From: Haloglomus litoreum
GTDB lineage: Archaea; Halobacteriota; Halobacteria; Halobacteriales; Haloarculaceae
Direction: 5' to 3'
NCBI RefSeq assembly: GCF_029338515.1
Contig: NZ_CP119988.1
Coordinates: 2,232,001-2,296,000, forward strand
DNA length: 64,000 nt
The notes under the pieces are model-generated. The model was not told the DNA's origin. It was given only the letters and a program-made list of their open reading frames with translations, and searched no databases. The translations under genes and the position numbers were made by a program. Below, piece by piece: positions 1 through 64,000 of this stretch. The number at the start of each line of letters is the position of its first letter. Position 1 is the first letter of the stretch.

Positions 1-2
1 CG

Positions 3-488
3 TACGGGGCGTCCAGCGAGTTCTGCTTCCGACTGCTTCCAGAGGGCAAGCCACTGGTACTGATGCTCCAGCGGGAGTTCGCCGAGCGGATGGCGGCCGA
101 CCCGGGCGAGGACGACTACGGCCGGCTCTCGGTCACCGCGGGCCACTACGCCGACGTGGAGATCGTCGAGACGGTGCCACCGACGGCGTTCGACCCCGAG
201 CCCGCGGTCGAGAGCGCGGTCGTGCGATGTCTCCCGCGCGACCCGGAGTACGAGGTCGACGAGGCCGCCTTCATGGCGCTGGTCCGTGGCGTGTTCACCC
301 AGCGCCGCAAGACGATGCGCAACGCCGTCCGGAACACGGTCCACATCAGCGGTATCGAGGACGCGAGTGCGGTGGTAGCCGCCGCGGACGAGGCGCTGAT
401 GGGTCGGCGCGCGGGGAACGTCACGCCCGCCGAGTTCGCCGAACTGGCCCGCCTCGCGACCGAGGTGACGGAGGTGAGGCCGCCGTGA
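3..488 (+). CDS. rsmA: 16S rRNA dimethyladenosine transferase RsmA/KsgA, C-terminal part
   Basis: The reading frame is open from the left edge, so the gene is cut by the window and only about 161 C-terminal residues are seen. It opens with YGASSEF, which in this family directly follows the catalytic NLPY motif of the SAM-dependent fold, and continues with PLVLMLQREFAERM and the helical C-terminal RNA-binding domain (FTQRRKTMRN). The family dimethylates two adjacent adenosines near the 3' end of 16S rRNA during 30S maturation. Its TGA shares one base with the ATG of the MscS gene, so the two are probably co-transcribed. Confidence 0.93.
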   Translation, partial: YGASSEFCFRLLPEGKPLVLMLQREFAERMAADPGEDDYGRLSVTAGHYADVEIVETVPPTAFDPEPAVESAVVRCLPRDPEYEVDEAAFMALVRGVFTQRRKTMRNAVRNTVHISGIEDASAVVAAADEALMGRRAGNVTPAEFAELARLATEVTEVRPP

Positions 489-1852
489 TGGGCGCGGTCG
501 ACGCGGCCGGGGTCCTGCTTCAGTCCGAGCCGCAGCTCAATCCCTGGGCGTGGACCCTCTCCCGCACGGAGCAGTACCTCGTGAGCGCGGGGCTCCTGGC
601 GCTGTTCCTCGTCACCTCGGCGTTCGTCTACGCGCTGGGGCGGCCGCTCAAGCGACGCATCCAGGACGACGAGGTGGTCGAGGCGCTCCAGTCACTGAGC
701 GTGAGTCTCACCGGCCTGGTCGTGGCCTTCGCGCTGGTCGTGGTCTGGCGGCTGCGCCAGGAGGTCACGACCGCCTTCACCTTCGTCCGCCTGGGACCGA
801 CGGACGGCGTCCGACTCCTCGTGACCGCCGCCGCGTTCGGTGCCGCCTTCACCGTCACACGCATCACGAAGCGGGCTATCCGGCGCGGATCGGAGGCCGA
901 CGCCATCACGGCCCATCAGAAGGAGGTGGCCCACCACGTCGTTCAGATCCTCGTCTTCGCGCCCGCGGCCCTGTTCGTTCTCGCGCTGTACGGCGTGAAC
1001 CCGCAGAACCTCCTCATCGGTGCGGGTGCGGCGGGCATCGTCGTCGGACTGGCCGCACGGCAGACCCTGGGTGCCGTCGTCGCCGGGTTCGTCCTCCTCG
1101 TCTCCCGCCCGTTCGAGGTGAACGACTGGGTCGTCATCGACCAGGAGGAGGGCGTTGTCACCGACATCTCCATCTTCAACACGGAGATCCGGACGTTCGA
1201 CAACGAGGTCGTCGTCATCCCGAACGACGAGGTCACCAAGAACAACATCATCAACCGCTCGCGCAACGGGAAGCTCCGCATCCAGGTCGACGTGGGTGTC
1301 GACTACGACATCGAGGTCCCGCGAGCCATGGAGCTAGCTCGCGAGGCGATGCACGTCCTCGACGAGGTACTGGACGAACCGCCGCCGGACGTCGTCATCG
1401 ACGAACTCGGGGCGTCGTCGGTGGTGCTGACGCTCCGGTTCTGGATTCCCGACCCGACCATCGAGCGCAAGTGGGCCGCCCAGAACGCGGTCATCGATGC
1501 GGTGAAGGAGGCCTTCGAGCAGGAGGGCGTGAAGATACCGTATCCGCAGCGCGAGCTGATGGCCCGCGACGAGGCCGGCGGCTTCCGGCTCGCCGGCGAC
1601 CGCCGGGAGGTCGGCTCGGCGGACAACGGCGACCGGGAGGCCGCGGTGCAGTCGGTCGAGTCCAGCGATGACGACGGCCCGGGGACGCACATGAGCGCCG
1701 TGACCGACCCGACCGTCGAGATCGATACCGACGGGGACGACACCCTCAAGCCGCGCTCGACGGACGGCGAGTTCATCGCCGCCATCGAGCGCGTGGCCGG
1801 TGAGTCCGAGCTATCAAGCCCTATCGAGCCGATGGATCGGGAGGATGCCTGA
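488..1852 (+). CDS. MscS-family mechanosensitive ion channel
   Basis: A 454-residue membrane protein. Hydrophobic segments lie near residues 30-52, 70-88, 105-123 and 146-165. The pore helix follows at about 172-205, Gly/Ala-rich with GAGAAGIVVGLAARQ, then SRPFEVNDWV and the beta domain (FDNEVVVIPND), the MscS signature. An acidic tail of about 90 residues follows. The family opens under membrane tension to release solutes after osmotic downshock. The frame is open further upstream, but that part lies inside rsmA; the ATG at 488 overlaps the rsmA TGA by one base and is the natural start. Confidence 0.92.
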   Translation: MGAVDAAGVLLQSEPQLNPWAWTLSRTEQYLVSAGLLALFLVTSAFVYALGRPLKRRIQDDEVVEALQSLSVSLTGLVVAFALVVVWRLRQEVTTAFTFVRLGPTDGVRLLVTAAAFGAAFTVTRITKRAIRRGSEADAITAHQKEVAHHVVQILVFAPAALFVLALYGVNPQNLLIGAGAAGIVVGLAARQTLGAVVAGFVLLVSRPFEVNDWVVIDQEEGVVTDISIFNTEIRTFDNEVVVIPNDEVTKNNIINRSRNGKLRIQVDVGVDYDIEVPRAMELAREAMHVLDEVLDEPPPDVVIDELGASSVVLTLRFWIPDPTIERKWAAQNAVIDAVKEAFEQEGVKIPYPQRELMARDEAGGFRLAGDRREVGSADNGDREAAVQSVESSDDDGPGTHMSAVTDPTVEIDTDGDDTLKPRSTDGEFIAAIERVAGESELSSPIEPMDREDA

Positions 1853-2441
1853 CGACGACCGGCCGCGCCTGGCGGACCTGCGCGGGGAGCCACAGGTCTA
1901 CCGGGCGGCCGAGGACTCGCAGCTGCTCGCCACGGCGGCGGTGGCGCGGGTGGGGCGGGACGACCTCGTCCTCGACCTCGGGACGGGCTCGGGCTACGTC
2001 GGCCGGAAGGTCGCCGAGGCCTGTGGTGCCCGGGTCGTCGCGTCCGACCTCAACCCGCACGCATGTCGGCGGGCCCGCGACGAGGGACTCCCGGCCGTCC
2101 GGACGGACATGGTCTCGGGGTTCCGGGACGACACGTTCGACTGGGTGCTGTTCAATCCGCCGTACCTCCCGACGCCGGAGGACCAGGAGTGGGACGACTG
2201 GATGGAACGTGCGCTCTCGGGTGGCGAGGACGGTCGGGCCGTCGTCGATCCCTTCCTGGCCTCGGTCCGCCGGGTCCTCGCGCCCGGTGGCCACGCACTG
2301 TTGCTCGTCTCCTCGCTCACTGGCCTCGACGCGGTCCGGAACCGTGCCCGCAACGAGGGGCTGATCACCGAGGAGGCCACCGACGAGCAGTATCCCTCCG
2401 AGCGGCTGGTGGTGCTGGAACTCACGCCGACCGGTGGGTGA
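1845..2441 (+). CDS. HemK2/PrmC-type protein-glutamine N-methyltransferase
   Basis: A 198-residue class I SAM-dependent methyltransferase. The SAM loop DLGTGSGYVG is near residues 45-55 and the catalytic FNPPYLPT motif near 102-109, typical of enzymes that methylate the GGQ glutamine of release factor aRF1 (archaeal HemK2, eukaryotic MTQ2). The N-terminal RGEPQVYRAAEDSQLL is characteristic of the HemK2 branch, which lacks the extra domain of bacterial PrmC. The ATG at 1845 overlaps the end of the MscS gene by 8 bases, placing it in the rsmA-mscS transcription unit. The TTG/GTG-type start further upstream is less likely. Confidence 0.88.
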   Translation: MPDDDRPRLADLRGEPQVYRAAEDSQLLATAAVARVGRDDLVLDLGTGSGYVGRKVAEACGARVVASDLNPHACRRARDEGLPAVRTDMVSGFRDDTFDWVLFNPPYLPTPEDQEWDDWMERALSGGEDGRAVVDPFLASVRRVLAPGGHALLLVSSLTGLDAVRNRARNEGLITEEATDEQYPSERLVVLELTPTGG

Positions 2442-2487
2442 GCACGGCGACACGCGGGAGGAATTACTCCAGTGCATCAATCTGATT

Positions 2488-2499
2488 AGCAAATATTAT
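2488..2499 (+). promoter_or_regulatory. TATA-like core promoter of the methionine synthase pair
   Basis: An A/T-only stretch (AGCAAATATTATT) in an otherwise GC-rich gap is centred about 31 bases before the ATG at 2526. This is the spacing expected for a leaderless haloarchaeal transcript. Confidence 0.6.
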
Positions 2500-2525
2500 T
2501 CGGAGTGGTCACGTAGTCCGCGTCG

Positions 2526-3536
2526 ATGACCGAACTCGTCGCGACGACACCGGGGCTGCTCCCGCTGCCCGACTGGGCGAAGGAGGAGCTCTCGGACCTG
2601 AAGGGCCACCAGAAGTCCGACCTCATCGACGGTACCGAGGGCGCGGACGTGACCGAGGCGTACGACCGCGTCCGCGCGGAGGAACTCGACTGGCAGACCG
2701 AGGCCGCCCTCGACCGCGTGGTCGAGGGCCAGGGTCGCTGGGACGACAACATCGCCCACCCGCTGGCCGTGGCCGACGCCGTCGACACCCGCGGTATCGT
2801 CCGCTACTACGACAACAACAACTTCTACCGCGAGCCGGTGGTCACCGACGACCTCGCAGCCAGCGGTGACGTGGCGGCCGAACTCGACGCCGCGGCCGAC
2901 CTGCTCGGCGAGGCGGACGGCAGCCTGCAGGCCGTCCTGCCGGGACCGTACTCGCTGGCCGACCTCGCGACGGACGAGCACTACGGCGACGAGGCCGCGT
3001 TCCTCGAGGCCGTCGCCGACTTCCTCGTCGCCGAGGTCGAGCAGTTCCCGGCCGTGGAGACGCTGTTCCTCCTGGAGCCCTCGCTCGTCGAGAACCCGCC
3101 CGAGGACGGCGTCGACGAGCGGGCCAGCGCCGCTATCGACCGCGTGGCCGCGGCGACCGACGCGGACGTGGTCTGCCACACCTACTGGGGCGCCGTTCCG
3201 GAGAAGGCGTACGCCCACCTGATGGACGCCGACCTCGACGCCGTCGGCTTCGACTTCGTGAGCGACCACGAGGCGAACCTCTACAACATCACGGAGTACG
3301 GAACGAAGGACGACATCGCGCTCGGTCTCGTCGACGGACAGAACACCCGTGTCGAGTCCGTAGAGACGGTCCGCGACCGCGTCGAGTGGGTGAACGAGCA
3401 GGTCCCCTCGCAGTCGTTCGAGACGACGTACCTCTCCGCGAACACGGAGCTGTTCTACCTGCCCGTGAACCGTGCCCGCGAGAAGCTGGCCGTGCTCGCG
3501 CGTGCCGCCGCCGAGGAAGAGGAGGTGACAGCATGA
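2526..3536 (+). CDS. MetE-like methionine synthase paralogue lacking the zinc cysteines
   Basis: A 336-residue single TIM-barrel protein of the UROD/MetE superfamily, with LPGPYSLADLA mid-protein and a barrel end at YLSANTELFYLP. In zinc-binding MetE proteins one ligand pair is H-x-C and another Cys precedes GLKLLP. Here the first site is H218-T-Y220 and the second is T307, so both Cys ligands are missing. The downstream partner keeps them. The gene ends in an ATGA overlap with that partner, so equal co-translation is likely. Inference: it is a non-catalytic or differently acting subunit or N-domain equivalent of a two-piece methionine synthase. It could also have another methyl-transfer role. 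Confidence 0.8.
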   Translation: MTELVATTPGLLPLPDWAKEELSDLKGHQKSDLIDGTEGADVTEAYDRVRAEELDWQTEAALDRVVEGQGRWDDNIAHPLAVADAVDTRGIVRYYDNNNFYREPVVTDDLAASGDVAAELDAAADLLGEADGSLQAVLPGPYSLADLATDEHYGDEAAFLEAVADFLVAEVEQFPAVETLFLLEPSLVENPPEDGVDERASAAIDRVAAATDADVVCHTYWGAVPEKAYAHLMDADLDAVGFDFVSDHEANLYNITEYGTKDDIALGLVDGQNTRVESVETVRDRVEWVNEQVPSQSFETTYLSANTELFYLPVNRAREKLAVLARAAAEEEEVTA

Positions 3537-4675
3537 GCGACTGGCCCGAGGTCGGCGAGGGCAGCGGAGACGCACGCAGCAGTGCGCCCACGCCCGCCCC
3601 CGATGGTGGCGTCGACGTGCGCGAGCAGTTCCGCCCCGACGACCACCCGACCGATCACTTCCTCCTGACGACCGTGGTCGGTTCCTACCCCAAACCCAAG
3701 TGGCTCAACCGCTCGCAGGACCTCGTCGACGACGAGGAGTACGACTTCGACGAGGAGCACCTCCACGAGGCCCACGACGACGCCGCGCGGCTCATCACGA
3801 ACGAGCACGAGCGCGCGGGGCTGGACGTGGTCTGTGACGGCGAGATGCGGCGCAACGAGATGGTGGAGTACTTCGCCCACCGCATCGACGGCTACGAGTT
3901 CAACGGTCCCGTCAAGGTCTGGGGCCACAACTACTTCGACAAGCCCTCCGTCGTGGACGAGGTCACCTACGGCGAGCAGTGGCTGGTCGAGGAGTTCGAG
4001 TTCACCAGCGGCGTCGCCTCGCGCCCGGTGAAGGTCCCCATCACGGGGCCGTACACGCTCGCGAACTGGTCGTTCAACGAGCACTACGACGACGAGGAGG
4101 AGCTGGCCTACGAGCTGGCCGACCTCGTCAACGAGGAGATCGAGGCGCTGGTCGACGCGGGTGCGCGCTACATCCAGATCGACGAGCCCGCGCTCGCGAC
4201 GACCCCGGACGACCACGCAATCGTCGGCGAGTGTCTCGAGCGTATCGTCGACGACGTGCCCGCCGACGTCCGACTCGGCCTCCACGTCTGCTACGGCGAC
4301 TACTCGCGCATCTACCCGGAGATCCTCGACTTCCCGGTCCACGAGTTCGACCTCGAACTCGCCAACGGCGACTACGAGCAGGTCCCGGTCTTCCAGGACC
4401 CCGAGTTCACCAAGGACCTCGCGCTCGGTGTGGTCGACGCCCACACGGCCGAGGTCGAGCCGGTCGAGGTCATCAAGGAGAACATCAAGAAGGGCTTCGA
4501 GATCGTTCCCCCGGAGCGCCTGACCATCTCGCCGGACTGCGGCCTGAAGCTGCTGCCCCGCGAGATCGCGTACGGCAAGATGGAGAACATGGTCCAGGCC
4601 GCGCGCGAGGTCGAGGCCGAACTCGACAGCGGCGAGATCGACGTGGGCTTCGCGGCGCCGCCCGCCGACGACTGA
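3533..4675 (+). CDS. core MetE-type methionine synthase (cobalamin-independent fold, C-terminal domain only)
   Basis: A 380-residue protein with one MetE catalytic barrel and a disordered acidic N-terminus of about 40 residues. VVGSYPKPKWL begins the fold. Zinc ligands are H251 and C253 in GLHVCYGDYS, a Glu in FDLELANGD, and C336 in SPDCGLKLLP; QIDEPAL is the homocysteine-side motif. Full-length bacterial MetE is about 750 residues with a second folate-binding half, which is absent here. Archaeal one-domain relatives are thought to take methyl groups from a corrinoid or another non-polyglutamyl-folate donor. It forms a two-gene unit with the upstream degenerate paralogue. The ATG at 3533 overlaps the preceding TGA. 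Confidence 0.88.
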   Translation: MSDWPEVGEGSGDARSSAPTPAPDGGVDVREQFRPDDHPTDHFLLTTVVGSYPKPKWLNRSQDLVDDEEYDFDEEHLHEAHDDAARLITNEHERAGLDVVCDGEMRRNEMVEYFAHRIDGYEFNGPVKVWGHNYFDKPSVVDEVTYGEQWLVEEFEFTSGVASRPVKVPITGPYTLANWSFNEHYDDEEELAYELADLVNEEIEALVDAGARYIQIDEPALATTPDDHAIVGECLERIVDDVPADVRLGLHVCYGDYSRIYPEILDFPVHEFDLELANGDYEQVPVFQDPEFTKDLALGVVDAHTAEVEPVEVIKENIKKGFEIVPPERLTISPDCGLKLLPREIAYGKMENMVQAAREVEAELDSGEIDVGFAAPPADD

Positions 4676-4702
4676 GTCCCCGATCCCGATACACTCCCTC
4701 CC

Positions 4703-5647
4703 TCACCGCTCGTCGAGGAGCGGGAACCGTCCGAGTCGAGCCGCCGCCATCCGGGCGATGCCCCGCCCGAGCGGCTTCCCTGTTACGGCGTGGCGATAGG
4801 CCTCGGCCTGGCCTGGTCCGTCGGCGGCCGGAACGAGGCGGACCGTCGTTCCCTCTGGTCCGACCGTCAGCAGGAGCCACGCCTGCGGGAACGAGCAGGT
4901 GGCCGGGGCCAGCAGTTCCGTCGTCGGGCCGTGTCGCGCCACCGCAGGGACGTGGTGGTGGCCGGTCACCGCCAGTGGCACGTCGTGGCTCGCCAGTAAC
5001 TCACGGACCGCAGGCCCGTCGCGCACCGGGAACCCGGACCACTTCCCGCCGGGGTTCTCCGGCAGCGGTGCGAGGTTGTGGTGAGCGAGCAGGACCGGCG
5101 TCTCGATATCGGGCAGCCGTGCTGCCAGCCACTCCCGCTGCCGGTCCCCGATACGCCCGCCCCAGGTGTCGCGGAGGTCACCGTCGGCACCCGCGCTGTT
5201 CACACAGAGGACGGTCACCGGGCCCACGCTGAACGCGCAGGGCAGCCCGTCCGGTGCGTAGCGCCGGCGGAACCCGGAGCGGCCGATGCCGTCGTGCTCG
5301 TCGAAGGCCTTCGGGAGGTCGTGATTGCCGGGGGTCGCAGCCCAGGGCGCCCCGAGGTCGGCGAGCAGCGGGTCGACGGCGTCGAACTCCGCGTGCCGTC
5401 CGTCGCACGTCAGGTCGCCGGGCAGGAGGACGGCGTCCGCGGCCGCCGCTGCATCATCGAGCGCGGTAGCGAACCGCCGGCGGCTCCGGTGGTGGAGCTT
5501 CCAGCTTCCGACCCCCGAGACGGCGAGATGCGGGTCCGCCACGACGGCGAGCCGGACCCGTGACGGCACCCTCGGACGGCGGAGATGGGCGAGCACGGGG
5601 CCCCGGCTCTCGACGGCTCGGTCATCGCTCCGGCTCTCCGGCGGCAT
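4703..5647 (-). CDS. calcineurin-like metallophosphoesterase
   Basis: A 314-residue protein with the metal-site motifs in order: ADPHLA, PGDLTCDG, TPGNHDLP, LLAHHNL and VTGHHHVP. These are the dimetal ligands of the calcineurin-like phosphoesterase fold. Its ATG at 5647 overlaps the TGA of the ABC ATPase, making it the last gene of the transporter operon. The frame runs further upstream, but only as a shadow of the ATPase gene. Substrate is not visible; the position suggests it acts on a phosphoester brought in by the transporter, which is inference. No signal peptide is seen, so it should be cytoplasmic. Confidence 0.88.
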   Translation of the reverse strand: MPPESRSDDRAVESRGPVLAHLRRPRVPSRVRLAVVADPHLAVSGVGSWKLHHRSRRRFATALDDAAAAADAVLLPGDLTCDGRHAEFDAVDPLLADLGAPWAATPGNHDLPKAFDEHDGIGRSGFRRRYAPDGLPCAFSVGPVTVLCVNSAGADGDLRDTWGGRIGDRQREWLAARLPDIETPVLLAHHNLAPLPENPGGKWSGFPVRDGPAVRELLASHDVPLAVTGHHHVPAVARHGPTTELLAPATCSFPQAWLLLTVGPEGTTVRLVPAADGPGQAEAYRHAVTGKPLGRGIARMAAARLGRFPLLDER

Positions 5648-6666
5648 CACGCGTCGAGCAGGTGGACCCGGTCCTCGTTCACGGAGAGCGAGACGTCGTC
5701 GCCCGGGGGGTCCGCAGTCGGATCGAAGCGGAGCGTCACCTCGGTCCCGTCCGGGAGCCTCGCTGCGGCTCGGACGTGGTCCCCGAGGTAGAACCGGTCC
5801 TCGACCGTCGCCGTGACCGGCCCCCCGAGTTCGAACGCCTCCGGGCGGGCTACGACGGTCACGTCCCCGTCGGGGGCGCTCGCCGGGGCATCGACCGTCG
5901 CGTGCCCCAGGTCCAGCTTCCCGTCCGAGACGGTCGCGGGCAGCCGATTGGAGGTGCCGATGAAGTCCGCGACGAAGGCGTTGGCCGGGGACTCGTACAC
6001 CTCGTCGGGTGGTCCGACCTGCTCGATGCGGCCGTCGTTCATCACCGCGATGCGGTCGCACATCACCATCGCCTCGGCCTGGTCGTGGGTGACGTACAGC
6101 GCGGTCACGTCGATCTCGTCGAGCAGCGATCCGATCTCCTCCTGGAGCCGGGTCTTGAGCTTCGCGTCCAGCCCCGTCATCGGCTCGTCCAGCAGGAGGA
6201 CGCGCGGCTCGATGGCCAGCGCCCGGGCGAGGCCGACGCGCTGTTGCTGGCCGCCGGACAGCGTCGTCGGGTCCCGGTCGCCCATGTCACCGATGCCCAG
6301 CAGGTCGAGCAGTTCGGCCGCGCGGTCGGCCCGCTCGTCGGCCGGCATCGACCGCATCCGGAGGCCGAACTCCACGTTCTCCCGGACGGTCATGTTGTCG
6401 AACAGCGCGTAGGACTGGAAGACCAGCCCCACGTCACGCTGTTCGGGCGGGGTGTCGGTCACCGTCTCCCCGCCGAACAGCACGTCGCCCTCGCTCGGGG
6501 TCTCGAACCCCGCGACCGTCCGGAGCGTCGTGGTCTTCCCGCAGCCGGAGGGGCCGACCAGGCCGACCGTCTCCCCCGGTTCGACCGTCAACGACACGTC
6601 GTCGACGGCGAGCGTCTCCCCGAACCGCTTCGTGACCGCCGTGAGTTCGACTCGTTCTGCCATCAT
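5647..6666 (-). CDS. ABC transporter ATP-binding protein (PotA/polyamine-phosphonate-iron type)
   Basis: A 339-residue ATPase. Walker A GPSGCGKT is at about residues 38-45, followed by the signature LSGGQQQRVGLARAL, Walker B LLLDEPMTGLD and the switch histidine in YVTHDQAEA. The C-terminal third is a TOBE-like domain ending NEDRVHLLDA, as in PotA-type importers. The first of two tandem ATGs (6666) overlaps the permease TGA. It energises the two permeases encoded just upstream. Confidence 0.92.
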   Translation of the reverse strand: MMAERVELTAVTKRFGETLAVDDVSLTVEPGETVGLVGPSGCGKTTTLRTVAGFETPSEGDVLFGGETVTDTPPEQRDVGLVFQSYALFDNMTVRENVEFGLRMRSMPADERADRAAELLDLLGIGDMGDRDPTTLSGGQQQRVGLARALAIEPRVLLLDEPMTGLDAKLKTRLQEEIGSLLDEIDVTALYVTHDQAEAMVMCDRIAVMNDGRIEQVGPPDEVYESPANAFVADFIGTSNRLPATVSDGKLDLGHATVDAPASAPDGDVTVVARPEAFELGGPVTATVEDRFYLGDHVRAAARLPDGTEVTLRFDPTADPPGDDVSLSVNEDRVHLLDA

Positions 6667-7631
6667 CTGACACCTCCGACAGAGAAGCCGCGTTCGCCCG
6701 TCGCCCGCAGTAGCGCCGTCACGGCGACGACGATGCAGAAGTAGATGGAGATGGCCGCCGAGGCACGCAGGAACGGGTTGTTCGAGATGTTCTCGAAGAG
6801 GAACAGCGAGAACGGCTTCGGGCCGCGGGAGTAGACGATGTACGAGAAGTTGAACTCCGCGGCGGCGAGCGTCCAGCAGATGATCGACCCCGCGACGATG
6901 CCCCGCTTCGCGTTCGGGACGATGACCGTGAGGAAGGTCCGGGGCCAGGACGCGCCCAACGAGCGGGCGCTCTCCTCCAGTTGCCGGAGGTCCATCGACT
7001 CGAAGGATGACTGCACCGCCAGCACCATGTACGGCGCCTTCAGCAGCGAGTAGCCGATGATGAGAGCGACCGCACTCGGGAGGTTCGGGTACGTCCGCAG
7101 GAAGGCGATACCCAGGATGATGCCGGGCACGACCGGGAGCACCGCGAACGTGTTGAGCCAGCTGCGGCCGAAGAAGTCGTAGCGGGTGACCGCGTACGCG
7201 ATGGGGACCCCCACGAGCAGGTTGATGAACACCCCACCCAGCGCCAGCAGCATACTGAACCCGATGGTCTCGGGGATGGGGATGGTCAGGCCGACGAACG
7301 GGAGCTCCGTGGCGCCGCCGAGGCCCCGCTGTGCGCCGAGCCCGCTTCCGCCGAGCCCGAGCGCGGCCAGCCAGTTCTCGAAGGTGACGAAGCCGCTGGG
7401 GAACAGGCCGGTCCACTCGGCCGCGAACGAGGCGAGGAACGTCACCAGCACCGGCACGATGAGGAAGGCGACCGTGACGGCGATGAGCAGGGTGACGAGC
7501 GGCCGACTCAGCCGCGAGACGAGCCGGGAGGCCGCCCCGGGATCGCGGGCAGGAACCTGCCCGCTCCGGACAGGCGCGGCCCCGCCGTCTGCACGTGTCT
7601 CACCCCTGCTGGTGGCGTTCTCGTCGCTCAT
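6663..7631 (-). CDS. ABC transporter permease, second subunit (PotC-like)
   Basis: A 322-residue inner-membrane protein with about six hydrophobic segments. The cytoplasmic EAA loop is ESARSLGASWPRTFLTVIVP, which docks on the ATPase. The first 35 residues are polar and charged. Start and stop both lie in 4-base ATGA overlaps with its neighbours, so it belongs to a tightly coupled binding-protein-dependent importer operon. The membrane topology and the pairing with a second non-identical permease match the polyamine/iron/phosphonate class; the substrate cannot be read from the sequence. Confidence 0.9.
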   Translation of the reverse strand: MSDENATSRGETRADGGAAPVRSGQVPARDPGAASRLVSRLSRPLVTLLIAVTVAFLIVPVLVTFLASFAAEWTGLFPSGFVTFENWLAALGLGGSGLGAQRGLGGATELPFVGLTIPIPETIGFSMLLALGGVFINLLVGVPIAYAVTRYDFFGRSWLNTFAVLPVVPGIILGIAFLRTYPNLPSAVALIIGYSLLKAPYMVLAVQSSFESMDLRQLEESARSLGASWPRTFLTVIVPNAKRGIVAGSIICWTLAAAEFNFSYIVYSRGPKPFSLFLFENISNNPFLRASAAISIYFCIVVAVTALLRATGERGFSVGGVR

Positions 7632-8599
7632 GCCGCCACCTCCGCGCTGGTGAAGCGCAGCCCTGCGAACGTGAACAGCACGGTGAAGACGAAGAACAGC
7701 GTCGCGAGCGCCGAGGCCATCGGCAGGTCGAAGCCGACGCTGATCTCCTGGTTGAACCGGAACGTCACGACCGAGAGCGCCTTCAGGACGAGGACGGTCC
7801 CGAAGATGGCGAGAGCGGTCCGGAAGGTGAGGATGAGCGCACCCACGATACCGGGCCGGATCTGGGGCAGCGTCACGTACCGGAACGTCTGCCAGGGGGT
7901 CGCGCCCAGCGACCGGGCGGCCTCCTCGGCGTCGGTGTTGACTTCGGCGTAGGTCCCGCGCAGGATGAACGTCGCGCGCGGGATCATCGAGTAGCAGTAG
8001 CCCAGGAACAGGCCCAGGATGGCCAGCGTCGTCCCGGAGGGCTGGCCGGTCAGCTTCACAGCGTTGGCCTCCGCGCCGGTGAGGAAGGTGACGAAGTTCG
8101 TCAGCAGCCCCGTCTTCCCGAACAGGACGATCATCATGAACGCCGCGACGATGCCGGGCAGGCTGATGGGGAAGGAGATGAGCGTCACCAGCAGCCCCTC
8201 GCGCGGGAGGTCGTACTTCTCCAGGCCGTGGGCGATGGCGATGCCGACGGCCACGCTGGCGAGCGTGGTGACGGTGCCGAACCACAGCGAGTTCCAGATC
8301 ACCGACCCGTAGACCGGGTTCGCGTCGATGGCGGTCCCGGGGAGGAACGCCGCGATGGAGGTGAAGATCTCCGCGTACGCGTCGAGGGTGAACCCCTCGA
8401 TGGCGAAGCTGGAGGTGGAGGTGCTCATCCGGATCATCTCCGCGAGCGGGACGAACGCACCGAACGCCGCGAGTGCCAGGAACGGCACCGACAGCAGTCG
8501 GATGCGGAGCCGCTCGCGGTCGGCCTCCGTCTCGGCGCCGACTGCGTCGGCCAGTCGGGCCCGGAGCCGGGCGAACGGTGACCGTTCGAGCGTGGACAT
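7628..8599 (-). CDS. ABC transporter permease, first subunit (PotB-like)
   Basis: A 323-residue permease. A charged N-terminus of about 35 residues precedes a first membrane span at LLSVPFLALAAFGAFVPLAE. The EAA loop is EEAARSLGATPWQTFRYVTLP. The ATG at 8599 overlaps the stop of the binding-protein gene. A much longer frame exists upstream but is only the shadow of that gene. It forms the heterodimeric channel with the second permease. Confidence 0.9.
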   Translation of the reverse strand: MSTLERSPFARLRARLADAVGAETEADRERLRIRLLSVPFLALAAFGAFVPLAEMIRMSTSTSSFAIEGFTLDAYAEIFTSIAAFLPGTAIDANPVYGSVIWNSLWFGTVTTLASVAVGIAIAHGLEKYDLPREGLLVTLISFPISLPGIVAAFMMIVLFGKTGLLTNFVTFLTGAEANAVKLTGQPSGTTLAILGLFLGYCYSMIPRATFILRGTYAEVNTDAEEAARSLGATPWQTFRYVTLPQIRPGIVGALILTFRTALAIFGTVLVLKALSVVTFRFNQEISVGFDLPMASALATLFFVFTVLFTFAGLRFTSAEVAA

Positions 8600-9750
8600 C
8601 AGTACCCCGTGAGCCCGACACCCTCGCCGATATCCTCGATGATACCCTCCTGGTTCTCGACGAGTTGCTGGTAGTCGACCTGGAACTGGGTCTCCTCGTA
8701 TCGGGACTGGGCCGGGAACTCCTCGGGCATCTCCAGTTCGGGCGCCCGGATGGGACGGACGTAGGCGTCGAGGAACTTCTTCTGTCCCTCCAGCGAGAGG
8801 ACGTAGTCCATGAACAGCTTGCAGGCCTCGGGGTTCGGCGCACCCTTCAGCATCCCGTAGCCGTACGGCTGGTTGAACGCCCCCTTCTCGCCGTTCGGGC
8901 CGGTGAGAAGCTTCACACCGACCTTGTCCTCGGAGATGGCGTCCGCGTTGTACTTCAGGTCCAGCCCCGTGTAGTCGTACTCGACGAACGTCGTCACCTC
9001 GCCCTTCGTGAACTTCTGCTCGACGTTGCCCGCGAAGACCGCGCCCTTGTCCTTCATCTCGGTGTAGTAGTCGATGACGGGCTGGACGTCGTCGAGCGAC
9101 CCGCCGTAGGCGTTGTTGATCGAGAGGGCGCCCGCCAGCCCGACGGCGGCGTTGGGCGGCTGGAACTGGGTGTTGGCCGCGATCTCCTCGCGCTTCAGGT
9201 CCTCCCAGGTCTCGGGCGGCTCCAGGCCCTTCTCCTCGTAGAGGTCCTTCCGGTAGGTGACCGTCGTGGTCATCCGTCGGGTCGCGGTCATATGGCCGTT
9301 GTCCGTCTTGAGCTTGTCCGGCACCTTCTCCCAGCCCTTCGGCTTGTACGCCTGGGTGAGCCCGTCCTGCATCGCGAGGATGCCGAACGTGTAGCCGCCG
9401 TTGTAGGCGGAGTGGGTGGGGTCCTGGGCGTTCGACCGGAGGTTCGACAGGGCCTCCCCGGAGGAGCGCTGGTCGTCGTTCAGCGCCACGCCGTACTGGT
9501 TCTGGAACGCCTCCATCAGCGCACCCCAGTTCGACCACCCGGTCTGGACGGCGTAGACGAACAGCTTGTCCGGGAAGTTCGACGCGTTGACGGTCTTCTG
9601 GAAGTCGCCGTGGCCGACCTCGTACTGTTCCCCACTCCCGCTGCCGCCATCGCCGCCACCCCCGCCGTCACCGCCGTCACCGGTACACCCGGCGAGTGCG
9701 GTGGTGGCTGCAGTACCGGTACCGATCAGGAACCGTCGTCTGGAAGACAT
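8599..9750 (-). CDS. Tat-exported lipoprotein, ABC transporter substrate-binding protein
   Basis: A 383-residue extracellular binding protein. The N-terminus has a twin-arginine motif (SSRRRFLIG), a short hydrophobic core and a lipobox LAGC around residue 22, then a Gly/Asp-rich linker. This indicates export folded through Tat and lipid anchoring outside the membrane. The fold resembles family-1 extracellular solute-binding proteins (YRKDLYEEKGLEPPETWEDL, NQPYGYGMLKGAPNPE, LFMDYVLSLEGQKKFLD). As first gene of the operon it follows the only clear promoter. Ligand unknown; iron, polyamine, thiamine or organophosphate are all possible. Confidence 0.92.
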   Translation of the reverse strand: MSSRRRFLIGTGTAATTALAGCTGDGGDGGGGGDGGSGSGEQYEVGHGDFQKTVNASNFPDKLFVYAVQTGWSNWGALMEAFQNQYGVALNDDQRSSGEALSNLRSNAQDPTHSAYNGGYTFGILAMQDGLTQAYKPKGWEKVPDKLKTDNGHMTATRRMTTTVTYRKDLYEEKGLEPPETWEDLKREEIAANTQFQPPNAAVGLAGALSINNAYGGSLDDVQPVIDYYTEMKDKGAVFAGNVEQKFTKGEVTTFVEYDYTGLDLKYNADAISEDKVGVKLLTGPNGEKGAFNQPYGYGMLKGAPNPEACKLFMDYVLSLEGQKKFLDAYVRPIRAPELEMPEEFPAQSRYEETQFQVDYQQLVENQEGIIEDIGEGVGLTGY

Positions 9751-10070
9751 CGAGTGAACGCTGCTGTTTCTCGAACATCAACGTATATATGAGGGTTATG
9801 TGTATGTTTCGACGGATAATATCGGTACAGCAGGAAAACATCGTTCGGTACCGTTCGGCGTCATTCTGTACCAGTCGCGGCCGTTTGGCATCGATGGGGA
9901 GCGGTACATACGCCACCGGAGCGGGACACAGACGGTCGGGCCGTCGCGAGTCCGGTGGCCCGTGAAGCCCGGTCACCGCCGAGCGGGAAGGGAGGCACGA
10001 GTTCGGTCGGGTCGCCGTGGAGGACTCGACCAGGGAGCCGTGTACTCTCCCGGGATGTACCTCCCGGGGC
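9751..10070. other. intergenic region
   Basis: This 320-base gap holds the ABC operon promoter at its left end and the 3' end of the next minus-strand gene at its right. A second AT-rich patch (GGATAATATCGG, about 9813-9824) has no start codon at a promoter-like distance. Two CTCCCGGG copies near 10050-10075 lie just past the stop of the 10071 gene. No gene is supported here. Confidence 0.6.
9783..9791 (-). promoter_or_regulatory. TATA-like promoter of the ABC transporter operon
   Basis: The stretch GTATATATG is centred about 37 bases before the ATG of the binding-protein gene, read on the minus strand. Confidence 0.5.
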
Positions 10071-10703
10071 TCACGACCCGGGCAGCAGGTCACCGAGCGC
10101 CGCGCCGATGACCATCGGGACGAGCGCGACCGACGCCTGACAGAACGAGAGCCACGGTCGCGACCAGTCGAGCCGGCCCCACGCGGTCATCGCGACGAGC
10201 GCGGTCAGGAGCGAGATGACGAGGATACCAGCCAGTCGCCGCGGGATGAATCCCAGCAGCGGTCGGTAGACGCGCACGTCCTGGAAGTCGGCGACGTAGA
10301 GGATGCCGATGGTGAGGGCCACGGACGCCCCGAGCGTCCCGACCAGCGCGAGGGGGTTGGCGGCGACGAACGTGCCGACCTCCAGCGTGCCCCCCTCGAC
10401 GAACATCGGGATGCCGAACAGGAGCGCCCCCAGCAGCGCTTCGGCGGCGTCCGCGCGGTCGAACCCGTAGACCACGTTGCCGAACGGCCCCGCCTGCATC
10501 TCCCCGAGCACGAGCTTCGCACGCTCGACGGCCTCGCGCTCCTCGGGGTCGTCGACGGTGCCAGCCAGTGCCTCCAGTTCGTCGAGTACGTCGCTGGCGG
10601 TCGGCGGTGGGTCCCCGAGGGGCCGCGGCGGGAGCTCCTCGCCGGCCGTCGCCGCATCGGCGGACCCGCCGGTCGGTGGGTCAGCGTCGGGGTCCTCGGC
10701 CAT
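10071..10703 (-). CDS. conserved haloarchaeal integral membrane protein (DUF2391-like)
   Basis: A 210-residue protein with an acidic cytoplasmic N-terminus of about 90 residues (ELEALAGTVDDPEEREAVERA) and then about four hydrophobic segments from ALLGALLFGIPMFVEGG to ALVPMVIGAALGDLLPG. The arrangement resembles haloarchaeal DUF2391-type membrane proteins; the family name is from memory and unverified. It starts at the ATG at 10703, one base after the TAG of the 3-hydroxyacyl-CoA dehydrogenase, so the two form an operon. No function can be assigned. Confidence 0.75.
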   Translation of the reverse strand: MAEDPDADPPTGGSADAATAGEELPPRPLGDPPPTASDVLDELEALAGTVDDPEEREAVERAKLVLGEMQAGPFGNVVYGFDRADAAEALLGALLFGIPMFVEGGTLEVGTFVAANPLALVGTLGASVALTIGILYVADFQDVRVYRPLLGFIPRRLAGILVISLLTALVAMTAWGRLDWSRPWLSFCQASVALVPMVIGAALGDLLPGS

Positions 10704-10704
10704 C

Positions 10705-11592
10705 CTACGCCTCGTCGACGGGTCGGACGGCCTCGCCGTCCTCCCAGACGTAGAACCCGCGGCCCGACTTCTGGCCGAGGTGACCCGCTCGGACCTTCCG
10801 GCGGAGGATCTCGGGGGGCCGGAACCGCTCGCCCAGTTCCTCGCGGAGGTGTTCGAGGATGTCCAGCCGCACGTCCAGCCCGACCACGTCCGAGAGCTCC
10901 AGCGGCCCCATGGGGTGCCGGTAGCCCAGTTCCATCGCCGCGTCGATGTCGGCCGTCGCGGCGGCACCGGTCTCCAGCATCCGCATCGCCTCGGCGCCCA
11001 GCGTCACGCCGAGCCGCGAGGAGGCGAACCCAGGTGCGTCTCGGACGACGACGGCCTCCTTCTCCAGGGACTCGACGAACCGGACGGCGTGCTCGCGGGC
11101 GGTGTCGCTCGTCTGTTCGGCGGTCACCACCTCGACCAGCCCCATCACGTAGGCCGGGTTGAAGAAGTGGAGTCCGCAGAACCGCGACGGGTCGTCGAGC
11201 GAGGCGGCGAGTTCCGTCACCGGGAGCGAGGAGGTGTTCGACGTGATGAGCGCGTCCTCGCCGACGGCGGCCACGGCCTCGTCGAGGACGCTGGTCTTGA
11301 GGTCGAGGTCCTCGGGCACGGCCTCGATGACGATGCTCGCGTCGGCGCAGTCGTCCAGGTCCGTGGTCGTGCGCACCCGCTCGCGCGCGGCGGCGGCCGT
11401 GTCGGCGTCGAGCTTGTCCCGCTCGACGGCCCCCGAGATGGTCCCGTCGACGGCCTCGGCCGCCGCCACCAGTACGTCCTCGTCCACGTCCCGCATCGTC
11501 ACGTCGTGGCCGACGACCGCCGCCGCATGGGCGATTCCACGACCCATCGTGCCCGCACCGAGGATGGCGACGTGCTCCGTGTTGCCTGTCAT
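10705..11592 (-). CDS. 3-hydroxyacyl-CoA dehydrogenase
   Basis: A 295-residue NAD-dependent enzyme. The Rossmann motif GAGTMGRGIA is near residues 10-19, and TSNTSSLPVTEL with LHFFNPAYVM carries the catalytic Ser/His region. The C-terminal helical domain has YRHPMGPLELSDVVGLD. It oxidises L-3-hydroxyacyl-CoA in beta-oxidation or related butanoate routes. A GTG at 11598 is in frame, but ATG 11592 has a GGAGG at good spacing (11600-11604) and is preferred. The nearby BAAT-like acyl-CoA hydrolase, divergently transcribed, supports a fatty-acyl-CoA context. Confidence 0.92.
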   Translation of the reverse strand: MTGNTEHVAILGAGTMGRGIAHAAAVVGHDVTMRDVDEDVLVAAAEAVDGTISGAVERDKLDADTAAAARERVRTTTDLDDCADASIVIEAVPEDLDLKTSVLDEAVAAVGEDALITSNTSSLPVTELAASLDDPSRFCGLHFFNPAYVMGLVEVVTAEQTSDTAREHAVRFVESLEKEAVVVRDAPGFASSRLGVTLGAEAMRMLETGAAATADIDAAMELGYRHPMGPLELSDVVGLDVRLDILEHLREELGERFRPPEILRRKVRAGHLGQKSGRGFYVWEDGEAVRPVDEA

Positions 11593-11710
11593 GCTCACCT
11601 CCGCGAGCGGCGCCCGGTTAAGCGTTCGGCGGGGCCCGTTGGCACTGCCCCCGGGCCCAGTGCCGCAAGATTCTTGTGCCGCGGTTTCGACTCCTTGAGC
11701 AAGTATAATT

Positions 11711-11738
11711 CATATAATCCATCGACAAGATTAATATC
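11711..11738 (+). promoter_or_regulatory. AT-rich promoter region of the acyl-CoA hydrolase gene
   Basis: Two TATA-like stretches, CATATAATCC (11711-11720) and GATTAATATC (11729-11738), precede the ATG at 11756 by about 40 and 22 bases. They lie in the divergent gap next to the dehydrogenase gene. Confidence 0.45.
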
Positions 11739-11755
11739 TCGCAGTTTCTTTCCCC

Positions 11756-13048
11756 ATGTCCGGAGTTGACGCTCTGGAACCCACGATGAACGGGAACGAA
11801 CACACGGACGGCGAGATCGGGAGCGGTCAGGCGCTACGAATCGAGGCCCCGGACCGGAGCCCGAACGACGAGGCGATCCCGGTCCGCGTCACGGGTGCGC
11901 CGGCGGGGGTGACCGTCGAGTTCACGGCCACGCTCGTCGACAACGAGGGCGTGGAGTGGACCTCGTCTGCGACCTTCGACGCGGGGGGCGGCGGGACGGT
12001 CGACCTCACCGAGGACGCACCCGAGACGGGCAGCTACGACGGGGTGGCGCCGATGGGCTGGCTCTGGTCGATGCGGACGGACGCCGAGGCGCGGTTCGCG
12101 AGTCTCGGTGCCAGCCCGACGTTCGAGGTCGACCTGCAGGCCAGCACCGGGGAAACGACAGCCGAGCGCACCATCATGAGGGTGGTGTACGACGAGGGTG
12201 TCGAAGCGACCGACATCGAGCATCCCGACCTTGTGGGCCAGTTGTTCGTCCCGCCCGGGGACGGCCCGCACCCGGCGGTGCTGAACCTGCACGGGTCCGC
12301 CGGGCCGGGGTCGGAGCGGTTCGGCCGGGCGCTCGCGACACACGGCTTCCTCGTCTGTTCGCTGCAGTACTTCGGCGACACGGAGCCGCTTCCGGACGGC
12401 CTGGCGCGGGTGCCGCTCTCGTACTTCGACGCGGCCACCGAGTGGCTCCGGGAGCGGCCGGCAGCCAGGGGCGACCGGCTGGGCGTCGTGGGCGCCTCCC
12501 GCGGCGCGGAGCTCGCGCTCCTCCTCGGGGCCCGGCGCGACTGGGTCGGGCCCGTCGTCTCCTACGCCGGCAGCGGCGTCGTCTGGGACACGCCCGACGG
12601 GACGCCGGCGTGGGTCGCCGACGGCGAGGCCGTCCCGCACCTCTCGGGCGAGGGACCACCCGAGCGGACCGACGACGGCGAGGTCGTCACCCGGCCCGTG
12701 CTGGAGCGGGGCTTCGAGAACGCGTCCGAGGAGGAACGCCGGGCGGCCACCATCGCCGTCGAGGCCGTCGACGGGCCCGTTCTCCTGCTCTCCGGCGGTG
12801 CTGACCGGGTGTGGCCTGCACGACGACTCTCCGCGGTGGCGGTCGAGCGGCTGGAGCGCCACGAGTTCCCCCACGCCTTCGACCACCTGACCTACGACGG
12901 CTGCGGCCACCTCGTCGGGGTTCCGTACGTCCCGCTCTCGGGCGTCGAGGCGGGAGACGTGACCGCTCGCGCCACCGCCCGGGCCGCGGCGGACTCCTGG
13001 CCGCGGGTGCTGGAGTGTCTGGAGCGAGGGCTGGGGGACTGGAACTGA
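11756..13048 (+). CDS. BAAT/acyl-CoA thioester hydrolase family protein
   Basis: A 430-residue two-domain protein. Residues about 25-150 form an immunoglobulin-like domain (VTVEFTATLVDNEGVEW, DGVAPMGWLWSM) as in the N-domain of bile-acid-CoA:amino acid acyltransferase and acyl-CoA thioesterases. The rest is an alpha/beta hydrolase with nucleophile S248 in VGASRGAEL, D350 in GGADRVWP and H385 in CGHLVG. Ser rather than Cys as nucleophile favours hydrolysis over amino-acid transfer. An alternative ATG at 11786 would remove ten residues. Likely role: acyl-CoA hydrolysis in the cytoplasm; no export signal is seen. Confidence 0.85.
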   Translation: MSGVDALEPTMNGNEHTDGEIGSGQALRIEAPDRSPNDEAIPVRVTGAPAGVTVEFTATLVDNEGVEWTSSATFDAGGGGTVDLTEDAPETGSYDGVAPMGWLWSMRTDAEARFASLGASPTFEVDLQASTGETTAERTIMRVVYDEGVEATDIEHPDLVGQLFVPPGDGPHPAVLNLHGSAGPGSERFGRALATHGFLVCSLQYFGDTEPLPDGLARVPLSYFDAATEWLRERPAARGDRLGVVGASRGAELALLLGARRDWVGPVVSYAGSGVVWDTPDGTPAWVADGEAVPHLSGEGPPERTDDGEVVTRPVLERGFENASEEERRAATIAVEAVDGPVLLLSGGADRVWPARRLSAVAVERLERHEFPHAFDHLTYDGCGHLVGVPYVPLSGVEAGDVTARATARAAADSWPRVLECLERGLGDWN

Positions 13049-13097
13049 CGACGAGCGTGGAGACGAACCGACGCGACAGGTCCGGGTCCCCTCGCGG

Positions 13098-15551
13098 TCA
13101 GTCCGAATCGGCGTTGGCGATGGCCCCGAGCACGTCGTCCAGTATCATCGTCCCCGTCAGGGTGTCCAGCGGGTCGTTGTTGTTCCCGCAGTGCTCGCTC
13201 ATCACGCACATCGGGCAGCCGCGCCGGCGGCCACAGTCGCAGTCGGCGATGTGCTCGCGGGTGCGCTCGGCCAGCGTCGCGAACCCCTCGTAGATGGCCT
13301 TCGAGAAGCCGATGCCGCCGTCGATGCCGTCGTGGACGAACCAGACCGGGCCCGGGACCGTCTCGTGCTGGTGGGCCAGCGTCGACAGGCCGCCGATGTC
13401 GGCGTTGTCGATGAGCAGCTCCAGCGGCGCGAGCCCGATGACGCCGTGCTCGGCGGCGTGCAGGCCGCCGCCGTACGTGTACCGCTCCTCCTCGGTCGGC
13501 ACGGCAGCGTCCCGTTCGGACCGCTCGCTCGGCTGGAGCAGGGGCTCGTCGAGTCGAGCCAGCGTCCGGTGCATGTGGTCGGCCGGGAGCGACACCCACA
13601 GCAGCTCCGTTCGGAGGTTCAGCGGCGGCGTGCCTGTCGGGAGGGGCCCCCGGACGACCTCCCCGGTGAACACGTCCCGGACGAGGTAGCTATCGTAGCT
13701 GATGCGGACGGTCCCCTCGCCGAAGTAGAGGTCGTACTCCCCAGCCAGCGGCGTGTGGTCACGCACCTCGAGGTCCACGATGCGCTTGGTCGAGGTGGTC
13801 TGCGTGTACTCTCGGGTGTCGGTCTCCCGGACGGTGATGGTCGGGTGGTGACCGTCCTCGTCGACGTCGACCACCTCGTACTCCTGGCCGGCGTGGAGGA
13901 ACAGCGCGCCCTCGTGGTAGTCCCGGTACGCGCGTTCCTCGGCGACGGGGTCGTGGTCGATGTCGCCGTCCTCGCAGACGACGGTGAACTCGGTCCCGCC
14001 GGTGCCGTACAGCGAGATGCGACCCTGCGGCCGCGGGGCGCCCGTGTAGGTGACGCCGCCGGCGTCGAGCGAGGCGGTCGCCTCCAGGAGGCCGGCATCC
14101 TGCCACATCCCGACCATCTCGCGGAACCGCTCCTCGTCGCCGAGGAACGCGGCGTCCTCGGCCCGGAGCGGTCGCTCGGACGCCGCCGCCAGCAGGTGGT
14201 CCGCGTAGACACGGTCGTTGTCGACGGAGACGACGGCGTCCTCGACCTCGTCGCTCGCGAAGAGGTAGCCGGGGTTGTCGAAGATGTAGGCGTCCATCGC
14301 GTCCATCCCGCCGACCAGGACCGACAGCGCGTCGCTCGTTCCGCGGCCGGCGCGGCCGACCTGCTGCCAGAAGGACTGCTTCGTCCCCGGGTAGCCGGCC
14401 GTGACCGTCGCGTCGACGGAGCCGATGTCGATGCCGAGTTCGAGCGCGTTCGTCGTCGGCACGGCGTCGACGACCCCCTCCTTGAGCTTCGTCTCTACCG
14501 CCCGCCGCTCCCGCTTGCCCAGGCCCGCGTGGTACGGGTCCGTCGTGACGTGGCGGCCCGACCGATTGTCGCGTGCGGCCCGGCCGATCTGCTTGGCCGC
14601 GATCTCGGTCCCCTGTCTCGCGCTGCAGAACTGGAGCGTCTGGACACCGTTCGCGGCGAGGTGGGCCGTGACCGAGGCGGCCTCGGCGCCGGTCGAGCGC
14701 CGCGCCTGCTCGAAGTCGGCCAGCGGGTCCGCCGCGTCGTCGTCCAGCTGTGCCTCGTCCAGCGGCGGCTCCCAGAGCACGATGTCGCGGGCGCCCCGGG
14801 GCGAGCCGTCCTCCTCGACCACGCGGAACTCGGCGCCCGTGAGCTGGCTGGCGTGGTGCGAGGGGTTGCCGATGGTGGCCGTCGTCATCACGAACTGCGG
14901 GTCGGCGTCGTAGTGGTCGAGGAGCCGCCGGAGCCGCCGGAGGATGAACGCGACGTGTGTCCCCGTGACGCCGCTGTACTCGTGGCCCTCGTCGATGACG
15001 ACCAGTTCGAGGTTGCTGTAGAAGCGATGCCAGCCCCGGTCCCGGTTGTGCCGCGGGAGGTAGACGTTCAGTCCCGCCGGGTTCGTGAGGACGACGTTCG
15101 CCTCCTCGCGGATGCGCCGTTTCCGGTCGCTGTCGGTGTCGCCGTCGTAGACGCCGATGTGGGCGTCGAGTCCCCATTCGCCGCGTAGCAGGTCGTTGAG
15201 CGCCGCCTCCTGGTCCCGGGCCAGCGCCTTCATCGGGAAGAGACACAGCGCCGTCGCATCGGGGTCGTCGAGGTGGTTGCGCGCCATCTGGAGCGCGTAG
15301 ATCCACGTCTTCCCCGACGAGGTGCTGGTGGTGGCGACGACGTTCTCGCCGTCGGCCAGGTGCGCCAGTGCCTCCGCCTGGTGGGTGTACAGGTCGGATC
15401 CGAGACGGCCCGCCAGCTCCGGGTGCAGGACCTCCGACGGCGGGACGAACTCCCCGTCGCGCTCGTCGAGGCGCTCGCTGTGTCGGACCTGCTCCCGGTA
15501 GTCGGGGTAGCTCGCTTCGAGGGCGTCCTGCGAGAGGATGTCGTCGTGCAT
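13098..15551 (-). CDS. superfamily 2 helicase with DUF1998 zinc domain (MrfA/YprA/Hrq1-like)
   Basis: An 817-residue DEAD/DEAH-type helicase: Q-motif-like LYTHQAEAL, Walker A TSTSSGKT (75-82), box II DEGHEYSG (about 187-194), TTATIGNP as motif III, and motif VI QQVGRAGRG. The C-terminus has the four-Cys cluster of DUF1998 (CDCGRRRGCPMCVMSEHCG). This is the architecture of Bacillus MrfA/YprA and eukaryotic Hrq1, which unwind damaged DNA. It lies 2 bases after an RNase-H-fold exonuclease gene, the arrangement of the bacterial mitomycin-repair pair MrfA-MrfB. The longer upstream frame overlaps that gene and is a shadow. Confidence 0.9.
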   Translation of the reverse strand: MHDDILSQDALEASYPDYREQVRHSERLDERDGEFVPPSEVLHPELAGRLGSDLYTHQAEALAHLADGENVVATTSTSSGKTWIYALQMARNHLDDPDATALCLFPMKALARDQEAALNDLLRGEWGLDAHIGVYDGDTDSDRKRRIREEANVVLTNPAGLNVYLPRHNRDRGWHRFYSNLELVVIDEGHEYSGVTGTHVAFILRRLRRLLDHYDADPQFVMTTATIGNPSHHASQLTGAEFRVVEEDGSPRGARDIVLWEPPLDEAQLDDDAADPLADFEQARRSTGAEAASVTAHLAANGVQTLQFCSARQGTEIAAKQIGRAARDNRSGRHVTTDPYHAGLGKRERRAVETKLKEGVVDAVPTTNALELGIDIGSVDATVTAGYPGTKQSFWQQVGRAGRGTSDALSVLVGGMDAMDAYIFDNPGYLFASDEVEDAVVSVDNDRVYADHLLAAASERPLRAEDAAFLGDEERFREMVGMWQDAGLLEATASLDAGGVTYTGAPRPQGRISLYGTGGTEFTVVCEDGDIDHDPVAEERAYRDYHEGALFLHAGQEYEVVDVDEDGHHPTITVRETDTREYTQTTSTKRIVDLEVRDHTPLAGEYDLYFGEGTVRISYDSYLVRDVFTGEVVRGPLPTGTPPLNLRTELLWVSLPADHMHRTLARLDEPLLQPSERSERDAAVPTEEERYTYGGGLHAAEHGVIGLAPLELLIDNADIGGLSTLAHQHETVPGPVWFVHDGIDGGIGFSKAIYEGFATLAERTREHIADCDCGRRRGCPMCVMSEHCGNNNDPLDTLTGTMILDDVLGAIANADSD

Positions 15552-15553
15552 GG

Positions 15554-17221
15554 TCAGGTGAAATCCGAGAGCGCGCCCTGGGTGCCGCCGTCCCCGGTAT
15601 CCGAGGTGGTGCCCGGCTCGCGTCGGGCGGCGTCGGCGAGCGCGTCGTAGATGGTCGCGAGCGCGCGGACATCGTCCTCGCAGTACCGCTCCAGGCGGTC
15701 CCAGTCGGGCTGGTCGACGCGCCGGGAGTCCTCGGCCGCCAGGTACGCCCGGCGGTAGGCGGTGTAGACCCGGGCCACGACGCCGCCGTCGATGCCCGTC
15801 GTCTCCGGGTGCCAGCCCAGCGCCTCGGCCACGGCCTCGAGCTTGTTGCTCCGCCCCGGGAGCGCGGCGTTGCCGCCGTTCCGGTCCCGGGCCCACCAGA
15901 GCAGATCGAACTGGTAGGTGTCCTCCCAGGCGTCGAGATAGCCGGGGCAGTGGTCGCAGATCTGCGTCCGCAGGACCGGGAAGTCGAAGTTGTACCCGTT
16001 CCACGCCACGAGCGGCCGGCCGCCCGCGTTGGCCTCCAGCCAGTCGAGGAACGACTCGAGATGTCCGGTGTCGCCGGGCTCGCGCTCGCGGAACGCCATG
16101 TAGTGGCCGTCGGCGCCGCCGCCGTCGAGGACGCCGACGAGCCACGCACACGAGGGTTCGAGGCCGTCGGTCTCGATGTCGACGAACACCGGCTGGCCGG
16201 ACGGGAGCGAGTCGTCACCCGTCGCGACGACGGTGTCGTGGGCCCGGGCCCTCGCGGCGGCCCGGATGCTCGTTGCTGTCGAGCGACCCAGCCCGGAGAG
16301 GTCGGCCAGTTCGTGTGGCGGCGCCTCCGCGATGTCGATGGGCGTCAGGTAGCCCGCCGCGCGGAGCGTCTCGGCCCGCTTCTCGCCGACGCCGGTGGTT
16401 CCCCGGATACCGAACGTCTCGGGGTCGACGGTCTCGACGCCGACGGCCCCGTTGCGGTAGACCTCGACGAGTGTGGCTGTCCGCACGGCCTCGTCGCCGG
16501 CACCGGCGCCGAGCGAGGCCTCCGACCGGCCGATCCCGACCAGCGAGCAGGCTCCGCCGTCAACGGTCGTCGTCGTCCGGTAGCCCGCCCGGAGCGCCGT
16601 CGAGCAGTGTGTCGTGGGGCCGGTCAGCCAGCCCTGCGGGAGCCGCGCGCGGTACGCCTCGAGGCCGTCGAACGACGTCGAGCGCCGGTACGGGTCGACG
16701 GTCAGGGAGACCGCGGTGGTGAGACAGACCCGGTGTGACGCTGTGTCGAGCGCGTCGCCGGTAGCCGCGCCGACGCCGGCATCGGTGAGGTCGTCGCCGC
16801 GACGCCCTCGTACGTCGCCGGCGCTGAGTCCGTCCGCACCATCGGGGATCGTCGCGACGAGGGTGTCGCCGGCAGCCGTGACGGACTCCGGGCGGTGCGA
16901 GCGCGACGGCGTGAGGACGGGAGCCTCGGTGTCCGGCGGGATTCCGGCGTCGACGATGCCGGCCCGGGGCTGGACCGCGACGATGGCGTCCGGTCCGACC
17001 TCGTCGAGCATCGCGGCGACGGTGTCACGGTGATACGCGGACACGAGGTCGCCCGGGAGAGCGAGGAGTCGGGCCGGTCGCCCGTTCGCCGGCGGGAGCG
17101 TCGGGGTCGGGTTGGCCGTGGGCGGCTCCCCGCCGTCCGTGACCGGGTGGTCGCCGGGCCGACCGCTCTCCGGGTTCCGACGGTCGCCTCGGTCCCGGGA
17201 ACCCCCGCTCGCGGGTGTCAT
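15554..17221 (-). CDS. DEDD-type exonuclease, RNase H-like (MrfB/YprB-like) with N-terminal extension
   Basis: A 555-residue protein. The C-terminal ~220 residues are an RNase-H-fold exonuclease: FVDIETDG (Asp and Glu ligands), WNGYNFDFPVL and YCEDDVRALATIY give a DEDD set. Before it, ELADLSGLGRSTATSIR and TTGVGEKRAETLRAAGY form helix-hairpin-helix elements for non-specific DNA binding. The first ~250 residues (starting at ATG 17221) are haloarchaea-like and unassigned. The helicase start is 2 bases beyond its stop, so the two are one transcription unit. Family knowledge: MrfB processes DNA opened by MrfA during crosslink repair. Confidence 0.87.
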   Translation of the reverse strand: MTPASGGSRDRGDRRNPESGRPGDHPVTDGGEPPTANPTPTLPPANGRPARLLALPGDLVSAYHRDTVAAMLDEVGPDAIVAVQPRAGIVDAGIPPDTEAPVLTPSRSHRPESVTAAGDTLVATIPDGADGLSAGDVRGRRGDDLTDAGVGAATGDALDTASHRVCLTTAVSLTVDPYRRSTSFDGLEAYRARLPQGWLTGPTTHCSTALRAGYRTTTTVDGGACSLVGIGRSEASLGAGAGDEAVRTATLVEVYRNGAVGVETVDPETFGIRGTTGVGEKRAETLRAAGYLTPIDIAEAPPHELADLSGLGRSTATSIRAAARARAHDTVVATGDDSLPSGQPVFVDIETDGLEPSCAWLVGVLDGGGADGHYMAFREREPGDTGHLESFLDWLEANAGGRPLVAWNGYNFDFPVLRTQICDHCPGYLDAWEDTYQFDLLWWARDRNGGNAALPGRSNKLEAVAEALGWHPETTGIDGGVVARVYTAYRRAYLAAEDSRRVDQPDWDRLERYCEDDVRALATIYDALADAARREPGTTSDTGDGGTQGALSDFT

Positions 17222-17309
17222 CCTGGTTCGCTGTTGCCGCCATGCGACAAAAGGGGTTTCGCGACCCGGGTGGAAGTGAAGCGGAGCCTTCGGCATCAGG
17301 TGTGGCCGA

Positions 17310-17579
17310 TCACTCGGGCGGGTCGTCGGGCCCGAGGTGCCCGTGCCCGACGACCAGCGCCACCGCGTTGATGCCGAGGAGTTGCGCCAGCGTGACGGCA
17401 TCGGCCGTCGTCGAAAGGCCCCGGAGCAGCAACGGGATGTAGACCGCCGGGATCACAACGGCCGTCCAGAACGCGACCGCCTGTACCCACGTCACGACAC
17501 CACGGGGGAACCTGCTCAGGAGCCGGAGCCAGCGCGCGAGCGTACCGGGCGGACCTGGAAGCGTATCGTTGTCCTGCAT
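17310..17579 (-). CDS. small membrane protein, two predicted spans
   Basis: An 89-residue protein with two hydrophobic stretches, AVAFWTAVVIPAVYIPLLL and VTLAQLLGINAVALVVG, and an acidic C-terminus (GPDDPPE). The length, composition and an ATG at 17579 support a real gene. No family is recognised. The gap before it contains CAATTG (about 39 bases upstream) and the GTAGCTAC-containing 20-mer at 17651-17670. Confidence 0.65.
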   Translation of the reverse strand: MQDNDTLPGPPGTLARWLRLLSRFPRGVVTWVQAVAFWTAVVIPAVYIPLLLRGLSTTADAVTLAQLLGINAVALVVGHGHLGPDDPPE

Positions 17580-17650
17580 TGAGGGGTCGTCCTATCGGGT
17601 AGGGTCGGGCTACTCAATTGAGGCTTCGTACCGTGTGCCCGCCGACGGTC

Positions 17651-17670
17651 CCCCGGGTAGCTACGGATAC
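17651..17670. repeat. copy 1 of the GTAGCTAC 20-mer
   Basis: CCCCGGGTAGCTACGGATAC. It differs by one base from the copy at 37571-37590. The core GTAGCTAC is a perfect palindrome. It lies 72 bases before the start of the small membrane protein gene at 17579. Confidence 0.5.
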
Positions 17671-17840
17671 GTACCATCGGGTATCCGGGACCGAACCACC
17701 ATCGATGACCCGGACGCACGACCGATGCCGGAGGCACTCCCGGCCGGTCGACGGGGATTGCACTCGACCAGCCAACCGGGGCCCCCGGCCGGTCGGCCGG
17801 GGCCACCCGTGGCTCCAGGACAGGCCGGCGAGGGAGTGGT

Positions 17841-18338
17841 TCAGCGCCGAGCGGTGGTCCGGAGGAGGCACCGGACCTGTGGGAGCGTCGACGCCGGCGC
17901 TGACTCGAACGGTACCCAGCGGTACCCGATGACCCCCTCCATCCGCTCCGCAGCGGGTTCCGTCAGCAGCGAGCAGTCGAACACCTCGTAGCACGTGACC
18001 GCCGGGGTGTGGCGGTGGTGGTACCAGACGCTCGTGAGCGGTTCGCCGACGAGGACCCGACAGCCGAGTTCCTCGTCGAGCTCCCGCCGAAGTCCGTCGG
18101 CGGGCCGTTCGTCCGGTCGGAGGCCACCGCCGGGGAGTGTCCAGAACGTCGATCCGTCGTCGTGACGCTCCTTGACCAGCAGTGCCCGGTCCGCGCCCGT
18201 GACCAGTGCCTTGACCCCGGTTCGCAGCCGGCGGTCGTTGCTCGGCGTGTTCACCCGCCGCACGTCGCGCCCAGCGTCACCGCTGGAGCCCTCGAACCGC
18301 TCGTCGCCGTGGGGAGACGTACCGTCGCGGGAAACCAT
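17841..18338 (-). CDS. NUDIX hydrolase
   Basis: A 165-residue protein with a complete Nudix box GGGLRPDERPADGLRRELDEEL (G-x5-E-x7-REL-x-EE pattern) in the middle, preceded by ALLVKERHDDGSTFWTLP. The family cleaves nucleoside diphosphates linked to another group; the substrate cannot be told. ATG 18338 is chosen because a TATA-like TACTAATG lies about 29 bases upstream, which excludes the in-frame ATG at 18365. The N-terminal ~45 residues are polar and variable. Confidence 0.87.
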   Translation of the reverse strand: MVSRDGTSPHGDERFEGSSGDAGRDVRRVNTPSNDRRLRTGVKALVTGADRALLVKERHDDGSTFWTLPGGGLRPDERPADGLRRELDEELGCRVLVGEPLTSVWYHHRHTPAVTCYEVFDCSLLTEPAAERMEGVIGYRWVPFESAPASTLPQVRCLLRTTARR

Positions 18339-18362
18339 GGGCCGACTGCCACCGTCCGGGAC

Positions 18363-18370
18363 CATTAGTA
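18363..18370 (-). promoter_or_regulatory. TATA-like promoter of the NUDIX gene
   Basis: TACTAATG on the minus strand, about 29 bases before the ATG at 18338. Confidence 0.5.
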
Positions 18371-18517
18371 GCCGCCGCGTACCTCCACCGAACCAGTGCC
18401 GACGGGACGGGCCCCCCGACCGCCAGCGCCGGGGCGACAGGCTCTCGAAGCGTCGCCCATCTCGTCGCCCGGCGCAACCCATTCCAGCGGTCGGCACGGA
18501 CGGGGGGGCCTAAGCTG

Positions 18518-18527
18518 CCTATAACGA
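18518..18527 (+). promoter_or_regulatory. TATA-like promoter of cetZ
   Basis: CCTATAACGA is centred about 32 bases before the cetZ ATG at 18555. This fits leaderless or near-leaderless transcription. Confidence 0.6.
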
Positions 18528-18554
18528 AAGTCGGAGTGGGCGTGTGTCGGAGAT

Positions 18555-19730
18555 ATGAAACTCGCTGTCGTCGGGTTCGGCAACGCTGGCGGCAAGGTCC
18601 TGGACGAACTGCTCGCCTTCGAGGACGATACGGGGCGGGCGATGGTGAGCGCGGCACTCGCGATCAACTCGGCGAAGGTCGACCTGGCGCGACTCGAACG
18701 GGTCCCGGACAGCTACCGGGTGCTCGTCGGGCAGGCGGACGGGCGGGTCAAGGGCCACGGCGTCGGGAGCGACCCCGACCTGGGTGCCAGCATCACCGAG
18801 GCCGATATGCACGAGATCGACCGCGCACTCGACCAGGTCCCCCTCTACGAGATCGATGCCTTCCTCGTCATCGCCGGCCTCGGCGGCGGCACCGGGAGCG
18901 GCGGCGCCCCGAAACTGACGAAACACCTCCGGGAGATCTACGAGGAGCCCGTCTACGGGCTCGGCATCCTCCCCAGCGAGGACGAGGGCGGCCGTGCGGC
19001 GCTGAACGCCGCCCGGTCGCTCCGGTCGTTCACCGAGGCGGCCTCGAACCTCATCCTGTTCGACAACGCCGCGTGGCGTGGGGGCTCGGACTCCATCGAG
19101 TCGGGGTACGACCGGACGAACCGCGAGATGGTCACCCGGCTCGCAACACTCCTCTCCGCGGGCGAGGTCGACGGGTCGACCCTCTCGGAGAACGCGATGG
19201 ACGCCAGTGACATCCGCCGGACCCTCGCGACCGGTGGCGTGAGCTCCATCGCCTACGCGGAGGCCCGACTCGAGGCCGAGACACGGCGGCAGCAGGGCCT
19301 ACTGGGGAGCCTCCGCTCGAACCAGGCCGGCAACGGCGCCGACGGCGCGACCAAGGTCAGCGGGCTCATCCGGCAGGCAGTCCAGTCCAGGCTGACCTGC
19401 TCGGCCGACGTGAGCTCCGTGGAGCGTTCGCTCATCGTCCTCTCCGGGCCACCCGGCGAGTTCTCCCGGAAGGGGCTGGAGAGCGGCCGCCGCTGGCTCG
19501 AGGAGGAGACCGGCAGCGTGGAGGTCCTCGCCGGCGACGACCCTCGCCGGAACGCCGACCGGCTGTCGGTGGCCATCCTCCTCTCGAACCCCACGCGGGT
19601 CCCGCGACTGGAGCAGATACAGCAACAGGCCGTCGCCGCACAGGACCGCATCGAGGAGCAGAGCCGCGACCGTGATCAGGCGATCCGGACGCTCATCACC
19701 GACGACGGGGACCGACTGGACCCGCTCTGA
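18555..19730 (+). CDS. cetZ: CetZ tubulin/FtsZ-superfamily cytoskeletal protein
   Basis: A 391-residue GTPase of the archaeal CetZ group. VGFGNAGGKV opens the fold, GLGGGTGSGG (about 108-117) is the tubulin signature that binds GTP phosphates, and TRLATLLSAGEV with ATGGVSSIAYAEA lies in the second domain. The length fits CetZ (about 360-400) rather than FtsZ. The family forms filaments that set cell shape and motility-related rod development in haloarchaea. The C-terminal ~40 residues are polar and probably disordered. The gene is alone, with its own promoter and divergent from the NUDIX gene. Confidence 0.95.
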   Translation: MKLAVVGFGNAGGKVLDELLAFEDDTGRAMVSAALAINSAKVDLARLERVPDSYRVLVGQADGRVKGHGVGSDPDLGASITEADMHEIDRALDQVPLYEIDAFLVIAGLGGGTGSGGAPKLTKHLREIYEEPVYGLGILPSEDEGGRAALNAARSLRSFTEAASNLILFDNAAWRGGSDSIESGYDRTNREMVTRLATLLSAGEVDGSTLSENAMDASDIRRTLATGGVSSIAYAEARLEAETRRQQGLLGSLRSNQAGNGADGATKVSGLIRQAVQSRLTCSADVSSVERSLIVLSGPPGEFSRKGLESGRRWLEEETGSVEVLAGDDPRRNADRLSVAILLSNPTRVPRLEQIQQQAVAAQDRIEEQSRDRDQAIRTLITDDGDRLDPL

Positions 19731-19791
19731 GCAACGGCGCGGTGTTCGGTTGCTGTCCGCGACCTCGACTGGATGTGGGGACAGCGAGCCT

Positions 19792-20052
19792 TCAGTCCCG
19801 GCGCATCGTCTCGTGCAGCGCCATCCAGCCCAGCGGGAGCATCGTCACGACGAGCGTGAGCGCGACCAGCTCCAGCGGCCCCTCGCCGAGCCGATTGAAG
19901 TCGAGCACGACCCGCCAGTCGCCGTTGAAGTAGGCCATGGTGATCGCGACCCACGCGATCAACAGTGCGACCGAGCCGACGTAGATGACGTAGAGCGCGG
20001 CGAACGACCGGAGGCGGCGGGCGGCGTCCTCGCCGGAGGTCGCTCCACTCAT
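19792..20052 (-). CDS. small membrane protein, two spans
   Basis: An 86-residue protein with spans at about LYVIYVGSVALLIAWVAI and LELVALTLVVTMLPLGWM and a basic C-terminus. ATG 20052 is preferred to a GTG nine bases upstream. It is convergent with cetZ, 61 bases away. No recognised family and no clear promoter, so the function is open. Confidence 0.65.
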   Translation of the reverse strand: MSGATSGEDAARRLRSFAALYVIYVGSVALLIAWVAITMAYFNGDWRVVLDFNRLGEGPLELVALTLVVTMLPLGWMALHETMRRD

Positions 20053-20374
20053 CCCGACCACCCCTGCCCGGCAGCCGCCGTGGACCGTGCGGGAGTGGCC
20101 GGCACACCGTCGATGGCGGTCACGCCGTGCCGTGGATCGCGCTCATCACAGGTCGACGGCTGCCCGTGCCAGCCCGTTGCGCCGTCATGGAGCATGGTAC
20201 CCGACCGGGGGACGGCAGCCGACTATAGTATAGGTCCGTTACCGCCGGGGCACCCCGGAGTAGCGGCTGGCACCCGATGCGGGTGCCGGGTAGCCGATGC
20301 AGGCGGCCCCAGCGGGCTGATGTGCAGCCGACGCTGGGAGTCCCAGCGGGGGGAGGGGACACCGGGCCCATCCA

Positions 20375-20524
20375 TCAGACCTGCATGGGCTGGATGGCGC
20401 AGCTGTGGTCTCCGGTTCCGGGCCCGGCCGCGGTCGCGGCGTGTCGTTCGGCCCTCGACTCCGCAGCGGTCCGGGAGGGGTGGAACCCGATCCGTCCACA
20501 GGCCTCGCAGTGGATCTCGTACAT
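20375..20524 (-). CDS. 49-residue zinc-ribbon-like microprotein
   Basis: The short ORF starts at ATG 20524 and begins MYEIHCEACGRIGFH, a CxxC knuckle, with a later HSC near its end (DHSCAIQ), enough for a small zinc site. A TATA-like GATAGTAATGG lies about 37 bases upstream on the minus strand. Haloarchaea encode many such Cys-rich microproteins. The role is unknown. Confidence 0.6.
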   Translation of the reverse strand: MYEIHCEACGRIGFHPSRTAAESRAERHAATAAGPGTGDHSCAIQPMQV

Positions 20525-20628
20525 GGTCTGCGGACGAGTGCTGGCGGGTGTGGGCGATAGTAATGGACCGCTTTCCGGGGCTGTACTCGTCGGCAGGGCG
20601 GGGCACCTGTTCGGCTTGCGGCCCCGTC

Positions 20629-21483
20629 TCAGGGCCCCTCGGCTGCCGCGCCCACGGCCCGCGCCGGCGAGCCGACGACCCGCGTGTCCGGCGGTACGTC
20701 GTCGAGCACCGTCGCGTGCATCCCCAGTTCCGCGCCGTCGCCGACGACGACGTCCGTGGCGACGGTGACGCCCGGGTGGACGGTGACCCGCTCGCCCAGC
20801 GTCGCCCCGCCGGCCAGGCCACTCCCGAACGCCAGCGTCGTCCGCGGGCCGACTTGGGCCTGGTGTGCGAGGTGGACACCGCCGCTGAGTTTGGCGCCCC
20901 GCCCGACGACCGTCCGGTCGAAGACGGCCCGGTCGACGACGCAGTTCGGACCGACGGTCGCGCCGGCCTCGACCACGACCTCGCCGACGTGTGGCTGGTG
21001 GTGGAGGTCCCCCGCCCCGTCGCGCTGGTAGCCGAAGCCTGGCGTCCCGATGACGGCCCCGGCGCCGACGCTGGCGCCGTCCTCCAGCGTCACGCAGTCG
21101 TCGACGTGGGCCCCGGGTCCGACGTGGCAGTCGCGACCGACGGTGGCGCCGTCGCCGACCGTCGCGCTCGGGTGGATGGTCGGCTCGGGCGGGGGCGCGA
21201 GGAACTCGCGGGCGGCGCGGACGAAGGCCAGCTGCGGACGGTCGTGGTGGATCAGTGTCCGGTCCGCCAGGTGGCCGACCGACGGCCGGCAGATGACCGC
21301 GCCCGCGTGCGTGGCCTCGACCGGTGCCGCGTCCGCGTGGACGGAGAACGCGAGGTCGCGTGGTCCGGCGGCACCCAGCGATTCGATGTCGTCGAGGCGG
21401 GTCGGCTCGCCCACGTGCGGCGCATCGAGGTACCGCGCGACCGTCGTGGAGGCCACCGAGCGGCTCGACTGCGTCCCGTGCAT
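20629..21483 (-). CDS. LpxD-like left-handed beta-helix acyltransferase
   Basis: A 284-residue protein. The N-domain (GPRDLAFSV, AGAVICRPSV) resembles the uridine-binding domain of UDP-3-O-acylglucosamine N-acyltransferase. It is followed by imperfect hexapeptide repeats (IHPSATVGDGATVGRDCHVG onward) with the GFGYQRDG motif and a GGVHLAHQAQVG loop carrying the His expected for catalysis. Archaea make no lipid A, so the acceptor is probably a UDP-sugar for a surface glycan (inference). It is divergent from a Gfo/Idh sugar oxidoreductase. Its ATG is about 30 bases from a TATA-like CATTACAA. Confidence 0.85.
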   Translation of the reverse strand: MHGTQSSRSVASTTVARYLDAPHVGEPTRLDDIESLGAAGPRDLAFSVHADAAPVEATHAGAVICRPSVGHLADRTLIHHDRPQLAFVRAAREFLAPPPEPTIHPSATVGDGATVGRDCHVGPGAHVDDCVTLEDGASVGAGAVIGTPGFGYQRDGAGDLHHQPHVGEVVVEAGATVGPNCVVDRAVFDRTVVGRGAKLSGGVHLAHQAQVGPRTTLAFGSGLAGGATLGERVTVHPGVTVATDVVVGDGAELGMHATVLDDVPPDTRVVGSPARAVGAAAEGP

Positions 21484-21508
21484 GGGCCGGGCTGCCGGGC
21501 TGTGGAGG

Positions 21509-21516
21509 TTGTAATG
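21509..21516 (-). promoter_or_regulatory. TATA-like promoter of the LpxD-like gene
   Basis: CATTACAA on the minus strand, centred 30 bases before the ATG at 21483. Confidence 0.55.
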
Positions 21517-21550
21517 CAGCGCCTACCCGCGTCCGCCCGGGCGTACGCCG

Positions 21551-21560
21551 GGGATAACAA
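21551..21560 (+). promoter_or_regulatory. TATA-like promoter of the Gfo/Idh gene
   Basis: GGGATAACAA is centred about 31 bases before ATG 21588. The in-frame ATG at 21579 would lie before the expected transcript start. Confidence 0.55.
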
Positions 21561-21587
21561 TGACCGGCTCGCGGCTCGATGGAGTCG

Positions 21588-22739
21588 ATGACACTCCGCA
21601 CTGCAGTCGTCGGTGGGGGCGCGGTCTCGGACATCCACCTCTCCGGAGTCGCGAAGAACCCCCGGACGGAGCTGGTCGCCATCTGTGACGTGGACGAGGT
21701 GACCGCCCGGGAGAAGGCACTCGAGTACGGCATCCTGCCGTACACGGACCTGGACGACCTGCTGGCGTCCGAGGACCTCGACTGGCTCCACCTCTGTACG
21801 CCGGTCGCGACCCACCTGCCGCTGGCCGAGACGATCATCGAGGCGGGCGTCCCCATCCTCATCGAGAAGCCCGTGACGGACACGGCCGCGGAGGCCGAAC
21901 AGCTCCGCGCCCTCGCACGTCAACACGGGGTCCCCGTCGCGGTCGTCCGGAACCACCGGTTCACGTCGGCCATGCGGGAGGCGACGGCGGCGGTCGAGGC
22001 CGGCGACCTCGGCGAGGTACGTGCCGTCGAGGTGACCTACACGGGGAACACCTGGCCGGACGAGGTGAACCGGGGGTCGTGGACCTTCGACCTCCCAGGT
22101 GGCGAGTTCGAGGAGGGCATCCCGCACCCCATCTACCTCGCACTCGGCGCCGGCGGCTTCCCGGTCGACGAGGCCAGCGTGCAGGCGGTCACCAGCCGTC
22201 ACGGGGCGTACGAGCAGGGGTTCAGCTACGACGGCCTGTCGATCCAGTACCCGACCGCCGAGGAGACCCTCTGTGGGGTGACCGTCCTGGCGGGCGCGGT
22301 GCCCCAGCGCACGGTCGACATCCACGGCACGGACGCCTCGCTGGTCGTCGACCAGGTCTCCGGGACCGTCGTTCGCCTGAACCGCGACTACAAGGCCTCG
22401 CCGCTGGCCCGGCTCCGGAACGACCTCGACCGGGCGGCCGGGCGGCTCCGTGGGACCGTCGAGAACGTCCGTGACGCGGTGACCGCGCGCCGGCACGACG
22501 ACTGGGACCACCAGCGCCTGCGGAACCCCCACTACTACCAGTTCGACCGCGAGGCCGCGCGCCTCCTGGCCGGCGAGGACCCGCTCGTCCCGCTGGACGA
22601 CGGGGTGTGGACGCTCCGGCTGATGGAAGCGGTCCGCGAGGCGGCGGGTCGCGAGCGGACCGACCAGGCCGCGGATGCCGACGTCCGGACCGCCGAGGGC
22701 ACCGCGGAGGCCACGATTCCGGAGCCGCCGGACAACTGA
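21588..22739 (+). CDS. Gfo/Idh/MocA-family sugar oxidoreductase
   Basis: A 383-residue NAD(P)-dependent oxidoreductase. The N-terminal Rossmann domain has AVVGGGAVSDIHLSG; LIEKPVTDTAAEAE holds the EKP motif with the catalytic Lys. The C-terminal alpha/beta domain lies from about residue 125. Such enzymes oxidise the 3-hydroxyl or other positions of nucleotide sugars. Together with the divergent LpxD-like N-acyltransferase this suggests synthesis of an acylated amino sugar, as in bacterial 3-oxo-sugar pathways, although no aminotransferase is seen between them. Start chosen from promoter spacing. Confidence 0.9.
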   Translation: MTLRTAVVGGGAVSDIHLSGVAKNPRTELVAICDVDEVTAREKALEYGILPYTDLDDLLASEDLDWLHLCTPVATHLPLAETIIEAGVPILIEKPVTDTAAEAEQLRALARQHGVPVAVVRNHRFTSAMREATAAVEAGDLGEVRAVEVTYTGNTWPDEVNRGSWTFDLPGGEFEEGIPHPIYLALGAGGFPVDEASVQAVTSRHGAYEQGFSYDGLSIQYPTAEETLCGVTVLAGAVPQRTVDIHGTDASLVVDQVSGTVVRLNRDYKASPLARLRNDLDRAAGRLRGTVENVRDAVTARRHDDWDHQRLRNPHYYQFDREAARLLAGEDPLVPLDDGVWTLRLMEAVREAAGRERTDQAADADVRTAEGTAEATIPEPPDN

Positions 22740-23173
22740 CCGGCCCGACAACAGGTCCGCTCCACAACCGACCCGCCGGCCGGGGCGACCGCCGTGTGAG
22801 CGCGCTGTTCGTCCGGGCTGGTGGGCGTGGCAGGTCCGGGGCCTGCTCCACGATACGGATGAGTGGGAACGATAATCCTTCTGCCCCGGATATTAGTTCT
22901 CAAACCCAGATATTGTATCGATATATCCGTATCCGAAAGCACATCCGCGAGTCTTCGTCGATGTTGCGACTGGTGGATGCAGCTCGTCGTAGCCGAGGGT
23001 TCGTCCACGGGCAGTCGCCGGCGATGGCCGGGAGACGGTCCGAGCGGGAGGTCACGTCCGCGGAACCACTCCACAGCCTCGACCGGCGCACGGGGTCCAG
23101 CGTTCCCCCGCGCATCGAGGTGTCCCGGTACGTTCCTGTGACTTAAATAGTATTGACACGATGGAGGTGATAC
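22740..23173. other. intergenic region with an AT-rich island
   Basis: Between the oxidoreductase and the HalOD1 gene. Bases about 22870-22935 are strikingly AT-rich, with GATAATCC, GGATATTAG, TATTGTATCGATATATCC. A 61-codon plus-strand ORF (22961-23146) begins about 39 bases after the last of these, but its basic composition does not support a gene. The segment 23141-23152 (ACTTAAATAGTA) is the HalOD1 promoter. Confidence 0.5.
23141..23152 (+). promoter_or_regulatory. TATA-like promoter of the HalOD1 gene
   Basis: ACTTAAATAGTA is centred about 28 bases before the ATG at 23174. Confidence 0.6.
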
Positions 23174-23467
23174 ATGAACGAACGAAGGTCGACCACTGAT
23201 GGGTCTCACGGGGGGAATTCTCCGACCGGTCACGTATTCGAGGCAGGCGAGCAACCGGTTGCCGAAGCCGTCGTCGAGGCCACATCGACGGTGACCGGGC
23301 GGGACCCGCTCGACATGGAGCCGCTGTTCGACGTGGTCGACCCCGACGCCCTGGAGACCCTCGTCGCCGGACCCGCCGGGAGCGCAGGTGTGAGCGTCTC
23401 CTTCCAGTTCGAGGGGCGGCAGATCACCGTCCAGCGCGGCGGCCGGATCCACATCGCCGACGGCTAG
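23174..23467 (+). CDS. stand-alone HalOD1 output-domain protein
   Basis: A 97-residue acidic protein that fits the haloarchaeal output domain HalOD1: PVAEAVVEATSTVTGRDPLDMEPLFDVVDPDALETL, then a short beta meander with VSVSFQFEGRQITVQRGG. In longer proteins this domain sits behind receiver or PAS modules; alone it is a common haloarchaeal small protein. It has its own promoter. A second one is encoded at 54702-55001. The molecular role is not established. Confidence 0.8.
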   Translation: MNERRSTTDGSHGGNSPTGHVFEAGEQPVAEAVVEATSTVTGRDPLDMEPLFDVVDPDALETLVAGPAGSAGVSVSFQFEGRQITVQRGGRIHIADG

Positions 23468-23537
23468 CGCCGGTCCCCCGACCTCGAGAATCGCGACCCT
23501 GCGCCCCCGCGCTCGGCAGGTGACCGCGCCTGCCGTG

Positions 23538-24485
23538 CTATCGCCGAGTTCCTCCGTCGACCAGTGTCCCCAGTCCCGACTCCAGGTCGACGGTCGGTTC
23601 GTACCCGAGCAGCTGCCGGGCCCGGTCGATGGCGGCGCGGCTGTCCTCGACGTCGCCCTCGCGGGCGTCCGTGTGGACGATATCGGAGTCCGAGCCGGTC
23701 ACCGACAGGATCTGCTCGGCGAGCTCCCGGATGGTGACGGACCGGCCGGTCCCGATGTTGATGGGGGTGCCGGCGACCGCGTCGCCGTCGGCGGTCGCGG
23801 CGGCGAGGTTCGCCCGCACCACGTCATCGACGTGGACGAAGTCGCGTGTCTGGCCGCCGTCGCCGTGTATCGCCAGCGGGCGGCCCGCCCGGGCCCGGCG
23901 GAGGAACGTCGTGATGACGTTGCTGTAGTCGCTCGCCGCCTGCCCCGGCCCGTAGATGTTGAAGTACCGCAGCGCGACCGTCTCCAGGCCGTAGCGGTCG
24001 GCGTACGTCCGGGCGTACGCCTCGGCGGCGAGCTTGCTCACCCCGTATGGTGATTCCGGCACGAGCGGCTCCGTCTCCGTGACGGGCACCGCCGCGGGCT
24101 CCCCGTAGACGGCGGCGCTGGAGGCCAGGACCACCCTGGCGTCCTCGTACCGGGCGCGGTCGAGCACCTGGAGGCTCCCGGTCGCGTTCGTGCGGTGGCA
24201 CGCCACCGGCGCCTCGACGGACCGTGGGACGCTCACCATCGCCGCCTGGTGGAACACGAGGTCGACACCGGCCATGGCCTCGGCGACGGCCTCCGGGTCG
24301 GCCACGTCCCCCTCGAACAGCGTCGCCTCCGCGGGAACGGCCTCGGCCGTGCCGGTCGAGCAGTCGTCCAGCACGCGGACCTCGTTCTCGGGAAGCAGCG
24401 CGGCGGCCAGATGGCTCCCGACGAACCCCGCCCCGCCGGTGACGAGCACCCGGCTGTCGGTCACCGGTGACTGGTGCCCCGACAT
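23538..24485 (-). CDS. NAD-dependent nucleotide-sugar epimerase/dehydratase (GalE-like)
   Basis: A 315-residue extended short-chain dehydrogenase. GGAGFVGSHLA is the NAD-binding loop; ASSAAVYGEP and SPYGVSKLAAE give the S...YxxxK catalytic set; RYFNIYGPGQ and RDFVHVDDVVRA are typical of UDP-glucose/UDP-GlcNAc 4-epimerases. Its ATG at 24485 overlaps the stop of the phosphodiesterase gene, so both come from one transcript. The substrate cannot be separated among UDP-sugars. Confidence 0.9.
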   Translation of the reverse strand: MSGHQSPVTDSRVLVTGGAGFVGSHLAAALLPENEVRVLDDCSTGTAEAVPAEATLFEGDVADPEAVAEAMAGVDLVFHQAAMVSVPRSVEAPVACHRTNATGSLQVLDRARYEDARVVLASSAAVYGEPAAVPVTETEPLVPESPYGVSKLAAEAYARTYADRYGLETVALRYFNIYGPGQAASDYSNVITTFLRRARAGRPLAIHGDGGQTRDFVHVDDVVRANLAAATADGDAVAGTPINIGTGRSVTIRELAEQILSVTGSDSDIVHTDAREGDVEDSRAAIDRARQLLGYEPTVDLESGLGTLVDGGTRR

Positions 24486-26128
24486 CAGTCTAGATACCCC
24501 AGGCCCCGGAGGCGGTCCTCGACGGCCGCCGCCTCCTCGTCGTCCGTCGGTTCCGGCCCGTCGGCATCCGGGTCGTCACGGGACCCCGGCTCCTCGCTCG
24601 CGTCGGCGGGGGGCCCCAGCTCGACCGCACGACTCACCGGGTCCGACCCCGGCTCGAACGCCTCCGTCCACACTCGCCCGTCCGTGTCGGCGGGGACCGG
24701 CTCGCCGACCGTGTGCAGCAGCGTCGGGGCGAGGTCGTACACCGTCGCGTCCGCGAGGCGCGTCCCCGGCTGGATGCTCGGCCCCCAGACGAGGGCGATG
24801 CCCTCGCTCCGGTGTGTCGCGTTCAGCGACTCGGGGGCCGTGTAGACGGTCTCGGTGAGCGAGGTGCCGATGTGGTAGTCGCCGGCACCCCGGACCACGA
24901 GGTCCGGTGCCCGCTCGTCGGTCGGGAACAGCGCCGACCCCTCGTGGACCTGGACGACCGGGTCGCCGGTCGCCGGGTCACGGAGCGAGCGGAGTACCGC
25001 GGCGACCTCGTCGCGGATCCGGGTCCGGTCCTCGGGGGGGACGGTGCCCTCCGCGAACCGCTCCGTGTCGTTGACGTAGACCAGTCCCGCGCCGTAGCAG
25101 AACGCCAGTGTCTCCCCGTAGTCGACGTCGAACAGGACGTGGTCGCCAGGGACCGTCGACGCGACCCGCTCGACCAGGGTCGTCGGGAGCCGTCGCAGGA
25201 CGGCCGACTCGTCCAGCCCGAGGCGCTCGAGGGTGTCACGGACGGACGCCTTCCCGATACCGAGCCGGGCGAGCGCTCCGCGGGCCCCGGATGGCTCGGT
25301 TGCTGTGAGGTAGCCGGCTCGCTCCAGCGCGGTGTTGACGTTGACGATGGTCTCGACCGGGCCGAACCCGTGGTCCGAGACCACGAACAGCGTCGCGTCG
25401 TGGCGCTCGACGTACGCCAGCACCTCGCCCAGGATCTCGTCCAGCAGCCGGTAGTGCTCGAGGATACGGTCCTCGTCCCAGACGAGGTGCTGGAGCCGGT
25501 CGGGCGCCGTGTAGACGAAGAAGAACAGCCGCCAGTCCTCGCGCTCCATCAGGAGCCGCATCAGCTCCCGCCGCGCCCCGACGGCGGCCTCGAGGTCGCT
25601 CACGAGGTCGTCCGGCCGGTCGGCGTACTCGTTCCAGTCGAGACCGATGCGGTAGTCCGGGACCGTCTCCCGGACGGTCTCGGCGAGGCTGGAGGGGTGC
25701 GTGGCCCGCTCGTCGAGCCGCGGGGTCATCATCCCGCTGACGAGTTCGCCGTCGATTGGCTGTGCGGGGTAGGTCATCGGGACGTTGGCGACGACAGCCG
25801 GGGAGAGCCGCTCCCAGAGCGGCGTGGCGGTGATGTCGTCCGAGGTGGTCATCCGGTGGGTGTAGTCCGGCTGGAGCCGCCGGAAGCCGTACGAGCCGTG
25901 CCTGTCCGGCCGCACGCCCGTCGCGAGCGACGGCCACGCGAGCGCGGTCGTCGCCGGCGTGGTGCTCTCCAGCGGACCCGCGGCTCCCTCGGTCAGCAGC
26001 CGCCCGAAGTTCGGAAGCTCGCCCGCGCTGGCCCATCGCTCCAGCAGGTTCCACGGGACACCGTCGAGTCCGAGTACGAACGCCCTGGTGCGCTCCGACA
26101 CCGCCGTCTCCGCGTGTTCCTCGTTCAT
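24485..26128 (-). CDS. type I phosphodiesterase/nucleotide pyrophosphatase (alkaline phosphatase superfamily)
   Basis: A 547-residue metalloenzyme. LGLDGVPWNLLERW carries the first metal Asp, TTPATTALAWPSLATG the Thr nucleophile and metal loop, and VVSDHGFGPVE and DYHIGTSLT later ligands. The closest pattern is the AP-superfamily phosphodiesterases found next to glycan genes in archaea. No signal peptide or span is evident and the tail is acidic. ATG 26128 is preferred; the longer in-frame start at 26224 would add a non-acidic leader. It is translationally coupled to the epimerase. Substrate unknown. Confidence 0.85.
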   Translation of the reverse strand: MNEEHAETAVSERTRAFVLGLDGVPWNLLERWASAGELPNFGRLLTEGAAGPLESTTPATTALAWPSLATGVRPDRHGSYGFRRLQPDYTHRMTTSDDITATPLWERLSPAVVANVPMTYPAQPIDGELVSGMMTPRLDERATHPSSLAETVRETVPDYRIGLDWNEYADRPDDLVSDLEAAVGARRELMRLLMEREDWRLFFFVYTAPDRLQHLVWDEDRILEHYRLLDEILGEVLAYVERHDATLFVVSDHGFGPVETIVNVNTALERAGYLTATEPSGARGALARLGIGKASVRDTLERLGLDESAVLRRLPTTLVERVASTVPGDHVLFDVDYGETLAFCYGAGLVYVNDTERFAEGTVPPEDRTRIRDEVAAVLRSLRDPATGDPVVQVHEGSALFPTDERAPDLVVRGAGDYHIGTSLTETVYTAPESLNATHRSEGIALVWGPSIQPGTRLADATVYDLAPTLLHTVGEPVPADTDGRVWTEAFEPGSDPVSRAVELGPPADASEEPGSRDDPDADGPEPTDDEEAAAVEDRLRGLGYLD

Positions 26129-26276
26129 CGTTGGTGTGGCCCCGCTCGGGACCGGTCCCCTCGGGGTCGTTACCGGTCGGGAGCCGACGCCGCCCCTTCG
26201 TAATGGAGCCCTTACTCGCAGCACGGACGGGGACGCTCACTGCCCGGCACCTCGCGGGCGGACCGACGGTCCGTCC

Positions 26277-27074
26277 TCAGGAACCGGGCGAGTCGGCCAG
26301 CCGCCAGGTGAAGATGGTCCGTAGCACCACGACCAGCCCGTTCGCGTCACCCGCGCCCCAGATGGCGGTCTCGGACCGGGGTGCGTCCGGGGGCTCGTCG
26401 TCGCCGTTCGTGCGGACGCTCACGAGCGTCTTCCGACCGTCGACCATCATGAGCCGACCCGCCGGCGTGTCCGACCAGAGCCACAGCGACTCGAACGGTT
26501 CGGCCTCGGGGACGCTATCCCGGATGCGCTCCTGGACCGTCGGCGAGAGCCCCGCGAGCCGGATGGTGACGTCCCTGTCGGACGCGTCGCGTAACGCCGC
26601 GACGATCTCGTCGGTGAGGAGCTCCTCGACGGTCATGTAGACGATCTCCTCCTCGGCGTCCCCGAGGAAGTCGACGACCCGGTCGGTGACCGACTGGTTC
26701 CCGTCGACCGTCCAGACGCCGCGGACCTCCTCGGTCCGGTCGCGCGGCTCCAGCTGGTCCAGCGCCGTCGTCAGAGTGGTCGTCCGCTCCCGGAACTCGC
26801 GGTCGAACTTCCGGCCGGCGGTGTCGGCCGAGATGGCGTAGAACTCCTTCGGCGAGGACTGCTGGACGTCGACCAGTCCTCGGCCGTGGAGTTCGTCGAC
26901 GGCGTCGTAGACACGGGTCCGGGGGACGTCCGCGACCTCGCTCACGTCCTGGGCCGTGCCGAACTCGAGCTCGACGAGCGCCACGAACGTCCGCGCGGCG
27001 TAGGTACTCAGCCCGAGGTGTTCGAGCTGGTCGATGGCTTCCGAACGCGGGTCTTCCGTCGAATCGGGTGGCAT
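26277..27074 (-). CDS. TrmB-family transcriptional regulator
   Basis: A 265-residue protein. The N-terminal winged helix (AARTFVALVELEFGTAQDVSEVADVPRTRVYDAVDELHGRGL) is followed by a coiled segment (FDREFRERTTTLTTALDQLE) and a PLD-like TrmB effector domain. TrmB proteins bind palindromic operators and respond to sugars or metabolites. Lying inside the glycan island and next to the phosphodiesterase operon, it may control these genes. ATG 27074 is preferred over a longer in-frame start with a basic, non-conserved leader. Confidence 0.85.
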   Translation of the reverse strand: MPPDSTEDPRSEAIDQLEHLGLSTYAARTFVALVELEFGTAQDVSEVADVPRTRVYDAVDELHGRGLVDVQQSSPKEFYAISADTAGRKFDREFRERTTTLTTALDQLEPRDRTEEVRGVWTVDGNQSVTDRVVDFLGDAEEEIVYMTVEELLTDEIVAALRDASDRDVTIRLAGLSPTVQERIRDSVPEAEPFESLWLWSDTPAGRLMMVDGRKTLVSVRTNGDDEPPDAPRSETAIWGAGDANGLVVVLRTIFTWRLADSPGS

Positions 27075-27320
27075 GGGGTTGTGGGGGACTGGACCCCGTC
27101 TGCAGGGGGACGGGTGCGCCCTTCGTCGCCCCGCTGCGGAGCGCGGTGTCCGAGGAGAGGTACCGCCTTGCCACCGGTAAGGTTTTTGTGAGTATTCGGG
27201 TGAAAATCTACGAGCAGATGCCGACCGGGCGCGGCCACCGGTCGGACCATCCGTCGTGCGGACGGGCGCGACAGCTATCCTGTGCGTCGATTCAGGCTCC
27301 GGACGACCCACCCGGCTCGT

Positions 27321-29663
27321 TCAGATGGGGGGCGACGTGAGGACGGACCCCGCCGCCGGTGTCGGGGTCGGCGTGGCGGAAGCGGTCGTGTTCGTGCCCG
27401 TGGTCGTCCCCGGCGTCGGCGTGGCGGAAGCGGACGTGGGGGGGGTTGGGGACGTGGACGAGGTTGGCGTCGTCGATGTGGGTGTCGTAGCGGTCGACGG
27501 AGGGGCGGTGGCTGTCGCCGGGGTCGACGTGGGGGATGTGGTCGTCGCCGTCACCGTGGCCGTGGGGGTCCGGGTCGACGTCGTCCCCGTGGGGGTCGAA
27601 GTCCCGGTCGGGAGGGTCGGTGTGGTCGTCCGGTTCAGTCCCTCCAGCGGGTCCGGCGTGGGCGTGGCCGTCGGCCTCGGGGTCGGCGTGGAGAGTTCCC
27701 CATCCGGGCCGACGGACCAGTTGATGGTCGGCGTGCCGGATGCCGAACCGTCCGTCGCACCCGGATCGTCGACGGCGGCCAGGGGCTCCGGGTCCTCCCC
27801 GGGCAGGACGTACAGCCGGAAGCCGCCGTTCGACTGGACCCGGTCGATGCCCGGCTCGGTCTCCAGCGCCCGGAACCCCGCCGCGGAGTAGCGGAACCCG
27901 TCGTACAACCGGACCTCGCGGCTGAAGTCGGCCCGCGTGACCGCGAGATAGCGCTGGCCGTCGTAGTAGGTGCTGGCGTTCGTGTTGAACACCGGCGGCG
28001 GGATGACCGCCCCCTTCCCGGGGAACGTCCGTGCTGTCTCCGAGGTCGGGAGGTAGTGCTCCTCGACGTAGCGGTCGGAGCCACCGCGGATGCCGGTGAA
28101 CGGGACCGCCGGCGCCCGCTCCTCGAACGCCGTCCCGTAGCCCGACAGCCGCATCTCGGGGACCTGCGAGTTCGACTGGTAGATGTACGGCGAGTCGAAC
28201 ATCGCTGGCACCTGGAGCCCGACGGCGGCGACGAGGCCGATGGTCAGCAGGACCCGTCCGGTCCCGGATGGGAGCGCCGCCCCGAGCCGTGCGGTCCCCT
28301 CGTCGAGTGCGATGGCCCCGAGGATGGTGACGAGGACCATCCCGAAGCCGATGTAGCGGAAGTACTGGGTGGTGACGCTGGCGACGAAGAAGACCGCGAA
28401 CACCCCACCGACGGGGACGAGCGCGGCCACCAGGTAGCGCCGGCGGGCGAGCCGCGGGCTACTCGGCGCATCCCAGTGCCGGAGCACGACGACCACCATC
28501 AGGAGCGCCAGCACCACGAAGACCGCGCTGACGAGGAACAGCTTCAGGAACAGCTCGGAGACGCTGCCGCCGACCTGTGCGAGCGACCCCGAGCGCTGGG
28601 CCACCTGGTCGCCGGGGGCGGCACCGCCGAGCAGCCCGGAGAGGACGCCGCCGATGGAGCTGCCGACGCGCTCGTGGCGTGCGGACCAGGCGATCCAGAG
28701 GCCGGCGAGGACGGCGGTCTGGAGCGCGAGCGAGCGATCGGACGACAGCCAGCCGATCTCCCGCCGCCGGGCCCAGAGCTGTAGCGCCGTGAACGCGATC
28801 ATCACGATCAACAGGTTCAGCGCCTGCTGCGGGTGGAAGAGGATGGTCGCAGCGGCCGCCAGCACGAGCAGTCCACTCGCGCCGATGCGGGGCAGGCGCG
28901 TCGCCGCCCCGCCGTCCGTCAGCGCCCGCCCCTCGCCGGACCACTCGGCCCCCGCGGCCCCGGACAGCCCCGTGATGTCGGGGGTGTCGGCGACGTGCTG
29001 CAGGACGAGGAAGAGGACGAACGGCGTGAACAGGATGGCCTGTGAGGAGGGGTGGACCATCGGGTGGACGGAGACGTTGTTGAGCGGGAGCACCAGCAGG
29101 CCCGCGACCGTGCCGATGGCCAGCGCCCGCGGGCGCTCGGAGAGCAACCGCACGCACAGCGGGACGAACACCAGGTAGACGACGAAGAAGAGCAGCACCA
29201 CGAACTCGAAGGCTCGCGGGAGGGCCACGCCCGTCAGGTCCTCGAACAGCAGCGCGGTGGTGTGGACGCCGGGGTAGAGGAACCGCTCGGCCGCGAGCTG
29301 CCCGGCGTCGATGGCGCGGGCGAACCCCAGGTGGCTCAGCGAGTCACCCGCGCCGAAGAAGTGGTAGTTCCGGACGAGGGGAAGCGCCAGCACCGAGGCG
29401 ATGGCCAGCCCCGCCAGGAGGTGGCCCAGCCGCCTGCTCGCCCCCGCACGCTCGAGGAGGAGCACCGGGAGCGCGGCCAGCACCGCGACGGTGACGGCGA
29501 CCCAGAACGCCGTGGGTGTCGCCCGGTAGATGGAGAGTTCGAATCCGGTCGCGGGCGTCCGGTGAGCGATCCAGACGCCGACCGCCAGTCCACTGAAGCC
29601 GACGAGCAGTGCCACACGTGCGAGCCACCCCCTCGGCCGGTTCGGGTCGTATCTGCCACCCAT
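27321..29663 (-). CDS. large polytopic membrane protein with Thr/Pro-rich C-terminal tail
   Basis: A 780-residue protein. The first ~450 residues contain about 12 hydrophobic spans; an early loop has SIYRATPTAFW and GAGDSLSHLGFARAIDAG, an acidic-motif loop like those of GT-C glycosyltransferases. A soluble exterior domain follows (about 460-650, YVEEHYLPTSETARTFPG). The last ~120 residues are almost only T, P, S and A with short TPT repeats, a likely O-glycosylated spacer. It has its own promoter within the glycan island. Inference: polyprenyl-linked sugar transfer or polymerisation at the outer face. No exact family is recognised. Confidence 0.75.
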   Translation of the reverse strand: MGGRYDPNRPRGWLARVALLVGFSGLAVGVWIAHRTPATGFELSIYRATPTAFWVAVTVAVLAALPVLLLERAGASRRLGHLLAGLAIASVLALPLVRNYHFFGAGDSLSHLGFARAIDAGQLAAERFLYPGVHTTALLFEDLTGVALPRAFEFVVLLFFVVYLVFVPLCVRLLSERPRALAIGTVAGLLVLPLNNVSVHPMVHPSSQAILFTPFVLFLVLQHVADTPDITGLSGAAGAEWSGEGRALTDGGAATRLPRIGASGLLVLAAAATILFHPQQALNLLIVMIAFTALQLWARRREIGWLSSDRSLALQTAVLAGLWIAWSARHERVGSSIGGVLSGLLGGAAPGDQVAQRSGSLAQVGGSVSELFLKLFLVSAVFVVLALLMVVVVLRHWDAPSSPRLARRRYLVAALVPVGGVFAVFFVASVTTQYFRYIGFGMVLVTILGAIALDEGTARLGAALPSGTGRVLLTIGLVAAVGLQVPAMFDSPYIYQSNSQVPEMRLSGYGTAFEERAPAVPFTGIRGGSDRYVEEHYLPTSETARTFPGKGAVIPPPVFNTNASTYYDGQRYLAVTRADFSREVRLYDGFRYSAAGFRALETEPGIDRVQSNGGFRLYVLPGEDPEPLAAVDDPGATDGSASGTPTINWSVGPDGELSTPTPRPTATPTPDPLEGLNRTTTPTLPTGTSTPTGTTSTRTPTATVTATTTSPTSTPATATAPPSTATTPTSTTPTSSTSPTPPTSASATPTPGTTTGTNTTASATPTPTPAAGSVLTSPPI

Positions 29664-29693
29664 GCTGCTCGCATGCAGCGCCCCGCCACGTTT

Positions 29694-29701
29694 GGTTATG
29701 C
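29694..29701 (-). promoter_or_regulatory. GCATAACC promoter element of the 780-residue membrane protein
   Basis: The minus-strand GCATAACC is centred about 35 bases before ATG 29663. It is one of the recurrent CATAAC elements of the glycan island. Confidence 0.5.
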
Positions 29702-29726
29702 TCTCCCGACCACGGGTAGCCCGCGA

Positions 29727-30647
29727 TTACTGCCCATCGAGCACCCGCCGGTAGACATCTATCAGCCGCTCGCCCATCCGCTCGACACTCACCTCGCGAG
29801 CGGCCTCCCGGCCGTCCGACCGGCCGCCTTCGAGCGCGGCCACCAGCCCGTCGACCAGCCCCTGGTCGCGGTCCGAGACCGACGAGGGGGTGACGCCGTC
29901 GAGCCGTTCGGCCACGTCGCCGACGTCCGTCGCGACGACCGGCAGGTTGCAGGCCATCGCCTCCTTCACGGCGTTGGGCGACCCCTCGTGGTCGGAGGTG
30001 AGCAGGAGCGCGTCGGCGGCGTTCATGTAGTCCGGCATCCGGTCGTGTGGGACCCCCTGGACCGTCCGGAGCTCGACGGGGGCGTCGAGTCGGTCGCGCG
30101 CGGCCGCGACGACCTGCTGGGCCCGGGGGTAGTTCTTCACCGGCCGGTCCGGCGGGTAGGGGAACAGGACCTGGTGGCCCATCGTCGGCCACCCGACCCG
30201 CTCGCGGGCCGCCGTCCGGTCGGCCGGCCGGAACACGTCCAGGTCGACGCCGTGGGGGATCACCTCGCACGGCGTGTCCAGCGCCTCGGCCATCCCCGGT
30301 GACATGACGATGACGGCGTCGCTGTGACGCGCGCAGAACCGGCTGACTGGCTCGTACCGCCCGAACAGGTCGGTCCCCCACAGCGACAACACGACGGGGT
30401 GCCGTGGCTGCAGGACTGCCGGCGGGCCGGTGAGCCCGTAGTTGGCGTGGACGAGGTCGAACTCGCCGAGCGAGGCCCGCAGTGCGCGGAGGTAGAAGCT
30501 CCCGTACGCGAGCGGCGTCCGCCCGTCGGCCCCCCGCTTGCCCCCGATGGCGACGGTCTCGTGGTCGACACCGTGCCGGCCCAGCGCGTCGAGCTGGAGG
30601 TCGTAGAAGCGCGCCCGCTCGTTCGTCACCAGATTGCAGACCCGCAT
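29727..30647 (-). CDS. GT4-family glycosyltransferase
   Basis: A 306-residue GT-B glycosyltransferase. The N-half has LVHANYGLTGPPAV and LWGTDLFGRY; the C-half has VIPHGVDLDVFRP, then ADALLLTSDHEGSPNAVKEAMACNLPVVATDVGDVAE, the family-4 E-x7-E nucleotide-sugar site. It transfers a sugar from a nucleotide donor to a lipid-linked or polysaccharide acceptor on the cytoplasmic face. The ATG at 30647 overlaps the stop of the GNAT/FemAB-like gene, so the two are coupled. Confidence 0.92.
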   Translation of the reverse strand: MRVCNLVTNERARFYDLQLDALGRHGVDHETVAIGGKRGADGRTPLAYGSFYLRALRASLGEFDLVHANYGLTGPPAVLQPRHPVVLSLWGTDLFGRYEPVSRFCARHSDAVIVMSPGMAEALDTPCEVIPHGVDLDVFRPADRTAARERVGWPTMGHQVLFPYPPDRPVKNYPRAQQVVAAARDRLDAPVELRTVQGVPHDRMPDYMNAADALLLTSDHEGSPNAVKEAMACNLPVVATDVGDVAERLDGVTPSSVSDRDQGLVDGLVAALEGGRSDGREAAREVSVERMGERLIDVYRRVLDGQ

Positions 30648-31648
30648 CAGCGCGAGAGGAGGCCGTGGGCACGCTTCGCCGCCTCCATCGACCGGCCGGC
30701 CGACTCCACGACGTAGTACGGCTCCAGGGTCGCGCCGAACTTGCTCTTGTACCGGCAGAGCCGCTCCGTGTTCGCCCCCATCAGGTCGTACGCCGTCGGT
30801 TCGCCGGCGGGCGGGTCCTCGACCAGCTCCCGGAGGACGTCCCAGTGGACCAGGCTGTTGACGCTCACCCCCTCGTGGACGGTCCGGGCGCCGCCCTGCC
30901 AGAAGTACGCCCGGTCGGCGGAGTACAGCACCGTGATGCCGGTCAGGAACCGGTCGCCGTCGCGCAGGACGTACACCCGCGCGTGCTCGTCCATCGCGGT
31001 CAGGAGGTCCCGGACGTACTCCCACGCCATCGGGAAGCTGCGCCCCTGGTCGGCGTAGCGCTCGGCGGTCGCCTCGAACACCTCGCGGGCGCCGTCGATG
31101 CCCTCGCGGGAGAGGGTCAGGTCGAGGTCCTCCGCGTCGCGGATCTCGCGGCGGAGGCTCCGGCTGAACCCCGAGCGGATGTCGTCCAGCGAGCGCCCGG
31201 CGACGTCCAGCCGATAGGTGAACGTCGGCTCGACGGTGAGGCCGGCCCATTCGTAGGGCCTGGGGTCGCCGTAGCCGGGCGGACAGATGGTCCGGAAGAG
31301 GGTGAACCGGCCGTCGGCGCCCACGTGGTCGAGCACCGCCTCCGTGAAGGCCCGGTTCAGCGACTCGCGCTTGCGCTGTTTCGGACTGGCAGGCATCAGC
31401 AGCGGCCCCAGCCGCGGGATACCCAGCGACGGCGGTGGTGACAGTACCGCCTCCCCGACGCGCTCGTCTCGCCTGACGAGCGGGAGGAGTGCGACCGGAC
31501 GGTCACCCTTGTAGCCACATAGCAGTTCCAGGTCGCCGGTTGCGTGGTCGGCGACCACCTCCAGCGCGGCCGCCGTGTGGAACGGTTCGTACCCCCTCTC
31601 GGGGAGCGCGTCGTCCCAGTCCGACAGCGAGATCGTCTCGAGGTTCAT
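30647..31648 (-). CDS. FemAB/BioF2-like GNAT acyltransferase
   Basis: A 333-residue protein with tandem GNAT-like halves. SFPMAWEYVRDLLTAMDEHARVYVLRDGDRFLTGITVLY and DLMGANTERLCRYKSKFGA match the acetyltransferase-6 (FemAB-related) group found in polysaccharide clusters. Likely it adds an acyl or aminoacyl group to a glycan sugar. ATG 31648 is chosen because the ATG at 31672 lies only 12 bases from the TATA-like element at 31681-31688. The gene is followed directly by the GT4 gene. Confidence 0.83.
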   Translation of the reverse strand: MNLETISLSDWDDALPERGYEPFHTAAALEVVADHATGDLELLCGYKGDRPVALLPLVRRDERVGEAVLSPPPSLGIPRLGPLLMPASPKQRKRESLNRAFTEAVLDHVGADGRFTLFRTICPPGYGDPRPYEWAGLTVEPTFTYRLDVAGRSLDDIRSGFSRSLRREIRDAEDLDLTLSREGIDGAREVFEATAERYADQGRSFPMAWEYVRDLLTAMDEHARVYVLRDGDRFLTGITVLYSADRAYFWQGGARTVHEGVSVNSLVHWDVLRELVEDPPAGEPTAYDLMGANTERLCRYKSKFGATLEPYYVVESAGRSMEAAKRAHGLLSR

Positions 31649-31680
31649 CTCCTGAGCGCCCGCTCGGCCCATCCTCCCTT

Positions 31681-31688
31681 CGTTATCC
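31681..31688 (-). promoter_or_regulatory. GGATAACG promoter element of the GNAT-GT4 pair
   Basis: On the minus strand GGATAACG followed by AAGGG, centred about 36 bases before ATG 31648. It is a member of the recurrent island promoter motif. Confidence 0.5.
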
Positions 31689-31734
31689 TCGGACTACTCG
31701 GCCGAAGGACCGGCCGCCGGTCGGCGCCGGGCAA

Positions 31735-32754
31735 TCAGCCGTGCGGGAGGCGCGCGTACAGCTCGCCCGGCGGGCCGACCCAGGCGTCCATCTCGAGCGC
31801 CCGCTCGACGACGTACCGGTAGCACTCGCGGTAGCCGGGGAACTCCGCGGCGAAGTAGCGAGGGTGCCACAGGACGGTCATGACGGCACCGTTCCGCCGG
31901 GCCTCGTCGAGCAGGTCGTCGCAGACCTCGCGCGCGGCGGCGCTCACGGCGGGGGACGCCCCCCCGTCCGTCGCCGTGACGCCCTCGTTCCTACGCCGGG
32001 CGCCGGATGCGCCCGCCGCGGACCGCCCCCTTCCGGAGCCCGTCCCCGCATCGCGCGCTCCCGGCGCGGGGTCGGGGAGCGCGACCTCCATCAGCGTCAG
32101 CGGGAAGACCACGAAGCGGTCCTCGAACGGCCGGAACGGCCCGTAGCCGTGCTGGAACCCGTAGCGGGTGCTGGAGCCGAGGCTGGCGTCGTAGGAGAGC
32201 CCCACGTCGGCCTGCCGGCGCCAGGTCTCGGGCACCTCCAGGTTGAGATAGTGCTGCCGGCCGCCCGTCACCGGGTGGCCGAGGACGCGCTCGATGGTCG
32301 CCTTCTGCTCGGCCAGCAGCGACCGGTCACGGTAGGAGTCGTAGGAGCCGTGGAGGCCCACCTCCCAGCCGCCACGGTCGAGCGCGGTGATGGTATCGGC
32401 GATGCGCGGCGCCTCGACGTCGTAGCGGGCGGTGTGGAGCTTCCAGCGCTCCGGGTCGACCCACTCGTGCACGGGACGCTCCCGGAGGGGCTGCTCGTCG
32501 AGGAAGTAGAACGCCGACCGCACCCCGAGGTCGCGCTCCAGTTCCATCACCGTCTCGAACTGCCAGTACGGCTCCACGCCCGGCAGGAGCGCGCGGAGGT
32601 GGCCCGGGTCGCGGTCGCGGACCGCGTAGTAGACCGTCTGGAACGTCTTGTGGACCCGGTCGACGTCGTGGGTGAGACAGACGGCGAACTCGTGGCCGTC
32701 GAGCGCCGCCGCCAGCTCCCCGTCCCCGAGGGCCGTCCCCGGCTCAGACGACAC
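31735..32754 (-). CDS. polysaccharide deacetylase-like protein
   Basis: A 339-residue protein of the NodB-like carbohydrate esterase fold. CLTHDVDRVHKT gives the HD metal motif, VGLHGSYDSYRD the second His motif, and VLWHPRYFA a C-terminal His. A low-complexity insertion of about 45 residues (GRGRSAAGASGARRR) interrupts the later part. It probably removes N-acetyl groups from amino sugars. The GTG at 32754 overlaps the end of wecB by 11 bases. It is last in the DUF354-wecB-deacetylase operon, consistent with a GlcNAc/ManNAc-derived sugar. Confidence 0.82.
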   Translation of the reverse strand: MSSEPGTALGDGELAAALDGHEFAVCLTHDVDRVHKTFQTVYYAVRDRDPGHLRALLPGVEPYWQFETVMELERDLGVRSAFYFLDEQPLRERPVHEWVDPERWKLHTARYDVEAPRIADTITALDRGGWEVGLHGSYDSYRDRSLLAEQKATIERVLGHPVTGGRQHYLNLEVPETWRRQADVGLSYDASLGSSTRYGFQHGYGPFRPFEDRFVVFPLTLMEVALPDPAPGARDAGTGSGRGRSAAGASGARRRNEGVTATDGGASPAVSAAAREVCDDLLDEARRNGAVMTVLWHPRYFAAEFPGYRECYRYVVERALEMDAWVGPPGELYARLPHG

Positions 32755-33820
32755 CTTCCAGCACCTCCCTGATCCGGGGGGCCGCGGTCCCGTCACCGTA
32801 CGGCGTCGGCCGCTGTGCCGGGACGCCCGCGCCGGTCACCGCCCGCTCCAGCGCCCGCTCGATGGCCGTGGCGTCGGCGCCGACCAGCGTGTTCCAGCCG
32901 GCATCGACGGTCTCGACCCACTCCGTCTCGTCGCGGAGGGTCACGCATGGCGTCCGGAGGAAGAACGCCTCCTTCTGCACGCCGCCCGAATCGGTCGCGA
33001 CGGCCCGGGCACCGTCGAGCAGCCGGACGAAGTCGAGATAGCCGGCGGGCTCGGTCAGGTGGAGGGCGTCACGGGCGCGGGCCTCCAGCCCGGCGTCGGC
33101 CAGCGCAGCCGTCGTCCGCGGGTGGGCTGGCAACACGACCGGCAACGAGGCGGTCGCCAGCCCCTCGACGATTCCCCCGAGCCGCTCGGGGTCGTCGGTG
33201 TTCCCGGCACGGTGGACGGTGGCCAGCACGTAGCCGTCCGGCTCCAGCCCCAGGTCCGCGAGCACGGTCGAGCGGTCGGCGGCCGCGTCACGGGCCCACA
33301 GCAACGCGTCGTGGGTCACGTCGCCGACCTCGTGGACGCCGTCGGTGATGCCCTCGGCGGCGAGGTTGTCGACGGCGGTCGCGCTGGGGGCGAACAGCAG
33401 GTCCGAGACGTGGTCGGTCACCACGCGGTTGATCTCCTCGGGCATCTCGCGGTTGAAGCTCCGGAGCCCGGCCTCGACGTGGGCCAGCGGCGGGTCGAGC
33501 TTCGCCGCCGCCAGCGCCGTCGCCACCGTCGAGTTCGTGTCGCCGTACGTGAGGACGACGTCGGGCGATTCGCGCTCGATGAGCGTCTCCAGACACCGGA
33601 GCATATGGGCCGTCTGGGCCCCATGACTCCCGGACCCCACCGCGAGGTCGTGGTCCGGTGCCGGGATGCCCAGTTCGTCGAAGAAGACGGCCGACAGCTC
33701 CGGGTCGTAGTGCTGGCCCGTCTTCACCAGTACCTCCTCGTGGCGCTCCCGGACGGCCCGCGAGACCGGGAACGCCTTCACGAACTGCGGCCGCGTGCCG
33801 ACGACGGTGAGGACCCGCAT
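32744..33820 (-). CDS. wecB: UDP-N-acetylglucosamine 2-epimerase
   Basis: A 358-residue GT-B-fold epimerase converting UDP-GlcNAc to UDP-ManNAc. Motifs: VGTRPQFVKAFP (bacterial enzymes usually have E where Q stands), LTYGDTNSTVATALAA, HVEAGLRSFNREMPEEINR, LATVHRAGN with the active His, and TDSGGVQKEAF. The length fits the family. The ATG overlaps the DUF354 stop by four bases and the deacetylase start overlaps its end. It supplies an amino-sugar donor for the glycan. Confidence 0.93.
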   Translation of the reverse strand: MRVLTVVGTRPQFVKAFPVSRAVRERHEEVLVKTGQHYDPELSAVFFDELGIPAPDHDLAVGSGSHGAQTAHMLRCLETLIERESPDVVLTYGDTNSTVATALAAAKLDPPLAHVEAGLRSFNREMPEEINRVVTDHVSDLLFAPSATAVDNLAAEGITDGVHEVGDVTHDALLWARDAAADRSTVLADLGLEPDGYVLATVHRAGNTDDPERLGGIVEGLATASLPVVLPAHPRTTAALADAGLEARARDALHLTEPAGYLDFVRLLDGARAVATDSGGVQKEAFFLRTPCVTLRDETEWVETVDAGWNTLVGADATAIERALERAVTGAGVPAQRPTPYGDGTAAPRIREVLEGVV

Positions 33821-35016
33821 CAGTCATCACCTCCGGCGGCATCGGCGCGCCCGGCCGGTCGTTCCGGCGCGTCGTCCCCACCGGTCGCCCCCGATGGCCG
33901 TCCCTCGTCGGACTGCTCGTCCACGGCCAGTCCGTCAGCGGCCCGCCCGTCCGTCGCCTGTTCCATCCCGGCCGGCGGGGCCGCGCCGCCGACCTCGCAC
34001 AGCGTCGCGACGACGTACGAGGTCACGTCGACGGTGTCGGCCAGCAGTCGCTCGCGCCGCTCGGCCCAGCGCTCGTCGGTGTCGGGGTCGTCGGCCAGGC
34101 GCTCGACCAGCCGGAGCGCGGCCCGCTCGTCGCCCCGCGAGTACAGCAGCCCGTACCGCGTCTCCAGGTTGACGAAGTTCGACATGTCCGTCCCGGCGGC
34201 GAAGGAGTTCGACCGGACCGCCGGCGTCCCGAGGACGGCCGCCTCGGTCGCCATCGTCTGGGAGTCACCGGCGTACAGATCGGCGCCCGCCAGCAGGTCG
34301 TGGACCAGGTCCGCCGGAACCGGGAGCCGGTGGCGCTCGAACCGGTCCGGGAGCGGGCCCTCGGTCGTGATGTACACCTCGCCCCGTTCGTCGAGGCTCT
34401 CGACGAGCGCCGTCGTGCCCTCGCGGGAGAGGCCGGACTCGCCCACGTCGTGGTGGGCGCCCCAGCCGACGAACCGGCAGACGAAGTAGCGCTCGTCCGG
34501 GTCCACGCCGAACGCGCGGAGGCGGTCCGGGTCGGGCTGGAACCGGTCGGGGTGGAGGTAGGCCAGTTCGTGGTAGCCGTCGTAGCGTCGGTGGCCGTCG
34601 CCGTAGTCGTCCCGGATGCCACGCGGCGTACAGACCACGTCGGCGAAGGGTGTCGTCGCGCGCGTGGAGGCGACCCCCTCGTTGTCGATGAAGACGACGC
34701 TCGGCACGTCGAGCAGCCACCCCACGTGCGCGACCGACAGCCCGCCGATGGCGGTCAGCACGTCCGGCCGGAACGAGCGGGCCCGGGCGAGCAGGCGGGC
34801 CTCGTACTGCAGCTGCCCGAGCGCCAGCCCCGGCAGGGTCCGCCCCGCCCGGGCCAGTTCCTCGTGGTCGATCCCGTGGGACGCCAGCAGCTCGGTGGCC
34901 ACGTCCTTCGCGCGCGCGACGACTCGGACGGTGTGGCCCGCGCTCCGCAGCTCGTCGATGGCGTGTCGGTAGAAGTGGACGTGTGCCGGATGCTGCACCG
35001 CGACCATCACCCGCAT
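33820..35016 (-). CDS. DUF354 GT-B-like glycosyltransferase
   Basis: A 398-residue protein starting MRVMVAVQHPAHVHFYRHAI, typical of archaeal DUF354 proteins of the GT-B superfamily. EGPLPDRF and DLYAGDSQTMATEAAVLGTPAVRSNSF lie in the nucleotide-sugar half. The last ~55 residues are an acidic low-complexity tail. It heads the operon with wecB and the deacetylase. ATG 35016 matches the family; an in-frame ATG at 35007 overlaps the TGA of the leader ORF at 35007-35075, so either may be used. Confidence 0.85.
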   Translation of the reverse strand: MRVMVAVQHPAHVHFYRHAIDELRSAGHTVRVVARAKDVATELLASHGIDHEELARAGRTLPGLALGQLQYEARLLARARSFRPDVLTAIGGLSVAHVGWLLDVPSVVFIDNEGVASTRATTPFADVVCTPRGIRDDYGDGHRRYDGYHELAYLHPDRFQPDPDRLRAFGVDPDERYFVCRFVGWGAHHDVGESGLSREGTTALVESLDERGEVYITTEGPLPDRFERHRLPVPADLVHDLLAGADLYAGDSQTMATEAAVLGTPAVRSNSFAAGTDMSNFVNLETRYGLLYSRGDERAALRLVERLADDPDTDERWAERRERLLADTVDVTSYVVATLCEVGGAAPPAGMEQATDGRAADGLAVDEQSDEGRPSGATGGDDAPERPAGRADAAGGDD

Positions 35017-35075
35017 CGTGGTCCCTCCGGCGCCGGCGCCCCTCGTGGTGTCCACCGTGAGCTGAACATGGCCAT
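35007..35075 (-). CDS. leader ORF before the DUF354-wecB operon
   Basis: A 22-codon ORF (MAMFSSRWTPRGA...RCG) with tandem in-frame ATGs at 35075 and 35069, lying 26 and 32 bases after the TATA-like element at 35098-35104. Its TGA overlaps an ATG codon (35007) of the DUF354 gene. Basic composition. Either a translational-coupling leader or chance. Confidence 0.35.
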   Translation of the reverse strand: MAMFSSRWTPRGAPAPEGPRCG

Positions 35076-35344
35076 CGTAGCCGACGGGGGCGGCTTCGTT
35101 ATGCGTCGCCTGTGCTCGACGGAGGGCGGTGCTCCGGCGGTCGGCGTCGCGAGAGGAGTGTCGCGGTGCCGGGCAGCGTACTGCTGACCCGCACCCGGCC
35201 GGCGGCGGTATGGTGGTGGACTGCCGCCGGTCGTGTGCCCGGCACCAGGTCCGACTGCATCCCGGTGGACCCTCGTAATGTGGTCCCTACCCGAGCGGCG
35301 CGCCGTACGTTGGGCTTACCACGGCAGGGCACCGCATGGTCGCC
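35017..35344. other. intergenic region
   Basis: The left part holds the leader ORF and promoter of the DUF354 operon. A second island-like element (CTCGTAATGTGG, about 35274-35285) lies further upstream with no gene at a fitting distance. The right edge is the 3' end of the beta-helix gene. No other gene is supported. Confidence 0.5.
35097..35104 (-). promoter_or_regulatory. GCATAACGAAG promoter element of the DUF354-wecB operon
   Basis: Minus-strand GCATAACGAAG, the island consensus. It is 26-32 bases before the leader ORF but about 85 bases before the DUF354 ATG. Confidence 0.55.
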
Positions 35345-37501
35345 TTACTCGGTGGCCTCGATGGTGGCGAGCGCGCTCCCCTCCAGGTCGAAGCCGAGCA
35401 GGTCCCCGGAGAACCGGTAGGTGTCGGTCCCCGTCTCGACGGTCCCCTCGACGACGGTCCCGGAGATGGTGTCCTCGCTCTCGAGGGAGTCGCCGGTGCC
35501 GGCGGAGACCTCGCCACTCACCTCGAACCGGTAGGTCGCGGGGTCGCCCGACCCCATCCCGTCGAAGCTGATGGTGTTCGGGAGGTCCGGTCCGGCGACC
35601 AGCTCGTCGACGGTCACCTCGGCACCGTCGTAGCGCAGGACGTAGTTCGACGCCTCCGTGCTGGCGGTGAACGCGGTCACCTCGCCGGTGAGGTCGAAGC
35701 TGTCCCCGTAGCCGTTGCCTGTCACACCGGCCACGGTGTACGTGCCGTCGCCGTTGTCGGTGATGGTGTCGTTGCCCTCGGCCTTCAGTCGGGTCCCATC
35801 CGCGGCCTTCGTGGGCTCGCCGTCCGTGGTGAACTCGTAGCTGAACTTCGGGCCGCTCTCGACGGCGACGATCTCCAGCCGGGTGCTGGCGGGCGCAGGG
35901 TCGTCGTCGCCCCCGCCACCGAGCATGTCGGCGGTCACCTCGTCGCCGTCCAGCAGGAGCGTGTAGTTGTCGGCGTCCGTGCTGGCACCGAAGCCGGCGA
36001 ACTCGCCCTCGACCCGGAAGCTGTCGCCGTAGCCGTTGCCGGTCTCGCCCGTCACCGTGAACGTGCCGTCACCGTTGTCGGTGATGGTGTCGTTCCCGTC
36101 GGCCTCCAGCGTGCTCCCGTCCTGGACCTTCGTGACCGGCCCCGTCGCGGTGAACTCGTAGCTGAACTTCGGGCCGCCGTCGACGGCCTCGACGACGAAC
36201 AGGCGGCCGGTCGTGTCGCTCCCGCCTGACGAGCCGCCGTCCGTGGAGCCGCCGTCCGTGGAGCCATCGTCGGTCGGGGTCGCTGTGGCCGTCGGGGTGG
36301 GGGTAGCCGTGGCCGTCGGCGTCGGGGTGGGCGTCGACGTAGCGGTCGGTGTCGACGTGCTGGTGGAGTCGTCCCCGTCCGTCCCGTCCGAGGGGTCCGG
36401 GTCCGCGGTCGGACAGCTGTCCCCGACGCAGACGTCCTCCAGGCTGGAGGGGTAGCTCAGGTCGCCGTCGCCCGTGATGGAGATGCCCTCCGAGGTCCAG
36501 CCGTCGGTGGCGGTGTCGCCGCTGATGGCGGTGGCGCCCGAGTTGTTGTAGACCCGCACGTCCCGGAAGACGCCGCTGGTGCCGTCCGCCTCGGGGTGCA
36601 TCTGGATCGGCGAGGCGGCGCCGTCCCAGGAGTGGTAGATGTCGCAGTCCTCGACGAGCATGTCGTCGCCAGGCTCGCGGATACGCAGGCCACGCTGCGC
36701 GGTCCCATCGTCCCCGATGTCCGTCGACTCGGCGTCGTTGACGATGGTGACGCCGATGGCGTGGCTGTTGTTCGAGCCCAGGCGGACGCCGGCGACGTTG
36801 TTGTTCTTGTAGAGGCCTCCCTCGACGTAGACCGGGCCCTGCTGACCGTCGGAGGGCTTGCCCGGCGCGCTGGCGTAGAGCCCGTTGTTCGAGAAGTCCT
36901 CCAGGTGGACGTTCCGGAGCGTCAGCGTCCCGGCGTGGTCCGGCGGGACGTAGATACCGGTCGCGTCACCGAACTGGCCCTCCATGCCGTCCGGGAGCGC
37001 GACGTTCTCGAGCACGAGGTCGGCGTCACTGGCGGCCTCCAGCCGCCAGCGGCTGTCGTTGCCGTCGCACTCGCCGCGGATGGTGATGTTCCGGAACTCG
37101 ACGGTCCCGCCCGTCGCACGGGTCGTCGGGGCACGGTGCATCCCGTCCGGGTGCCGGAGGACGACCTGGCCGTCGCCGACGAGACCCGCGTCCGCGAAGC
37201 TCCCCCCGATGCCGTCGCCGTTCCACTCGTACTCCCCCGCCGGGATGACGACCTCGTTCCCGTCCTCGAAGAACTCCTCCAGATACGGGTCGATCTCGTC
37301 GCCGGGGGCGAGGCCCTCGTCGCCGAGGTTCACCCTCGTGGCGGCCGACACTGAACCCAGCGCCTGCGAGAGCCCGACACCGACCGCAGCCACGCCGGTC
37401 GCCTTGAGGAGGGACCGACGGCTGAACGAGCCCTTACCGCCTCGCTCCTGCCCGGTAGTTGCGACCTTCTCATCCGTATCGTCTCCCTGGCGTTCTGCCA
37501 T
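35345..37501 (-). CDS. Tat-exported right-handed beta-helix protein with Thr-rich linker and repeated C-terminal domains
   Basis: A 718-residue protein. A twin-arginine signal (FSRRSLLKATGVAAVG) precedes a parallel beta-helix region (about 60-360) containing NNGLYASAPGKP, GPVYVEGGLYKNNNVAGVRLG and RGLRIREPGDDMLVEDCDIY, typical of pectate-lyase-like folds. A Thr/Pro/Asp linker follows, then two ~95-residue repeats that share KFSYEFT, NDTITDNGDGT and GNGYGDSF, and a third diverged copy. Likely a secreted polysaccharide-binding or -cleaving protein. Its helix region is paralogous to that of the gene at 41195-42718. No catalytic residues can be fixed. Confidence 0.85.
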   Translation of the reverse strand: MAERQGDDTDEKVATTGQERGGKGSFSRRSLLKATGVAAVGVGLSQALGSVSAATRVNLGDEGLAPGDEIDPYLEEFFEDGNEVVIPAGEYEWNGDGIGGSFADAGLVGDGQVVLRHPDGMHRAPTTRATGGTVEFRNITIRGECDGNDSRWRLEAASDADLVLENVALPDGMEGQFGDATGIYVPPDHAGTLTLRNVHLEDFSNNGLYASAPGKPSDGQQGPVYVEGGLYKNNNVAGVRLGSNNSHAIGVTIVNDAESTDIGDDGTAQRGLRIREPGDDMLVEDCDIYHSWDGAASPIQMHPEADGTSGVFRDVRVYNNSGATAISGDTATDGWTSEGISITGDGDLSYPSSLEDVCVGDSCPTADPDPSDGTDGDDSTSTSTPTATSTPTPTPTATATPTPTATATPTDDGSTDGGSTDGGSSGGSDTTGRLFVVEAVDGGPKFSYEFTATGPVTKVQDGSTLEADGNDTITDNGDGTFTVTGETGNGYGDSFRVEGEFAGFGASTDADNYTLLLDGDEVTADMLGGGGDDDPAPASTRLEIVAVESGPKFSYEFTTDGEPTKAADGTRLKAEGNDTITDNGDGTYTVAGVTGNGYGDSFDLTGEVTAFTASTEASNYVLRYDGAEVTVDELVAGPDLPNTISFDGMGSGDPATYRFEVSGEVSAGTGDSLESEDTISGTVVEGTVETGTDTYRFSGDLLGFDLEGSALATIEATE

Positions 37502-37524
37502 GGCCGGGTAGGACGGTGTTACTC

Positions 37525-37532
37525 GTATAATT
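37525..37532 (-). promoter_or_regulatory. TATA-like promoter of the beta-helix gene
   Basis: AATTATAC on the minus strand, centred about 28 bases before ATG 37501. Confidence 0.6.
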
Positions 37533-37570
37533 GAACTGACGAACTCCTCACCAGATCCCCACCGAATCGC

Positions 37571-37590
37571 CCCCGGTTAGCTACGGATAC
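37571..37590. repeat. copy 2 of the GTAGCTAC 20-mer
   Basis: CCCCGGTTAGCTACGGATAC, 19 of 20 bases identical to 17651-17670. It lies 70 bases before the start of the beta-helix gene. Confidence 0.5.
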
Positions 37591-38552
37591 TGCCGGTTAC
37601 TTACCAGAGCCAGCGTTCGCGTTAGTGAGTGTCTACCGCGACGAGAGATGCTCGGCATCTCCGTATTTCGGCCAGTAGGCACGACTTACAGCGGGATACG
37701 TGGATATCGCCGGGAAACCCCTGTTCAGCTGGCGCGCGGTGGGAGGGGCCGACGTGACCGTGGTGACCGGTAGGTACCGCGAGAGCCACCGATGTCCGTC
37801 GTAATCACCCCGTAACCGGTCCGGCAACACCGGTAATCCGATACTTCGTCGGGGCCGGCCGCGCGGCGAGGAGTCACTCAGCGGAATATCCAGGACAGGT
37901 GGCAGTTTCGGGCCAGATATCTCATATGGATTGCATTGGAACTCGTTATCTGGCCAGCAAGTCACATACTGGGCATCGAGGTGGAAAAGCATGGGCTGTC
38001 ACGGTTCCACGTCACGATACCGGTTCGTCACTCCGTATCCAGCCGGGCCGGCGCCACGACCCGTCGGCGCGTCGCCTGTCGAGCAGCGGTCGCCCGGTGG
38101 GTTGCCCCGGGTCGCCGTGGCCCGCCGCGCGCGCCGTCCTCCGAGTACGTCGGCGCCGCATCTCTCTCCTCCAGGGCGGGTCGTTCCCATCACGGGATGG
38201 GGCCAGGTAACGCCGGGCCCGAATCCCGGGCGGCCCTCCCGCGAACGGCTCTCGACACCGGATTCGCGTTCGGAGTCGGGCGTCGATGCCGTGCGTGCCA
38301 GGCACCCCTACGCTCGCGGGTTCCCGTCAGATGGTGACACGGTGGACGCTCCGTGGGCTCGGGCGGGAGGCGACGACCCTGGGGGCCGTGACCGAGGGGG
38401 CCCTGGAACCCAGGCGGAGGGTGAGGACCAAGGATGTGGCGACGGCGTGAGCGGACACGACGAATCGCGGCGGGCGGCTGCATCCACCGGGCCATGGAGG
38501 AGAGCGGCGGCGATACCCCCGGCTCGATGGGCTCGCGGGAGCGCGGCCGTGG

Positions 38553-39050
38553 TCAGGAGGGCTGCTCGAACGCGCCCCATCCCGCGGTGAGGAGGCGCGT
38601 GATCGTGGGGTAGAGCCCGCCGAGCACGAGCCCGTAGAGGGCGTGCCCGGCCAGGGACTCCATCGTCAGGTTCGGGATGGCGGGCGCACTCGCGCCGACC
38701 GCGCCCAGCCACAGCGGGAGCGCGACGCCCCCCGCGACCACCCAGAGGAGCACCCCGTACAGGGTGCCGAGGACGACACCACCGCCCCGGCTTCCGACGA
38801 ACGCCGACAGCCGCGAACCGGTCACCGCCGCCGCGAAGCCGAACGCGAAGACGACGCTGACGAGCAGGTGGACGGCCCATCCCGCCGCGAGCGAGTCGGA
38901 CCCGACGAGCGAGGCGATGGTTGGCATGGTGCCGCCGGCCTGAAGGTAGAGGCCGAAGACGGCTCCGGCGGTGATGCCCGCGATTCCGGCGCCGAGCGCA
39001 CGGCGCTCGGTCGGTACCTCCGCCAGCTCCGTGACATCGGTGATGGCCAT
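38553..39050 (-). CDS. conserved haloarchaeal membrane protein, four to five spans
   Basis: A 165-residue Gly/Ala-rich membrane protein: GAGIAGITAGAVFGLYLQAG, WAVHLLVSVVFAFGFAAAV, VVLGTLYGVLLWVVAGGVALPLWLGAVG and ALYGLVLGGLYPTI. The spacing of H-L and LPLWL motifs is as I recall from small haloarchaeal proteins of unknown function. A TATA-like CTTATTCC lies about 38 bases upstream and a partial GTAGCTACGG element (39104-39113) about 55 bases upstream. Confidence 0.75.
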   Translation of the reverse strand: MAITDVTELAEVPTERRALGAGIAGITAGAVFGLYLQAGGTMPTIASLVGSDSLAAGWAVHLLVSVVFAFGFAAAVTGSRLSAFVGSRGGGVVLGTLYGVLLWVVAGGVALPLWLGAVGASAPAIPNLTMESLAGHALYGLVLGGLYPTITRLLTAGWGAFEQPS

Positions 39051-39103
39051 GGGGATCCCTCGGTGGGAACCGTCGCTCGCTGGCGGAATAAGCCAATTCG
39101 CCA

Positions 39104-39113
39104 GGTAGCTACG
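39104..39113. repeat. partial copy of the GTAGCTAC element
   Basis: GTAGCTACGG, sharing the palindromic core with the two 20-mers, 54 bases before the start of the membrane protein gene at 39050. Confidence 0.35.
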
Positions 39114-39263
39114 GGGAGCCTGCGAGGTGGTGATGCCGCCCGGCGCCGACCTGCCACCCGGGCGGGACCCGCGGCGGCCCCCTCGAGGCCGCTGGCGGGT
39201 GGTCGTCGTGCGATGCTCGGGCGTGGCCCGCGGAGAGGTCGCGGTGGGCGAGGTCGCCGTGGT

Positions 39264-39473
39264 CTAGACCTCCTCGTGGACGGGGAAGGCCACCTCGACG
39301 GTCGACTTGTACTCGACGACCTCGCCGTTCTCGACACTCGCGGTCCAGTCCTCGACCTCCACGCCGCGGATGTCGTCGACGCTCGCCGACGCCCGGCGGA
39401 CCGCCTCCTCGGCGGCCGCCTCCCAGGATTCGTCGGACGTGCCCAGTACCTTGATTATCTTGACTGCGGTCAT
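39264..39473 (-). CDS. dodecin, flavin-binding protein
   Basis: A 69-residue protein with the full dodecin pattern: VKIIKVLGTSDESWEAAAEEAVRRA, then VEVEDWTASVENGEVVEYKSTVEVAF, where the Trp stacks on the isoalloxazine ring. Dodecins form hollow dodecamers that store or buffer flavins; the first was characterised in Halobacterium. The length is exactly that of the family. Confidence 0.95.
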   Translation of the reverse strand: MTAVKIIKVLGTSDESWEAAAEEAVRRASASVDDIRGVEVEDWTASVENGEVVEYKSTVEVAFPVHEEV

Positions 39474-39569
39474 GATGTGTCCCCCCGGGCCGAGCGGCGC
39501 CGGAGGGTGGTCGAACGGTCGTCGAACTGGTAGATGAAGCCACGACCGAGTCCCGGTCAGTGAGATAGG

Positions 39570-39731
39570 TCACGGGGGAAGCGCGGTGCGGAACAGCCGG
39601 AGGTAGCAGAGCCAGCAACAGCCCGCCGGTCGCCCGCGCCAGCAGTCCTTCCGCCAGGCAGGGAGGTGCAACTGCCCCCGCGGACCACGGAACCGATGCT
39701 CGTTCGGGGTCGCGGCTGTCTCGTCGCTCAT
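39570..39731 (-). CDS. 53-residue Cys/Arg-rich small protein
   Basis: An ORF below common length cut-offs: MSDETAATPNEHRF at the start, then WRKDCWRGRPAGCCWLCYLRLF, with four cysteines in a short span. A TATA-like CGTATAC (39760-39766) is centred 32 bases upstream of ATG 39731, and the start MSDE is typical of haloarchaeal genes. No family known. The four-Cys cluster could bind metal or be lipid-modified. Confidence 0.45.
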   Translation of the reverse strand: MSDETAATPNEHRFRGPRGQLHLPAWRKDCWRGRPAGCCWLCYLRLFRTALPP

Positions 39732-39759
39732 AGGGCAACCGGTTTCCGCAGTCCCCTGA

Positions 39760-39766
39760 GTATACG
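39760..39766 (-). promoter_or_regulatory. TATA-like promoter of the 53-residue ORF
   Basis: CGTATAC on the minus strand, centred 32 bases before ATG 39731. Confidence 0.45.
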
Positions 39767-39844
39767 CCGCCTACTGGCCGCTACAGCGCGCCCGGTGGTT
39801 CCAGCCCGCCCACCGTCTCCCGTCCGCACCAACCCGCTCGCCGC

Positions 39845-41032
39845 CTACCGCCCACGGAGCGCGTCGCTCACGGTCCGGGCGAATGGGCCCGGGTCGTCGA
39901 GTCGGAGGTGGTCGAACCTGGGGTCGGTGAGACAGGTGCCGGCCACCGCCAGCGCCTCGCGCAGCAGCGACGGCCGGGCGACGTGCGGGGAGTCGTCGCG
40001 ACGGATGCTGCGGAGGTAGCCGAGCTCGCCCTTCAGCAGATGGCTGGCCGACCCCACCTCGTACGAGGGGTCGATGGCCTCCGGCCGCCCCGAGGCGAGG
40101 AGCCAGTAGTCGTGGGGGAAGTCGGCGCCCGCACGGACCGTCGCCGGGAGCGACTGCCACATCCGGGGGTTGATCTCCGTGAGGACGAACTCGCCCGTCT
40201 CGGCGTCACGCATGTACTCGATGCAGGCCAGCCCGTGCCAGTCGAGGTGGTTCAGGAGCTTCCGTGCGACCGTCTCCAGCCGCGGGATGTAGACCGAGCG
40301 GCGGAACACGCCGCCACCGCCGACGTAGGAGTTGCCGCGGATCTGTCGGTGCTGGAAGGTCACCAGCGGCTCGCCCTGGTCGTACAGCGCCGCGACCATG
40401 TACTCGTCCTCGCTCCGGATGTACTCCTGCGTGATCGGGACGTGACCCATCGACTCGCGGAACGCCTCGACGTCCGGTGCCTCGTTCGGCGTCAGGTGGG
40501 GGACCTCCTTCACCGTCGCCGTCTCGCCCGGGGCGAGGTCGTCGACGTAGGTGTCGACCAGGAGGTTGTACCGCGACTTGACGATCCGCTCACCGCTCCA
40601 GTCGGTCACGTCGGTCAGTTCGGCCGTGTCGGGGACGGGGACGCCGGCGGCCTCGGCGGCGGCCGCCAGCTCCAGCCGGTCGTGGACGGTCCTGAGCTGG
40701 GCCGGTGTCGGGACCGGCACGTCGACGTGCTCCGCGAAGGCCTCGTGGAACCTCGAGAGGACGTACACGTCCTCCTCCCGCATCGGGACGACCGTCCGGA
40801 CCGCGGGACGCTCGGCCAGTTCGAGGAGCGCATCGCGGTACGCGAGCAGGTCCTCGTCCGGCGGCGGCACGTGGGCGGCCTCGGCACAGAAGCGCGACCG
40901 GAACTCGGGCGCCCGCCGGTCGTCGGACGCGACGATGGTGTGGAGCCCCCGGCGTCCGAGCGACCGGACGGTCGGATAACAGCCCACGTGGCCGGTCGGT
41001 ATCACCACGGCGTCGCGCTCGGCCGCACTCAT
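39845..41032 (-). CDS. ATP-grasp carboxylate-amine ligase-like protein
   Basis: A 395-residue protein. The N-domain has VVIPTGHVGCYPTVRSLGRRG; the ATP-grasp part has RIVKSRYN, ITQEYIRSEDEYMVAALYD, FQHRQIRGNSYVGGGGVFRR and FVLTEINPRMWQSLPATV, where the last supplies metal-binding Glu and Asn. Such ligases couple an acid to an amine using ATP. In glycan islands they may add amino acids to uronic acids; that is inference. Its ATG at 41032 overlaps the TGA of the 41-codon leader ORF. Confidence 0.88.
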   Translation of the reverse strand: MSAAERDAVVIPTGHVGCYPTVRSLGRRGLHTIVASDDRRAPEFRSRFCAEAAHVPPPDEDLLAYRDALLELAERPAVRTVVPMREEDVYVLSRFHEAFAEHVDVPVPTPAQLRTVHDRLELAAAAEAAGVPVPDTAELTDVTDWSGERIVKSRYNLLVDTYVDDLAPGETATVKEVPHLTPNEAPDVEAFRESMGHVPITQEYIRSEDEYMVAALYDQGEPLVTFQHRQIRGNSYVGGGGVFRRSVYIPRLETVARKLLNHLDWHGLACIEYMRDAETGEFVLTEINPRMWQSLPATVRAGADFPHDYWLLASGRPEAIDPSYEVGSASHLLKGELGYLRSIRRDDSPHVARPSLLREALAVAGTCLTDPRFDHLRLDDPGPFARTVSDALRGR

Positions 41033-41154
41033 CGCTCCACTCCCGACCCCGTACCGTCGGTCGCGGGCGGTCGGCCGCTCCGTGTGGGGTCGCAGGCCCG
41101 CGGTTGGCGTCGGTTCACCGACCGGGATGCGCTGACGGACGTACTGTCGCACAT
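41029..41154 (-). CDS. leader ORF before the ATP-grasp gene
   Basis: A 41-codon ORF (MCDSTSVSASRSVNRRQ...GVER) whose ATG at 41154 is 31 bases after the CATAACG-like element (41181-41188). Its TGA overlaps the ATP-grasp ATG as ATGA. Basic, Arg/Ser-rich, unlike normal haloarchaeal proteins. Confidence 0.4.
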   Translation of the reverse strand: MCDSTSVSASRSVNRRQPRACDPTRSGRPPATDGTGSGVER

Positions 41155-41180
41155 GGCCGAGAGGACCCCGCTGGAGGGCT

Positions 41181-41188
41181 TCGTTACC
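41181..41188 (-). promoter_or_regulatory. GGTAACGA promoter element of the ATP-grasp unit
   Basis: Minus-strand GGGTAACGAAG, 31 bases before the leader-ORF ATG and about 153 before the main ATG. Confidence 0.5.
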
Positions 41189-41194
41189 CGCCGG

Positions 41195-42718
41195 CTACCG
41201 GAACGTCCCGTGCCGACTGGTCGCCGGGCCGTTCCGGACCGCTCCCGTACCGGCCCGGGGGTCGGTGAGGCGTCCTCGGCGGGCCAGGCGACTGGCGGTC
41301 CCCGTGGTGGTCGTGGCCTCGCAGGTGTCCTCGACATCCCGGGTCTCGGCGGTGGACTCCTCCAGCACGATGGCCTCGCCCGTCACGTCGATACCGGCGT
41401 CGCTGATGCGGTTGTCGTTCGAGCGGAGGAGCCGGATCCCGTCGCGCGAGTCCCCGGTCTGCTGGATGCAGAGGTTCTCAAACCGGGAGTCGTTCCGGTC
41501 CACGACGTTGACCGCCGCGACGCCGGCGGCGGCGCCGGTGATCTCGACGTTGCGGAGCGTGACCGCCGTCGAGATGTCGTCGTCGTCCTCGTACTCGTCG
41601 ATGGGGCTCTTCGCCAGTACCGCGGCCACCCCGTCGGCGTCGATACGGATGGTCGTGTCGCGGATCTCGGCCTCGCGCATGTGGGTCGAGACCGTGATCG
41701 CCCCGTCGCTGGCGGCGACCTCCAGCATCTCCACGGTACAGCCCTCCACCAGCGCCTCCGTCCCCTCCCGGAGCCGGATGCCCCGCGTGTTCTCCACCTT
41801 CTCCGAGAGCCCGTCGGCGCGCACGTGCACGTCCCGGACGACGGCCCCGTCGCCGACCCGGACGTTCGCGATGGCGTTGTTGGCGTAGTAGCCCCCCTCG
41901 ACGGTGACCGGCCCCGTCGCGGCCGAGGCGTACAGGCCGTTGTCGGGGAAGCCGACGATCCGGCAGTCGCGGAAGGTCAGCGACCCCTCGCTGTCACCGG
42001 TCACCAGACAGCCCGTGATGGGGAGGTCTCGCCTCGCGCCGTCCGGGAGGTGCATGCGCTCGACCAGCCCGGAGCCGTCGGGGTCCATCACGTCGAACCG
42101 CATCATGTCCTGGTCGACGTCCTGCTCGCCCCGGACGGTCACGTCGCGGACGACCATCCCGTCGGCGATGCGGATGTTGAGTGGGCGTGCGCCGGTGGAC
42201 TCGGCGCGGAAATCGAACGTCAGCCCCTCGATGCGGAGGTCCCGGCCGTCGTTGAACAGGAACATCGTCCGTCGGTAGCCGTCCGGCGGCCGGACCGTCG
42301 CTTCCGGCCCGACGATGGCCAACCGCTCGAAGTCGTCGAACAACCAGTCGTCCGCCATCAGGTAGGTCCCCTCGGCGAGATACAGCAGGGTGTCGTCGGC
42401 CGCGTGCTCCTCGAACAGCGGGATGATATCCTCCTTGCCGGTGGGGTCCGCGCCGGCACGCTCGAGGTCCACCACCGTCCCGTACTCGTCGACGTACGGG
42501 ATGTCCTCCCGGCGCGTCGGCGTCGGCTCGGCGTCCGTTCCCGTGGGTGTCCCCCGACCGGTCGGGGTCTCGGTCGGGGTCTCGGTCGGGGTCTCGGTCG
42601 GCGGCTCCTCGTTCGATTCCACGAGTGAACAGCCCGCCAGACCAGCTGTCGCCCCCGCAGCGCCGAGCCCACGGAGCAGGGTCCGGCGGTCGATAGGGTC
42701 CTCGGTACGGTCGCTCAC
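41195..42718 (-). CDS. Tat-exported lipoprotein with right-handed beta-helix
   Basis: A 507-residue protein. The signal IDRRTLLRGLGAAGATAGLAGC ends in a lipobox Cys, followed by a TETPTETPTETPTG spacer and a parallel beta-helix (about 90-450) with PDNGLYASAATGPVTVEGGYYANN and RGIRLREGTEALVEGC, clearly similar to the protein at 35345-37501. The spacer suggests a surface-anchored enzyme or binder acting on a glycan. No ATG is near; the GTG at 42718 is used because a CATAACAA element lies 30 bases upstream. Confidence 0.85.
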   Translation of the reverse strand: MSDRTEDPIDRRTLLRGLGAAGATAGLAGCSLVESNEEPPTETPTETPTETPTGRGTPTGTDAEPTPTRREDIPYVDEYGTVVDLERAGADPTGKEDIIPLFEEHAADDTLLYLAEGTYLMADDWLFDDFERLAIVGPEATVRPPDGYRRTMFLFNDGRDLRIEGLTFDFRAESTGARPLNIRIADGMVVRDVTVRGEQDVDQDMMRFDVMDPDGSGLVERMHLPDGARRDLPITGCLVTGDSEGSLTFRDCRIVGFPDNGLYASAATGPVTVEGGYYANNAIANVRVGDGAVVRDVHVRADGLSEKVENTRGIRLREGTEALVEGCTVEMLEVAASDGAITVSTHMREAEIRDTTIRIDADGVAAVLAKSPIDEYEDDDDISTAVTLRNVEITGAAAGVAAVNVVDRNDSRFENLCIQQTGDSRDGIRLLRSNDNRISDAGIDVTGEAIVLEESTAETRDVEDTCEATTTTGTASRLARRGRLTDPRAGTGAVRNGPATSRHGTFR

Positions 42719-42742
42719 GTGCGGAGACGGCGGCCACGGGGC

Positions 42743-42751
42743 ATTGTTATG
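42743..42751 (-). promoter_or_regulatory. GCATAACAA promoter element of the beta-helix lipoprotein
   Basis: Minus-strand GCATAACAAT centred about 30 bases before the GTG at 42718. Confidence 0.6.
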
Positions 42752-42893
42752 CCCGTTGTACCGGGGGTAGACCGGCCCTATTCGTCGTCGCCGGGGTAGG
42801 CTGTTCCTGTGGCTCGTCGTCGAGAGAACGCACGGCGGGCTCTCAAGCGGAAGGGATCGCCGGGGCCCTCCACGAGTGGCTTCCCGGAGGCGG

Positions 42894-43658
42894 CTAGTCA
42901 ACGTCGAGTGGCTTCCCGGAAGTGGTCCGCCGTGGCGGGGTGTAGCAGTACTCGTCGACGTTGTACTTCTTCTCGACGAACTGATCGAGCATGAACTGGC
43001 GGATTCGCCCGAGTTCGCGGTCGATCTCCGAGCGGAGCCTGTCCTCGAAGGACGCGTCCCGCTCGCCCCACAGCCCCGGATGCGTGAGCACCTGCAGCGC
43101 ATCGGGCGTCCCGCCCTGTGCCAGCGGCGGCTCGTCGCGCCACCGCATGTTCGAGTCACTCAGGTAACACACCTCCGAGAAGAACCGGGGCTCGTAGGTG
43201 CTGACGAAGCCGTCGTAGCTCCGGCCGAACACCCACTCCGGCGGACGGTGGAAGGAGAGGACGCGCGACGGCCGCTCGACCACCCCCGAGAGGATGTCGA
43301 ACTCGGCCGCCGCCCGCTCGCGGAGCTCGCGTCGGCCGGGGTCGGCATCCCAGTACTGGTGCGTGCTGAAGTGGAGCCCCACGTCGTGACCCATCGCCTG
43401 GATCTCGGCGACGATCTCCCGGGTCGGCTTGAAGCCGAGGTTGTAGGCGGGAGACGTGACCAGGAACAGGTACGTCGACTGCAGCCCAGCCTCGCTCTCG
43501 ATGGATGCGATCCGGAGTGCCTTCCGGGGGGAGAAATCCACGTCGTGACGGAGGTACAGGTCGCCGCTACTCGGGGGCTCGGTGTACCGGCGCGACCGGT
43601 ACCCCCGGTCCTGGAGCGTCCGGAGGAACCCCCGGTACCAGTCGTAGGTGAACGTCAC
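42894..43658 (-). CDS. polysaccharide deacetylase-like protein, short form
   Basis: A 254-residue protein of the NodB-like fold: LYLRHDVDFSPRKAL carries the HDVD metal motif, VGLHFSTHQYWD the second His site, and LTHPGLWGE a late His. These enzymes act on amino-sugar glycans, although the second-shell residues differ from classical deacetylases. Start: a GTG at 43658 overlaps the TGA of the upstream 55-codon ORF as GTGA and is preferred; a GTG at 43667 is the alternative. Confidence 0.8.
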   Translation of the reverse strand: MTFTYDWYRGFLRTLQDRGYRSRRYTEPPSSGDLYLRHDVDFSPRKALRIASIESEAGLQSTYLFLVTSPAYNLGFKPTREIVAEIQAMGHDVGLHFSTHQYWDADPGRRELRERAAAEFDILSGVVERPSRVLSFHRPPEWVFGRSYDGFVSTYEPRFFSEVCYLSDSNMRWRDEPPLAQGGTPDALQVLTHPGLWGERDASFEDRLRSEIDRELGRIRQFMLDQFVEKKYNVDEYCYTPPRRTTSGKPLDVD

Positions 43659-43822
43659 GTCGCCCACGACGGTCCACCTCCGAGCGACCGGGGAGTCGGA
43701 CAGCAGCGGTCGGTACGCGGGACCGGGAGGCTACCGGCTGGTACACCACGCCTGCAGCCGTGCGGGACGGGGTGGTTCGACGCCGGGCGCCCCGACCGCG
43801 GCCGGCGTGGTTCGTCTATCAT
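43655..43822 (-). CDS. leader ORF before the short deacetylase gene
   Basis: A 55-codon ORF (MIDEPRRPRSGRPAS...GPSWAT). ATG 43822 is 26 and 32 bases after the two copies of the element at 43845-43857, and its TGA overlaps the GTG of the deacetylase gene. Arg/Pro-rich; no motif apart from a CC pair. Confidence 0.4.
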   Translation of the reverse strand: MIDEPRRPRSGRPASNHPVPHGCRRGVPAGSLPVPRTDRCCPTPRSLGGGPSWAT

Positions 43823-43844
43823 ACCGGGTCGTGGCCGCCAGACG

Positions 43845-43857
43845 GTAATGGTAATGG
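43845..43857 (-). promoter_or_regulatory. tandem CCATTAC promoter element
   Basis: CCATTACCATTAC on the minus strand, two TATA-like copies six bases apart, placed 26-32 bases before the leader ORF. Confidence 0.5.
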
Positions 43858-43916
43858 ACCGCATACCGGGGCCGGTCGGTTGGGTCCCTGGAGCGGAGCC
43901 TCGCCCCCGCCGTCGC

Positions 43917-44489
43917 TCAACGGGGCCAGCGCCGCCGGACGACCCCGGGGCCGGGCGCCCCGTCGAGGAGCCAGAGGGCCAGCGCGAGCGCCACCGGGAC
44001 GGCCGCGCCCAGCAGGAGCATCGCGGGCCGGTCGGTAGCGGCCAGGCTGCCGCCGAACTCGCGGAGGTAGTGCCAGCTCCGGCCGAACAGCCCGAGCGAC
44101 TCCCCGTACGGCTCCCGCTGGACGACGGGCCACAGGACCGTCGAGACGGAGAGCCCGTCGCCGAAGAGCAGCCCGGACCCCACGTCCCCGAGCAGGTGCG
44201 ACCAGTAGCCGACGACGAAGGCGGCTGCGAGCTCCGCCCGGCCGCGGCGGTACCCGTCGAGCAGGACGGCGATGCCGACGGGGAGCGCGACGAAGACCGA
44301 ATGACCCAGTGCGTACCCCGTCGGGAACAGCCCCAGCCCCCAGGAGAGTGGCTTGTCGATCAGGTCCGGTGTCAGCGCCCCGAACGCGAGCGCGGCCACC
44401 GGGAGGTCGGCAGGTGGCGGCCGGCGGCGCACACGACGACCCACCGAGTAGCAGACGTAGGCGACGGCGAGGTGTCCCCACGGCCACAT
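43917..44489 (-). CDS. membrane-bound metal-dependent hydrolase, YdjM/DUF457-like
   Basis: A 190-residue protein: WGHLAVAYVCYSV, FGALTPDLIDKP, GYALGHSVFVALPV and GYWSHLLGDVGSG supply the histidines and aspartates of the YdjM-like fold (PF04307-type), spread over about five spans. These are predicted membrane-embedded zinc hydrolases of unknown substrate. The ATG at 44489 directly follows the TGA of a 25-codon leader ORF. Confidence 0.82.
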   Translation of the reverse strand: MWPWGHLAVAYVCYSVGRRVRRRPPPADLPVAALAFGALTPDLIDKPLSWGLGLFPTGYALGHSVFVALPVGIAVLLDGYRRGRAELAAAFVVGYWSHLLGDVGSGLLFGDGLSVSTVLWPVVQREPYGESLGLFGRSWHYLREFGGSLAATDRPAMLLLGAAVPVALALALWLLDGAPGPGVVRRRWPR

Positions 44490-44567
44490 TCAGCGGTCCC
44501 CTCCGAGCGAGAGCTGCCTGAGCGAGACGACACGGGACGACAGGGACACGCAGTGTGGGAGCGACAT
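44490..44567 (-). CDS. leader ORF before the YdjM-like gene
   Basis: A 25-codon ORF, MSLPHCVSLSSRV...LGGDR. ATG 44567 lies 27 bases after the CCATTAT element (44591-44597). Its TGA ends at 44490, immediately before the main ATG at 44489 and in the same frame. The geometry matches the other leader ORFs of this island. Confidence 0.4.
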   Translation of the reverse strand: MSLPHCVSLSSRVVSLRQLSLGGDR

Positions 44568-44590
44568 CGGCCGACGGTCTGCGGGTCCTG

Positions 44591-44597
44591 ATAATGG
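44591..44597 (-). promoter_or_regulatory. CCATTAT promoter element
   Basis: TATA-like CCATTATC on the minus strand, 27 bases before the leader-ORF ATG and about 105 before the main ATG. Confidence 0.5.
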
Positions 44598-44734
44598 CTG
44601 TGATGGTCCGTTCACGGGAAGTAGTGGCCTACTACAGGGCTGCGGTCGGTGTCCTCGACCGGGGGAGCAGCGGACCTCCCCTCGTTGCCGAGTACGCCGG
44701 TGGCCGCTCCCCGGTGGCCGGTCCGGGAGAGCGG

Positions 44735-46549
44735 CTACCGTGACTGTGCGCGAGTCGTCCCGGTGGGACCGTCACCGTCGGCCCCGGGTCCGGTCGGTTC
44801 GTCCTGGTGCTCCGGCAGGAACTCCGCTCCCACCATGAGGTCTCCCGCAGCCGCGTCGCCGACGGAGACGTTGTAGCGCCCCGGGCTGTCGAGGAAGACG
44901 GTGAACGTGACGGTCCGGGTTTCGCCGGCCCCGATGGGGACGAGCCTGACTCCAGCGAGGTCACCGTCGAGCCGGAGTGGGACTGCCGAGAGGGTGCCCC
45001 CGGAGCCATCGTTCCGGACGGTCGCGGTTACGGTCGTTACCTCCCCGGTCCGGATGTAGTCGCGGCTCAGCGCCGCCCGCTCGACCGACACCGCGGGCGT
45101 CCCAGTCGCGACCGTGTAGACCGCCGGGAACTCGTCGGCGGTCTCGAAGCGGTAGACGTACCGGGTGGCAGTGGTGTTCACACGCTCCGCTTCGATCCGC
45201 GCCGGCCCATCGGAGCCACCCGGGCGGGCGACGAACACCGACGACCCACGGAGGTCCGGATACATCGTCCGGTTGATACTGAACTGGACGCTCAGGTTCC
45301 CGGTAGCCGCCGATGGGTCGCTATCGACGATCACGGTCGAGAGCGACCTGACGCCATCGGAGGCGGCCAGTTCGTCCGGGCGTGCGGACTGGCTCAGTCG
45401 CAGCGAGAGGTCCCCGTACTCCGCGGCCCGGATGCCGAGCTGCTCGAACGCGACGCCGGTGGTGTCGGCGACGCTGTCGGACGGCAGGTCGACCGTCACC
45501 GGGTGGGCGACGGAGGCGTTCCTCACGTGCGCGCTGATGCCCAGTTCCGTCCGGGTCACCGCTGTCGTGACGGGGCCGGGATCCGCCACCCGCACCTGAC
45601 CGACGTAGTCGTGGTCGAGGCTCAGCACGTACGAGCCGCGCTCGTCGAACGTGTGGGTGAACCGGTAGGTACGTGACTCCCCGGCCGGGATGGACCGGCG
45701 GTCGGCGTTCCCCCCGACCATCCGTCCGTCGCTCCGCAACTGCGGCCGGAAGGTCCCGTCGCCGTCCCCCTCGTTCGTCACCGTCACCGCGATCTCGACG
45801 GGCGAGCCCACCACCGTCTTCTCCGGGGTGATGGTGGCGTCGGTGATCTCGATGTCGGGACTCGGTGCCTGTACCCGCTGGACACGGCGCTCGGCCGTCG
45901 TCTCGGCGGTGTCCACCAGCTGGTCCATCGCTCCCGCGACGTCCGCGCTCCCCGACTGGAAGGCCGCGGGGACACCGTACCAGGTCCCACCCACCGCGTC
46001 GGCACGGCGCTCCCAGGGGCGAGGCCCAGCAGCGAACAGTGTCGCGTAGCGGCCCGAGAGCGCCTCGTCGGCCGTGGCCCGGTCAGCGGTCGAGCTGGAG
46101 TCGTCCTCGTTGGTGAGGACGACGTAGAACCGCTCGGCACCACTCCGGTACGACAGTCCGGAGGCGGCCATCACGCCCTCGGAGGCGTTCTCGAAGCTCC
46201 CGCTGTACTCGACGCCCGCGAGCCCGCTCTCGACGGCCCCCACGTCGTCGGAGAGCCCGGTCACGACTGTCGCGTCGGACTCGTAGGTCACGAGCCCGAA
46301 CCGTGGGTCGAGGCCCCGTTCCTCCATCGCGGTGGCGACCCCGGGCAGCTCCTCCTCGAGCGCCTCCCCGAGCGGTTCGGCGTTGGCGGAGCTGTCGACC
46401 ACGAACACCACGTCGACGCTGCCGTGGGCGGGGGCGCCTGTCCGGCTCGCTGGCGCGTCCGTCGTCGACGCGACCGCCGCACCCATCGCGGTGACCACGA
46501 GGAGCGCCAGCGCGACCGCCCCGGCCCGACTCCACCAGGTCCCCGTCAT
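44735..46549 (-). CDS. exported VWA-domain protein with CARDB-like repeats
   Basis: A 604-residue protein. A Sec-type signal peptide (AGAVALALLVVTAMGAAVAS) precedes a von Willebrand A domain starting VDVVFVVDSSANAEPL and then RFGLVTYESDATVVTGL. The MIDAS would be D-S-S-A-N, where the usual fifth Ser is Asn. Two CARDB-like beta-sandwich domains follow (ITPEKTVVGSPVEIAVTVTNEG; LSRDYIRTGEVTTVTATVRNDG). There is no C-terminal anchor; the tail is acidic. It is probably cell-surface and adhesive. ATG 46549 overlaps the TGA of the upstream 63-codon ORF. Confidence 0.83.
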   Translation of the reverse strand: MTGTWWSRAGAVALALLVVTAMGAAVASTTDAPASRTGAPAHGSVDVVFVVDSSANAEPLGEALEEELPGVATAMEERGLDPRFGLVTYESDATVVTGLSDDVGAVESGLAGVEYSGSFENASEGVMAASGLSYRSGAERFYVVLTNEDDSSSTADRATADEALSGRYATLFAAGPRPWERRADAVGGTWYGVPAAFQSGSADVAGAMDQLVDTAETTAERRVQRVQAPSPDIEITDATITPEKTVVGSPVEIAVTVTNEGDGDGTFRPQLRSDGRMVGGNADRRSIPAGESRTYRFTHTFDERGSYVLSLDHDYVGQVRVADPGPVTTAVTRTELGISAHVRNASVAHPVTVDLPSDSVADTTGVAFEQLGIRAAEYGDLSLRLSQSARPDELAASDGVRSLSTVIVDSDPSAATGNLSVQFSINRTMYPDLRGSSVFVARPGGSDGPARIEAERVNTTATRYVYRFETADEFPAVYTVATGTPAVSVERAALSRDYIRTGEVTTVTATVRNDGSGGTLSAVPLRLDGDLAGVRLVPIGAGETRTVTFTVFLDSPGRYNVSVGDAAAGDLMVGAEFLPEHQDEPTGPGADGDGPTGTTRAQSR

Positions 46550-46737
46550 CGGACTCCCCCCACGGACGGGACGGCAACCCTGGCCCCGACGGCTCGTTCA
46601 CCCGTGCAGCTGTCGCCCCGCTCTCGCTCACTCGTGCAGGCAGTGGCTTCGGTGCCCCCGACGCGTTCGCGGCGGCTGCCGGCCTGCAGGTCGCTCGTCC
46701 GAACACGTCCGCACCTGTCGCAGTCTTCCGTCGACAT
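46546..46737 (-). CDS. 63-codon ORF upstream of, and overlapping, the VWA gene
   Basis: It starts MSTEDCDRCGRVRTSD, a CxxC knuckle with an acidic first half, and has two more Cys (ACTSERERGDSC). The ATG is 31 bases after a CCATAACAAAG element (46764-46772) and the TGA overlaps the VWA ATG. This is the leader most likely to be a real small protein, because of its start and the CxxC. Confidence 0.45.
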   Translation of the reverse strand: MSTEDCDRCGRVRTSDLQAGSRRERVGGTEATACTSERERGDSCTGERAVGARVAVPSVGGVR

Positions 46738-46763
46738 AATTCGGTCTTACCCCATATCGGGCT

Positions 46764-46772
46764 TTGTTATGG
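46764..46772 (-). promoter_or_regulatory. CCATAACAA promoter element of the VWA unit
   Basis: Minus-strand CCATAACAAAG, 31 bases before the leader ORF ATG at 46737. Confidence 0.55.
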
Positions 46773-47022
46773 ACGCCGTTCCCCGGTCGTCGACCTGTCG
46801 CGGCCGGGCCCCGGGACGCCGGTTCTCAGCGGCTGTGGGCTCTCGCTGTCGGTAGACACTCTGTACGGGGGGCCGAACGTTCGTTCAGCGACCGGGCGTT
46901 CCGGCGCCCGGCGACACGTCGGTCCGGACAGGTCGGGAGGGGGTCGCCTGCCCGAGGGATAGTCCGACTGTACCGTTCGAAACCACCGCGTAGTAAACCG
47001 GAGACCCGTGGAATCCGGGGGC

Positions 47023-47466
47023 ATGTCCCACCACGACGGCGGGTTCCGGCCCGGGCGTCCGTTCCGCGCGGCGTACGCCGTCGCGCTGAGCGCCAGTCTC
47101 GCGAGTTCCTGGCTCACGACCGTGTACGTCGGTGCCGGCGCGGTGGAGCTGAACCCCACCATCCGGTTCCTCATCGAGGCCGTCGGCTTCGACGGGATGG
47201 TGCTCGCCAGGGGCGGCGTGCTGGTGGGGGCGTACTGGGGGTACCTGCTCCTCGGGACGGAGGGCGTGAGTCGGCGGGCGGTCCTCGGGTTCGCCTGGCT
47301 CGGGGCCACCGTCCAGCTCCTCGACGCCGTCCACGACCTCCGCCAGGCGGTGCTGGCGGGGTGGTTCCCCGCGGTCGACCTCTGGTCGGTCACGCTTCCC
47401 GTCCTGGTCGTCGCCGTGGCCGGCAGCGTCCTCCGCCCGCGGGTGCGCCGTTCGAGCGGCGGGTAG
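47023..47466 (+). CDS. haloarchaeal membrane protein (DUF5658-like)
   Basis: A 147-residue protein with four predicted spans: AYAVALSASLASSWLTTVYV, MVLARGGVLVGAYWGYLLL, AVLGFAWLGATVQLLDAVHDL and LPVLVVAVAGSVL. The loop AVELNPTIRFLIE after span 1 is the pattern I associate with DUF5658. A TATA-like TAGTAAACC is centred 28 bases before ATG 47023, so the earlier GTG at 47008 is rejected. Function unknown. Confidence 0.75.
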   Translation: MSHHDGGFRPGRPFRAAYAVALSASLASSWLTTVYVGAGAVELNPTIRFLIEAVGFDGMVLARGGVLVGAYWGYLLLGTEGVSRRAVLGFAWLGATVQLLDAVHDLRQAVLAGWFPAVDLWSVTLPVLVVAVAGSVLRPRVRRSSGG

Positions 47467-47753
47467 AAGTGCGTGTGAATGTCACTCGTGCGAGAAGTAT
47501 AGACACACTACCGACCGAGGGCCCGCACGCGACCGGGCGGCGGCGCTTCGGGAACGGGCCTGTGGGACTCCCGACGGCGTTCTGGACAGTATCCCAGCGG
47601 GAACTGGTACGTATCTGGACCCCCGGTGGTGAGAGCCCTCATAAGGAGTAAGACGGTGTTACCGGGCATGGTAGGAACCCGCGGTGTGCGATGCAGCAGT
47701 AATCATCGTATAGGAGCGAGCCTGGTGGCCACCGGCAGCAGGAGGGTGGAGTG

Positions 47754-47969
47754 ATGACGGCCGCGCTACGGACACTCTGGGAGGAGCAGCCGACCAACCC
47801 CGACCTGGAGGCGGACCTGGGCTACCAGCTCGACCCGCTCATGATCATCGACGGCCCCGACCACGGTGGCCAGGTCATCCTCCTTCCCGCGGAAGAGGAA
47901 CAGCTCCACGACGACGAGTTCATCGTCGCGGACGCGGAGACGCTCGTCTCGCTGGCGGACTGGAACTGA
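47754..47969 (+). CDS. small acidic conserved haloarchaeal protein
   Basis: A 71-residue protein, MTAALRTLWEEQPTNPDLEADLGYQLDP at the start and ADAETLVSLADWN at the end. The strongly acidic composition and the regular pattern match small haloarchaeal proteins of unknown function. A GGAGGG lies about 10 bases before the ATG, and a CGTATAGG about 44 bases upstream may be the promoter. It is convergent with glmS. Confidence 0.75.
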   Translation: MTAALRTLWEEQPTNPDLEADLGYQLDPLMIIDGPDHGGQVILLPAEEEQLHDDEFIVADAETLVSLADWN

Positions 47970-48020
47970 GGGGAGGCAGGGGACCACGTCTCGCCCGTTG
48001 CCGGAGGCGAGCCGAACGCG

Positions 48021-49826
48021 TCACTCGACGGTGACGCTCTTCGCGAGGTGGCGTGGCTTGTCGATGGCGCGGTCGAGCAGGTCCGAGACGTGGTAGGCGA
48101 GCAGCTGGAGCTGGACGTTCGCCAGCAACCCCTGGAGGTCCGGATGCGTCTCCGGGACCGAGAGGATCTCGTCGGCCTCGGCACCGACGCTCGTCCGCTC
48201 GCTGGCGACGGCGATAACGGGGGCCCCGCGGGCGCGGACCTCACGGACGTTCCCGAGCGTCTTCTCGTCGTCGCGCCCGGTGAAGATGGCGACCACCGGC
48301 GTCTCCTCGGTGACCAGCGCCAGTGGACCGTGCTTCAGCTCGCCGGCCGGGAACCCCTCGGCGTGCTCGTAGGAGATCTCCTTGAACTTGAGTGCGCCCT
48401 CGAGTGCGACCGGGTGCGCCGTCCCGCGCCCGATGAAGAAGTGGGCCCGCTGGTCGTGGTACCGGCGCGCGATTCCCTCGGCCGGGGTCCCGGCCAGCAC
48501 CGTCTCGACCTGCCCGGGGAGCGCGGGCAGCGCGGTCAGCAGCTCCGCCAGTTCGGGCCCGATACCGCCGGTGCGGGCCGCGAAGTGGCCCGCCAGGAGC
48601 GTCAGCGTGACGACCTGTGAGGAGAAGGTCTTGCTGGCGGCGACGCCGATCTCCGGCCCGGCGCGGATGAACAGCGCCTCGTCGCACTCGCGGGCCGCGG
48701 TCGAACCCAGCACGTTCGTCACCGCCATCGTCCGGGCGCCACTGTCGGCGGCGTGCCGGAGTGCGCTCAGGGTGTCCGCCGTCTCGCCGCTCTGGGTCAC
48801 GCCGACGACGAGCGTCCCCTCCTCGATGGTCGGCATCCGGCCGGGGTACTCGCTGGCGAGCCACGCCCCCGCATCGGTCCCGTACCGCGAGAGGAGGTGG
48901 GCACCGTAGAGCGAGGCGTGATAGGAGGTACCACAGGCGACCAGGTGGACCCGCTCGACCCCGTCGAGGCGGTCGTCGAGATCCAGGTCCACCTCGACGG
49001 GGTCGGTCGACAGCCGCCCGTGGAGCGTCCGCCGGATCGCGTCGGGTTGCTCGTTGATCTCCTTCAGCATATAGTGGTCGTACCCCTCCTTGCGAGCGTC
49101 CTCGGGGGCCCAGTCGACGGTCCGGACGGGTCGGTCGGCCGGCTCGCCGTCGGCCGTGGCGATGCGATAGCCGCCCGCGGAGATCTCCGCCACGTCGCCG
49201 TCCTCGAGGTAGATGACGCGGTCCGTGTGCTCCAGGAACGCCGGCACGTCGCTGGCGACGAACGACCGACCGTCCCCCAGCCCGATGACGAGTGGCGACC
49301 CCTGGCGAGCGACGTGGATGCTGGACCCGTCCGCGACCACCATCGCGATGGCGTAACTGCCCTCCAGTTCCGCCAGGGTCCGCCGGAACGCCGCGCCGAC
49401 GTCGCCCGTCTCCTCCAGGTGCTCCTCGACGAGGTGGGGGATGACCTCGGTGTCGGTATCGCTGTCGAACTCGTGGCCCCGGGTCTCGAGGCCCCTCCGG
49501 AGCTCGGCGTGGTTCTCGACGATGCCGTTGTGGACCACCGCGATCTTCCCGGTGCAGTCCGTGTGCGGGTGGGCGTTGGCGTCGGTCGGGGCGCCGTGTG
49601 TGCTCCAGCGCGTGTGGCCGATGCAGAGTTCGCCCTCCGGGAGCGCGTCGGTCAGGTCGGCAGCGAGATCGGAGATCTCGCCGGCACGCTTCGCGACCTC
49701 CAGCCCGTGGCCGTTCCGCATCGCGACGCCGGCGGAGTCGTAGCCCCGGTACTCCAGGTTCCCGAGTCCGTCGAGGACGGCCGGCACGGCGTCGTCGTGT
49801 CCGACGAGCCCGATGATGCCACACAT
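48021..49826 (-). CDS. glmS: glutamine--fructose-6-phosphate aminotransferase (isomerising)
   Basis: A 601-residue two-domain enzyme. MCGIIGLVG places the catalytic Cys at residue 2 of the glutaminase domain; THGAPTDANAHPH, VVHNGIVENH and SDTDTEVIPHLVEE are its other motifs. Two SIS sugar-isomerase domains follow (CGTSYHASL, TQSGETADTLSALR, GPEIGVAASKTF, EGALKFKEISYEHAEGFPAGELKHGP). It makes glucosamine-6-phosphate, the source of the UDP-GlcNAc used by WecB and the N-acyltransferase in this window. The start ATG overlaps the TGA of an upstream ORF. Confidence 0.96.
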   Translation of the reverse strand: MCGIIGLVGHDDAVPAVLDGLGNLEYRGYDSAGVAMRNGHGLEVAKRAGEISDLAADLTDALPEGELCIGHTRWSTHGAPTDANAHPHTDCTGKIAVVHNGIVENHAELRRGLETRGHEFDSDTDTEVIPHLVEEHLEETGDVGAAFRRTLAELEGSYAIAMVVADGSSIHVARQGSPLVIGLGDGRSFVASDVPAFLEHTDRVIYLEDGDVAEISAGGYRIATADGEPADRPVRTVDWAPEDARKEGYDHYMLKEINEQPDAIRRTLHGRLSTDPVEVDLDLDDRLDGVERVHLVACGTSYHASLYGAHLLSRYGTDAGAWLASEYPGRMPTIEEGTLVVGVTQSGETADTLSALRHAADSGARTMAVTNVLGSTAARECDEALFIRAGPEIGVAASKTFSSQVVTLTLLAGHFAARTGGIGPELAELLTALPALPGQVETVLAGTPAEGIARRYHDQRAHFFIGRGTAHPVALEGALKFKEISYEHAEGFPAGELKHGPLALVTEETPVVAIFTGRDDEKTLGNVREVRARGAPVIAVASERTSVGAEADEILSVPETHPDLQGLLANVQLQLLAYHVSDLLDRAIDKPRHLAKSVTVE

Positions 49827-49984
49827 CAGGTCTCACCCCCGCCGGACCGGGTCCGTTCGTCCGGCCCCGTGCCGGGTCGCCATCGCGACGTGGGGGGCCG
49901 GACGGGCCGCGGTGGTCTGGGTGCCGCGTACGCACGCGTCGGTACCGCATCGAGCATCGTGACCGTGATCGTTGCTGGTCTCAT
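49826..49984 (-). CDS. possible leader ORF before glmS
   Basis: A 52-codon ORF (MRPATITVTMLDAVPTRAYAA...) whose TGA overlaps the glmS ATG as ATGA. Its ATG is about 80 bases, not 30, after the GCATAACGAAG element at 50061-50070, so the fit is weaker. Another frame (GTG 50024) also stops just 6 bases before glmS, which shows that such ends can arise by chance here. Confidence 0.25.
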   Translation of the reverse strand: MRPATITVTMLDAVPTRAYAAPRPPRPVRPPTSRWRPGTGPDERTRSGGGET

Positions 49985-50229
49985 GGAAGTGGTGTCGGAA
50001 CGCCCACCCGAGGTGACCGCGCACCGACGGATGGATACCAACCCATACCGTGGCGTGGCCTTCGTTATGCTCAGGTTGCTACCGGATAACCACCACCTGA
50101 TTCTCCCGCTGGTGTATCGGACGGGGGCCGGCCGCGTCAGGATGCTCGAGAGGCCGGGCCAAGAGGCTCGCAACCTTCCTCTCCCGAGTCCGCCACCGCA
50201 TCCGCCGCCGAGGGTCGCCGCTCCCGAGC
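49827..50229. other. intergenic region upstream of glmS
   Basis: About 400 bases with a GCATAACGAAG island promoter element (50061-50070, minus orientation) roughly 240 bases before glmS, and overlapping open frames. If the element is the glmS promoter, the transcript has a 5' leader of about 210 bases, unusually long for a haloarchaeon. No further gene is supported. Confidence 0.5.
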
Positions 50230-50433
50230 TCAGTACCACCAGCGCTTCGCGTCCGAGTCCGTGGCCCCGCCCTCGGAGCGCTCGCGGAACGTCGAGCAGG
50301 AGGGGCAGCCGTAGACACGGTGCTCGTTGTCACCGAAGACCCTCGCGAAGCGCTTCGAGACGTACGTGCCGCAGTCACGGCACAGTGCAGCGCCCGTCGT
50401 GTCGTCGGTCGGCCCCGAGTCGAGTGACATCAT
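50230..50433 (-). CDS. small zinc-ribbon protein (DUF7563-like)
   Basis: A 67-residue protein with CRDCGTYVSKRFARVFGDNEHRVYGCPSCSTFRE, two CxxC knuckles separated by about 22 residues. The FARVFGDNE motif is what I recall for a widespread haloarchaeal small zinc-finger family. ATG 50433 is 33 bases after a TATA-like AATATCAATA; a second ATG follows directly. Confidence 0.82.
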   Translation of the reverse strand: MMSLDSGPTDDTTGAALCRDCGTYVSKRFARVFGDNEHRVYGCPSCSTFRERSEGGATDSDAKRWWY

Positions 50434-50460
50434 GGACACCGGCCCCCGGTGGGGAGGAGG

Positions 50461-50470
50461 TATTGATATT
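50461..50470 (-). promoter_or_regulatory. TATA-like promoter of the zinc-ribbon gene
   Basis: AATATCAATA on the minus strand, 33 bases before ATG 50433. Confidence 0.6.
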
Positions 50471-50649
50471 TGCCTGCTACCGGTCACGGCCTCGGAGAAA
50501 CCGGCATCTGTCGTCTCCCACCTGGCTGATTCCGGTCCGGTGGCTCCAGTGCCGGCTCACGGGGGTCGTGGTGGCACCCGAAAGAAGAGTGACGGGCGGG
50601 ACGCCGGAGGCGTCCCACCGCCGGTAAGTTCCGTCGTACGATCGCGTTC

Positions 50650-50793
50650 TCACTCGTTCTGGGGGCCCCGATCCGAGGCCGCGTCACTCTCCTCGTCCTC
50701 CGGGAGGAGCTGGTCGGGGCTCCGCTGGTACCGGGGTGTGTTCACGAACTCGGTGATACGTGCACGGTCACTCTCTGATAGGCAGTCTGCCAT
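50650..50793 (-). CDS. 47-residue acidic haloarchaeal microprotein
   Basis: MADCLSESDRARITEFVNTPRYQRSPDQLLPEDEE is the core; the N-TPxYxRxPDQL pattern is as I recall from short haloarchaeal proteins of unknown function. The start at 50793 rather than 50892 is set by a CATAACTATC element centred 30 bases upstream, and by the poor composition of the extra residues. Confidence 0.7.
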   Translation of the reverse strand: MADCLSESDRARITEFVNTPRYQRSPDQLLPEDEESDAASDRGPQNE

Positions 50794-50817
50794 ATCGCGA
50801 CCCAAGCCTGTCGGGGG

Positions 50818-50827
50818 GATAGTTATG
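50818..50827 (-). promoter_or_regulatory. CATAACTATC promoter of the 47-residue gene
   Basis: TATA-like CATAACTATC on the minus strand, 30 bases before ATG 50793. Confidence 0.6.
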
Positions 50828-51636
50828 TTCTCGGTACTGCCGAACGGCCAGTTCCGGGCGTCCTCGGGTTCCCACCAGGTCGTGATAGGCACCGGTCCCT
50901 CCCCCGAGCGGCACGTAGCAGTCGCGAATCAACCACTACGGGGCGAACCTGCCCGACGAAACCTCATGCTACCGAGACCATAGTGACGTGCTACCATGTA
51001 ACACTCAAGTATCATGTACGCCCGTCCGTCCTTACGGTCGATGGCCCGTCGATCTCCCGTCACCCCCACCCATGAGCAGCACCGGGGGCGGTCGGACGGA
51101 CACCGGTGGCGACGACTGCTCCCGCCCGCGGCTGGCCTGTGAGGTGGAATCGAGCGGTGTGACCGACAGGCGCGCCCGGAGGGCGCCAGCCGTGACCCCG
51201 CAGGAGGGCCACGGTCCCAGCGCTGGAGGGGACCACCCACGCGGTTCGACCGCACGCAGGTCGCTACCCGGTGGTGCCCCGTACGCGTCACCGGAGCCGC
51301 CAGTCCGGAGGTCACAGTTGCGGGCGTGTCCGTAGCCAGCGGTCCCGGTGCTGGCGACCGCTGGCGGGCTCGTCCCGGGTGGAGTCACGGGACGGGGCCG
51401 GGCACCTGGAGATGGCGGAACGGCCATCGTGGACCGTATCGGTAGTCGACTCCTACTGGGTTAGAAGCCTTCTAACGCTCTGAAACGGCGTCAGAACTGA
51501 TATCGGGGTTTATGTTGGAACCCTCGGGGCAATGAGCCACAGAGCCGTTGGCGGGGCGCGTGAGAGCCGGTGGACGATCCGCTCTGAGCTGCCCGGCACG
51601 GACACGCGACCCGCCCCGGTGTGCCGAACCACAGCC
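50828..51636. other. 0.8-kb region without a supported gene
   Basis: The stretch near 50980-51020 is AT-richer (CCATGTAACACTCAAGTATCATG). Open frames in both strands over 51030-51430 overlap each other, are Arg/Pro-rich and lack motifs, so they look like GC-rich shadows. The right end has the perfect inverted repeat at 51460-51476 and possible promoter sequence (AACTGATATC, TTTATG) before the winged-helix gene. Confidence 0.5.
51460..51476. promoter_or_regulatory. perfect inverted repeat, candidate operator
   Basis: GTTAGAAG-C-CTTCTAAC: two perfect 8-base arms around one base, in a short AT-rich patch upstream of a winged-helix regulator gene. The position, 25-50 bases before the TATA-like sequences at 51496-51515, suits an operator or activator site. 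Confidence 0.5.
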
Positions 51637-51966
51637 ATGCTTCAGACAGAATCCCCCGAGCAAGCGTCCGCGGACTCGGATAGCCTCCCAATCGACCTCA
51701 GCGGGACCGACAGCGGCGACACGTGGACCGTCATCGAGTTGCTGAGCGACGAGGACTGCCGTGCGCTTCTGGCGGCTGCGGACACCCCGATGACCGCGAT
51801 GGAGCTGGTCGAGACCTGCGACATCCCACGTGCGACCGTCTACCGCAAGCTCAACCAGCTCCAGGCGGTCGGGCTCATCGAACCCAGCAAGCGGGTCCGG
51901 AAGAGTGGCCTCCCACCGACCCAGTACCAGCGCAACGTCGACACACTCCGACTCCGCTGGGGGTGA
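51637..51966 (+). CDS. winged helix-turn-helix transcriptional regulator
   Basis: A 109-residue protein: TWTVIELLSDEDCRALLAAADTPMTAMELVETCDIPRATVYRKLNQLQAVGLIEP is an ArsR/HTH_20-type wing-helix domain, with a short acidic N-terminus and a charged tail. The frame is open back to an ATG at 51532, which lies 31 bases after AACTGATATC; that form would carry 35 extra basic residues. ATG 51637 fits family length better. The palindrome at 51460 may be its own operator. Confidence 0.8.
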   Translation: MLQTESPEQASADSDSLPIDLSGTDSGDTWTVIELLSDEDCRALLAAADTPMTAMELVETCDIPRATVYRKLNQLQAVGLIEPSKRVRKSGLPPTQYQRNVDTLRLRWG

Positions 51967-52060
51967 TGGCGGGTAGTTCCACGGCCCCGCGTCGAGCCCT
52001 CCCGGCCGCCGGGGTCCGAACACCGGAGCGGTTTTGCTCTCGAAGCGCGAACACGATGCG

Positions 52061-54139
52061 ATGAAACGCGGCGTCGAGAACAGGGAACCTGGCGTCGAGC
52101 CCGCGGTTCCCGAGGGGGAGTCGTTCTACAGGGGACTGGTCGAGGACGCCGCCGAGGCCTTCCTGACGGTCGACCAGGAGGGCACCGTCGTCCACGCGAG
52201 TCAAGCGGTCGAGCGGATTCTCGGCTACGAGCCCACCGCACTCGTCGGGCGACCGCTCCCCCAGCTCGTCCCGAAGCGGCTGCGGGCTCGCCACCGCGAG
52301 GGTTTCGAACGCTACGTCCGGGGCGGTGATAGGGGTCTCGGCGTGGGTGACCCCACTCCCCTGACGGCGCTGCACGCCGACGGCCACGAGGTCCCAGTCG
52401 AGGTCCGGCTCCACGAGCACGAGGAACGGGGACTGGTCACCGCCATCGTCCGCGACAACTCCGGAGTGACCCCGGAACACCGGCAGGCGGCGCTCCGGGA
52501 GCAGCTACTGACGGACCTCCTCGAACACTCCCCAGACATCCTCTGGCTGTTCCGGGGGGCGTTCGACGAGTTGCTCTACATCAACGCCGCATACGAGCGG
52601 ATGTGGGGCCACCCCGTCGAACTGGTCCGGGACGACCCGCTCACGTTCTTCGACGCCATCCATCCGGAGGACAGGACGACCGCGATGGAGGCCGTGGAGC
52701 GACTTGCCGAGGGGGAGCCGATCGACATCGAGATCCGGGTCAACCCCCGCGAGGAGTTCGGTCGGTGGGCCTGGATCCGCGCGACACCCGTGTTCGACGG
52801 GGACAGGAGCGACGGCGGGCCGCCCGACAGGATCGCCGGCTTCACTCGCGACATCACCGACCGGAAGTGTCGCGAGCGGACCCTCGCCCGGCAGCGCAAC
52901 TCCCTGGAGCGGGTCCAGCAGCTGACACGCAGTCTCCGACCGCTGAACCGGCGGCTCGCGCGCGCGACCACGTCCGAGGAGATCCAGACGCTGCTCGTGC
53001 GCGAACTCGCGTCCTCGGAGATCTACCAGTTCGCCGGCTACGGCGAGTACGACGCGGTCGAGGAGCGGCTCGTTCCGGCCGAGTGCGACGGGATCGACAC
53101 CCCATCACTGCCGGAGCTCGACCTCTCGTCTGCCGATGATCGGACCCCGGATGGACTCGTCGCCCGGGCCGTCACGGCCCGGGGGGTCCGCACGACCGGC
53201 GACCTGCTGGAGGACCCGCCGTCCGGATCCTGGCACGAACTGGCGACCGAGTGGGGCTGCAAGGCGGTCGCTGCGGTCCCGGTGTCCTTCGACGGGACGG
53301 TCCACGCCGTGATACTCGTCGGAACCGGCCGAGCCGACGCCTTCGATGAGTACGAGTGCGACCTCCTGTACGAACTCGGCGAGCGGGTGGGCCACGCCAT
53401 CGATGCCGCGGCGAGCAAACGGCTGCTCAACAGGGGCACGGTCGTCGAACTGGAGTCACGGATCACCGATGCATCCTTCCCGATGGTCGGCGCGACGAGG
53501 GCGCTGGACTGCCGGCTCGAACTGGAAGCGTTCCTGCCGGCGGCCGGTGGTGGCACCATCTCCTACCTCACGGTCGAGGGATGCGACCCGGCGGCTGTCG
53601 CCGACTACTTCGAGGCGGAGCACGCTGCCGTCGACGTGGCCCGGGTCGTCGATTCCGCGGAGGACCGGGGGACGGTGGAGTGTCGCGTCGGCCGGTCAGT
53701 CGCCGCGGCGCTCTCCACGAAGGGTGCCAGCATCAGGTCCATCGTCGCGGAGTACGGTACCGCGACGCTCGTCATCGAGACCTCCCCGGAGTCCGACCCG
53801 TACACCGTGCACGGGCTCGTCACGTCGCTGTACCCGGAGACGGAGCTGGTCGCCAAGCGGACCACCGAACGACCACTTCGGGGGACCGGGAGCATCGAGA
53901 CGGATATCCGGAGGGCACTGACCGGCCGGCAGTGGGAGGCCCTGGAGCTGGCCTACCGGAGCGGGTTCTTCGAGTCCCCACGGCACTCGACCGGCGAGGA
54001 ACTCGCGCCCATGCTGGGCATCTCCTCGCCGACCTTCTACCAGCACGTCCGGCGCGCGACACAGCGCCTGCTGGAGCAACTCGACGACGGTGACATCCTC
54101 CCCGGCTACAGCGCCACGCTGGACGACCACGGGCGGTGA
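52061..54139 (+). CDS. Bat-like (bacterio-opsin activator) sensor-regulator: PAS-PAS-GAF-BAT-HTH_10
   Basis: A 692-residue cytoplasmic protein. Two PAS domains (FLTVDQEGTVVHASQAVERILGYEP at about 30-150; ILWLFRGAFDELLYINAAYERMWG at about 160-280 with a PAC DITDRKCRE) are followed by a coiled segment, a GAF domain (about 310-455), a bacterioopsin-activator regulatory domain (VELESRITDASFPMVGAT...) and a C-terminal HTH_10 (LTGRQWEALELAYRSGFFESPR, LGISSPTFYQHVRRATQRLL). Such proteins combine sensing and DNA binding without a histidine kinase. ATG 52061 overlaps a two-codon ATG-CGA-TGA; the TTG at 52034 is unlikely. Confidence 0.9.
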   Translation: MKRGVENREPGVEPAVPEGESFYRGLVEDAAEAFLTVDQEGTVVHASQAVERILGYEPTALVGRPLPQLVPKRLRARHREGFERYVRGGDRGLGVGDPTPLTALHADGHEVPVEVRLHEHEERGLVTAIVRDNSGVTPEHRQAALREQLLTDLLEHSPDILWLFRGAFDELLYINAAYERMWGHPVELVRDDPLTFFDAIHPEDRTTAMEAVERLAEGEPIDIEIRVNPREEFGRWAWIRATPVFDGDRSDGGPPDRIAGFTRDITDRKCRERTLARQRNSLERVQQLTRSLRPLNRRLARATTSEEIQTLLVRELASSEIYQFAGYGEYDAVEERLVPAECDGIDTPSLPELDLSSADDRTPDGLVARAVTARGVRTTGDLLEDPPSGSWHELATEWGCKAVAAVPVSFDGTVHAVILVGTGRADAFDEYECDLLYELGERVGHAIDAAASKRLLNRGTVVELESRITDASFPMVGATRALDCRLELEAFLPAAGGGTISYLTVEGCDPAAVADYFEAEHAAVDVARVVDSAEDRGTVECRVGRSVAAALSTKGASIRSIVAEYGTATLVIETSPESDPYTVHGLVTSLYPETELVAKRTTERPLRGTGSIETDIRRALTGRQWEALELAYRSGFFESPRHSTGEELAPMLGISSPTFYQHVRRATQRLLEQLDDGDILPGYSATLDDHGR

Positions 54140-54250
54140 TTCCCGGCCGCGAGTCCCTCGAGCGGGGCGCACGCGGTCCGGCGCTGTCAGCCGCCCGTCA
54201 GACGATGGCTAGTAGGATAGGTCGGATCGAGGACCTTCGATTGGCCGGCA

Positions 54251-54262
54251 CTAGTCGACTAG
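54251..54262. promoter_or_regulatory. palindrome CTAGTCGACTAG upstream of the DUF7344 gene
   Basis: A perfect 12-base palindrome ten bases before the TATA-like GTATTACC (54271-54278). CTAG-containing palindromes are rare in haloarchaeal DNA, so this is a plausible binding site. Confidence 0.45.
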
Positions 54263-54270
54263 GCGGCATG

Positions 54271-54278
54271 GTATTACC
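54271..54278 (+). promoter_or_regulatory. TATA-like promoter of the DUF7344 gene
   Basis: GTATTACC is centred 26 bases before ATG 54301. Confidence 0.6.
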
Positions 54279-54300
54279 CAGTGCCACCGTCGGACCGGCC

Positions 54301-54693
54301 ATGAACCGGTGGAACGACTCGGCGAGTGCGACCGAGCGACTCGACACGCACGGAGTGACCGACCGATGGCAGACCTGGACGGACCCGACCGGGAGCCAGA
54401 TCGGACTCGACGAGCAGCTCCGCTTGCTGACCGTGGAGGGCAGGCGGCACGTCATCGTGTGCCTCGCCTCGGAGTCCGGACCGATGCCGCTGGAGGCGCT
54501 GGCGGACTGTGTCGTCGACCGTCACCGCGGGTCCGTCGACCGCGAGGAGGTCTTGCTCCGCCTCCACCACGTTCACCTGCCGCGGCTGGCGGCCGCTGGG
54601 CTGCTCAGCTACGAGGTCGAGGACGGCAAAGTGGTGGGCCGCCCGGAGCGCCTCGGGGCGATACTCGAACTCCGGAGCGCGGCCGTCGGGTGA
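54301..54693 (+). CDS. DUF7344-like winged-helix protein
   Basis: A 130-residue protein: LDEQLRLLTVEGRRHVIVCLASES (usually LSNxRRRxVLxxL), PLEALADCVV, and LRLHHVHLPRLAAAGLLSYEVEDGKVVG match the haloarchaeal DUF7344 winged-helix pattern. A longer in-frame start exists, but the promoter fixes the start at 54301. It is convergent with a HalOD1 gene 8 bases away. Probable DNA-binding or protein-interaction module; target unknown. Confidence 0.8.
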   Translation: MNRWNDSASATERLDTHGVTDRWQTWTDPTGSQIGLDEQLRLLTVEGRRHVIVCLASESGPMPLEALADCVVDRHRGSVDREEVLLRLHHVHLPRLAAAGLLSYEVEDGKVVGRPERLGAILELRSAAVG

Positions 54694-54701
54694 GTTCGAC
54701 G

Positions 54702-55001
54702 CTACGTCGGGCGGGCGACGACGGTCCCGTCGCTCTCGACGGTCACGCGGCACCCGCTGTAGGTCACGGTCAACTCCGCGCCGCTGTCGGCTGCCCTCTT
54801 CCGGTCGGTCCGGAACAGGTCGTCTATCGGATCCGGCGGTATCGTCTCGGCCAGCGGCTGCATCGCGAGTTCATCCTGGCCCGTGGCGGTCGCGACGGTC
54901 TCCACGATTGCAGTCGTCGCGCTAACCTTCGAGAAGTCATACTCGGCCCGCACCCATCCAGTCTCACGCGCTTCGTCTCGTCGCATATCGGTTTCAGCCA
55001 T
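54702..55001 (-). CDS. stand-alone HalOD1 output-domain protein
   Basis: A 99-residue protein with the HalOD1 pattern: ATTAIVETVATATGQDELAMQPLAETIPPDPIDDLF, then AELTVTYSGCRVTVESDG. It parallels the gene at 23174-23467 but is only distantly similar. A TATA-like AGATAACTCC is centred about 23 bases before ATG 55001. It lies between the DUF7344 gene and the GT2 unit. Confidence 0.8.
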   Translation of the reverse strand: MAETDMRRDEARETGWVRAEYDFSKVSATTAIVETVATATGQDELAMQPLAETIPPDPIDDLFRTDRKRAADSGAELTVTYSGCRVTVESDGTVVARPT

Positions 55002-55050
55002 TCGTCCGCGATGGGATAGGAGTTATCTTGAGCGTTTCGGACCGTTCCCT

Positions 55051-55059
55051 ACTTAATCT
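55051..55059 (+). promoter_or_regulatory. TATA-like promoter of the GT2 unit
   Basis: ACTTAATCT is centred 30 bases before the leader-ORF ATG at 55085. Another AT-rich stretch (GGGATAACCAAAAC, 55133-55146) is nearer to the GT2 gene. Confidence 0.5.
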
Positions 55060-55084
55060 CCGGTTATCTCCGTTCGAACGGTTC

Positions 55085-55213
55085 ATGGTCGAATTAGGAA
55101 GCGCCTACTCCTCCTTTCAATCCGATATGGCGGGGATAACCAAAACAAACCGCACCATATCTCCGCTACCTGCCCGTCTCGCACACCGACAGTCGGCGGG
55201 GCGGGAGGGCTGA
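55085..55213 (+). CDS. leader ORF before the GT2 gene
   Basis: A 42-codon ORF (MVELGSAYSSFQSDMAGITKTNR...) starting 30 bases after a TATA-like element; its TGA (55211-55213) ends 3 bases before the GT2 ATG at 55216. It is the plus-strand example of the leader-ORF arrangement, and its first half looks more protein-like than the others. Confidence 0.4.
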   Translation: MVELGSAYSSFQSDMAGITKTNRTISPLPARLAHRQSAGREG

Positions 55214-55215
55214 CC

Positions 55216-56313
55216 ATGTACGACGGCAAGACAATCGGGGCCGTGATACCGGCCTACAACGAGGAGGGGTTCGTCGGCGACGTGATCGAGACGCTCCCGC
55301 CGTTCGTCGACCGCGCATACGTCGTCGACGACGGGTCGACGGACGGGACCTGGGCGGAGATCCTCGAGCACGCACGGGCGGTCAACGACCGGACCCGTGA
55401 CCGCGAAGCGCCGTTCGACCGGCGGGTCCTGCCCGTCAAGCACGCCTCGAACGCCGGCGTGGGTGCGGCGATCAAGACGGGCTATCGGCGTGCGCTGGCG
55501 GACGGCGTCGACGTGACGGCGGTCATCGCCGGCGACGGCCAGACCCAGCCCGACATCGTCGAGCGCATCGTCGCGCCCGTCGCGACGGGCGAGGCGGGCT
55601 ACGCGAAGGGGAACCGGCTCCTCGGCGCGGACCGCTCCCGGATGCCGCGCCACCGCCAGGTCGGCAACGGCATCCTCTCGCTCCTGACGAAGATCGCCAG
55701 CGGGTACTGGCGGGTGCTGGACCCGCAGAACGGCTCGACCGCCATCTCCCACGAGGCGCTGGCAGCCATCGACATCGACGCCATCTACGAGGGGTACGGC
55801 TACTGCAACGACATCCTGGTGCGGTGCAACGTCCACGGCATCCGGGTGGCGGACGTCCAGCGGCGCGCCGTGTACGAGGACGAGACCAGCCACATCAGCT
55901 ACCGCACGTACATCCCGCTGGTATCGTCGCTCCTGCTCCGGGACTTCCTGTGGCGCCTCGGCCGGCGGTACGTCGTCGACGATACCCACCCGCTCGCGGG
56001 GCTGTACCTCCTCGGGGCCGCCACGACGGGTGGCTCGCTCGGGGCGGCGCTCGCCGACCGGCTCCGCGAGCCCGAGCGCCGGCGGGGCAACGCGCCCGTC
56101 CTGTTCGTCCTGGGGACGGCCTGCCTGCTGTCCGCGATGGCGGCCGACCGGGCGGAGAACCGTGACCTGGACGTGATCGTCCGGCGGGCAGACCACGAGC
56201 CCCCCGAGACGGTAGAGCCAGACGAGGACCGCACGAAGGGCAACGGCGCAGCGGTCGAGGCCGGGAGCGACGGCGCGATGACCGACGGCGAGCCGGTGTC
56301 ACCATCGGAGTGA
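55216..56313 (+). CDS. GT2 glycosyltransferase, dolichyl-phosphate sugar synthase-like, with two C-terminal spans
   Basis: A 365-residue protein. The GT-A domain has VIPAYNEEGFVGDVIETLP, VVDDGSTDGTWAE, AGVGAAIKTGY, IAGDGQTQP (metal/donor site) and LDPQNGSTAI. Near the C-terminus are two hydrophobic segments (LAGLYLLGAATTGGSLGAAL; VLFVLGTACLLSAMA) and an acidic tail. Relatives load the first sugar onto dolichyl phosphate for archaeal N-glycosylation (AglJ/DPMS-like); which sugar is not visible. Confidence 0.88.
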   Translation: MYDGKTIGAVIPAYNEEGFVGDVIETLPPFVDRAYVVDDGSTDGTWAEILEHARAVNDRTRDREAPFDRRVLPVKHASNAGVGAAIKTGYRRALADGVDVTAVIAGDGQTQPDIVERIVAPVATGEAGYAKGNRLLGADRSRMPRHRQVGNGILSLLTKIASGYWRVLDPQNGSTAISHEALAAIDIDAIYEGYGYCNDILVRCNVHGIRVADVQRRAVYEDETSHISYRTYIPLVSSLLLRDFLWRLGRRYVVDDTHPLAGLYLLGAATTGGSLGAALADRLREPERRRGNAPVLFVLGTACLLSAMAADRAENRDLDVIVRRADHEPPETVEPDEDRTKGNGAAVEAGSDGAMTDGEPVSPSE

Positions 56314-56554
56314 GCGACACCGACACTACCGGATGGGGCGGTCGCGAGCCCGATGTCGGGGGAAGCAGCTCGCGGTAGTCGGAGATGGGATCGGCCGCGA
56401 GCGGTAGTCCGACAACGCCGGGACGGATGGCCGGTCCTACAGTTTCCCGCTGGTCCCCGTTCCAGGCCCAGAACCCGGTAACGCGGAGGTATCGCGACCC
56501 GGGGGAGATACCACCTCTATAACAATGCCGTCCGGGTGTCCAGTCCGGAACGCG

Positions 56555-56800
56555 ATGGCACGAATGCACGTAACCGACGACGATGAGGGCAAGAGCGTAG
56601 TCGACTCCAGCGGGAAGAAGATCGGGATGGTCACCGAGGTCAGGGAGGGCACCGCGTACGTTGACGCTGACCCGGGGATCACCGACACCATCCGATCGAA
56701 GCTCGGCTGGGGCGACGCCGACAAGGACGACTACGCCCTGCAGAAGAGCCGTATCGACACGATTACGGACGACGAGATCCGCCTCAAGAAGAACCTGTAG
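56555..56800 (+). CDS. PRC-barrel domain protein
   Basis: An 81-residue protein: GKSVVDSSGKKIGMVTEVREGTAYVDADPG is a PRC-barrel start, then KLGWGDADKDDYALQKSRIDTITDDEIRL. Haloarchaea carry many small PRC-barrel proteins linked to RNA processing or envelope roles. ATG 56555 lies 35 bases after CTATAACAA; the ATG at 56525 lies within that element's reach and is rejected. Confidence 0.85.
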   Translation: MARMHVTDDDEGKSVVDSSGKKIGMVTEVREGTAYVDADPGITDTIRSKLGWGDADKDDYALQKSRIDTITDDEIRLKKNL

Positions 56801-57217
56801 CTCGCGGTCCCGCGTCCCTGTTCACTGCCGATTCTTTTTCTGCTCGCAGCCGCACTCCGGGAGCACTGCCTGTCGGATTCACGCGCCCACGACCAGGTGA
56901 TGACATCCGGCGCTGTCGTGCGGCCAGGCGACGACAACGGGCGCTGTCGTGCGGCCAGGCGACGACGTTCGGTGTTCCAGACCAGCGGACGGAGCCGTGA
57001 GCTTCTGCAGCGGCCGCTCTCCAGCAGGCGCGATGTGCGAGCGCCGGAGTGGGTCCGGCGAGTCGGGCAGTGTTCCGACGCCCGGGCAGGACGCGGAATC
57101 CGGTAGCGACAGCTCGACCGGACGTTGCGGACGCACCGGTCGGTAGGGCTTTGTATAGAGAACCGCTACCGGAGGTAGTTCTTCGCTTCGCGGTCGAAGC
57201 GGGCGGACACCCGGGCA
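56801..57217. other. intergenic region with a tandem repeat
   Basis: About 420 bases between the PRC-barrel and TraB-like genes. It holds the 26-base direct repeat (56910-56966) and, at 57150-57160, a TATA-like TTTGTATAGAG that is about 63 bases before the TraB-like ATG. Several short basic open frames have no support. Confidence 0.5.
56910..56966. repeat. two direct copies of a 26-base unit
   Basis: GCGCTGTCGTGCGGCCAGGC plus GACGAC occurs at 56910-56935 and again at 56941-56966, separated by AACGG. Two copies with a 31-base period are too few and too close for CRISPR. It is probably a local duplication or a paired binding site. Confidence 0.7.
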
Positions 57218-58057
57218 ATGACCGAGCACGACCAGACGGACGAGCATGGAGGAACTGACGCGATTGCAAACGTGGAGAGCGGCCACCCACAGGACCACGC
57301 ACCGTGCGATGGTCGGCCACTCGATGATCCGCGGCTCGACGACCCACGACTCGACGATAGCTATCTCCGAGTCGTGCCTGGAACCGAGACGGGCGGGACC
57401 GTGGTCCTGGTCGGCGTCACACACGACCACCCGGCGAGCCGAGAGCGGGCGCGGCGAGTGGTCGAAGGGGTCACACCGGCAGTCGTGGCCCTGGAGCTGT
57501 CCCCGCTCGTGATACCACTCTATCGACAGTACGCGGGGTCGGGCGACGGACGCACGGCCAGCGAGTACGACGGCGGCGAGATGGCCGCGGCGCTGGCAGC
57601 CAGTGGCGACGGACGGGTCGTGGGGATCGACGCCCCCAACTGGGCGTACGCGCGGCGGCTCGTCGAGGCGCTTCGCTCACGGGAGACGGATCGCGAGGCG
57701 GCCGTCTCCGCCATCCGGGACACCATCTCCGTCTCCAGACACGCCGTCGCCTGTGCCGTCGGCGCGGCGATCCGCACGGTGACACCCTGGTCCCCCACCG
57801 TCGAGACGCCGGCCTCCCACGACAGTTCCACTGCCGACCCGCCCGCGGCGCAGGCCGCCCACGAGGCCCGACAGCTCTCTCGGAGCCGGGCACTGCTGGG
57901 CGCACTCGAGCCGCCGCCGGGGCAGGAACTCGTCGACGAGCTCCGCGAGGCGAGTATGTCGTCGCGGATCGACGCCCTGCGGACCGAGGGGGCCGTCGTC
58001 GCCGTGGTCGGCCACGCCCACCTCGAACCCATCTACGAGCGACTGGCTGCCGAGTGA
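57218..58057 (+). CDS. TraB/PrgY-domain protein
   Basis: A 279-residue protein. TVVLVGVTHDHPASRERARRVVEGVTPAVVALEL matches the TraB start (GxxHxS...ExxxI...P..V.vEL), GGEMAAALAASGDGRVVGIDAPNW its middle, and VVGHAHLEPIYERL its end. An acidic, repeated N-terminus (DDPRLDDPRLDD) precedes it. TraB proteins are putative metalloproteases or regulators near membranes; no span is seen here. The transcript probably has a leader of about 35 bases. Confidence 0.82.
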   Translation: MTEHDQTDEHGGTDAIANVESGHPQDHAPCDGRPLDDPRLDDPRLDDSYLRVVPGTETGGTVVLVGVTHDHPASRERARRVVEGVTPAVVALELSPLVIPLYRQYAGSGDGRTASEYDGGEMAAALAASGDGRVVGIDAPNWAYARRLVEALRSRETDREAAVSAIRDTISVSRHAVACAVGAAIRTVTPWSPTVETPASHDSSTADPPAAQAAHEARQLSRSRALLGALEPPPGQELVDELREASMSSRIDALRTEGAVVAVVGHAHLEPIYERLAAE

Positions 58058-58180
58058 GACGACGGACTGCCGAGCGACCATCCTGATGCCGGTGGGGCCA
58101 GGGCGCTCCCGAACTGGCTTCCCGAGACAGTGGTGACAAACCACCACTCCGCTGGACTAATTCCGCATATTACCGGTCAG

Positions 58181-58219
58181 ATTGGAATATATCTCACAGA
58201 GTTGAGTTACAACTCCAAT
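58181..58219. terminator. nested inverted repeat between convergent genes
   Basis: Outer arms ATTGGA (58181-58186) and TCCAAT (58214-58219) enclose inner arms AGTTG (58200-58204) and CAACT (58210-58214). It lies in an AT-rich stretch of about 100 bases (58140-58245) between the TraB-like gene and the flippase gene. A bidirectional terminator or a short structured RNA is possible. Confidence 0.4.
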
Positions 58220-58246
58220 ATACTTCCAGTCAGGTTAGAACACGAC

Positions 58247-59722
58247 TCAGGACAGCAACGAGACCACGCGCCGCGGGGCGAGCAGCCCGGTCAGGACCGA
58301 CAGGAGCGCCCACGCCGCGCCGCCGGCGGCGACGACCGCCAGCAGCGTGGCGATGCCGGTGACGTACGGCAACAGCACTAGGACCAGCACCGCCATGCCG
58401 CCGGTCACGACGAGGATGGTGCCGGTGTCGGTCGCCAGCCGCGCCAGCGACGGCGACAGCTCGGCCCGGATGACGTAGACGTTCGCCCCGGTGTAGACGC
58501 TGTAGGTGAGGACCGTCGCGATGGCCGCCCCCACGACGCCCACGAGGGGCAGCAACAGCACGTTCAGGCCGGCGTTGGCGACGGCCATCGACCCCTGCGC
58601 GACGGCCCGCTCGCGCGCGCGGCCGAGGTAGTCGAGGCCGTCGTTGGTGACCTTGTTGACCGCGTTGACGACGACGAAGCCGCCGAACACCTGGAGGACG
58701 GGCACGGCGCCGAGGTAGTCGGTCCCGAAGACGTGCCGGACCAGCGGCTCGGCGACCAGCACCAGGCCGGCGGCCGCGGGGAGGTAGAGCAGCAGGACAC
58801 CACGGAGCGACTCCTCGTAGAGGCGGGCGGCCCGCTCGACGTTGCCGGCGGCGGCCTGCTCCCCGAGCGCGGGCGAGACGGTGAACCCGAACGCCGAGAC
58901 CGGGACCGCGGCGAACTCGGCCACCTGCTTCGCGACCGTGTAGTAGCCGACCGCGACCGGCGAGAGGATGACGCCGACGAGGATGGTGTCGACCCGCTTG
59001 TCGAGGACGTTGGCCGCGCGCGTGGCGGTCAGGGGCGCGCTGTACTCGACGAGGCGGCGGAGGAGCCCCTCGGACGGCGCCTCCGGCCCGTCGGCGGGGT
59101 GGTAGAACCGCGTCACGAGGACGTACCCCCCGACGAGCATCGCGGCGGCGAACCCGACGACGTAGCCCAGCATGGCCCCGAGCGCTCCCCAGCCCAGCAG
59201 CACCAGGCCGAGGACCGCCACGAGCCGACCCAGGTTGGAGACGATGGAGACGACCGCACTCCAGGTGACGCGGTTGAACCCCTGGAAGACGACGTTGCAG
59301 TAGCTGTACCCCGAGCGGGCGACCACGTAGCCCCCACCGGCCACCAGTAGCGGCGTCAACGAGGGCTCGCCCAGGAGCCGCGCCAGCGGCCCGCTGACCC
59401 CGGCCAGGACGAGCCCCACGCTGCAGCTCAGCGCAATCAGGAGGGCCGCCGACCGGACGAGCAGGTGCGGGATCTGCCCGGGCGCCGTCTCGCCGTACTC
59501 GGTGACGTAGCGTGCGGTCGACTTCGGCAGCCCGAGCGTCCCGAGGAAGCCGACCACGCCGACGACGGAGAGGGCGAGGAACAGCAGGCCGTACCGCTCC
59601 GGCTCCAGCAGGTACCGCGTCAGGACAACGACGAGCGCAGCGTTGGCGAGCGAGCGGACGACGGCCGAGAGCAGCGAGGCCCGCAGCCCGGTGGCCAGTC
59701 GGTCCCGCAGGTCCGTCGCCAT
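58247..59722 (-). CDS. polysaccharide/oligosaccharide flippase (Wzx/AglR-like, MATE-superfamily fold)
   Basis: A 491-residue membrane protein with about 14 hydrophobic spans. The N-terminus (SLLSAVVRSLANAALVVVLTRYLLEPERYGLLFLALSV) and LDKRVDTILVGVILSPVAVGYYTVAKQVAEFAAVP are typical of PST-type flippases that move lipid-linked glycans outward. Start at ATG 59722; a GTG at 59737 is in frame. An 11-codon ORF ends just before the ATG. It is the glycan exporter for the second part of the island. Confidence 0.9.
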   Translation of the reverse strand: MATDLRDRLATGLRASLLSAVVRSLANAALVVVLTRYLLEPERYGLLFLALSVVGVVGFLGTLGLPKSTARYVTEYGETAPGQIPHLLVRSAALLIALSCSVGLVLAGVSGPLARLLGEPSLTPLLVAGGGYVVARSGYSYCNVVFQGFNRVTWSAVVSIVSNLGRLVAVLGLVLLGWGALGAMLGYVVGFAAAMLVGGYVLVTRFYHPADGPEAPSEGLLRRLVEYSAPLTATRAANVLDKRVDTILVGVILSPVAVGYYTVAKQVAEFAAVPVSAFGFTVSPALGEQAAAGNVERAARLYEESLRGVLLLYLPAAAGLVLVAEPLVRHVFGTDYLGAVPVLQVFGGFVVVNAVNKVTNDGLDYLGRARERAVAQGSMAVANAGLNVLLLPLVGVVGAAIATVLTYSVYTGANVYVIRAELSPSLARLATDTGTILVVTGGMAVLVLVLLPYVTGIATLLAVVAAGGAAWALLSVLTGLLAPRRVVSLLS

Positions 59723-59723
59723 C

Positions 59724-59759
59724 TCAGTCGCCCCCACACACGGCCCCTCGGCGTGTCAT
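59724..59759 (-). CDS. 11-codon leader ORF before the flippase gene
   Basis: MTRRGAVCGGD, starting 38 bases after the GCATAACGAAG element at 59793-59800. Its TGA (59726-59724) is one base from the flippase ATG at 59722. Same geometry as the other leader ORFs, at the smallest size. Confidence 0.35.
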   Translation of the reverse strand: MTRRGAVCGGD

Positions 59760-59792
59760 CTCTCGGTACGGAAGTCGCCGCTGCTGTCACCT

Positions 59793-59800
59793 TCGTTATG
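59793..59800 (-). promoter_or_regulatory. GCATAACGAAG promoter element of the flippase gene
   Basis: The exact island consensus on the minus strand, about 38 bases before the leader ORF and 75 before the flippase ATG. Confidence 0.55.
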
Positions 59801-59920
59801 CCCGGCGAACCCAGCGTGGAGAGCTGGTAGGCGGCGGCTACCGCGGCCAACAGGTGCCCCCCTGGCTCGCTCGCGGCACTGTGCTGGGCCACCAGGCCCG
59901 ACGAGCCGCCAGGCGCGCGT

Positions 59921-60874
59921 TCAGACCACGCGGTTGACGAGGTCGTCCAGGTCGCCCGCGACGAACCGGCGGTAGTTCCGCGCGAACAGGTCGGCGTTGC
60001 GCCGCCAGTAGTTGGGGGTCGAGCCCGCGTTGTGCGGCGTGAGGACGACATCGGAGCGCTCCCAGAGCGGGGAGTCCGTCGGGAGCGGCTCGCGCTCGAA
60101 CACGTCGAGGGCCGCGCCGCGGATGGTCCCCTCGCGGAGCGCCGCGACGAGTGCGTCTTGGTCGACGAGGCCGCCGCGGCCGACGTTCACGAGGACGGCG
60201 TGGTCGCGCATCCTCGCGAGTTCCGAGGCCCCCACGAGTCCCCGGGTCTCGTCGGTCAGCGGACAGGTCAGGACCACGTAGTCCGACCGCTCGAGCAGGG
60301 TCGTCAGGTCCCCGGTGCCGTACGCCTCGTCGACGGCCGGGTGCATCGACGCCGGGTGGCGGCTGAGCCCGAGCGTCTCGGCGCCGACGGCATCGAGGAG
60401 TTCGGCCACGCGGCCGCCGATGGCGCCGACGCCGACGATGCCGACGGTCTCGTCCCGGAGCTCGCGCCCCCCGAACCAGTCCCACTCCCCCTCGACCTGC
60501 TGGCGGACCGCCCGATGGAGGCGCCGTTCGAACGTCAGCAGGTACCCGAGCACCTGCTCGGCGACGGGCTCGGCCCCGACCCCCGACGCATTGGTGAGGA
60601 CCACCCCCCGCTCGCGCAGTCCGCCGATGTCGTACCCGTCCACACCCGCGGTGAGGGCGTGGATCCACCGCGGCGAGACCTCGGGGACGCCCAGGTCTCG
60701 GGGCGGCTCGAACGTGACGAGGACGCGCACGTCGTCGAGGTCGGTCGGCTCCAGGTCGTCGGGCTGCAGGGTCCCGACCCGGATATCGGGGAGCCGCTCC
60801 TCGATGGCCGCGGCCAGTCGGCCGGCTCCGGGTGCCTCGTGGACCACGACCGTCCGCGGGAGCGTCCGGCCCAT
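59921..60874 (-). CDS. D-2-hydroxyacid dehydrogenase
   Basis: A 317-residue NAD-dependent enzyme. GIVGVGAIGGRVAELL is the dinucleotide loop, VNVGRGGLVDQDAL holds the catalytic Arg, VFEREPLP the Glu, and LTPHNAG the His of the D-isomer-specific triad. It interconverts 2-oxo and D-2-hydroxy acids. It is third in an operon, its ATG 2 bases after the GNAT stop. Within a flippase locus it may make a hydroxyacid for decoration, or belong to unrelated metabolism. Confidence 0.92.
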   Translation of the reverse strand: MGRTLPRTVVVHEAPGAGRLAAAIEERLPDIRVGTLQPDDLEPTDLDDVRVLVTFEPPRDLGVPEVSPRWIHALTAGVDGYDIGGLRERGVVLTNASGVGAEPVAEQVLGYLLTFERRLHRAVRQQVEGEWDWFGGRELRDETVGIVGVGAIGGRVAELLDAVGAETLGLSRHPASMHPAVDEAYGTGDLTTLLERSDYVVLTCPLTDETRGLVGASELARMRDHAVLVNVGRGGLVDQDALVAALREGTIRGAALDVFEREPLPTDSPLWERSDVVLTPHNAGSTPNYWRRNADLFARNYRRFVAGDLDDLVNRVV

Positions 60875-60876
60875 GG

Positions 60877-61980
60877 TCACCGGGTGTCCTGCTCGAGTCC
60901 GCGCAACGCCCAGCCATCGCGGTCGTGGACGGCCCCGAGGGCAGGGTGGTCGGTCAGCGGATACGCGACGAGCGTGCTCGGGTCCGAGACCGCCGAGAGC
61001 GGCGGGAACAGGTCCGACAGGAAGCCCAGCTCCCGGAGCAGGCCCCCCGGGAGCCCCAGCCCGGAGATGGCGACCACGTCGGCGTCGGCGTGGTCGCGGA
61101 CCACGGCCCGGAGCAGTCCACGGAGCACGCCCGTCTCGCGGTCGGCCACCGTCAGTGGGGACAGCTCGACCACTTCTGCCGCACGCGTGGGCTCCTCGGG
61201 GTCCGTCCCCACGACGGCAGCCGCCCGTGGCCTCCCACCACGGCGCGCGACGTACGTGGTGTACTCCCGGGTCGGGTTGTGGAGCCGCCAGGCGTAGAAC
61301 CGCTCGTCCCGGTGCGCGTGGAGCCGGGCCGGGGGAGCACGGGCGGCGATCGACGCGAGCACCCCGACCGGTGGCGCCCCGTGCGAGTCGACGGTCACGT
61401 CGTCGGGGGGTGCGCTGGCGAACGCGTCCCGGGCACGCAGGGTGACACTCGCCGCGGCGTCGGCCAGCCGGCCGAGGCCACGGCCGGCGTCGAGGAACGC
61501 GCCGGCCCGCTGGATCCGGTAGTGCGTCGGGACCCGGCGGACGGTCTTCCACCCGTGCTTGAGGCTGCCGGCCAGCGTCGCGCTGTTGGGGAAGTTGAAC
61601 AGCAGGGCGGTCTCCCGGTCGGCGTAGCGCTCGACCATCAGCTCCGTCATCCGGGAGTAGAGCCCCTGCCGCCGGTGGTCGGGGTGGACCATCGTATCGC
61701 AGGGCTGGAGCGCCGGGAGCGGCTCGCCCGCCCCGCCGGCGGAGAGTTCGAACGGCATGGCGGCCTTCGCGCCGACCACAGTTCCCCGGTGGGTCGCGAC
61801 GACGATGGGGACGTGCGCCGTGTACGGGTCCGAGACGTACTTCCAGTCGAACCACGCCCGGCTCCCGCCGCCGAACACCTCCCCGTACAGGTCGAGGAAC
61901 CCCGCACGGTCACCCGCCTCGAGGTCGAAGGGCCGCACCTCGTAGCCGGAGGTGTCCTGCCCGTGGGTCGAGACGGGCAT
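60877..61980 (-). CDS. GNAT-family N-acetyltransferase-like protein
   Basis: A 367-residue protein. The N-terminal GNAT domain has YGEVFGGGSRAWFDWKYV, a donor-binding MVHPDHRRQGLYSRMTELMVE (R-x2-G-x pattern) and LLFNFPNSATLAGSLKHGWK. The second half resembles a diverged second acyltransferase-like domain. The ATG at 61980 overlaps the CoA-transferase stop. The substrate is unknown; in this locus an acyl group on a sugar is plausible. Confidence 0.85.
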   Translation of the reverse strand: MPVSTHGQDTSGYEVRPFDLEAGDRAGFLDLYGEVFGGGSRAWFDWKYVSDPYTAHVPIVVATHRGTVVGAKAAMPFELSAGGAGEPLPALQPCDTMVHPDHRRQGLYSRMTELMVERYADRETALLFNFPNSATLAGSLKHGWKTVRRVPTHYRIQRAGAFLDAGRGLGRLADAAASVTLRARDAFASAPPDDVTVDSHGAPPVGVLASIAARAPPARLHAHRDERFYAWRLHNPTREYTTYVARRGGRPRAAAVVGTDPEEPTRAAEVVELSPLTVADRETGVLRGLLRAVVRDHADADVVAISGLGLPGGLLRELGFLSDLFPPLSAVSDPSTLVAYPLTDHPALGAVHDRDGWALRGLEQDTR

Positions 61981-63263
61981 CAGTCCTCGCCACCCCCGAC
62001 GCGGTCGTCGACCGCCCCACCCTGGTCTCCAGCGGCGGGATTGCCGCCGCCCACCGCCGGGGATTCGCCACGGCTCCCGGTCGTGGGGTCCGTGGCAGCA
62101 CCGTCGGGCATCGAGCCCTCGGTCCATGGCCCGACCTCCTCGCGGTGTTCGTCGAGGACGGGTGCCCGCTCCCCCGGTGCCGGCGGGGTCTCGGTCATCT
62201 TGATGGGGGACCCGGCGACCTGGACACGCCGGTCGCTGCCGGGCTGGGTCACCTCGTGGAGCATCTCGCGGTCGTGGACCATCCGGTCGGCGAACACCTC
62301 GGCCACGTCACGGACCGGCGCGCAGGGGACATCCGAGCCCAGCGCCCCACAGACCTGCTCGCTCGTCCGGCTGCGGGTCCAGTCGGCGATGACCGGTCGG
62401 ATGCGGTCACGGGCGGCCAGGCGGGCCTGGCTGTCGGGGTAGGTGGCGGTCCACTCCGGGCGGCCGATGGCGTCGCACAGTGCCGACCAGTGGTTGTCGC
62501 CGATGGCCGCGATGACGACCTGGCCGTCGACGGTCTCGAACCCGTCGTACGGGAAGAGGGTCGGATGTGCATTCCCCCGTCGCCCCGGCACCTCGCCGGT
62601 GTAGGAGTGCTGGTAGACGGTCCGCTCGCAGAGGCTGATCATGCTGTCGTACATCGCGGTGTCGACGAACTGCCCCTCGCCGGTCCGCTCGCGGTGGTGC
62701 AGCGCCCCCAGGATGCCGACCGCGCTGAGTGCGCCGGTGAAGATGTCGCCGATGCCCAGTCCGACCTTCGTCGGCGGGTCGTCGGGCTGCCCGTTCACCT
62801 GCATGACGCCCGACAGCGCCTGCACGATGAGGTCGTAGGCGGGCATCTCCTGGCGGGCCGTCGCGCCGGTCCGTGGGTCGCCGAAGCCACGGATGGCGGC
62901 GTACACCAGGCCGGGGTTGCGCTCGCGGAGGCGCTCGTATCCCAGGCCGAGCGAGGTCATCGTCCCGGCGCGGAAGTTCTCGACCAGCACGTCCGCGCGG
63001 TCGACCAGGTCGAGGAACGCCTCGCGGTCGGCGTCGGACTGGAGGTCGAGCTCCAGGCTCCGCTTGCCCCGGTTGATGCTCTGGAAGTAGCCGCCGTACG
63101 GGTCGTCCTCGCCGAGGAACGGCGGCACGTCGCGGACCAGGTCCCCGCCAGGAGGTTCGACCTTCACAACGTCCGCTCCCATGTCGGCCAGCAGCATCGT
63201 GCAGTACGGCCCCCCGAGTACTCGCGTCATGTCGAGCACACGCACTCCGGTAAGCGAGCTCAT
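61980..63263 (-). CDS. family III CoA-transferase (CaiB/BaiF)
   Basis: A 427-residue protein. VRVLDMTRVLGGPYCTMLLADMGADVVKVEPPGGD is the family start, INRGKRSLELDL and NFRAGTM follow, and FVDTAMYDSM contains the region of the catalytic Asp. The last ~50 residues are a Gly/Asp-rich acidic tail absent from typical members. It moves CoA between carboxylic acids, such as succinyl- or mesaconyl-CoA. It heads an operon with GNAT and D-2-hydroxyacid dehydrogenase genes. The start is 32 bases after a CATAACA element. Confidence 0.9.
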   Translation of the reverse strand: MSSLTGVRVLDMTRVLGGPYCTMLLADMGADVVKVEPPGGDLVRDVPPFLGEDDPYGGYFQSINRGKRSLELDLQSDADREAFLDLVDRADVLVENFRAGTMTSLGLGYERLRERNPGLVYAAIRGFGDPRTGATARQEMPAYDLIVQALSGVMQVNGQPDDPPTKVGLGIGDIFTGALSAVGILGALHHRERTGEGQFVDTAMYDSMISLCERTVYQHSYTGEVPGRRGNAHPTLFPYDGFETVDGQVVIAAIGDNHWSALCDAIGRPEWTATYPDSQARLAARDRIRPVIADWTRSRTSEQVCGALGSDVPCAPVRDVAEVFADRMVHDREMLHEVTQPGSDRRVQVAGSPIKMTETPPAPGERAPVLDEHREEVGPWTEGSMPDGAATDPTTGSRGESPAVGGGNPAAGDQGGAVDDRVGGGED

Positions 63264-63636
63264 TGGCCGGAATGGGTCGGGTTATCGTTTTGTTATGCTG
63301 AGCTTGTACGGAGCCGCCCGGCCGTACCGTCCGACTACGGTGGTCGGATCACGGGCCCGTCGGCCGTCTCGGCCGGGCAGGGCGGCCTCCGGCCGTCGGA
63401 ACGTGGGGGCCAGTCGCCGATGGGCGAGCCTCGCCGCATCGTAGCGGTTGGCCGGCGCAGCGGTCACCCTGTACGGACGGTCTCAGGTACCAAAGAATGG
63501 GATGCATAGGGAGCAATCCCAGCGAGCTGTGTGAGCCCACGAGGGCGGTGACCCGGGCAGATCCCGGCCTCGTGTGCATAGTCGGCTAGCAGTCGTGTGA
63601 GATTAGTTATATACCGATTACCGCGACGGCCAGGCG
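63264..63636. other. intergenic region with an orphan promoter
   Basis: Besides the CoA-transferase promoter it contains a strong TATA-like GGTATATAACT on the minus strand (63605-63613), 30 bases before an ATG at 63579 that opens a 76-codon, basic ORF (63349-63579). Either a small RNA, a leader or a chance site. Confidence 0.45.
63290..63298 (-). promoter_or_regulatory. GCATAACAA promoter element of the CoA-transferase operon
   Basis: Minus-strand GCATAACAAAA centred about 32 bases before ATG 63263. A second GATAAC word lies at 63281-63286. Confidence 0.6.
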
Positions 63637-63984
63637 TCAGACCTCTCCGCCCTCGGCCCCACCCGAGGTGGACGCCACCCCGGGGAGCGAGACGCGGCCG
63701 AGCTCATCGTCGTAGTCGAGCGCGTCGAAGGTGGCCAGGACGGGGACGTACTGGCGGACGAGTGCGAGATGGGTCGCCCGGTAGGGGTCCCCGCTGGTTC
63801 CGGGGTCGCGTGGCCACCCGCGCTCCTCGACCAGCGCCCGCGTCAGCGAGGACAGCGAACACGCCCCGTCGAACTCGACGAGCGTCAGGAGGACCGCCCG
63901 GTACTGCTCGTCCGAACGGAGCCCTCGCGGGAGTCGGTCGGCCAGGGCTGGCGGGAGGCCCTGGGTGCCAGTGCGGTCGACCAC
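63637..63984 (-). CDS. DUF7344-like winged-helix protein, possibly cut at the window edge
   Basis: A 115-residue frame from a GTG at 63984: YRAVLLTLVEFDGACSLSSLTRALVEERG then YRATHLALVRQYVPVLATFDALDYDDELGRVSL, the winged-helix pattern of DUF7344, with a Gly/Glu tail. The frame stays open to base 64000, so the true start may lie beyond the window. It resembles the gene at 54301-54693 in layout. Confidence 0.7.
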   Translation of the reverse strand: MVDRTGTQGLPPALADRLPRGLRSDEQYRAVLLTLVEFDGACSLSSLTRALVEERGWPRDPGTSGDPYRATHLALVRQYVPVLATFDALDYDDELGRVSLPGVASTSGGAEGGEV

Positions 63985-64000
63985 GCCCCCGCTCCCTGTC

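Follow-up and report, generated by a model that had tools for sequence, protein, structure and literature searches.

Among the closest described counterparts of the locus considered here is the MrfA–MrfB (YprA–YprB) pair of Bacillus subtilis, for which the literature suggests a helicase that opens DNA at nicks or lesions, with an exonuclease removing the strand (PMC11194089, PMC12458937). MrfB is presented as a DEDDh exonuclease, with His258 as the histidine and a C-terminal TPR region (PMC11194089). Relatives of YprA also run the defence systems DISARM, Dpd, Druantia, and ARMADA; the account that covers them assigns helicases associated with MrfB to a branch devoted to repair, and it already puts certain YprA helicases together with MrfB homologues in broad terms (PMC12458937). 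For haloarchaea, a PCNA-binding (PIP) consensus, QxxLxxFx, is given for Haloferax volcanii, whose PIP-bearing repair proteins include NreA, the loss of which leads to mitomycin sensitivity (PMC7776575). Argonaute is reported from ~9.6% of haloarchaeal species (63/656), a helicase gene being noted near some of the Argonaute operons (PMC11442185). An exonuclease of the kind reported below was not described in the titles and abstracts searched, in a literature coverage that leaves out most subscription journals.

Here, we analyzed a gene pair in a 64,000-nucleotide stretch of the Haloglomus litoreum genome (the window), which the initial annotation had read as an archaeal MrfA–MrfB-like operon. 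The helicase and the pairing stand, while the exonuclease, a DEDDy protein with no TPR, does not appear to be MrfB.

An adjacent exonuclease–helicase gene pair

Both reading frames are open and the two genes are adjacent on the minus strand, with the exonuclease first. The exonuclease stop codon occupies 15556–15554 and the helicase ATG begins at 15551, which confirms the 2-base spacing reported initially. The exonuclease start was chosen from three in-frame ATGs, the one at 17221 giving the length nearest to that of the relatives. The features of the locus, in window coordinates, are as follows:

13098..15551, minus strand: MrfA/YprA-family DEXH helicase (P0004), 817 aa, assigned from Pfam, a PDB match, and a tree
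13203..13454, minus strand: MrfA Zn-binding domain (PF09369) with four Cys, helicase residues 700–783, from Pfam
15552..15553, minus strand: the 2 bases that separate the exonuclease stop codon from the helicase ATG
15554..17221, minus strand: exonuclease gene (P0003), 555 aa, with a disordered start, a phosphoesterase-like domain, a helix-hairpin-helix (HhH), a DEDDy domain, and a C-terminal PIP motif
15560..15580, minus strand: putative PIP (PCNA-binding) motif QGALSDF at the exonuclease C-terminus, residues 548–554, from conservation in 78 sequences
15638..16189, minus strand: RNase_H_2 3'–5' exonuclease domain, residues 345–528 (93.3 bits, cut-off 22)
16250..16393, minus strand: helix-hairpin-helix HHH_5, residues 277–324 (40.5 bits, cut-off 27)
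16406..17086, minus strand: predicted calcineurin-like phosphoesterase fold lacking the conserved metal-ligand set, residues 46–272, from AF2, Foldseek, and VIA

The helicase carries DEAD, Helicase_C, and MrfA Zn-binding domains, the last of these (58.3 bits, cut-off 24.2) matching the C-terminal four-Cys cluster already seen in the sequence, and it aligns along its length with Bacillus YprA (PDB 6znp; residues 43–656 and 707–787, E 1.2e-97). By these sequence matches it is a full-length MrfA/YprA relative, as first proposed, and it is the sole MZB match in its genome; the nearest NCBIfam model, TIGR03817, has a cut-off of 874.1 bits, and the helicase scores 529.6. In an unrooted tree of 54 helicases, three groups emerge: the paired haloarchaeal sequences (26), the unpaired haloarchaeal ones (18), and those of methanogens (10), which are located beside MrfB. 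Each group requires a single change and is supported by at least 100/99, and the 26 paired haloarchaeal helicases form a single clade (support 100/100).

Conservation of the pairing was evaluated in two genome sets. Among 39 related genomes, 13 (the window's own included) hold a total of 15 exonuclease copies, each immediately preceding the helicase. When named genomes were scanned, 112 exonuclease relatives came to light, and in the best 80 of these 112 a helicase always follows the exonuclease on the same strand (80/80), within ~150 bases in 79 loci and at ~0.8 kb in the remaining one (L140); the helicase match is split in L103, L104, and L107. The two genes are thus conserved as neighbors, as the initial annotation had anticipated.

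The window's own pair is flanked by a thioesterase-like gene on one side and by NUDIX and CetZ genes on the other, and no defence genes were recognized among the nine proteins scanned around it. These flanking genes are not collinear at the corresponding place in three genomes of the same genus. The CetZ tubulin-like gene (18555–19730 of the window) is ~50% identical to its nearest congener match.

Domain architecture of the exonuclease

Residues D348, E350, D413, Y513, and D517 are invariant both in the 15 copies from related genomes and in a 78-sequence alignment, from which three of the 80 loci were omitted (L102, start unclear; L113, cut; L129, misread frame). Since the invariant Tyr accompanies D348, E350, D413, and D517, the exonuclease is of the DEDDy type, and the DEDD nuclease with helix-hairpin-helix motifs recognized at the outset is borne out by these residues and by both Pfam matches. 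Structurally, the exonuclease domain is closest to the proofreading domains of B-family polymerases (VIA, Z 16.3, rmsd 2.7, 167 aligned), which are likewise DEDDy (PMC11194089). A likeness of the N-terminal domain to PolB was set aside: Foldseek joined ~400 archaeal PolB columns to the whole model at an rmsd of 22, and VIA limited the PolB likeness to the exonuclease domain (residues 342–534, same Z of 16.3).

Ahead of the HhH, the exonuclease has ~250 extra residues, first noted as being of unknown fold. An extra domain is indeed present, and was found in all 77 relatives aligned with the window's exonuclease. Residues 1–270 have no Pfam match, but the fold did not stay unknown once the structure prediction proposed as a check was available: AF2 gave a confident model (mean pLDDT 87.5 for the whole exonuclease and 88.2 for the N-domain alone), which resembles calcineurin-like phosphoesterases. 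The best Foldseek PDB matches were Mre11/SbcD, TT1561, and LpxH (best E 7e-3), with nearly all rows being phosphoesterase folds, and all 50 rows listed by VIA were calcineurin-like phosphoesterases spanning the whole domain, the best being Rv0805 with a moderate Z of 9.2 (rmsd 4.1, 179 aligned). The metal ligands of these phosphoesterases lie in the motifs D, GD, GN, H, and GHxH, and no conserved set of this kind occurs across the 78 sequences. In hhalign, the N-domain profile matched the shallow phosphoesterase profile of the cousin family introduced below with a probability of only 0.1; because this sequence-profile comparison failed, the fold assignment draws on the predicted structure together with the cousins' architecture. 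From its model, the N-domain is best described as a probable dead phosphoesterase, its active site having been lost.

At the other end of the protein, Q548 and L551 are invariant in the 78 exonuclease sequences, and the pattern Q-x-x-L-x-x-[F/W] stands at the C-terminus, or at most 2 residues from it, in all 80 named relatives (79 by pattern, plus L129 after frame correction). In the 15 copies from related genomes the last motif position is F or Y. The linker ahead of the motif is variable and of low model confidence (disordered). Across 370 called proteins of at least 80 aa, PIP-like tails were carried by 13/13 exonucleases and by 2/357 other proteins, this background being drawn with a simple gene caller from 33 stretches in which the L064 and L067 exonucleases were not called. 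The tail agrees with the QxxLxxFx consensus of H. volcanii (PMC7776575), which suggests that it may bind the clamp. Given this fit and its presence in 80/80 relatives, the added targeting function that had been suggested for the N-terminal extension is likelier to reside in the tail, and the C-terminal PIP motif is the likeliest targeting element of the exonuclease. PIP-like ends were also seen in two proteins near unpaired haloarchaeal MrfA helicases (L089, gene 421–1731; L081, gene 7475–8392).

Distribution, gene neighborhood, and possible roles

Of the 81 genomes belonging to the window's order, 30 gave full-length matches (E < 1e-100) to the exonuclease family profile, as against none of 311 other genomes of the phylum. 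Genomes G002 and G027 each hold two pairs, and three more (G230, G249, and G292) hold two as counted by the exonuclease alone. In plasmid records, 44 of 72,556 have an exonuclease match; 30 of these are among the matches listed, all haloarchaeal, and plasmid PHS3 of Halobacterium salinarum R1 is a carrier, with the pair present there as OE_RS12870/12865. No exonuclease match was found in phage records. Within the genomes sampled, the pair is thus patchy, restricted to haloarchaea, and common on plasmids. In G002, identity to the window's pair is 64%/83% for the copy on a 140-kb contig and 38%/49% for the chromosomal copy. As the two pairs of this genome differ and lie on separate replicons, pairs seem to move between replicons.

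Neighbor clustering in 79 loci, with L127, L165, and L166 left outside as their exonuclease was not called, identified no third conserved gene beside the pair. Thymidylate synthase occurs near the pair in 11 of these loci and dihydrofolate reductase in 11; the loci concerned (L153, L154, L160, L162–L164, L167, L168, L170, L172, and L173) belong mostly to Natrialbaceae. A ~280-aa protein is encoded just upstream of the exonuclease in L119, L123, L130, L131, and L133; in L133 it lacks any Pfam match, and the beginning of that copy gives the impression, though nothing firmer, of resembling Cas4-like nucleases. In four loci (L144, at 4692–11620, L145, L149, and L150), Argonaute, exonuclease, and MrfA-type helicase form an apparent operon, represented by a Halobellus inordinatus and a Natrinema hispanicum type. 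In L144 and L150, the Argonaute and exonuclease genes are separated by 9 bases.

How the exonuclease relates to MrfB bears directly on the reading of the locus as an ordinary MrfA–MrfB operon, in which the exonuclease would be an MrfB that has diverged and gained a domain, and the pair would repair mitomycin-type adducts independently of UvrABC. The pairing is identical, archaeal exonucleases of both kinds combine HhH and RNase_H_2, and a profile comparison between the haloarchaeal exonuclease and methanogen MrfB reaches a probability of 99.2% (score 153). However, the metallophosphoesterase-HhH-DEDDy proteins, an archaeal cousin family, match more closely (99.8%, score 214), the Tyr invariant in 78 haloarchaeal sequences is set against a His invariant in 17 methanogen MrfBs (none of which has a PIP tail), and Pfam detects no TPR, only ~27 residues following the exonuclease domain and ending in the PIP motif. 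In PDB searches, P0003 gave no match to MrfB (8un9) at E ≤ 1, and of the 157 matches obtained with the 78-sequence profile the best 60 do not include MrfB, whereas a methanogen exonuclease (L206) matches 8un9 at E 4e-25. Paired haloarchaeal and methanogen helicases likewise fall in separate clades, and 47 exonuclease regions placed in an unrooted tree form three distinct groups, the haloarchaeal one being nearer the phosphoesterase family by branch length (the TM0106 member L225 was left out, no start being found by motif cut). An ordinary MrfA–MrfB operon is unlikely. By sequence comparison, the haloarchaeal exonuclease does not appear to be MrfB and is nearer to the metallophosphoesterase-HhH-DEDDy family, a member of which appears to have taken, beside the MrfA helicase of haloarchaea, the place that MrfB occupies in methanogens and Bacillus; because the three-group exonuclease tree is unrooted, this displacement is argued from distance and architecture. 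A different origin for the N-domain, from a RecB-like nuclease of the TM0106 (TIGR03491) family that has since decayed instead of from a phosphoesterase, was suggested by a TIGR03491 match to the HhH and exonuclease regions, which are preceded by a domain of comparable length. It was dropped once the fold searches returned phosphoesterases. It is highly improbable, as the match (28.8 bits) lies below the cut-off of 97.45, and L225, the one family member above that cut-off, scores only 13.7 bits with the haloarchaeal profile.

Patchiness and plasmid carriage raise the question of defence, i.e., of a mobile module in which the PCNA tether would direct helicase and exonuclease to replicating foreign DNA, so that they degrade invading plasmid or virus DNA either alone or, in some haloarchaea, as the processing arm of an Argonaute operon. 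Carriage on 44 plasmid records would fit such a role, as would the YprA relatives of DISARM, Dpd, Druantia, and ARMADA, a restriction-modification protein adjoining one copy (L108), and an Argonaute gene no more than three genes away at 7 of 79 loci, immediately preceding the exonuclease in the same orientation in four (the apparent operons above) and downstream on the opposite strand in three (L095, L130, and L131). PADLOC and Pfam were applied to the 124 genes occupying positions −1 and +2 (2 of 126 having been dropped as helicase pieces), and pAgo was the commonest PADLOC model (5 genes). Against this, 72 of the 79 loci have no Argonaute nearby, no PADLOC model is specific to the pair, the same adjacent genes include thymidylate synthase (6/124) and photolyase (3/124), no third gene is conserved, phage records hold no copy, and MrfB-associated helicases are assigned to the repair branch (PMC12458937). 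We regard defence, and clamp-guided degradation of foreign DNA in particular, as a minority reading of low probability, while noting that the patchy, plasmid-borne distribution and the Argonaute neighbors are as compatible with a role in defence or plasmid biology as with housekeeping repair.

With moderate confidence, we instead favor a two-gene, clamp-tethered excision module for damaged DNA, composed of an MrfA-type helicase and a non-MrfB exonuclease. By analogy with MrfA, the helicase would unwind DNA at a lesion or nick; the DEDDy exonuclease, judging from its domain and catalytic residues, would digest the exposed strand 3'–5' while the HhH holds it on the DNA, and the PIP motif may tether it to the sliding clamp PCNA. 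Such a tether would couple excision to clamp-dependent resynthesis. The N-domain, modeled as a phosphoesterase fold minus its metal site, would probably act as a scaffold or as a surface contacting the helicase. Compared to the MrfAB scheme, the new parts would be the clamp tether and the dead phosphoesterase as scaffold. UvrA is present in the window's genome (1357 bits), so the module could have a backup or parallel role to UvrABC.

Taken together, these results indicate that an MrfA helicase can stand beside an exonuclease other than MrfB, and they point to a specific connection, open to experiment, between the archaeal sliding clamp and an MrfA-type pathway. Binding by the clamp tag, if it occurs, would suggest a route by which excision is handed over to resynthesis. 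The plasmid copies and Argonaute neighbors, in turn, make the boundary between repair and defence within the YprA helicase family testable in haloarchaea.

Comparison with known systems

The haloarchaeal pair shares with B. subtilis MrfA–MrfB an MrfA-type helicase with a four-Cys zinc domain and a neighboring RNase_H_2 exonuclease. Unlike MrfB, the haloarchaeal exonuclease is DEDDy rather than DEDDh and lacks a TPR, and it adds a phosphoesterase-like N-domain, a strong HhH, and a C-terminal PIP motif. Gene order presumably also differs from that of Bacillus, the exonuclease gene coming first in the haloarchaeal pair.

In methanogen MrfA–MrfB pairs (such as L206, L209, and L222), the exonuclease also adjoins MrfA upstream and combines HhH with RNase_H_2. 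In contrast to the haloarchaeal partner, it is a true MrfB, of 286–414 aa with the starts used, with the motif III His and no PIP motif. The genomes with true-MrfB pairs appear to be those of methanogens of the same phylum.

Closest by profile is the archaeal metallophosphoesterase-HhH-DEDDy family (L223 and L256–L260), which has the same domain order and is also DEDDy. These cousins differ in having intact phosphoesterase motifs, with ligands invariant in 6/6 members, and in lacking a PIP motif at the end that bears the exonuclease. The Metallophos and RNase_H_2 domains of L223 and L224 are confirmed by Pfam, and no MrfA-type helicase was found near either of these two genes. This rare family (L223, at 6323–7765, L256–L260, L226, and L250) would, as predicted from sequence, unite two nuclease-type activities in one chain; the L250 gene appears split over two frames.

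DISARM, Dpd, Druantia, and ARMADA (PMC12458937) have a YprA-family helicase in common with the haloarchaeal pair, which differs in having no conserved third gene. Finally, the QxxLxxFx motif places the exonuclease alongside haloarchaeal NreA, Hef, and Fen1, enzymes otherwise unrelated to it that carry the same motif (PMC7776575).

Follow-up and report, generated by a model that had tools for sequence, protein, structure and literature searches.

The closest described parallel comes from H. volcanii, in which strict coupling was found at nine overlapping gene pairs (Huber et al. 2019, PMC6728339). At such pairs, the Shine-Dalgarno motif serves reinitiation and not de novo initiation. How haloarchaea translate 5'-leadered messages without de novo Shine-Dalgarno use has yet to be settled (see the discussion in PMC7531240). 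Short upstream ORFs have also been reported: the available part of the account by Babski et al. (2016, PMC4983044) places a 15-aa uORF in the long 5'-UTR of the H. volcanii flippase gene agl15. For mycobacteria, it has been proposed that leaderless short ORFs deliver the ribosome (Shell et al. 2015, as cited in the accessible portion of PMC12548453). We consider it likely that the short ORFs found in a surface-glycan island of Haloglomus litoreum are ribosome-delivery leader ORFs that act by termination-reinitiation.

The window analyzed here is a 64-kb stretch (GC about 70%) of the Haloglomus litoreum genome, which comprises 4.70 Mb in one contig. Surface-glycan genes in the region encode UDP-GlcNAc 2-epimerase, DUF354, GNAT, glmS, GT2 and flippase proteins, and past the window edge lie genes for a hexapeptide transferase, DegT, GFO/IDH, a UDP-sugar dehydrogenase and DUF1616. 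The nearest relatives of glmS are haloarchaeal. A Pfam search with the deacetylase-like main ORF gave no family, and an Rfam scan of the whole window gave no matches. The sequence-only reading of this DNA had listed eight short ORFs whose stops touch the starts of main genes. All eight are present (Table 1); the GT2 leader is the only one encoded on the plus strand, and the other seven are on the minus strand.

Table 1. Leader ORFs, promoter motifs, Shine-Dalgarno-like elements and main ORFs of the glycan island (window coordinates)
Feature	Position	Strand	Remarks
DUF354/glycosyltransferase-like main ORF	33820..35016	-	PF04007
DUF354 leader ORF, 22 codons	35007..35075	-	ends within first codons of DUF354
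Shine-Dalgarno-like GGAGGG	35023..35028	-	upstream of DUF354 start
Glycan-promoter motif CATAACGAAGCC	35092..35103	-	DUF354 unit
ATP-grasp-like main ORF	39845..41032	-	weak Pfam match
ATP-grasp leader ORF, 41 codons	41029..41154	-	ATGA overlap with gene start
Glycan-promoter motif GGTAACGAAGCC	41177..41188	-	ATP-grasp unit
Deacetylase leader ORF, 55 codons	43655..43822	-	GTGA overlap with gene's second GTG; no shared motif
YdjM-like leader ORF, 25 codons	44490..44567	-	stop adjoins start; GGAGGGG ahead of start; no shared motif
VWA/CARDB main ORF	44735..46549	-	
VWA/CARDB leader ORF, 63 codons	46546..46737	-	ATGA overlap
Glycan-promoter motif CATAACAAAGCC	46760..46771	-	VWA unit
glmS	48021..49826	-	start set by MCGI N-terminus
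Shine-Dalgarno-like GGGGGTGAG	49832..49840	-	upstream of glmS
glmS relay leader 2, 52 codons	49826..49984	-	TGATG overlap with glmS
glmS relay leader 1, 21 codons	49981..50046	-	TGA in ATGA with leader 2
Glycan-promoter motif CATAACGAAGGC	50058..50069	-	glmS unit
GT2 leader ORF, 42 codons	55085..55213	+	stop 2 nt upstream of start; GGGAGGG; no shared motif
Polysaccharide flippase main ORF	58247..59722	-	PF01943
Flippase leader ORF, 11 codons	59724..59759	-	stop 1 nt upstream of start
Glycan-promoter motif CATAACGAAGGT	59789..59800	-	flippase unit
Motif variant, direct drive of GNAT gene	31676..31687	-	ATG 38 nt downstream, at 31648
Motif variant, direct drive of beta-helix lipoprotein gene	42740..42751	-	GTG 32 nt downstream, at 42718
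Motif variant, direct drive of CoA-transferase gene	63286..63297	-	ATG 33 nt downstream, at 63263

Two of the contacts depend on the start codon chosen. The GTGA overlap of the deacetylase leader holds if the second GTG is the start. The TGA of the DUF354 leader falls 10 nt inside the gene if translation begins at MRVMV, which is kept in orthologues; with the alternative start, the leader stop forms TGATG with the gene's second ATG. In the best DUF354 orthologue (61% identity), a GTG follows the motif at a distance of 33 nt and no leader is present, and many other orthologues stand directly behind an upstream gene. The absence of a leader from the nearest orthologue indicates that no single leader is required.

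A single motif, (C/G)RTAACRAAGSC, accounts for the promoter element at the DUF354, ATP-grasp, VWA and flippase units and also occurs upstream of glmS. Exact copies of RTAACRAAGSC number six in the 4.70-Mb genome, five of them within the glycan island (2,267,092-2,305,277), and the reversed control pattern has no copy genome-wide. The earlier proposal that geometry is the shared trait of the leaders is therefore correct as far as geometry goes, but the promoter motif is shared as well. Likewise, glmS had been regarded as a misfit at its promoter end, a view that no longer holds, as the motif and a relay of two leaders fit there. Promoter elements of the deacetylase, YdjM and GT2 units do not match RTAACRAAGSC; the three leaders concerned rest on geometry and Shine-Dalgarno motifs only, and the individual evidence for them is weaker.

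Ten motif promoters of this genome were examined, and each has a start codon 22 to 48 nt past the motif. In five cases this codon begins the gene itself, namely GNAT, the beta-helix lipoprotein, the CoA-transferase (distances in Table 1), the hexapeptide transferase (GTG, 36 nt) and DUF1616 (48 nt). In the other five it begins a leader ORF ending on the gene start: DUF354, ATP-grasp, VWA and flippase, with glmS reached via the relay. The CoA-transferase, beta-helix and hexapeptide genes had been considered as 5'-UTR cases and were rejected, their start codons being direct starts; consequently, every true 5'-UTR case of the island fits. For eight island motif sites, four contacts and one relay were counted against 0.6 expected by chance. 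Thus, in half of the promoters examined, the motif stands directly before the gene, whose transcript is inferred to be leaderless, so a leader is not a requirement for every glycan gene.

In related genomes, the motif was found in most of those examined, frequently clustered and more often than the reversed control. A gene start follows within 450 nt at 219 of 258 motif sites, with a sharp peak at 30-39 nt from the first base of the motif, which places the motif at the core-promoter position of leaderless genes. Family matches among 74 non-redundant downstream proteins comprise 14 hexapeptide transferases, 12 type I phosphodiesterases, 7 GFO/IDH oxidoreductases, 4 GT2 and 4 glutamine-amidotransferase (GlmS-type) proteins, together with further glycosyltransferases, DUF1616 proteins and flippases; a random set of 74 genes gave no comparable pattern. 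RTAACRAAGSC is thus a haloarchaeal glycan promoter element. Within the partial coverage of the literature available, a search on the motif letters returned no relevant paper, and no described haloarchaeal glycan promoter motif was found. The CsmR motif, TATCA(N4)TGATA, was considered as a match and rejected because it differs from RTAACRAAGSC.

The leader arrangement recurs in other genera. Sites were fetched by the motif and not by the leader, giving 94 non-redundant sites located 49-260 nt from the gene; redundancy was filtered by shared 12-mers, not by phylogeny, and main starts outside glmS were assigned by coding score. The null model consisted of dinucleotide shuffles in which the motif and the gene start were kept fixed. 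At 25 of the 94 sites, an ATG 22-45 nt past the motif opens an ORF that ends on the gene start, against 2.9 expected, so that the comparison of overlaps in related genomes with shuffled sequence, which the sequence-only reading had recommended, comes out in its favor. As a position control, ATGs 11-21 nt past the motif, upstream of the expected transcript start, gave no such ORF (1.15 expected). Exact overlaps are formed by 24 of the 25 leader stops, 19 as ATGA/GTGA and 5 as TGATG. If simply the first ATG is taken, its ORF connects with the main start at 39 of the 94 sites, relays included (9.4 expected), and overruns into the gene in another frame at 2 (12.7 expected). ATGs at the expected transcript 5' end number 53 against 20.9. 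Leader ORFs are therefore real and exceed chance.

Most leader ATGs lie 25-43 nt past the motif, and leaderless gene starts lie at 32-41 nt, no 5'-end data being at hand. However, 14 of the 39 contact leaders start 59-110 nt past the motif, so the model has to admit a short 5'-UTR and not only initiation in the strictly leaderless mode. Among non-ATG leaders, GTG gave a weak excess (9 against 4.4 expected), and TTG, CTG and ACG gave no clear signal at motif sites. About half of the motif sites with a 5'-UTR have no contact leader.

For generic genes, 40 random 20-kb chromosomal blocks with 274 genes served as the control. A canonical-TATA anchor, tried for the same purpose (6/45 versus 1.2), was replaced by these blocks because its genes came from the same glycan loci. 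A contact ORF is present at 23 of the 274 random genes (16.5 expected), in contrast to 29 of 91 motif 5'-UTR genes (7.5 expected; Fisher p = 3e-7). The leaders had been presented as a feature of the glycan island; they are indeed concentrated at glycan promoters, but they are not exclusive to them and also exist, more rarely, outside glycan genes. Since leaderless genes form the majority in haloarchaea (72% for H. volcanii, a figure given in PMC6728339), the modest general excess is compatible with a wider use.

Leader-coupled starts are also distinguished by their Shine-Dalgarno motifs, which are observed at 79% of them versus 38% in shuffles, with a mean pairing energy of -9.9 kcal/mol. Elsewhere, the motif is found at 32% of leaderless motif genes, 32% of 5'-UTR genes without an upstream ATG and 16% of leader-free random genes. 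Strong Shine-Dalgarno motifs occur at 72% of leader-coupled starts versus 26% of other starts.

The GlmS N-terminus is necessarily MCG, the cysteine being the N-terminal nucleophile. In a survey of 50 haloarchaeal genomes, the frames upstream of glmS were divided by open-frame length into long genes and short leaders. A TGATG/TAATG overlap joins glmS to a long upstream gene in 19 of the 50 and to a short leader ORF in 14, where about 1 short-leader contact was expected; most of the other 17 have a stop codon 1-2 nt ahead of the start, behind a GGAGG-like motif. The leader at glmS thus substitutes for an upstream cistron. By the same strict count that was applied to the two-ORF relay of the island, relatives contain two more relays (0.17 expected).

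Several other explanations were weighed. The leaders might be attenuator or sensor peptides of the trp/erm type, gating the glycan genes by stalling or by a choice between RNA folds. Their place ahead of a set of co-regulated genes and the elaborate leader at glmS would suit such a role, but no conserved peptide or regulatory codons, as expected of an attenuator, were found in the leaders, whose lengths range from 6 to 64 codons. The folding of the leader 5' regions is also ordinary (mean z +0.27 versus -0.18 in 5'-UTRs without a leader; none below -2), with no Rfam match. We regard attenuation as improbable.

The view that the leaders are functional small-protein genes, by accident first in their operons, draws on H. 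volcanii, for which the available part of PMC4983044 describes many small proteins, some in long 5'-UTRs, with low isoelectric points. Such genes would be expected to show purifying selection at the peptide level and an acidic haloarchaeal composition, and the leaders fail on both counts. They are basic (net acidity -0.09 versus +0.07 for the main proteins), in which they do not differ from their own alternative frames, and they are rich in Arg, with a codon-position GC that is nearly flat and not coding-like. Among clear leader homologues, differences are distributed about equally over the three codon positions, without a third-position excess, and indels are of 3 or 6 nt. This agrees with the earlier description of the peptides as mostly basic and unlike in sequence, and small proteins are a very improbable explanation. 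What is conserved across genera is the frame and the stop/start contact, while the peptide sequence drifts. On this comparative basis, the peptide appears to be dispensable, and selection would keep the open frame, the stop/start contact and the Shine-Dalgarno motif.

It could also be argued that ribosomes enter the main genes internally, by direct initiation at the Shine-Dalgarno motif, and that the leaders are a by-product of selection against out-of-frame upstream AUGs. Random genes are indeed also depleted in such AUGs entering the gene (6.8 versus 16.3 expected). Avoidance should, however, remove ATGs, and the ATGs at the 5' end instead exceed expectation, as given above; moreover, de novo Shine-Dalgarno use is absent in H. 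volcanii (PMC6728339). Internal initiation is therefore hardly tenable. Finally, long open frames arise easily beside real promoters in 71% GC DNA, and a contact ORF is met at about 6-8% of any genes in shuffles, but the position- and overlap-specific excess at motif sites, the Shine-Dalgarno association of leader-coupled starts and the fixed-start glmS contacts leave chance with next to no credence.

Returning to termination-reinitiation, we propose the following sequence of events. RTAACRAAGSC at the core-promoter position would set the transcription start, here inferred, about 33-35 nt downstream. A gene starting at that point would be translated as leaderless. If the gene start is instead displaced by a further 50-250 nt, a short ORF would open at the first AUG close to the 5' end, on which ribosomes may load in a leaderless or near-leaderless manner and translate to the stop. 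Termination would take place at the ATGA/TGATG overlap, beside a Shine-Dalgarno motif within the leader, and reinitiation on the main gene would follow, in one island case (glmS) through the two-leader relay. The leader thus probably hands its ribosomes to the main gene. Leader translation and reinitiation are both inferred, and that glycan-gene expression depends on the leader being translated is an inference by analogy with H. volcanii experiments on other gene pairs (PMC6728339). Nevertheless, the leaderless start on the short ORF followed by reinitiation, as first suggested from the sequence-only reading, is largely supported by comparative evidence, namely the geometry, its replication, the overlaps, the Shine-Dalgarno motifs, the frame and glmS.

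A broader interpretation is possible, although we hold it only tentatively: in haloarchaea, disposable 5'-end leaders, including multi-ORF relays, may be a general route for translating leadered messages without de novo Shine-Dalgarno initiation, a device concentrated, and maybe regulated, in the surface-glycan regulon, which would be defined by the promoter element common to families across the order. For a sizeable share of leadered messages, the leader model offers a concrete and testable answer, in which the ribosome is supplied by a short leader ORF. RTAACRAAGSC also gives a sequence handle on the haloarchaeal surface-glycan regulon. Because only the geometry is kept across genera and the peptide drifts, ordinary gene annotation misses these leaders.

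The island leaders resemble the overlapping pairs of H. volcanii (PMC6728339) in their ATGA/TGATG overlaps, in the Shine-Dalgarno motif inside the upstream ORF and in the haloarchaeal host; in both, de novo initiation at the downstream gene is not expected. In contrast, the upstream partner in H. volcanii is an annotated gene, whereas the present partner is a short ORF without conservation, located at the inferred 5' end of the transcript, behind a shared glycan promoter and sometimes part of a relay. The H. volcanii uORFs, as described in the available part of PMC4983044, are likewise short and lie in the stretch that separates a mapped start site from the main gene, agl15 included. They measure 15-31 aa and have a low isoelectric point, unlike the present leaders, which are basic, vary more widely in codon number and conserve their geometry; that part of the account mentions neither a stop/start overlap nor conservation, and no link to Shine-Dalgarno motifs. 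The mycobacterial proposal concerns bacteria, and the accessible portion of PMC12548453 does not describe a promoter motif or a geometry shared across genera that would be comparable. Bacterial attenuator leader peptides (trp, erm) are also short ORFs in an operon 5' leader, but the leaders studied here lack their conserved peptide, regulatory codons and attenuator-like folding. Relative to these systems, the archaeal setting, the promoter motif, the relays and the cross-genus evidence of a geometry kept while the peptide drifts are new.

RTAACRAAGSC, the promoter element shared by the surface-glycan genes, looks like a regulon element of these genes, conserved across haloarchaeal families; the factor that reads it, whether a special TFB/TBP or an activator, has not been identified. 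Genes for a TrmB-like regulator and a DUF7344 protein are found inside the glycan island, where copies of the element cluster (Table).

At some genes the motif would place the gene's own start codon near the transcript 5' end, with no leader ORF. The beta-helix lipoprotein gene probably starts at the GTG at 42718, 32 nt after the motif, and the hexapeptide gene probably at the GTG at 73241 of the source genome (window numbering; in stretch L005), 36 nt after it, both codons lying upstream of the coding-score choices. The motif is also the leaderless promoter of a CoA-transferase family III gene, both here and in L201, a locus from another family of the order; a link to glycan synthesis is not established.

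In a second site class, the hexapeptide transferase loci L157, L212, L215 and L228, the first ATG follows the motif by ~59–65 nt. The intervening sequence is alike among the four, as if it held another core element, and their leaders likewise stop on the gene start.

Leader ORFs also precede two small genes outside the motif set, with a TATA-like sequence upstream of the leader and a strong Shine-Dalgarno at the main start in both.

Features and their positions (window numbering unless a contig or locus is named)
Feature	Position	Strand	Remark
RTAACRAAGSC sites	31676-63297 and G000:C1:2267092-2305277 (source genome)
TrmB-like regulator gene	26277-27074		inside glycan island
DUF7344 protein gene	L005:3328-3990		inside glycan island
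CoA-transferase family III gene	61980-63263		leaderless
Small gene	47754-47969	+	leader ORF 28 codons
Small gene	19792-20052	-	leader ORF 48 codons

Across 50 haloarchaeal glmS loci (L312-L377), few starts lack a preceding stop codon and GGAGG motif; the two stand directly before glmS almost always, and the stop codon ends either a short leader ORF or a long gene lying upstream.
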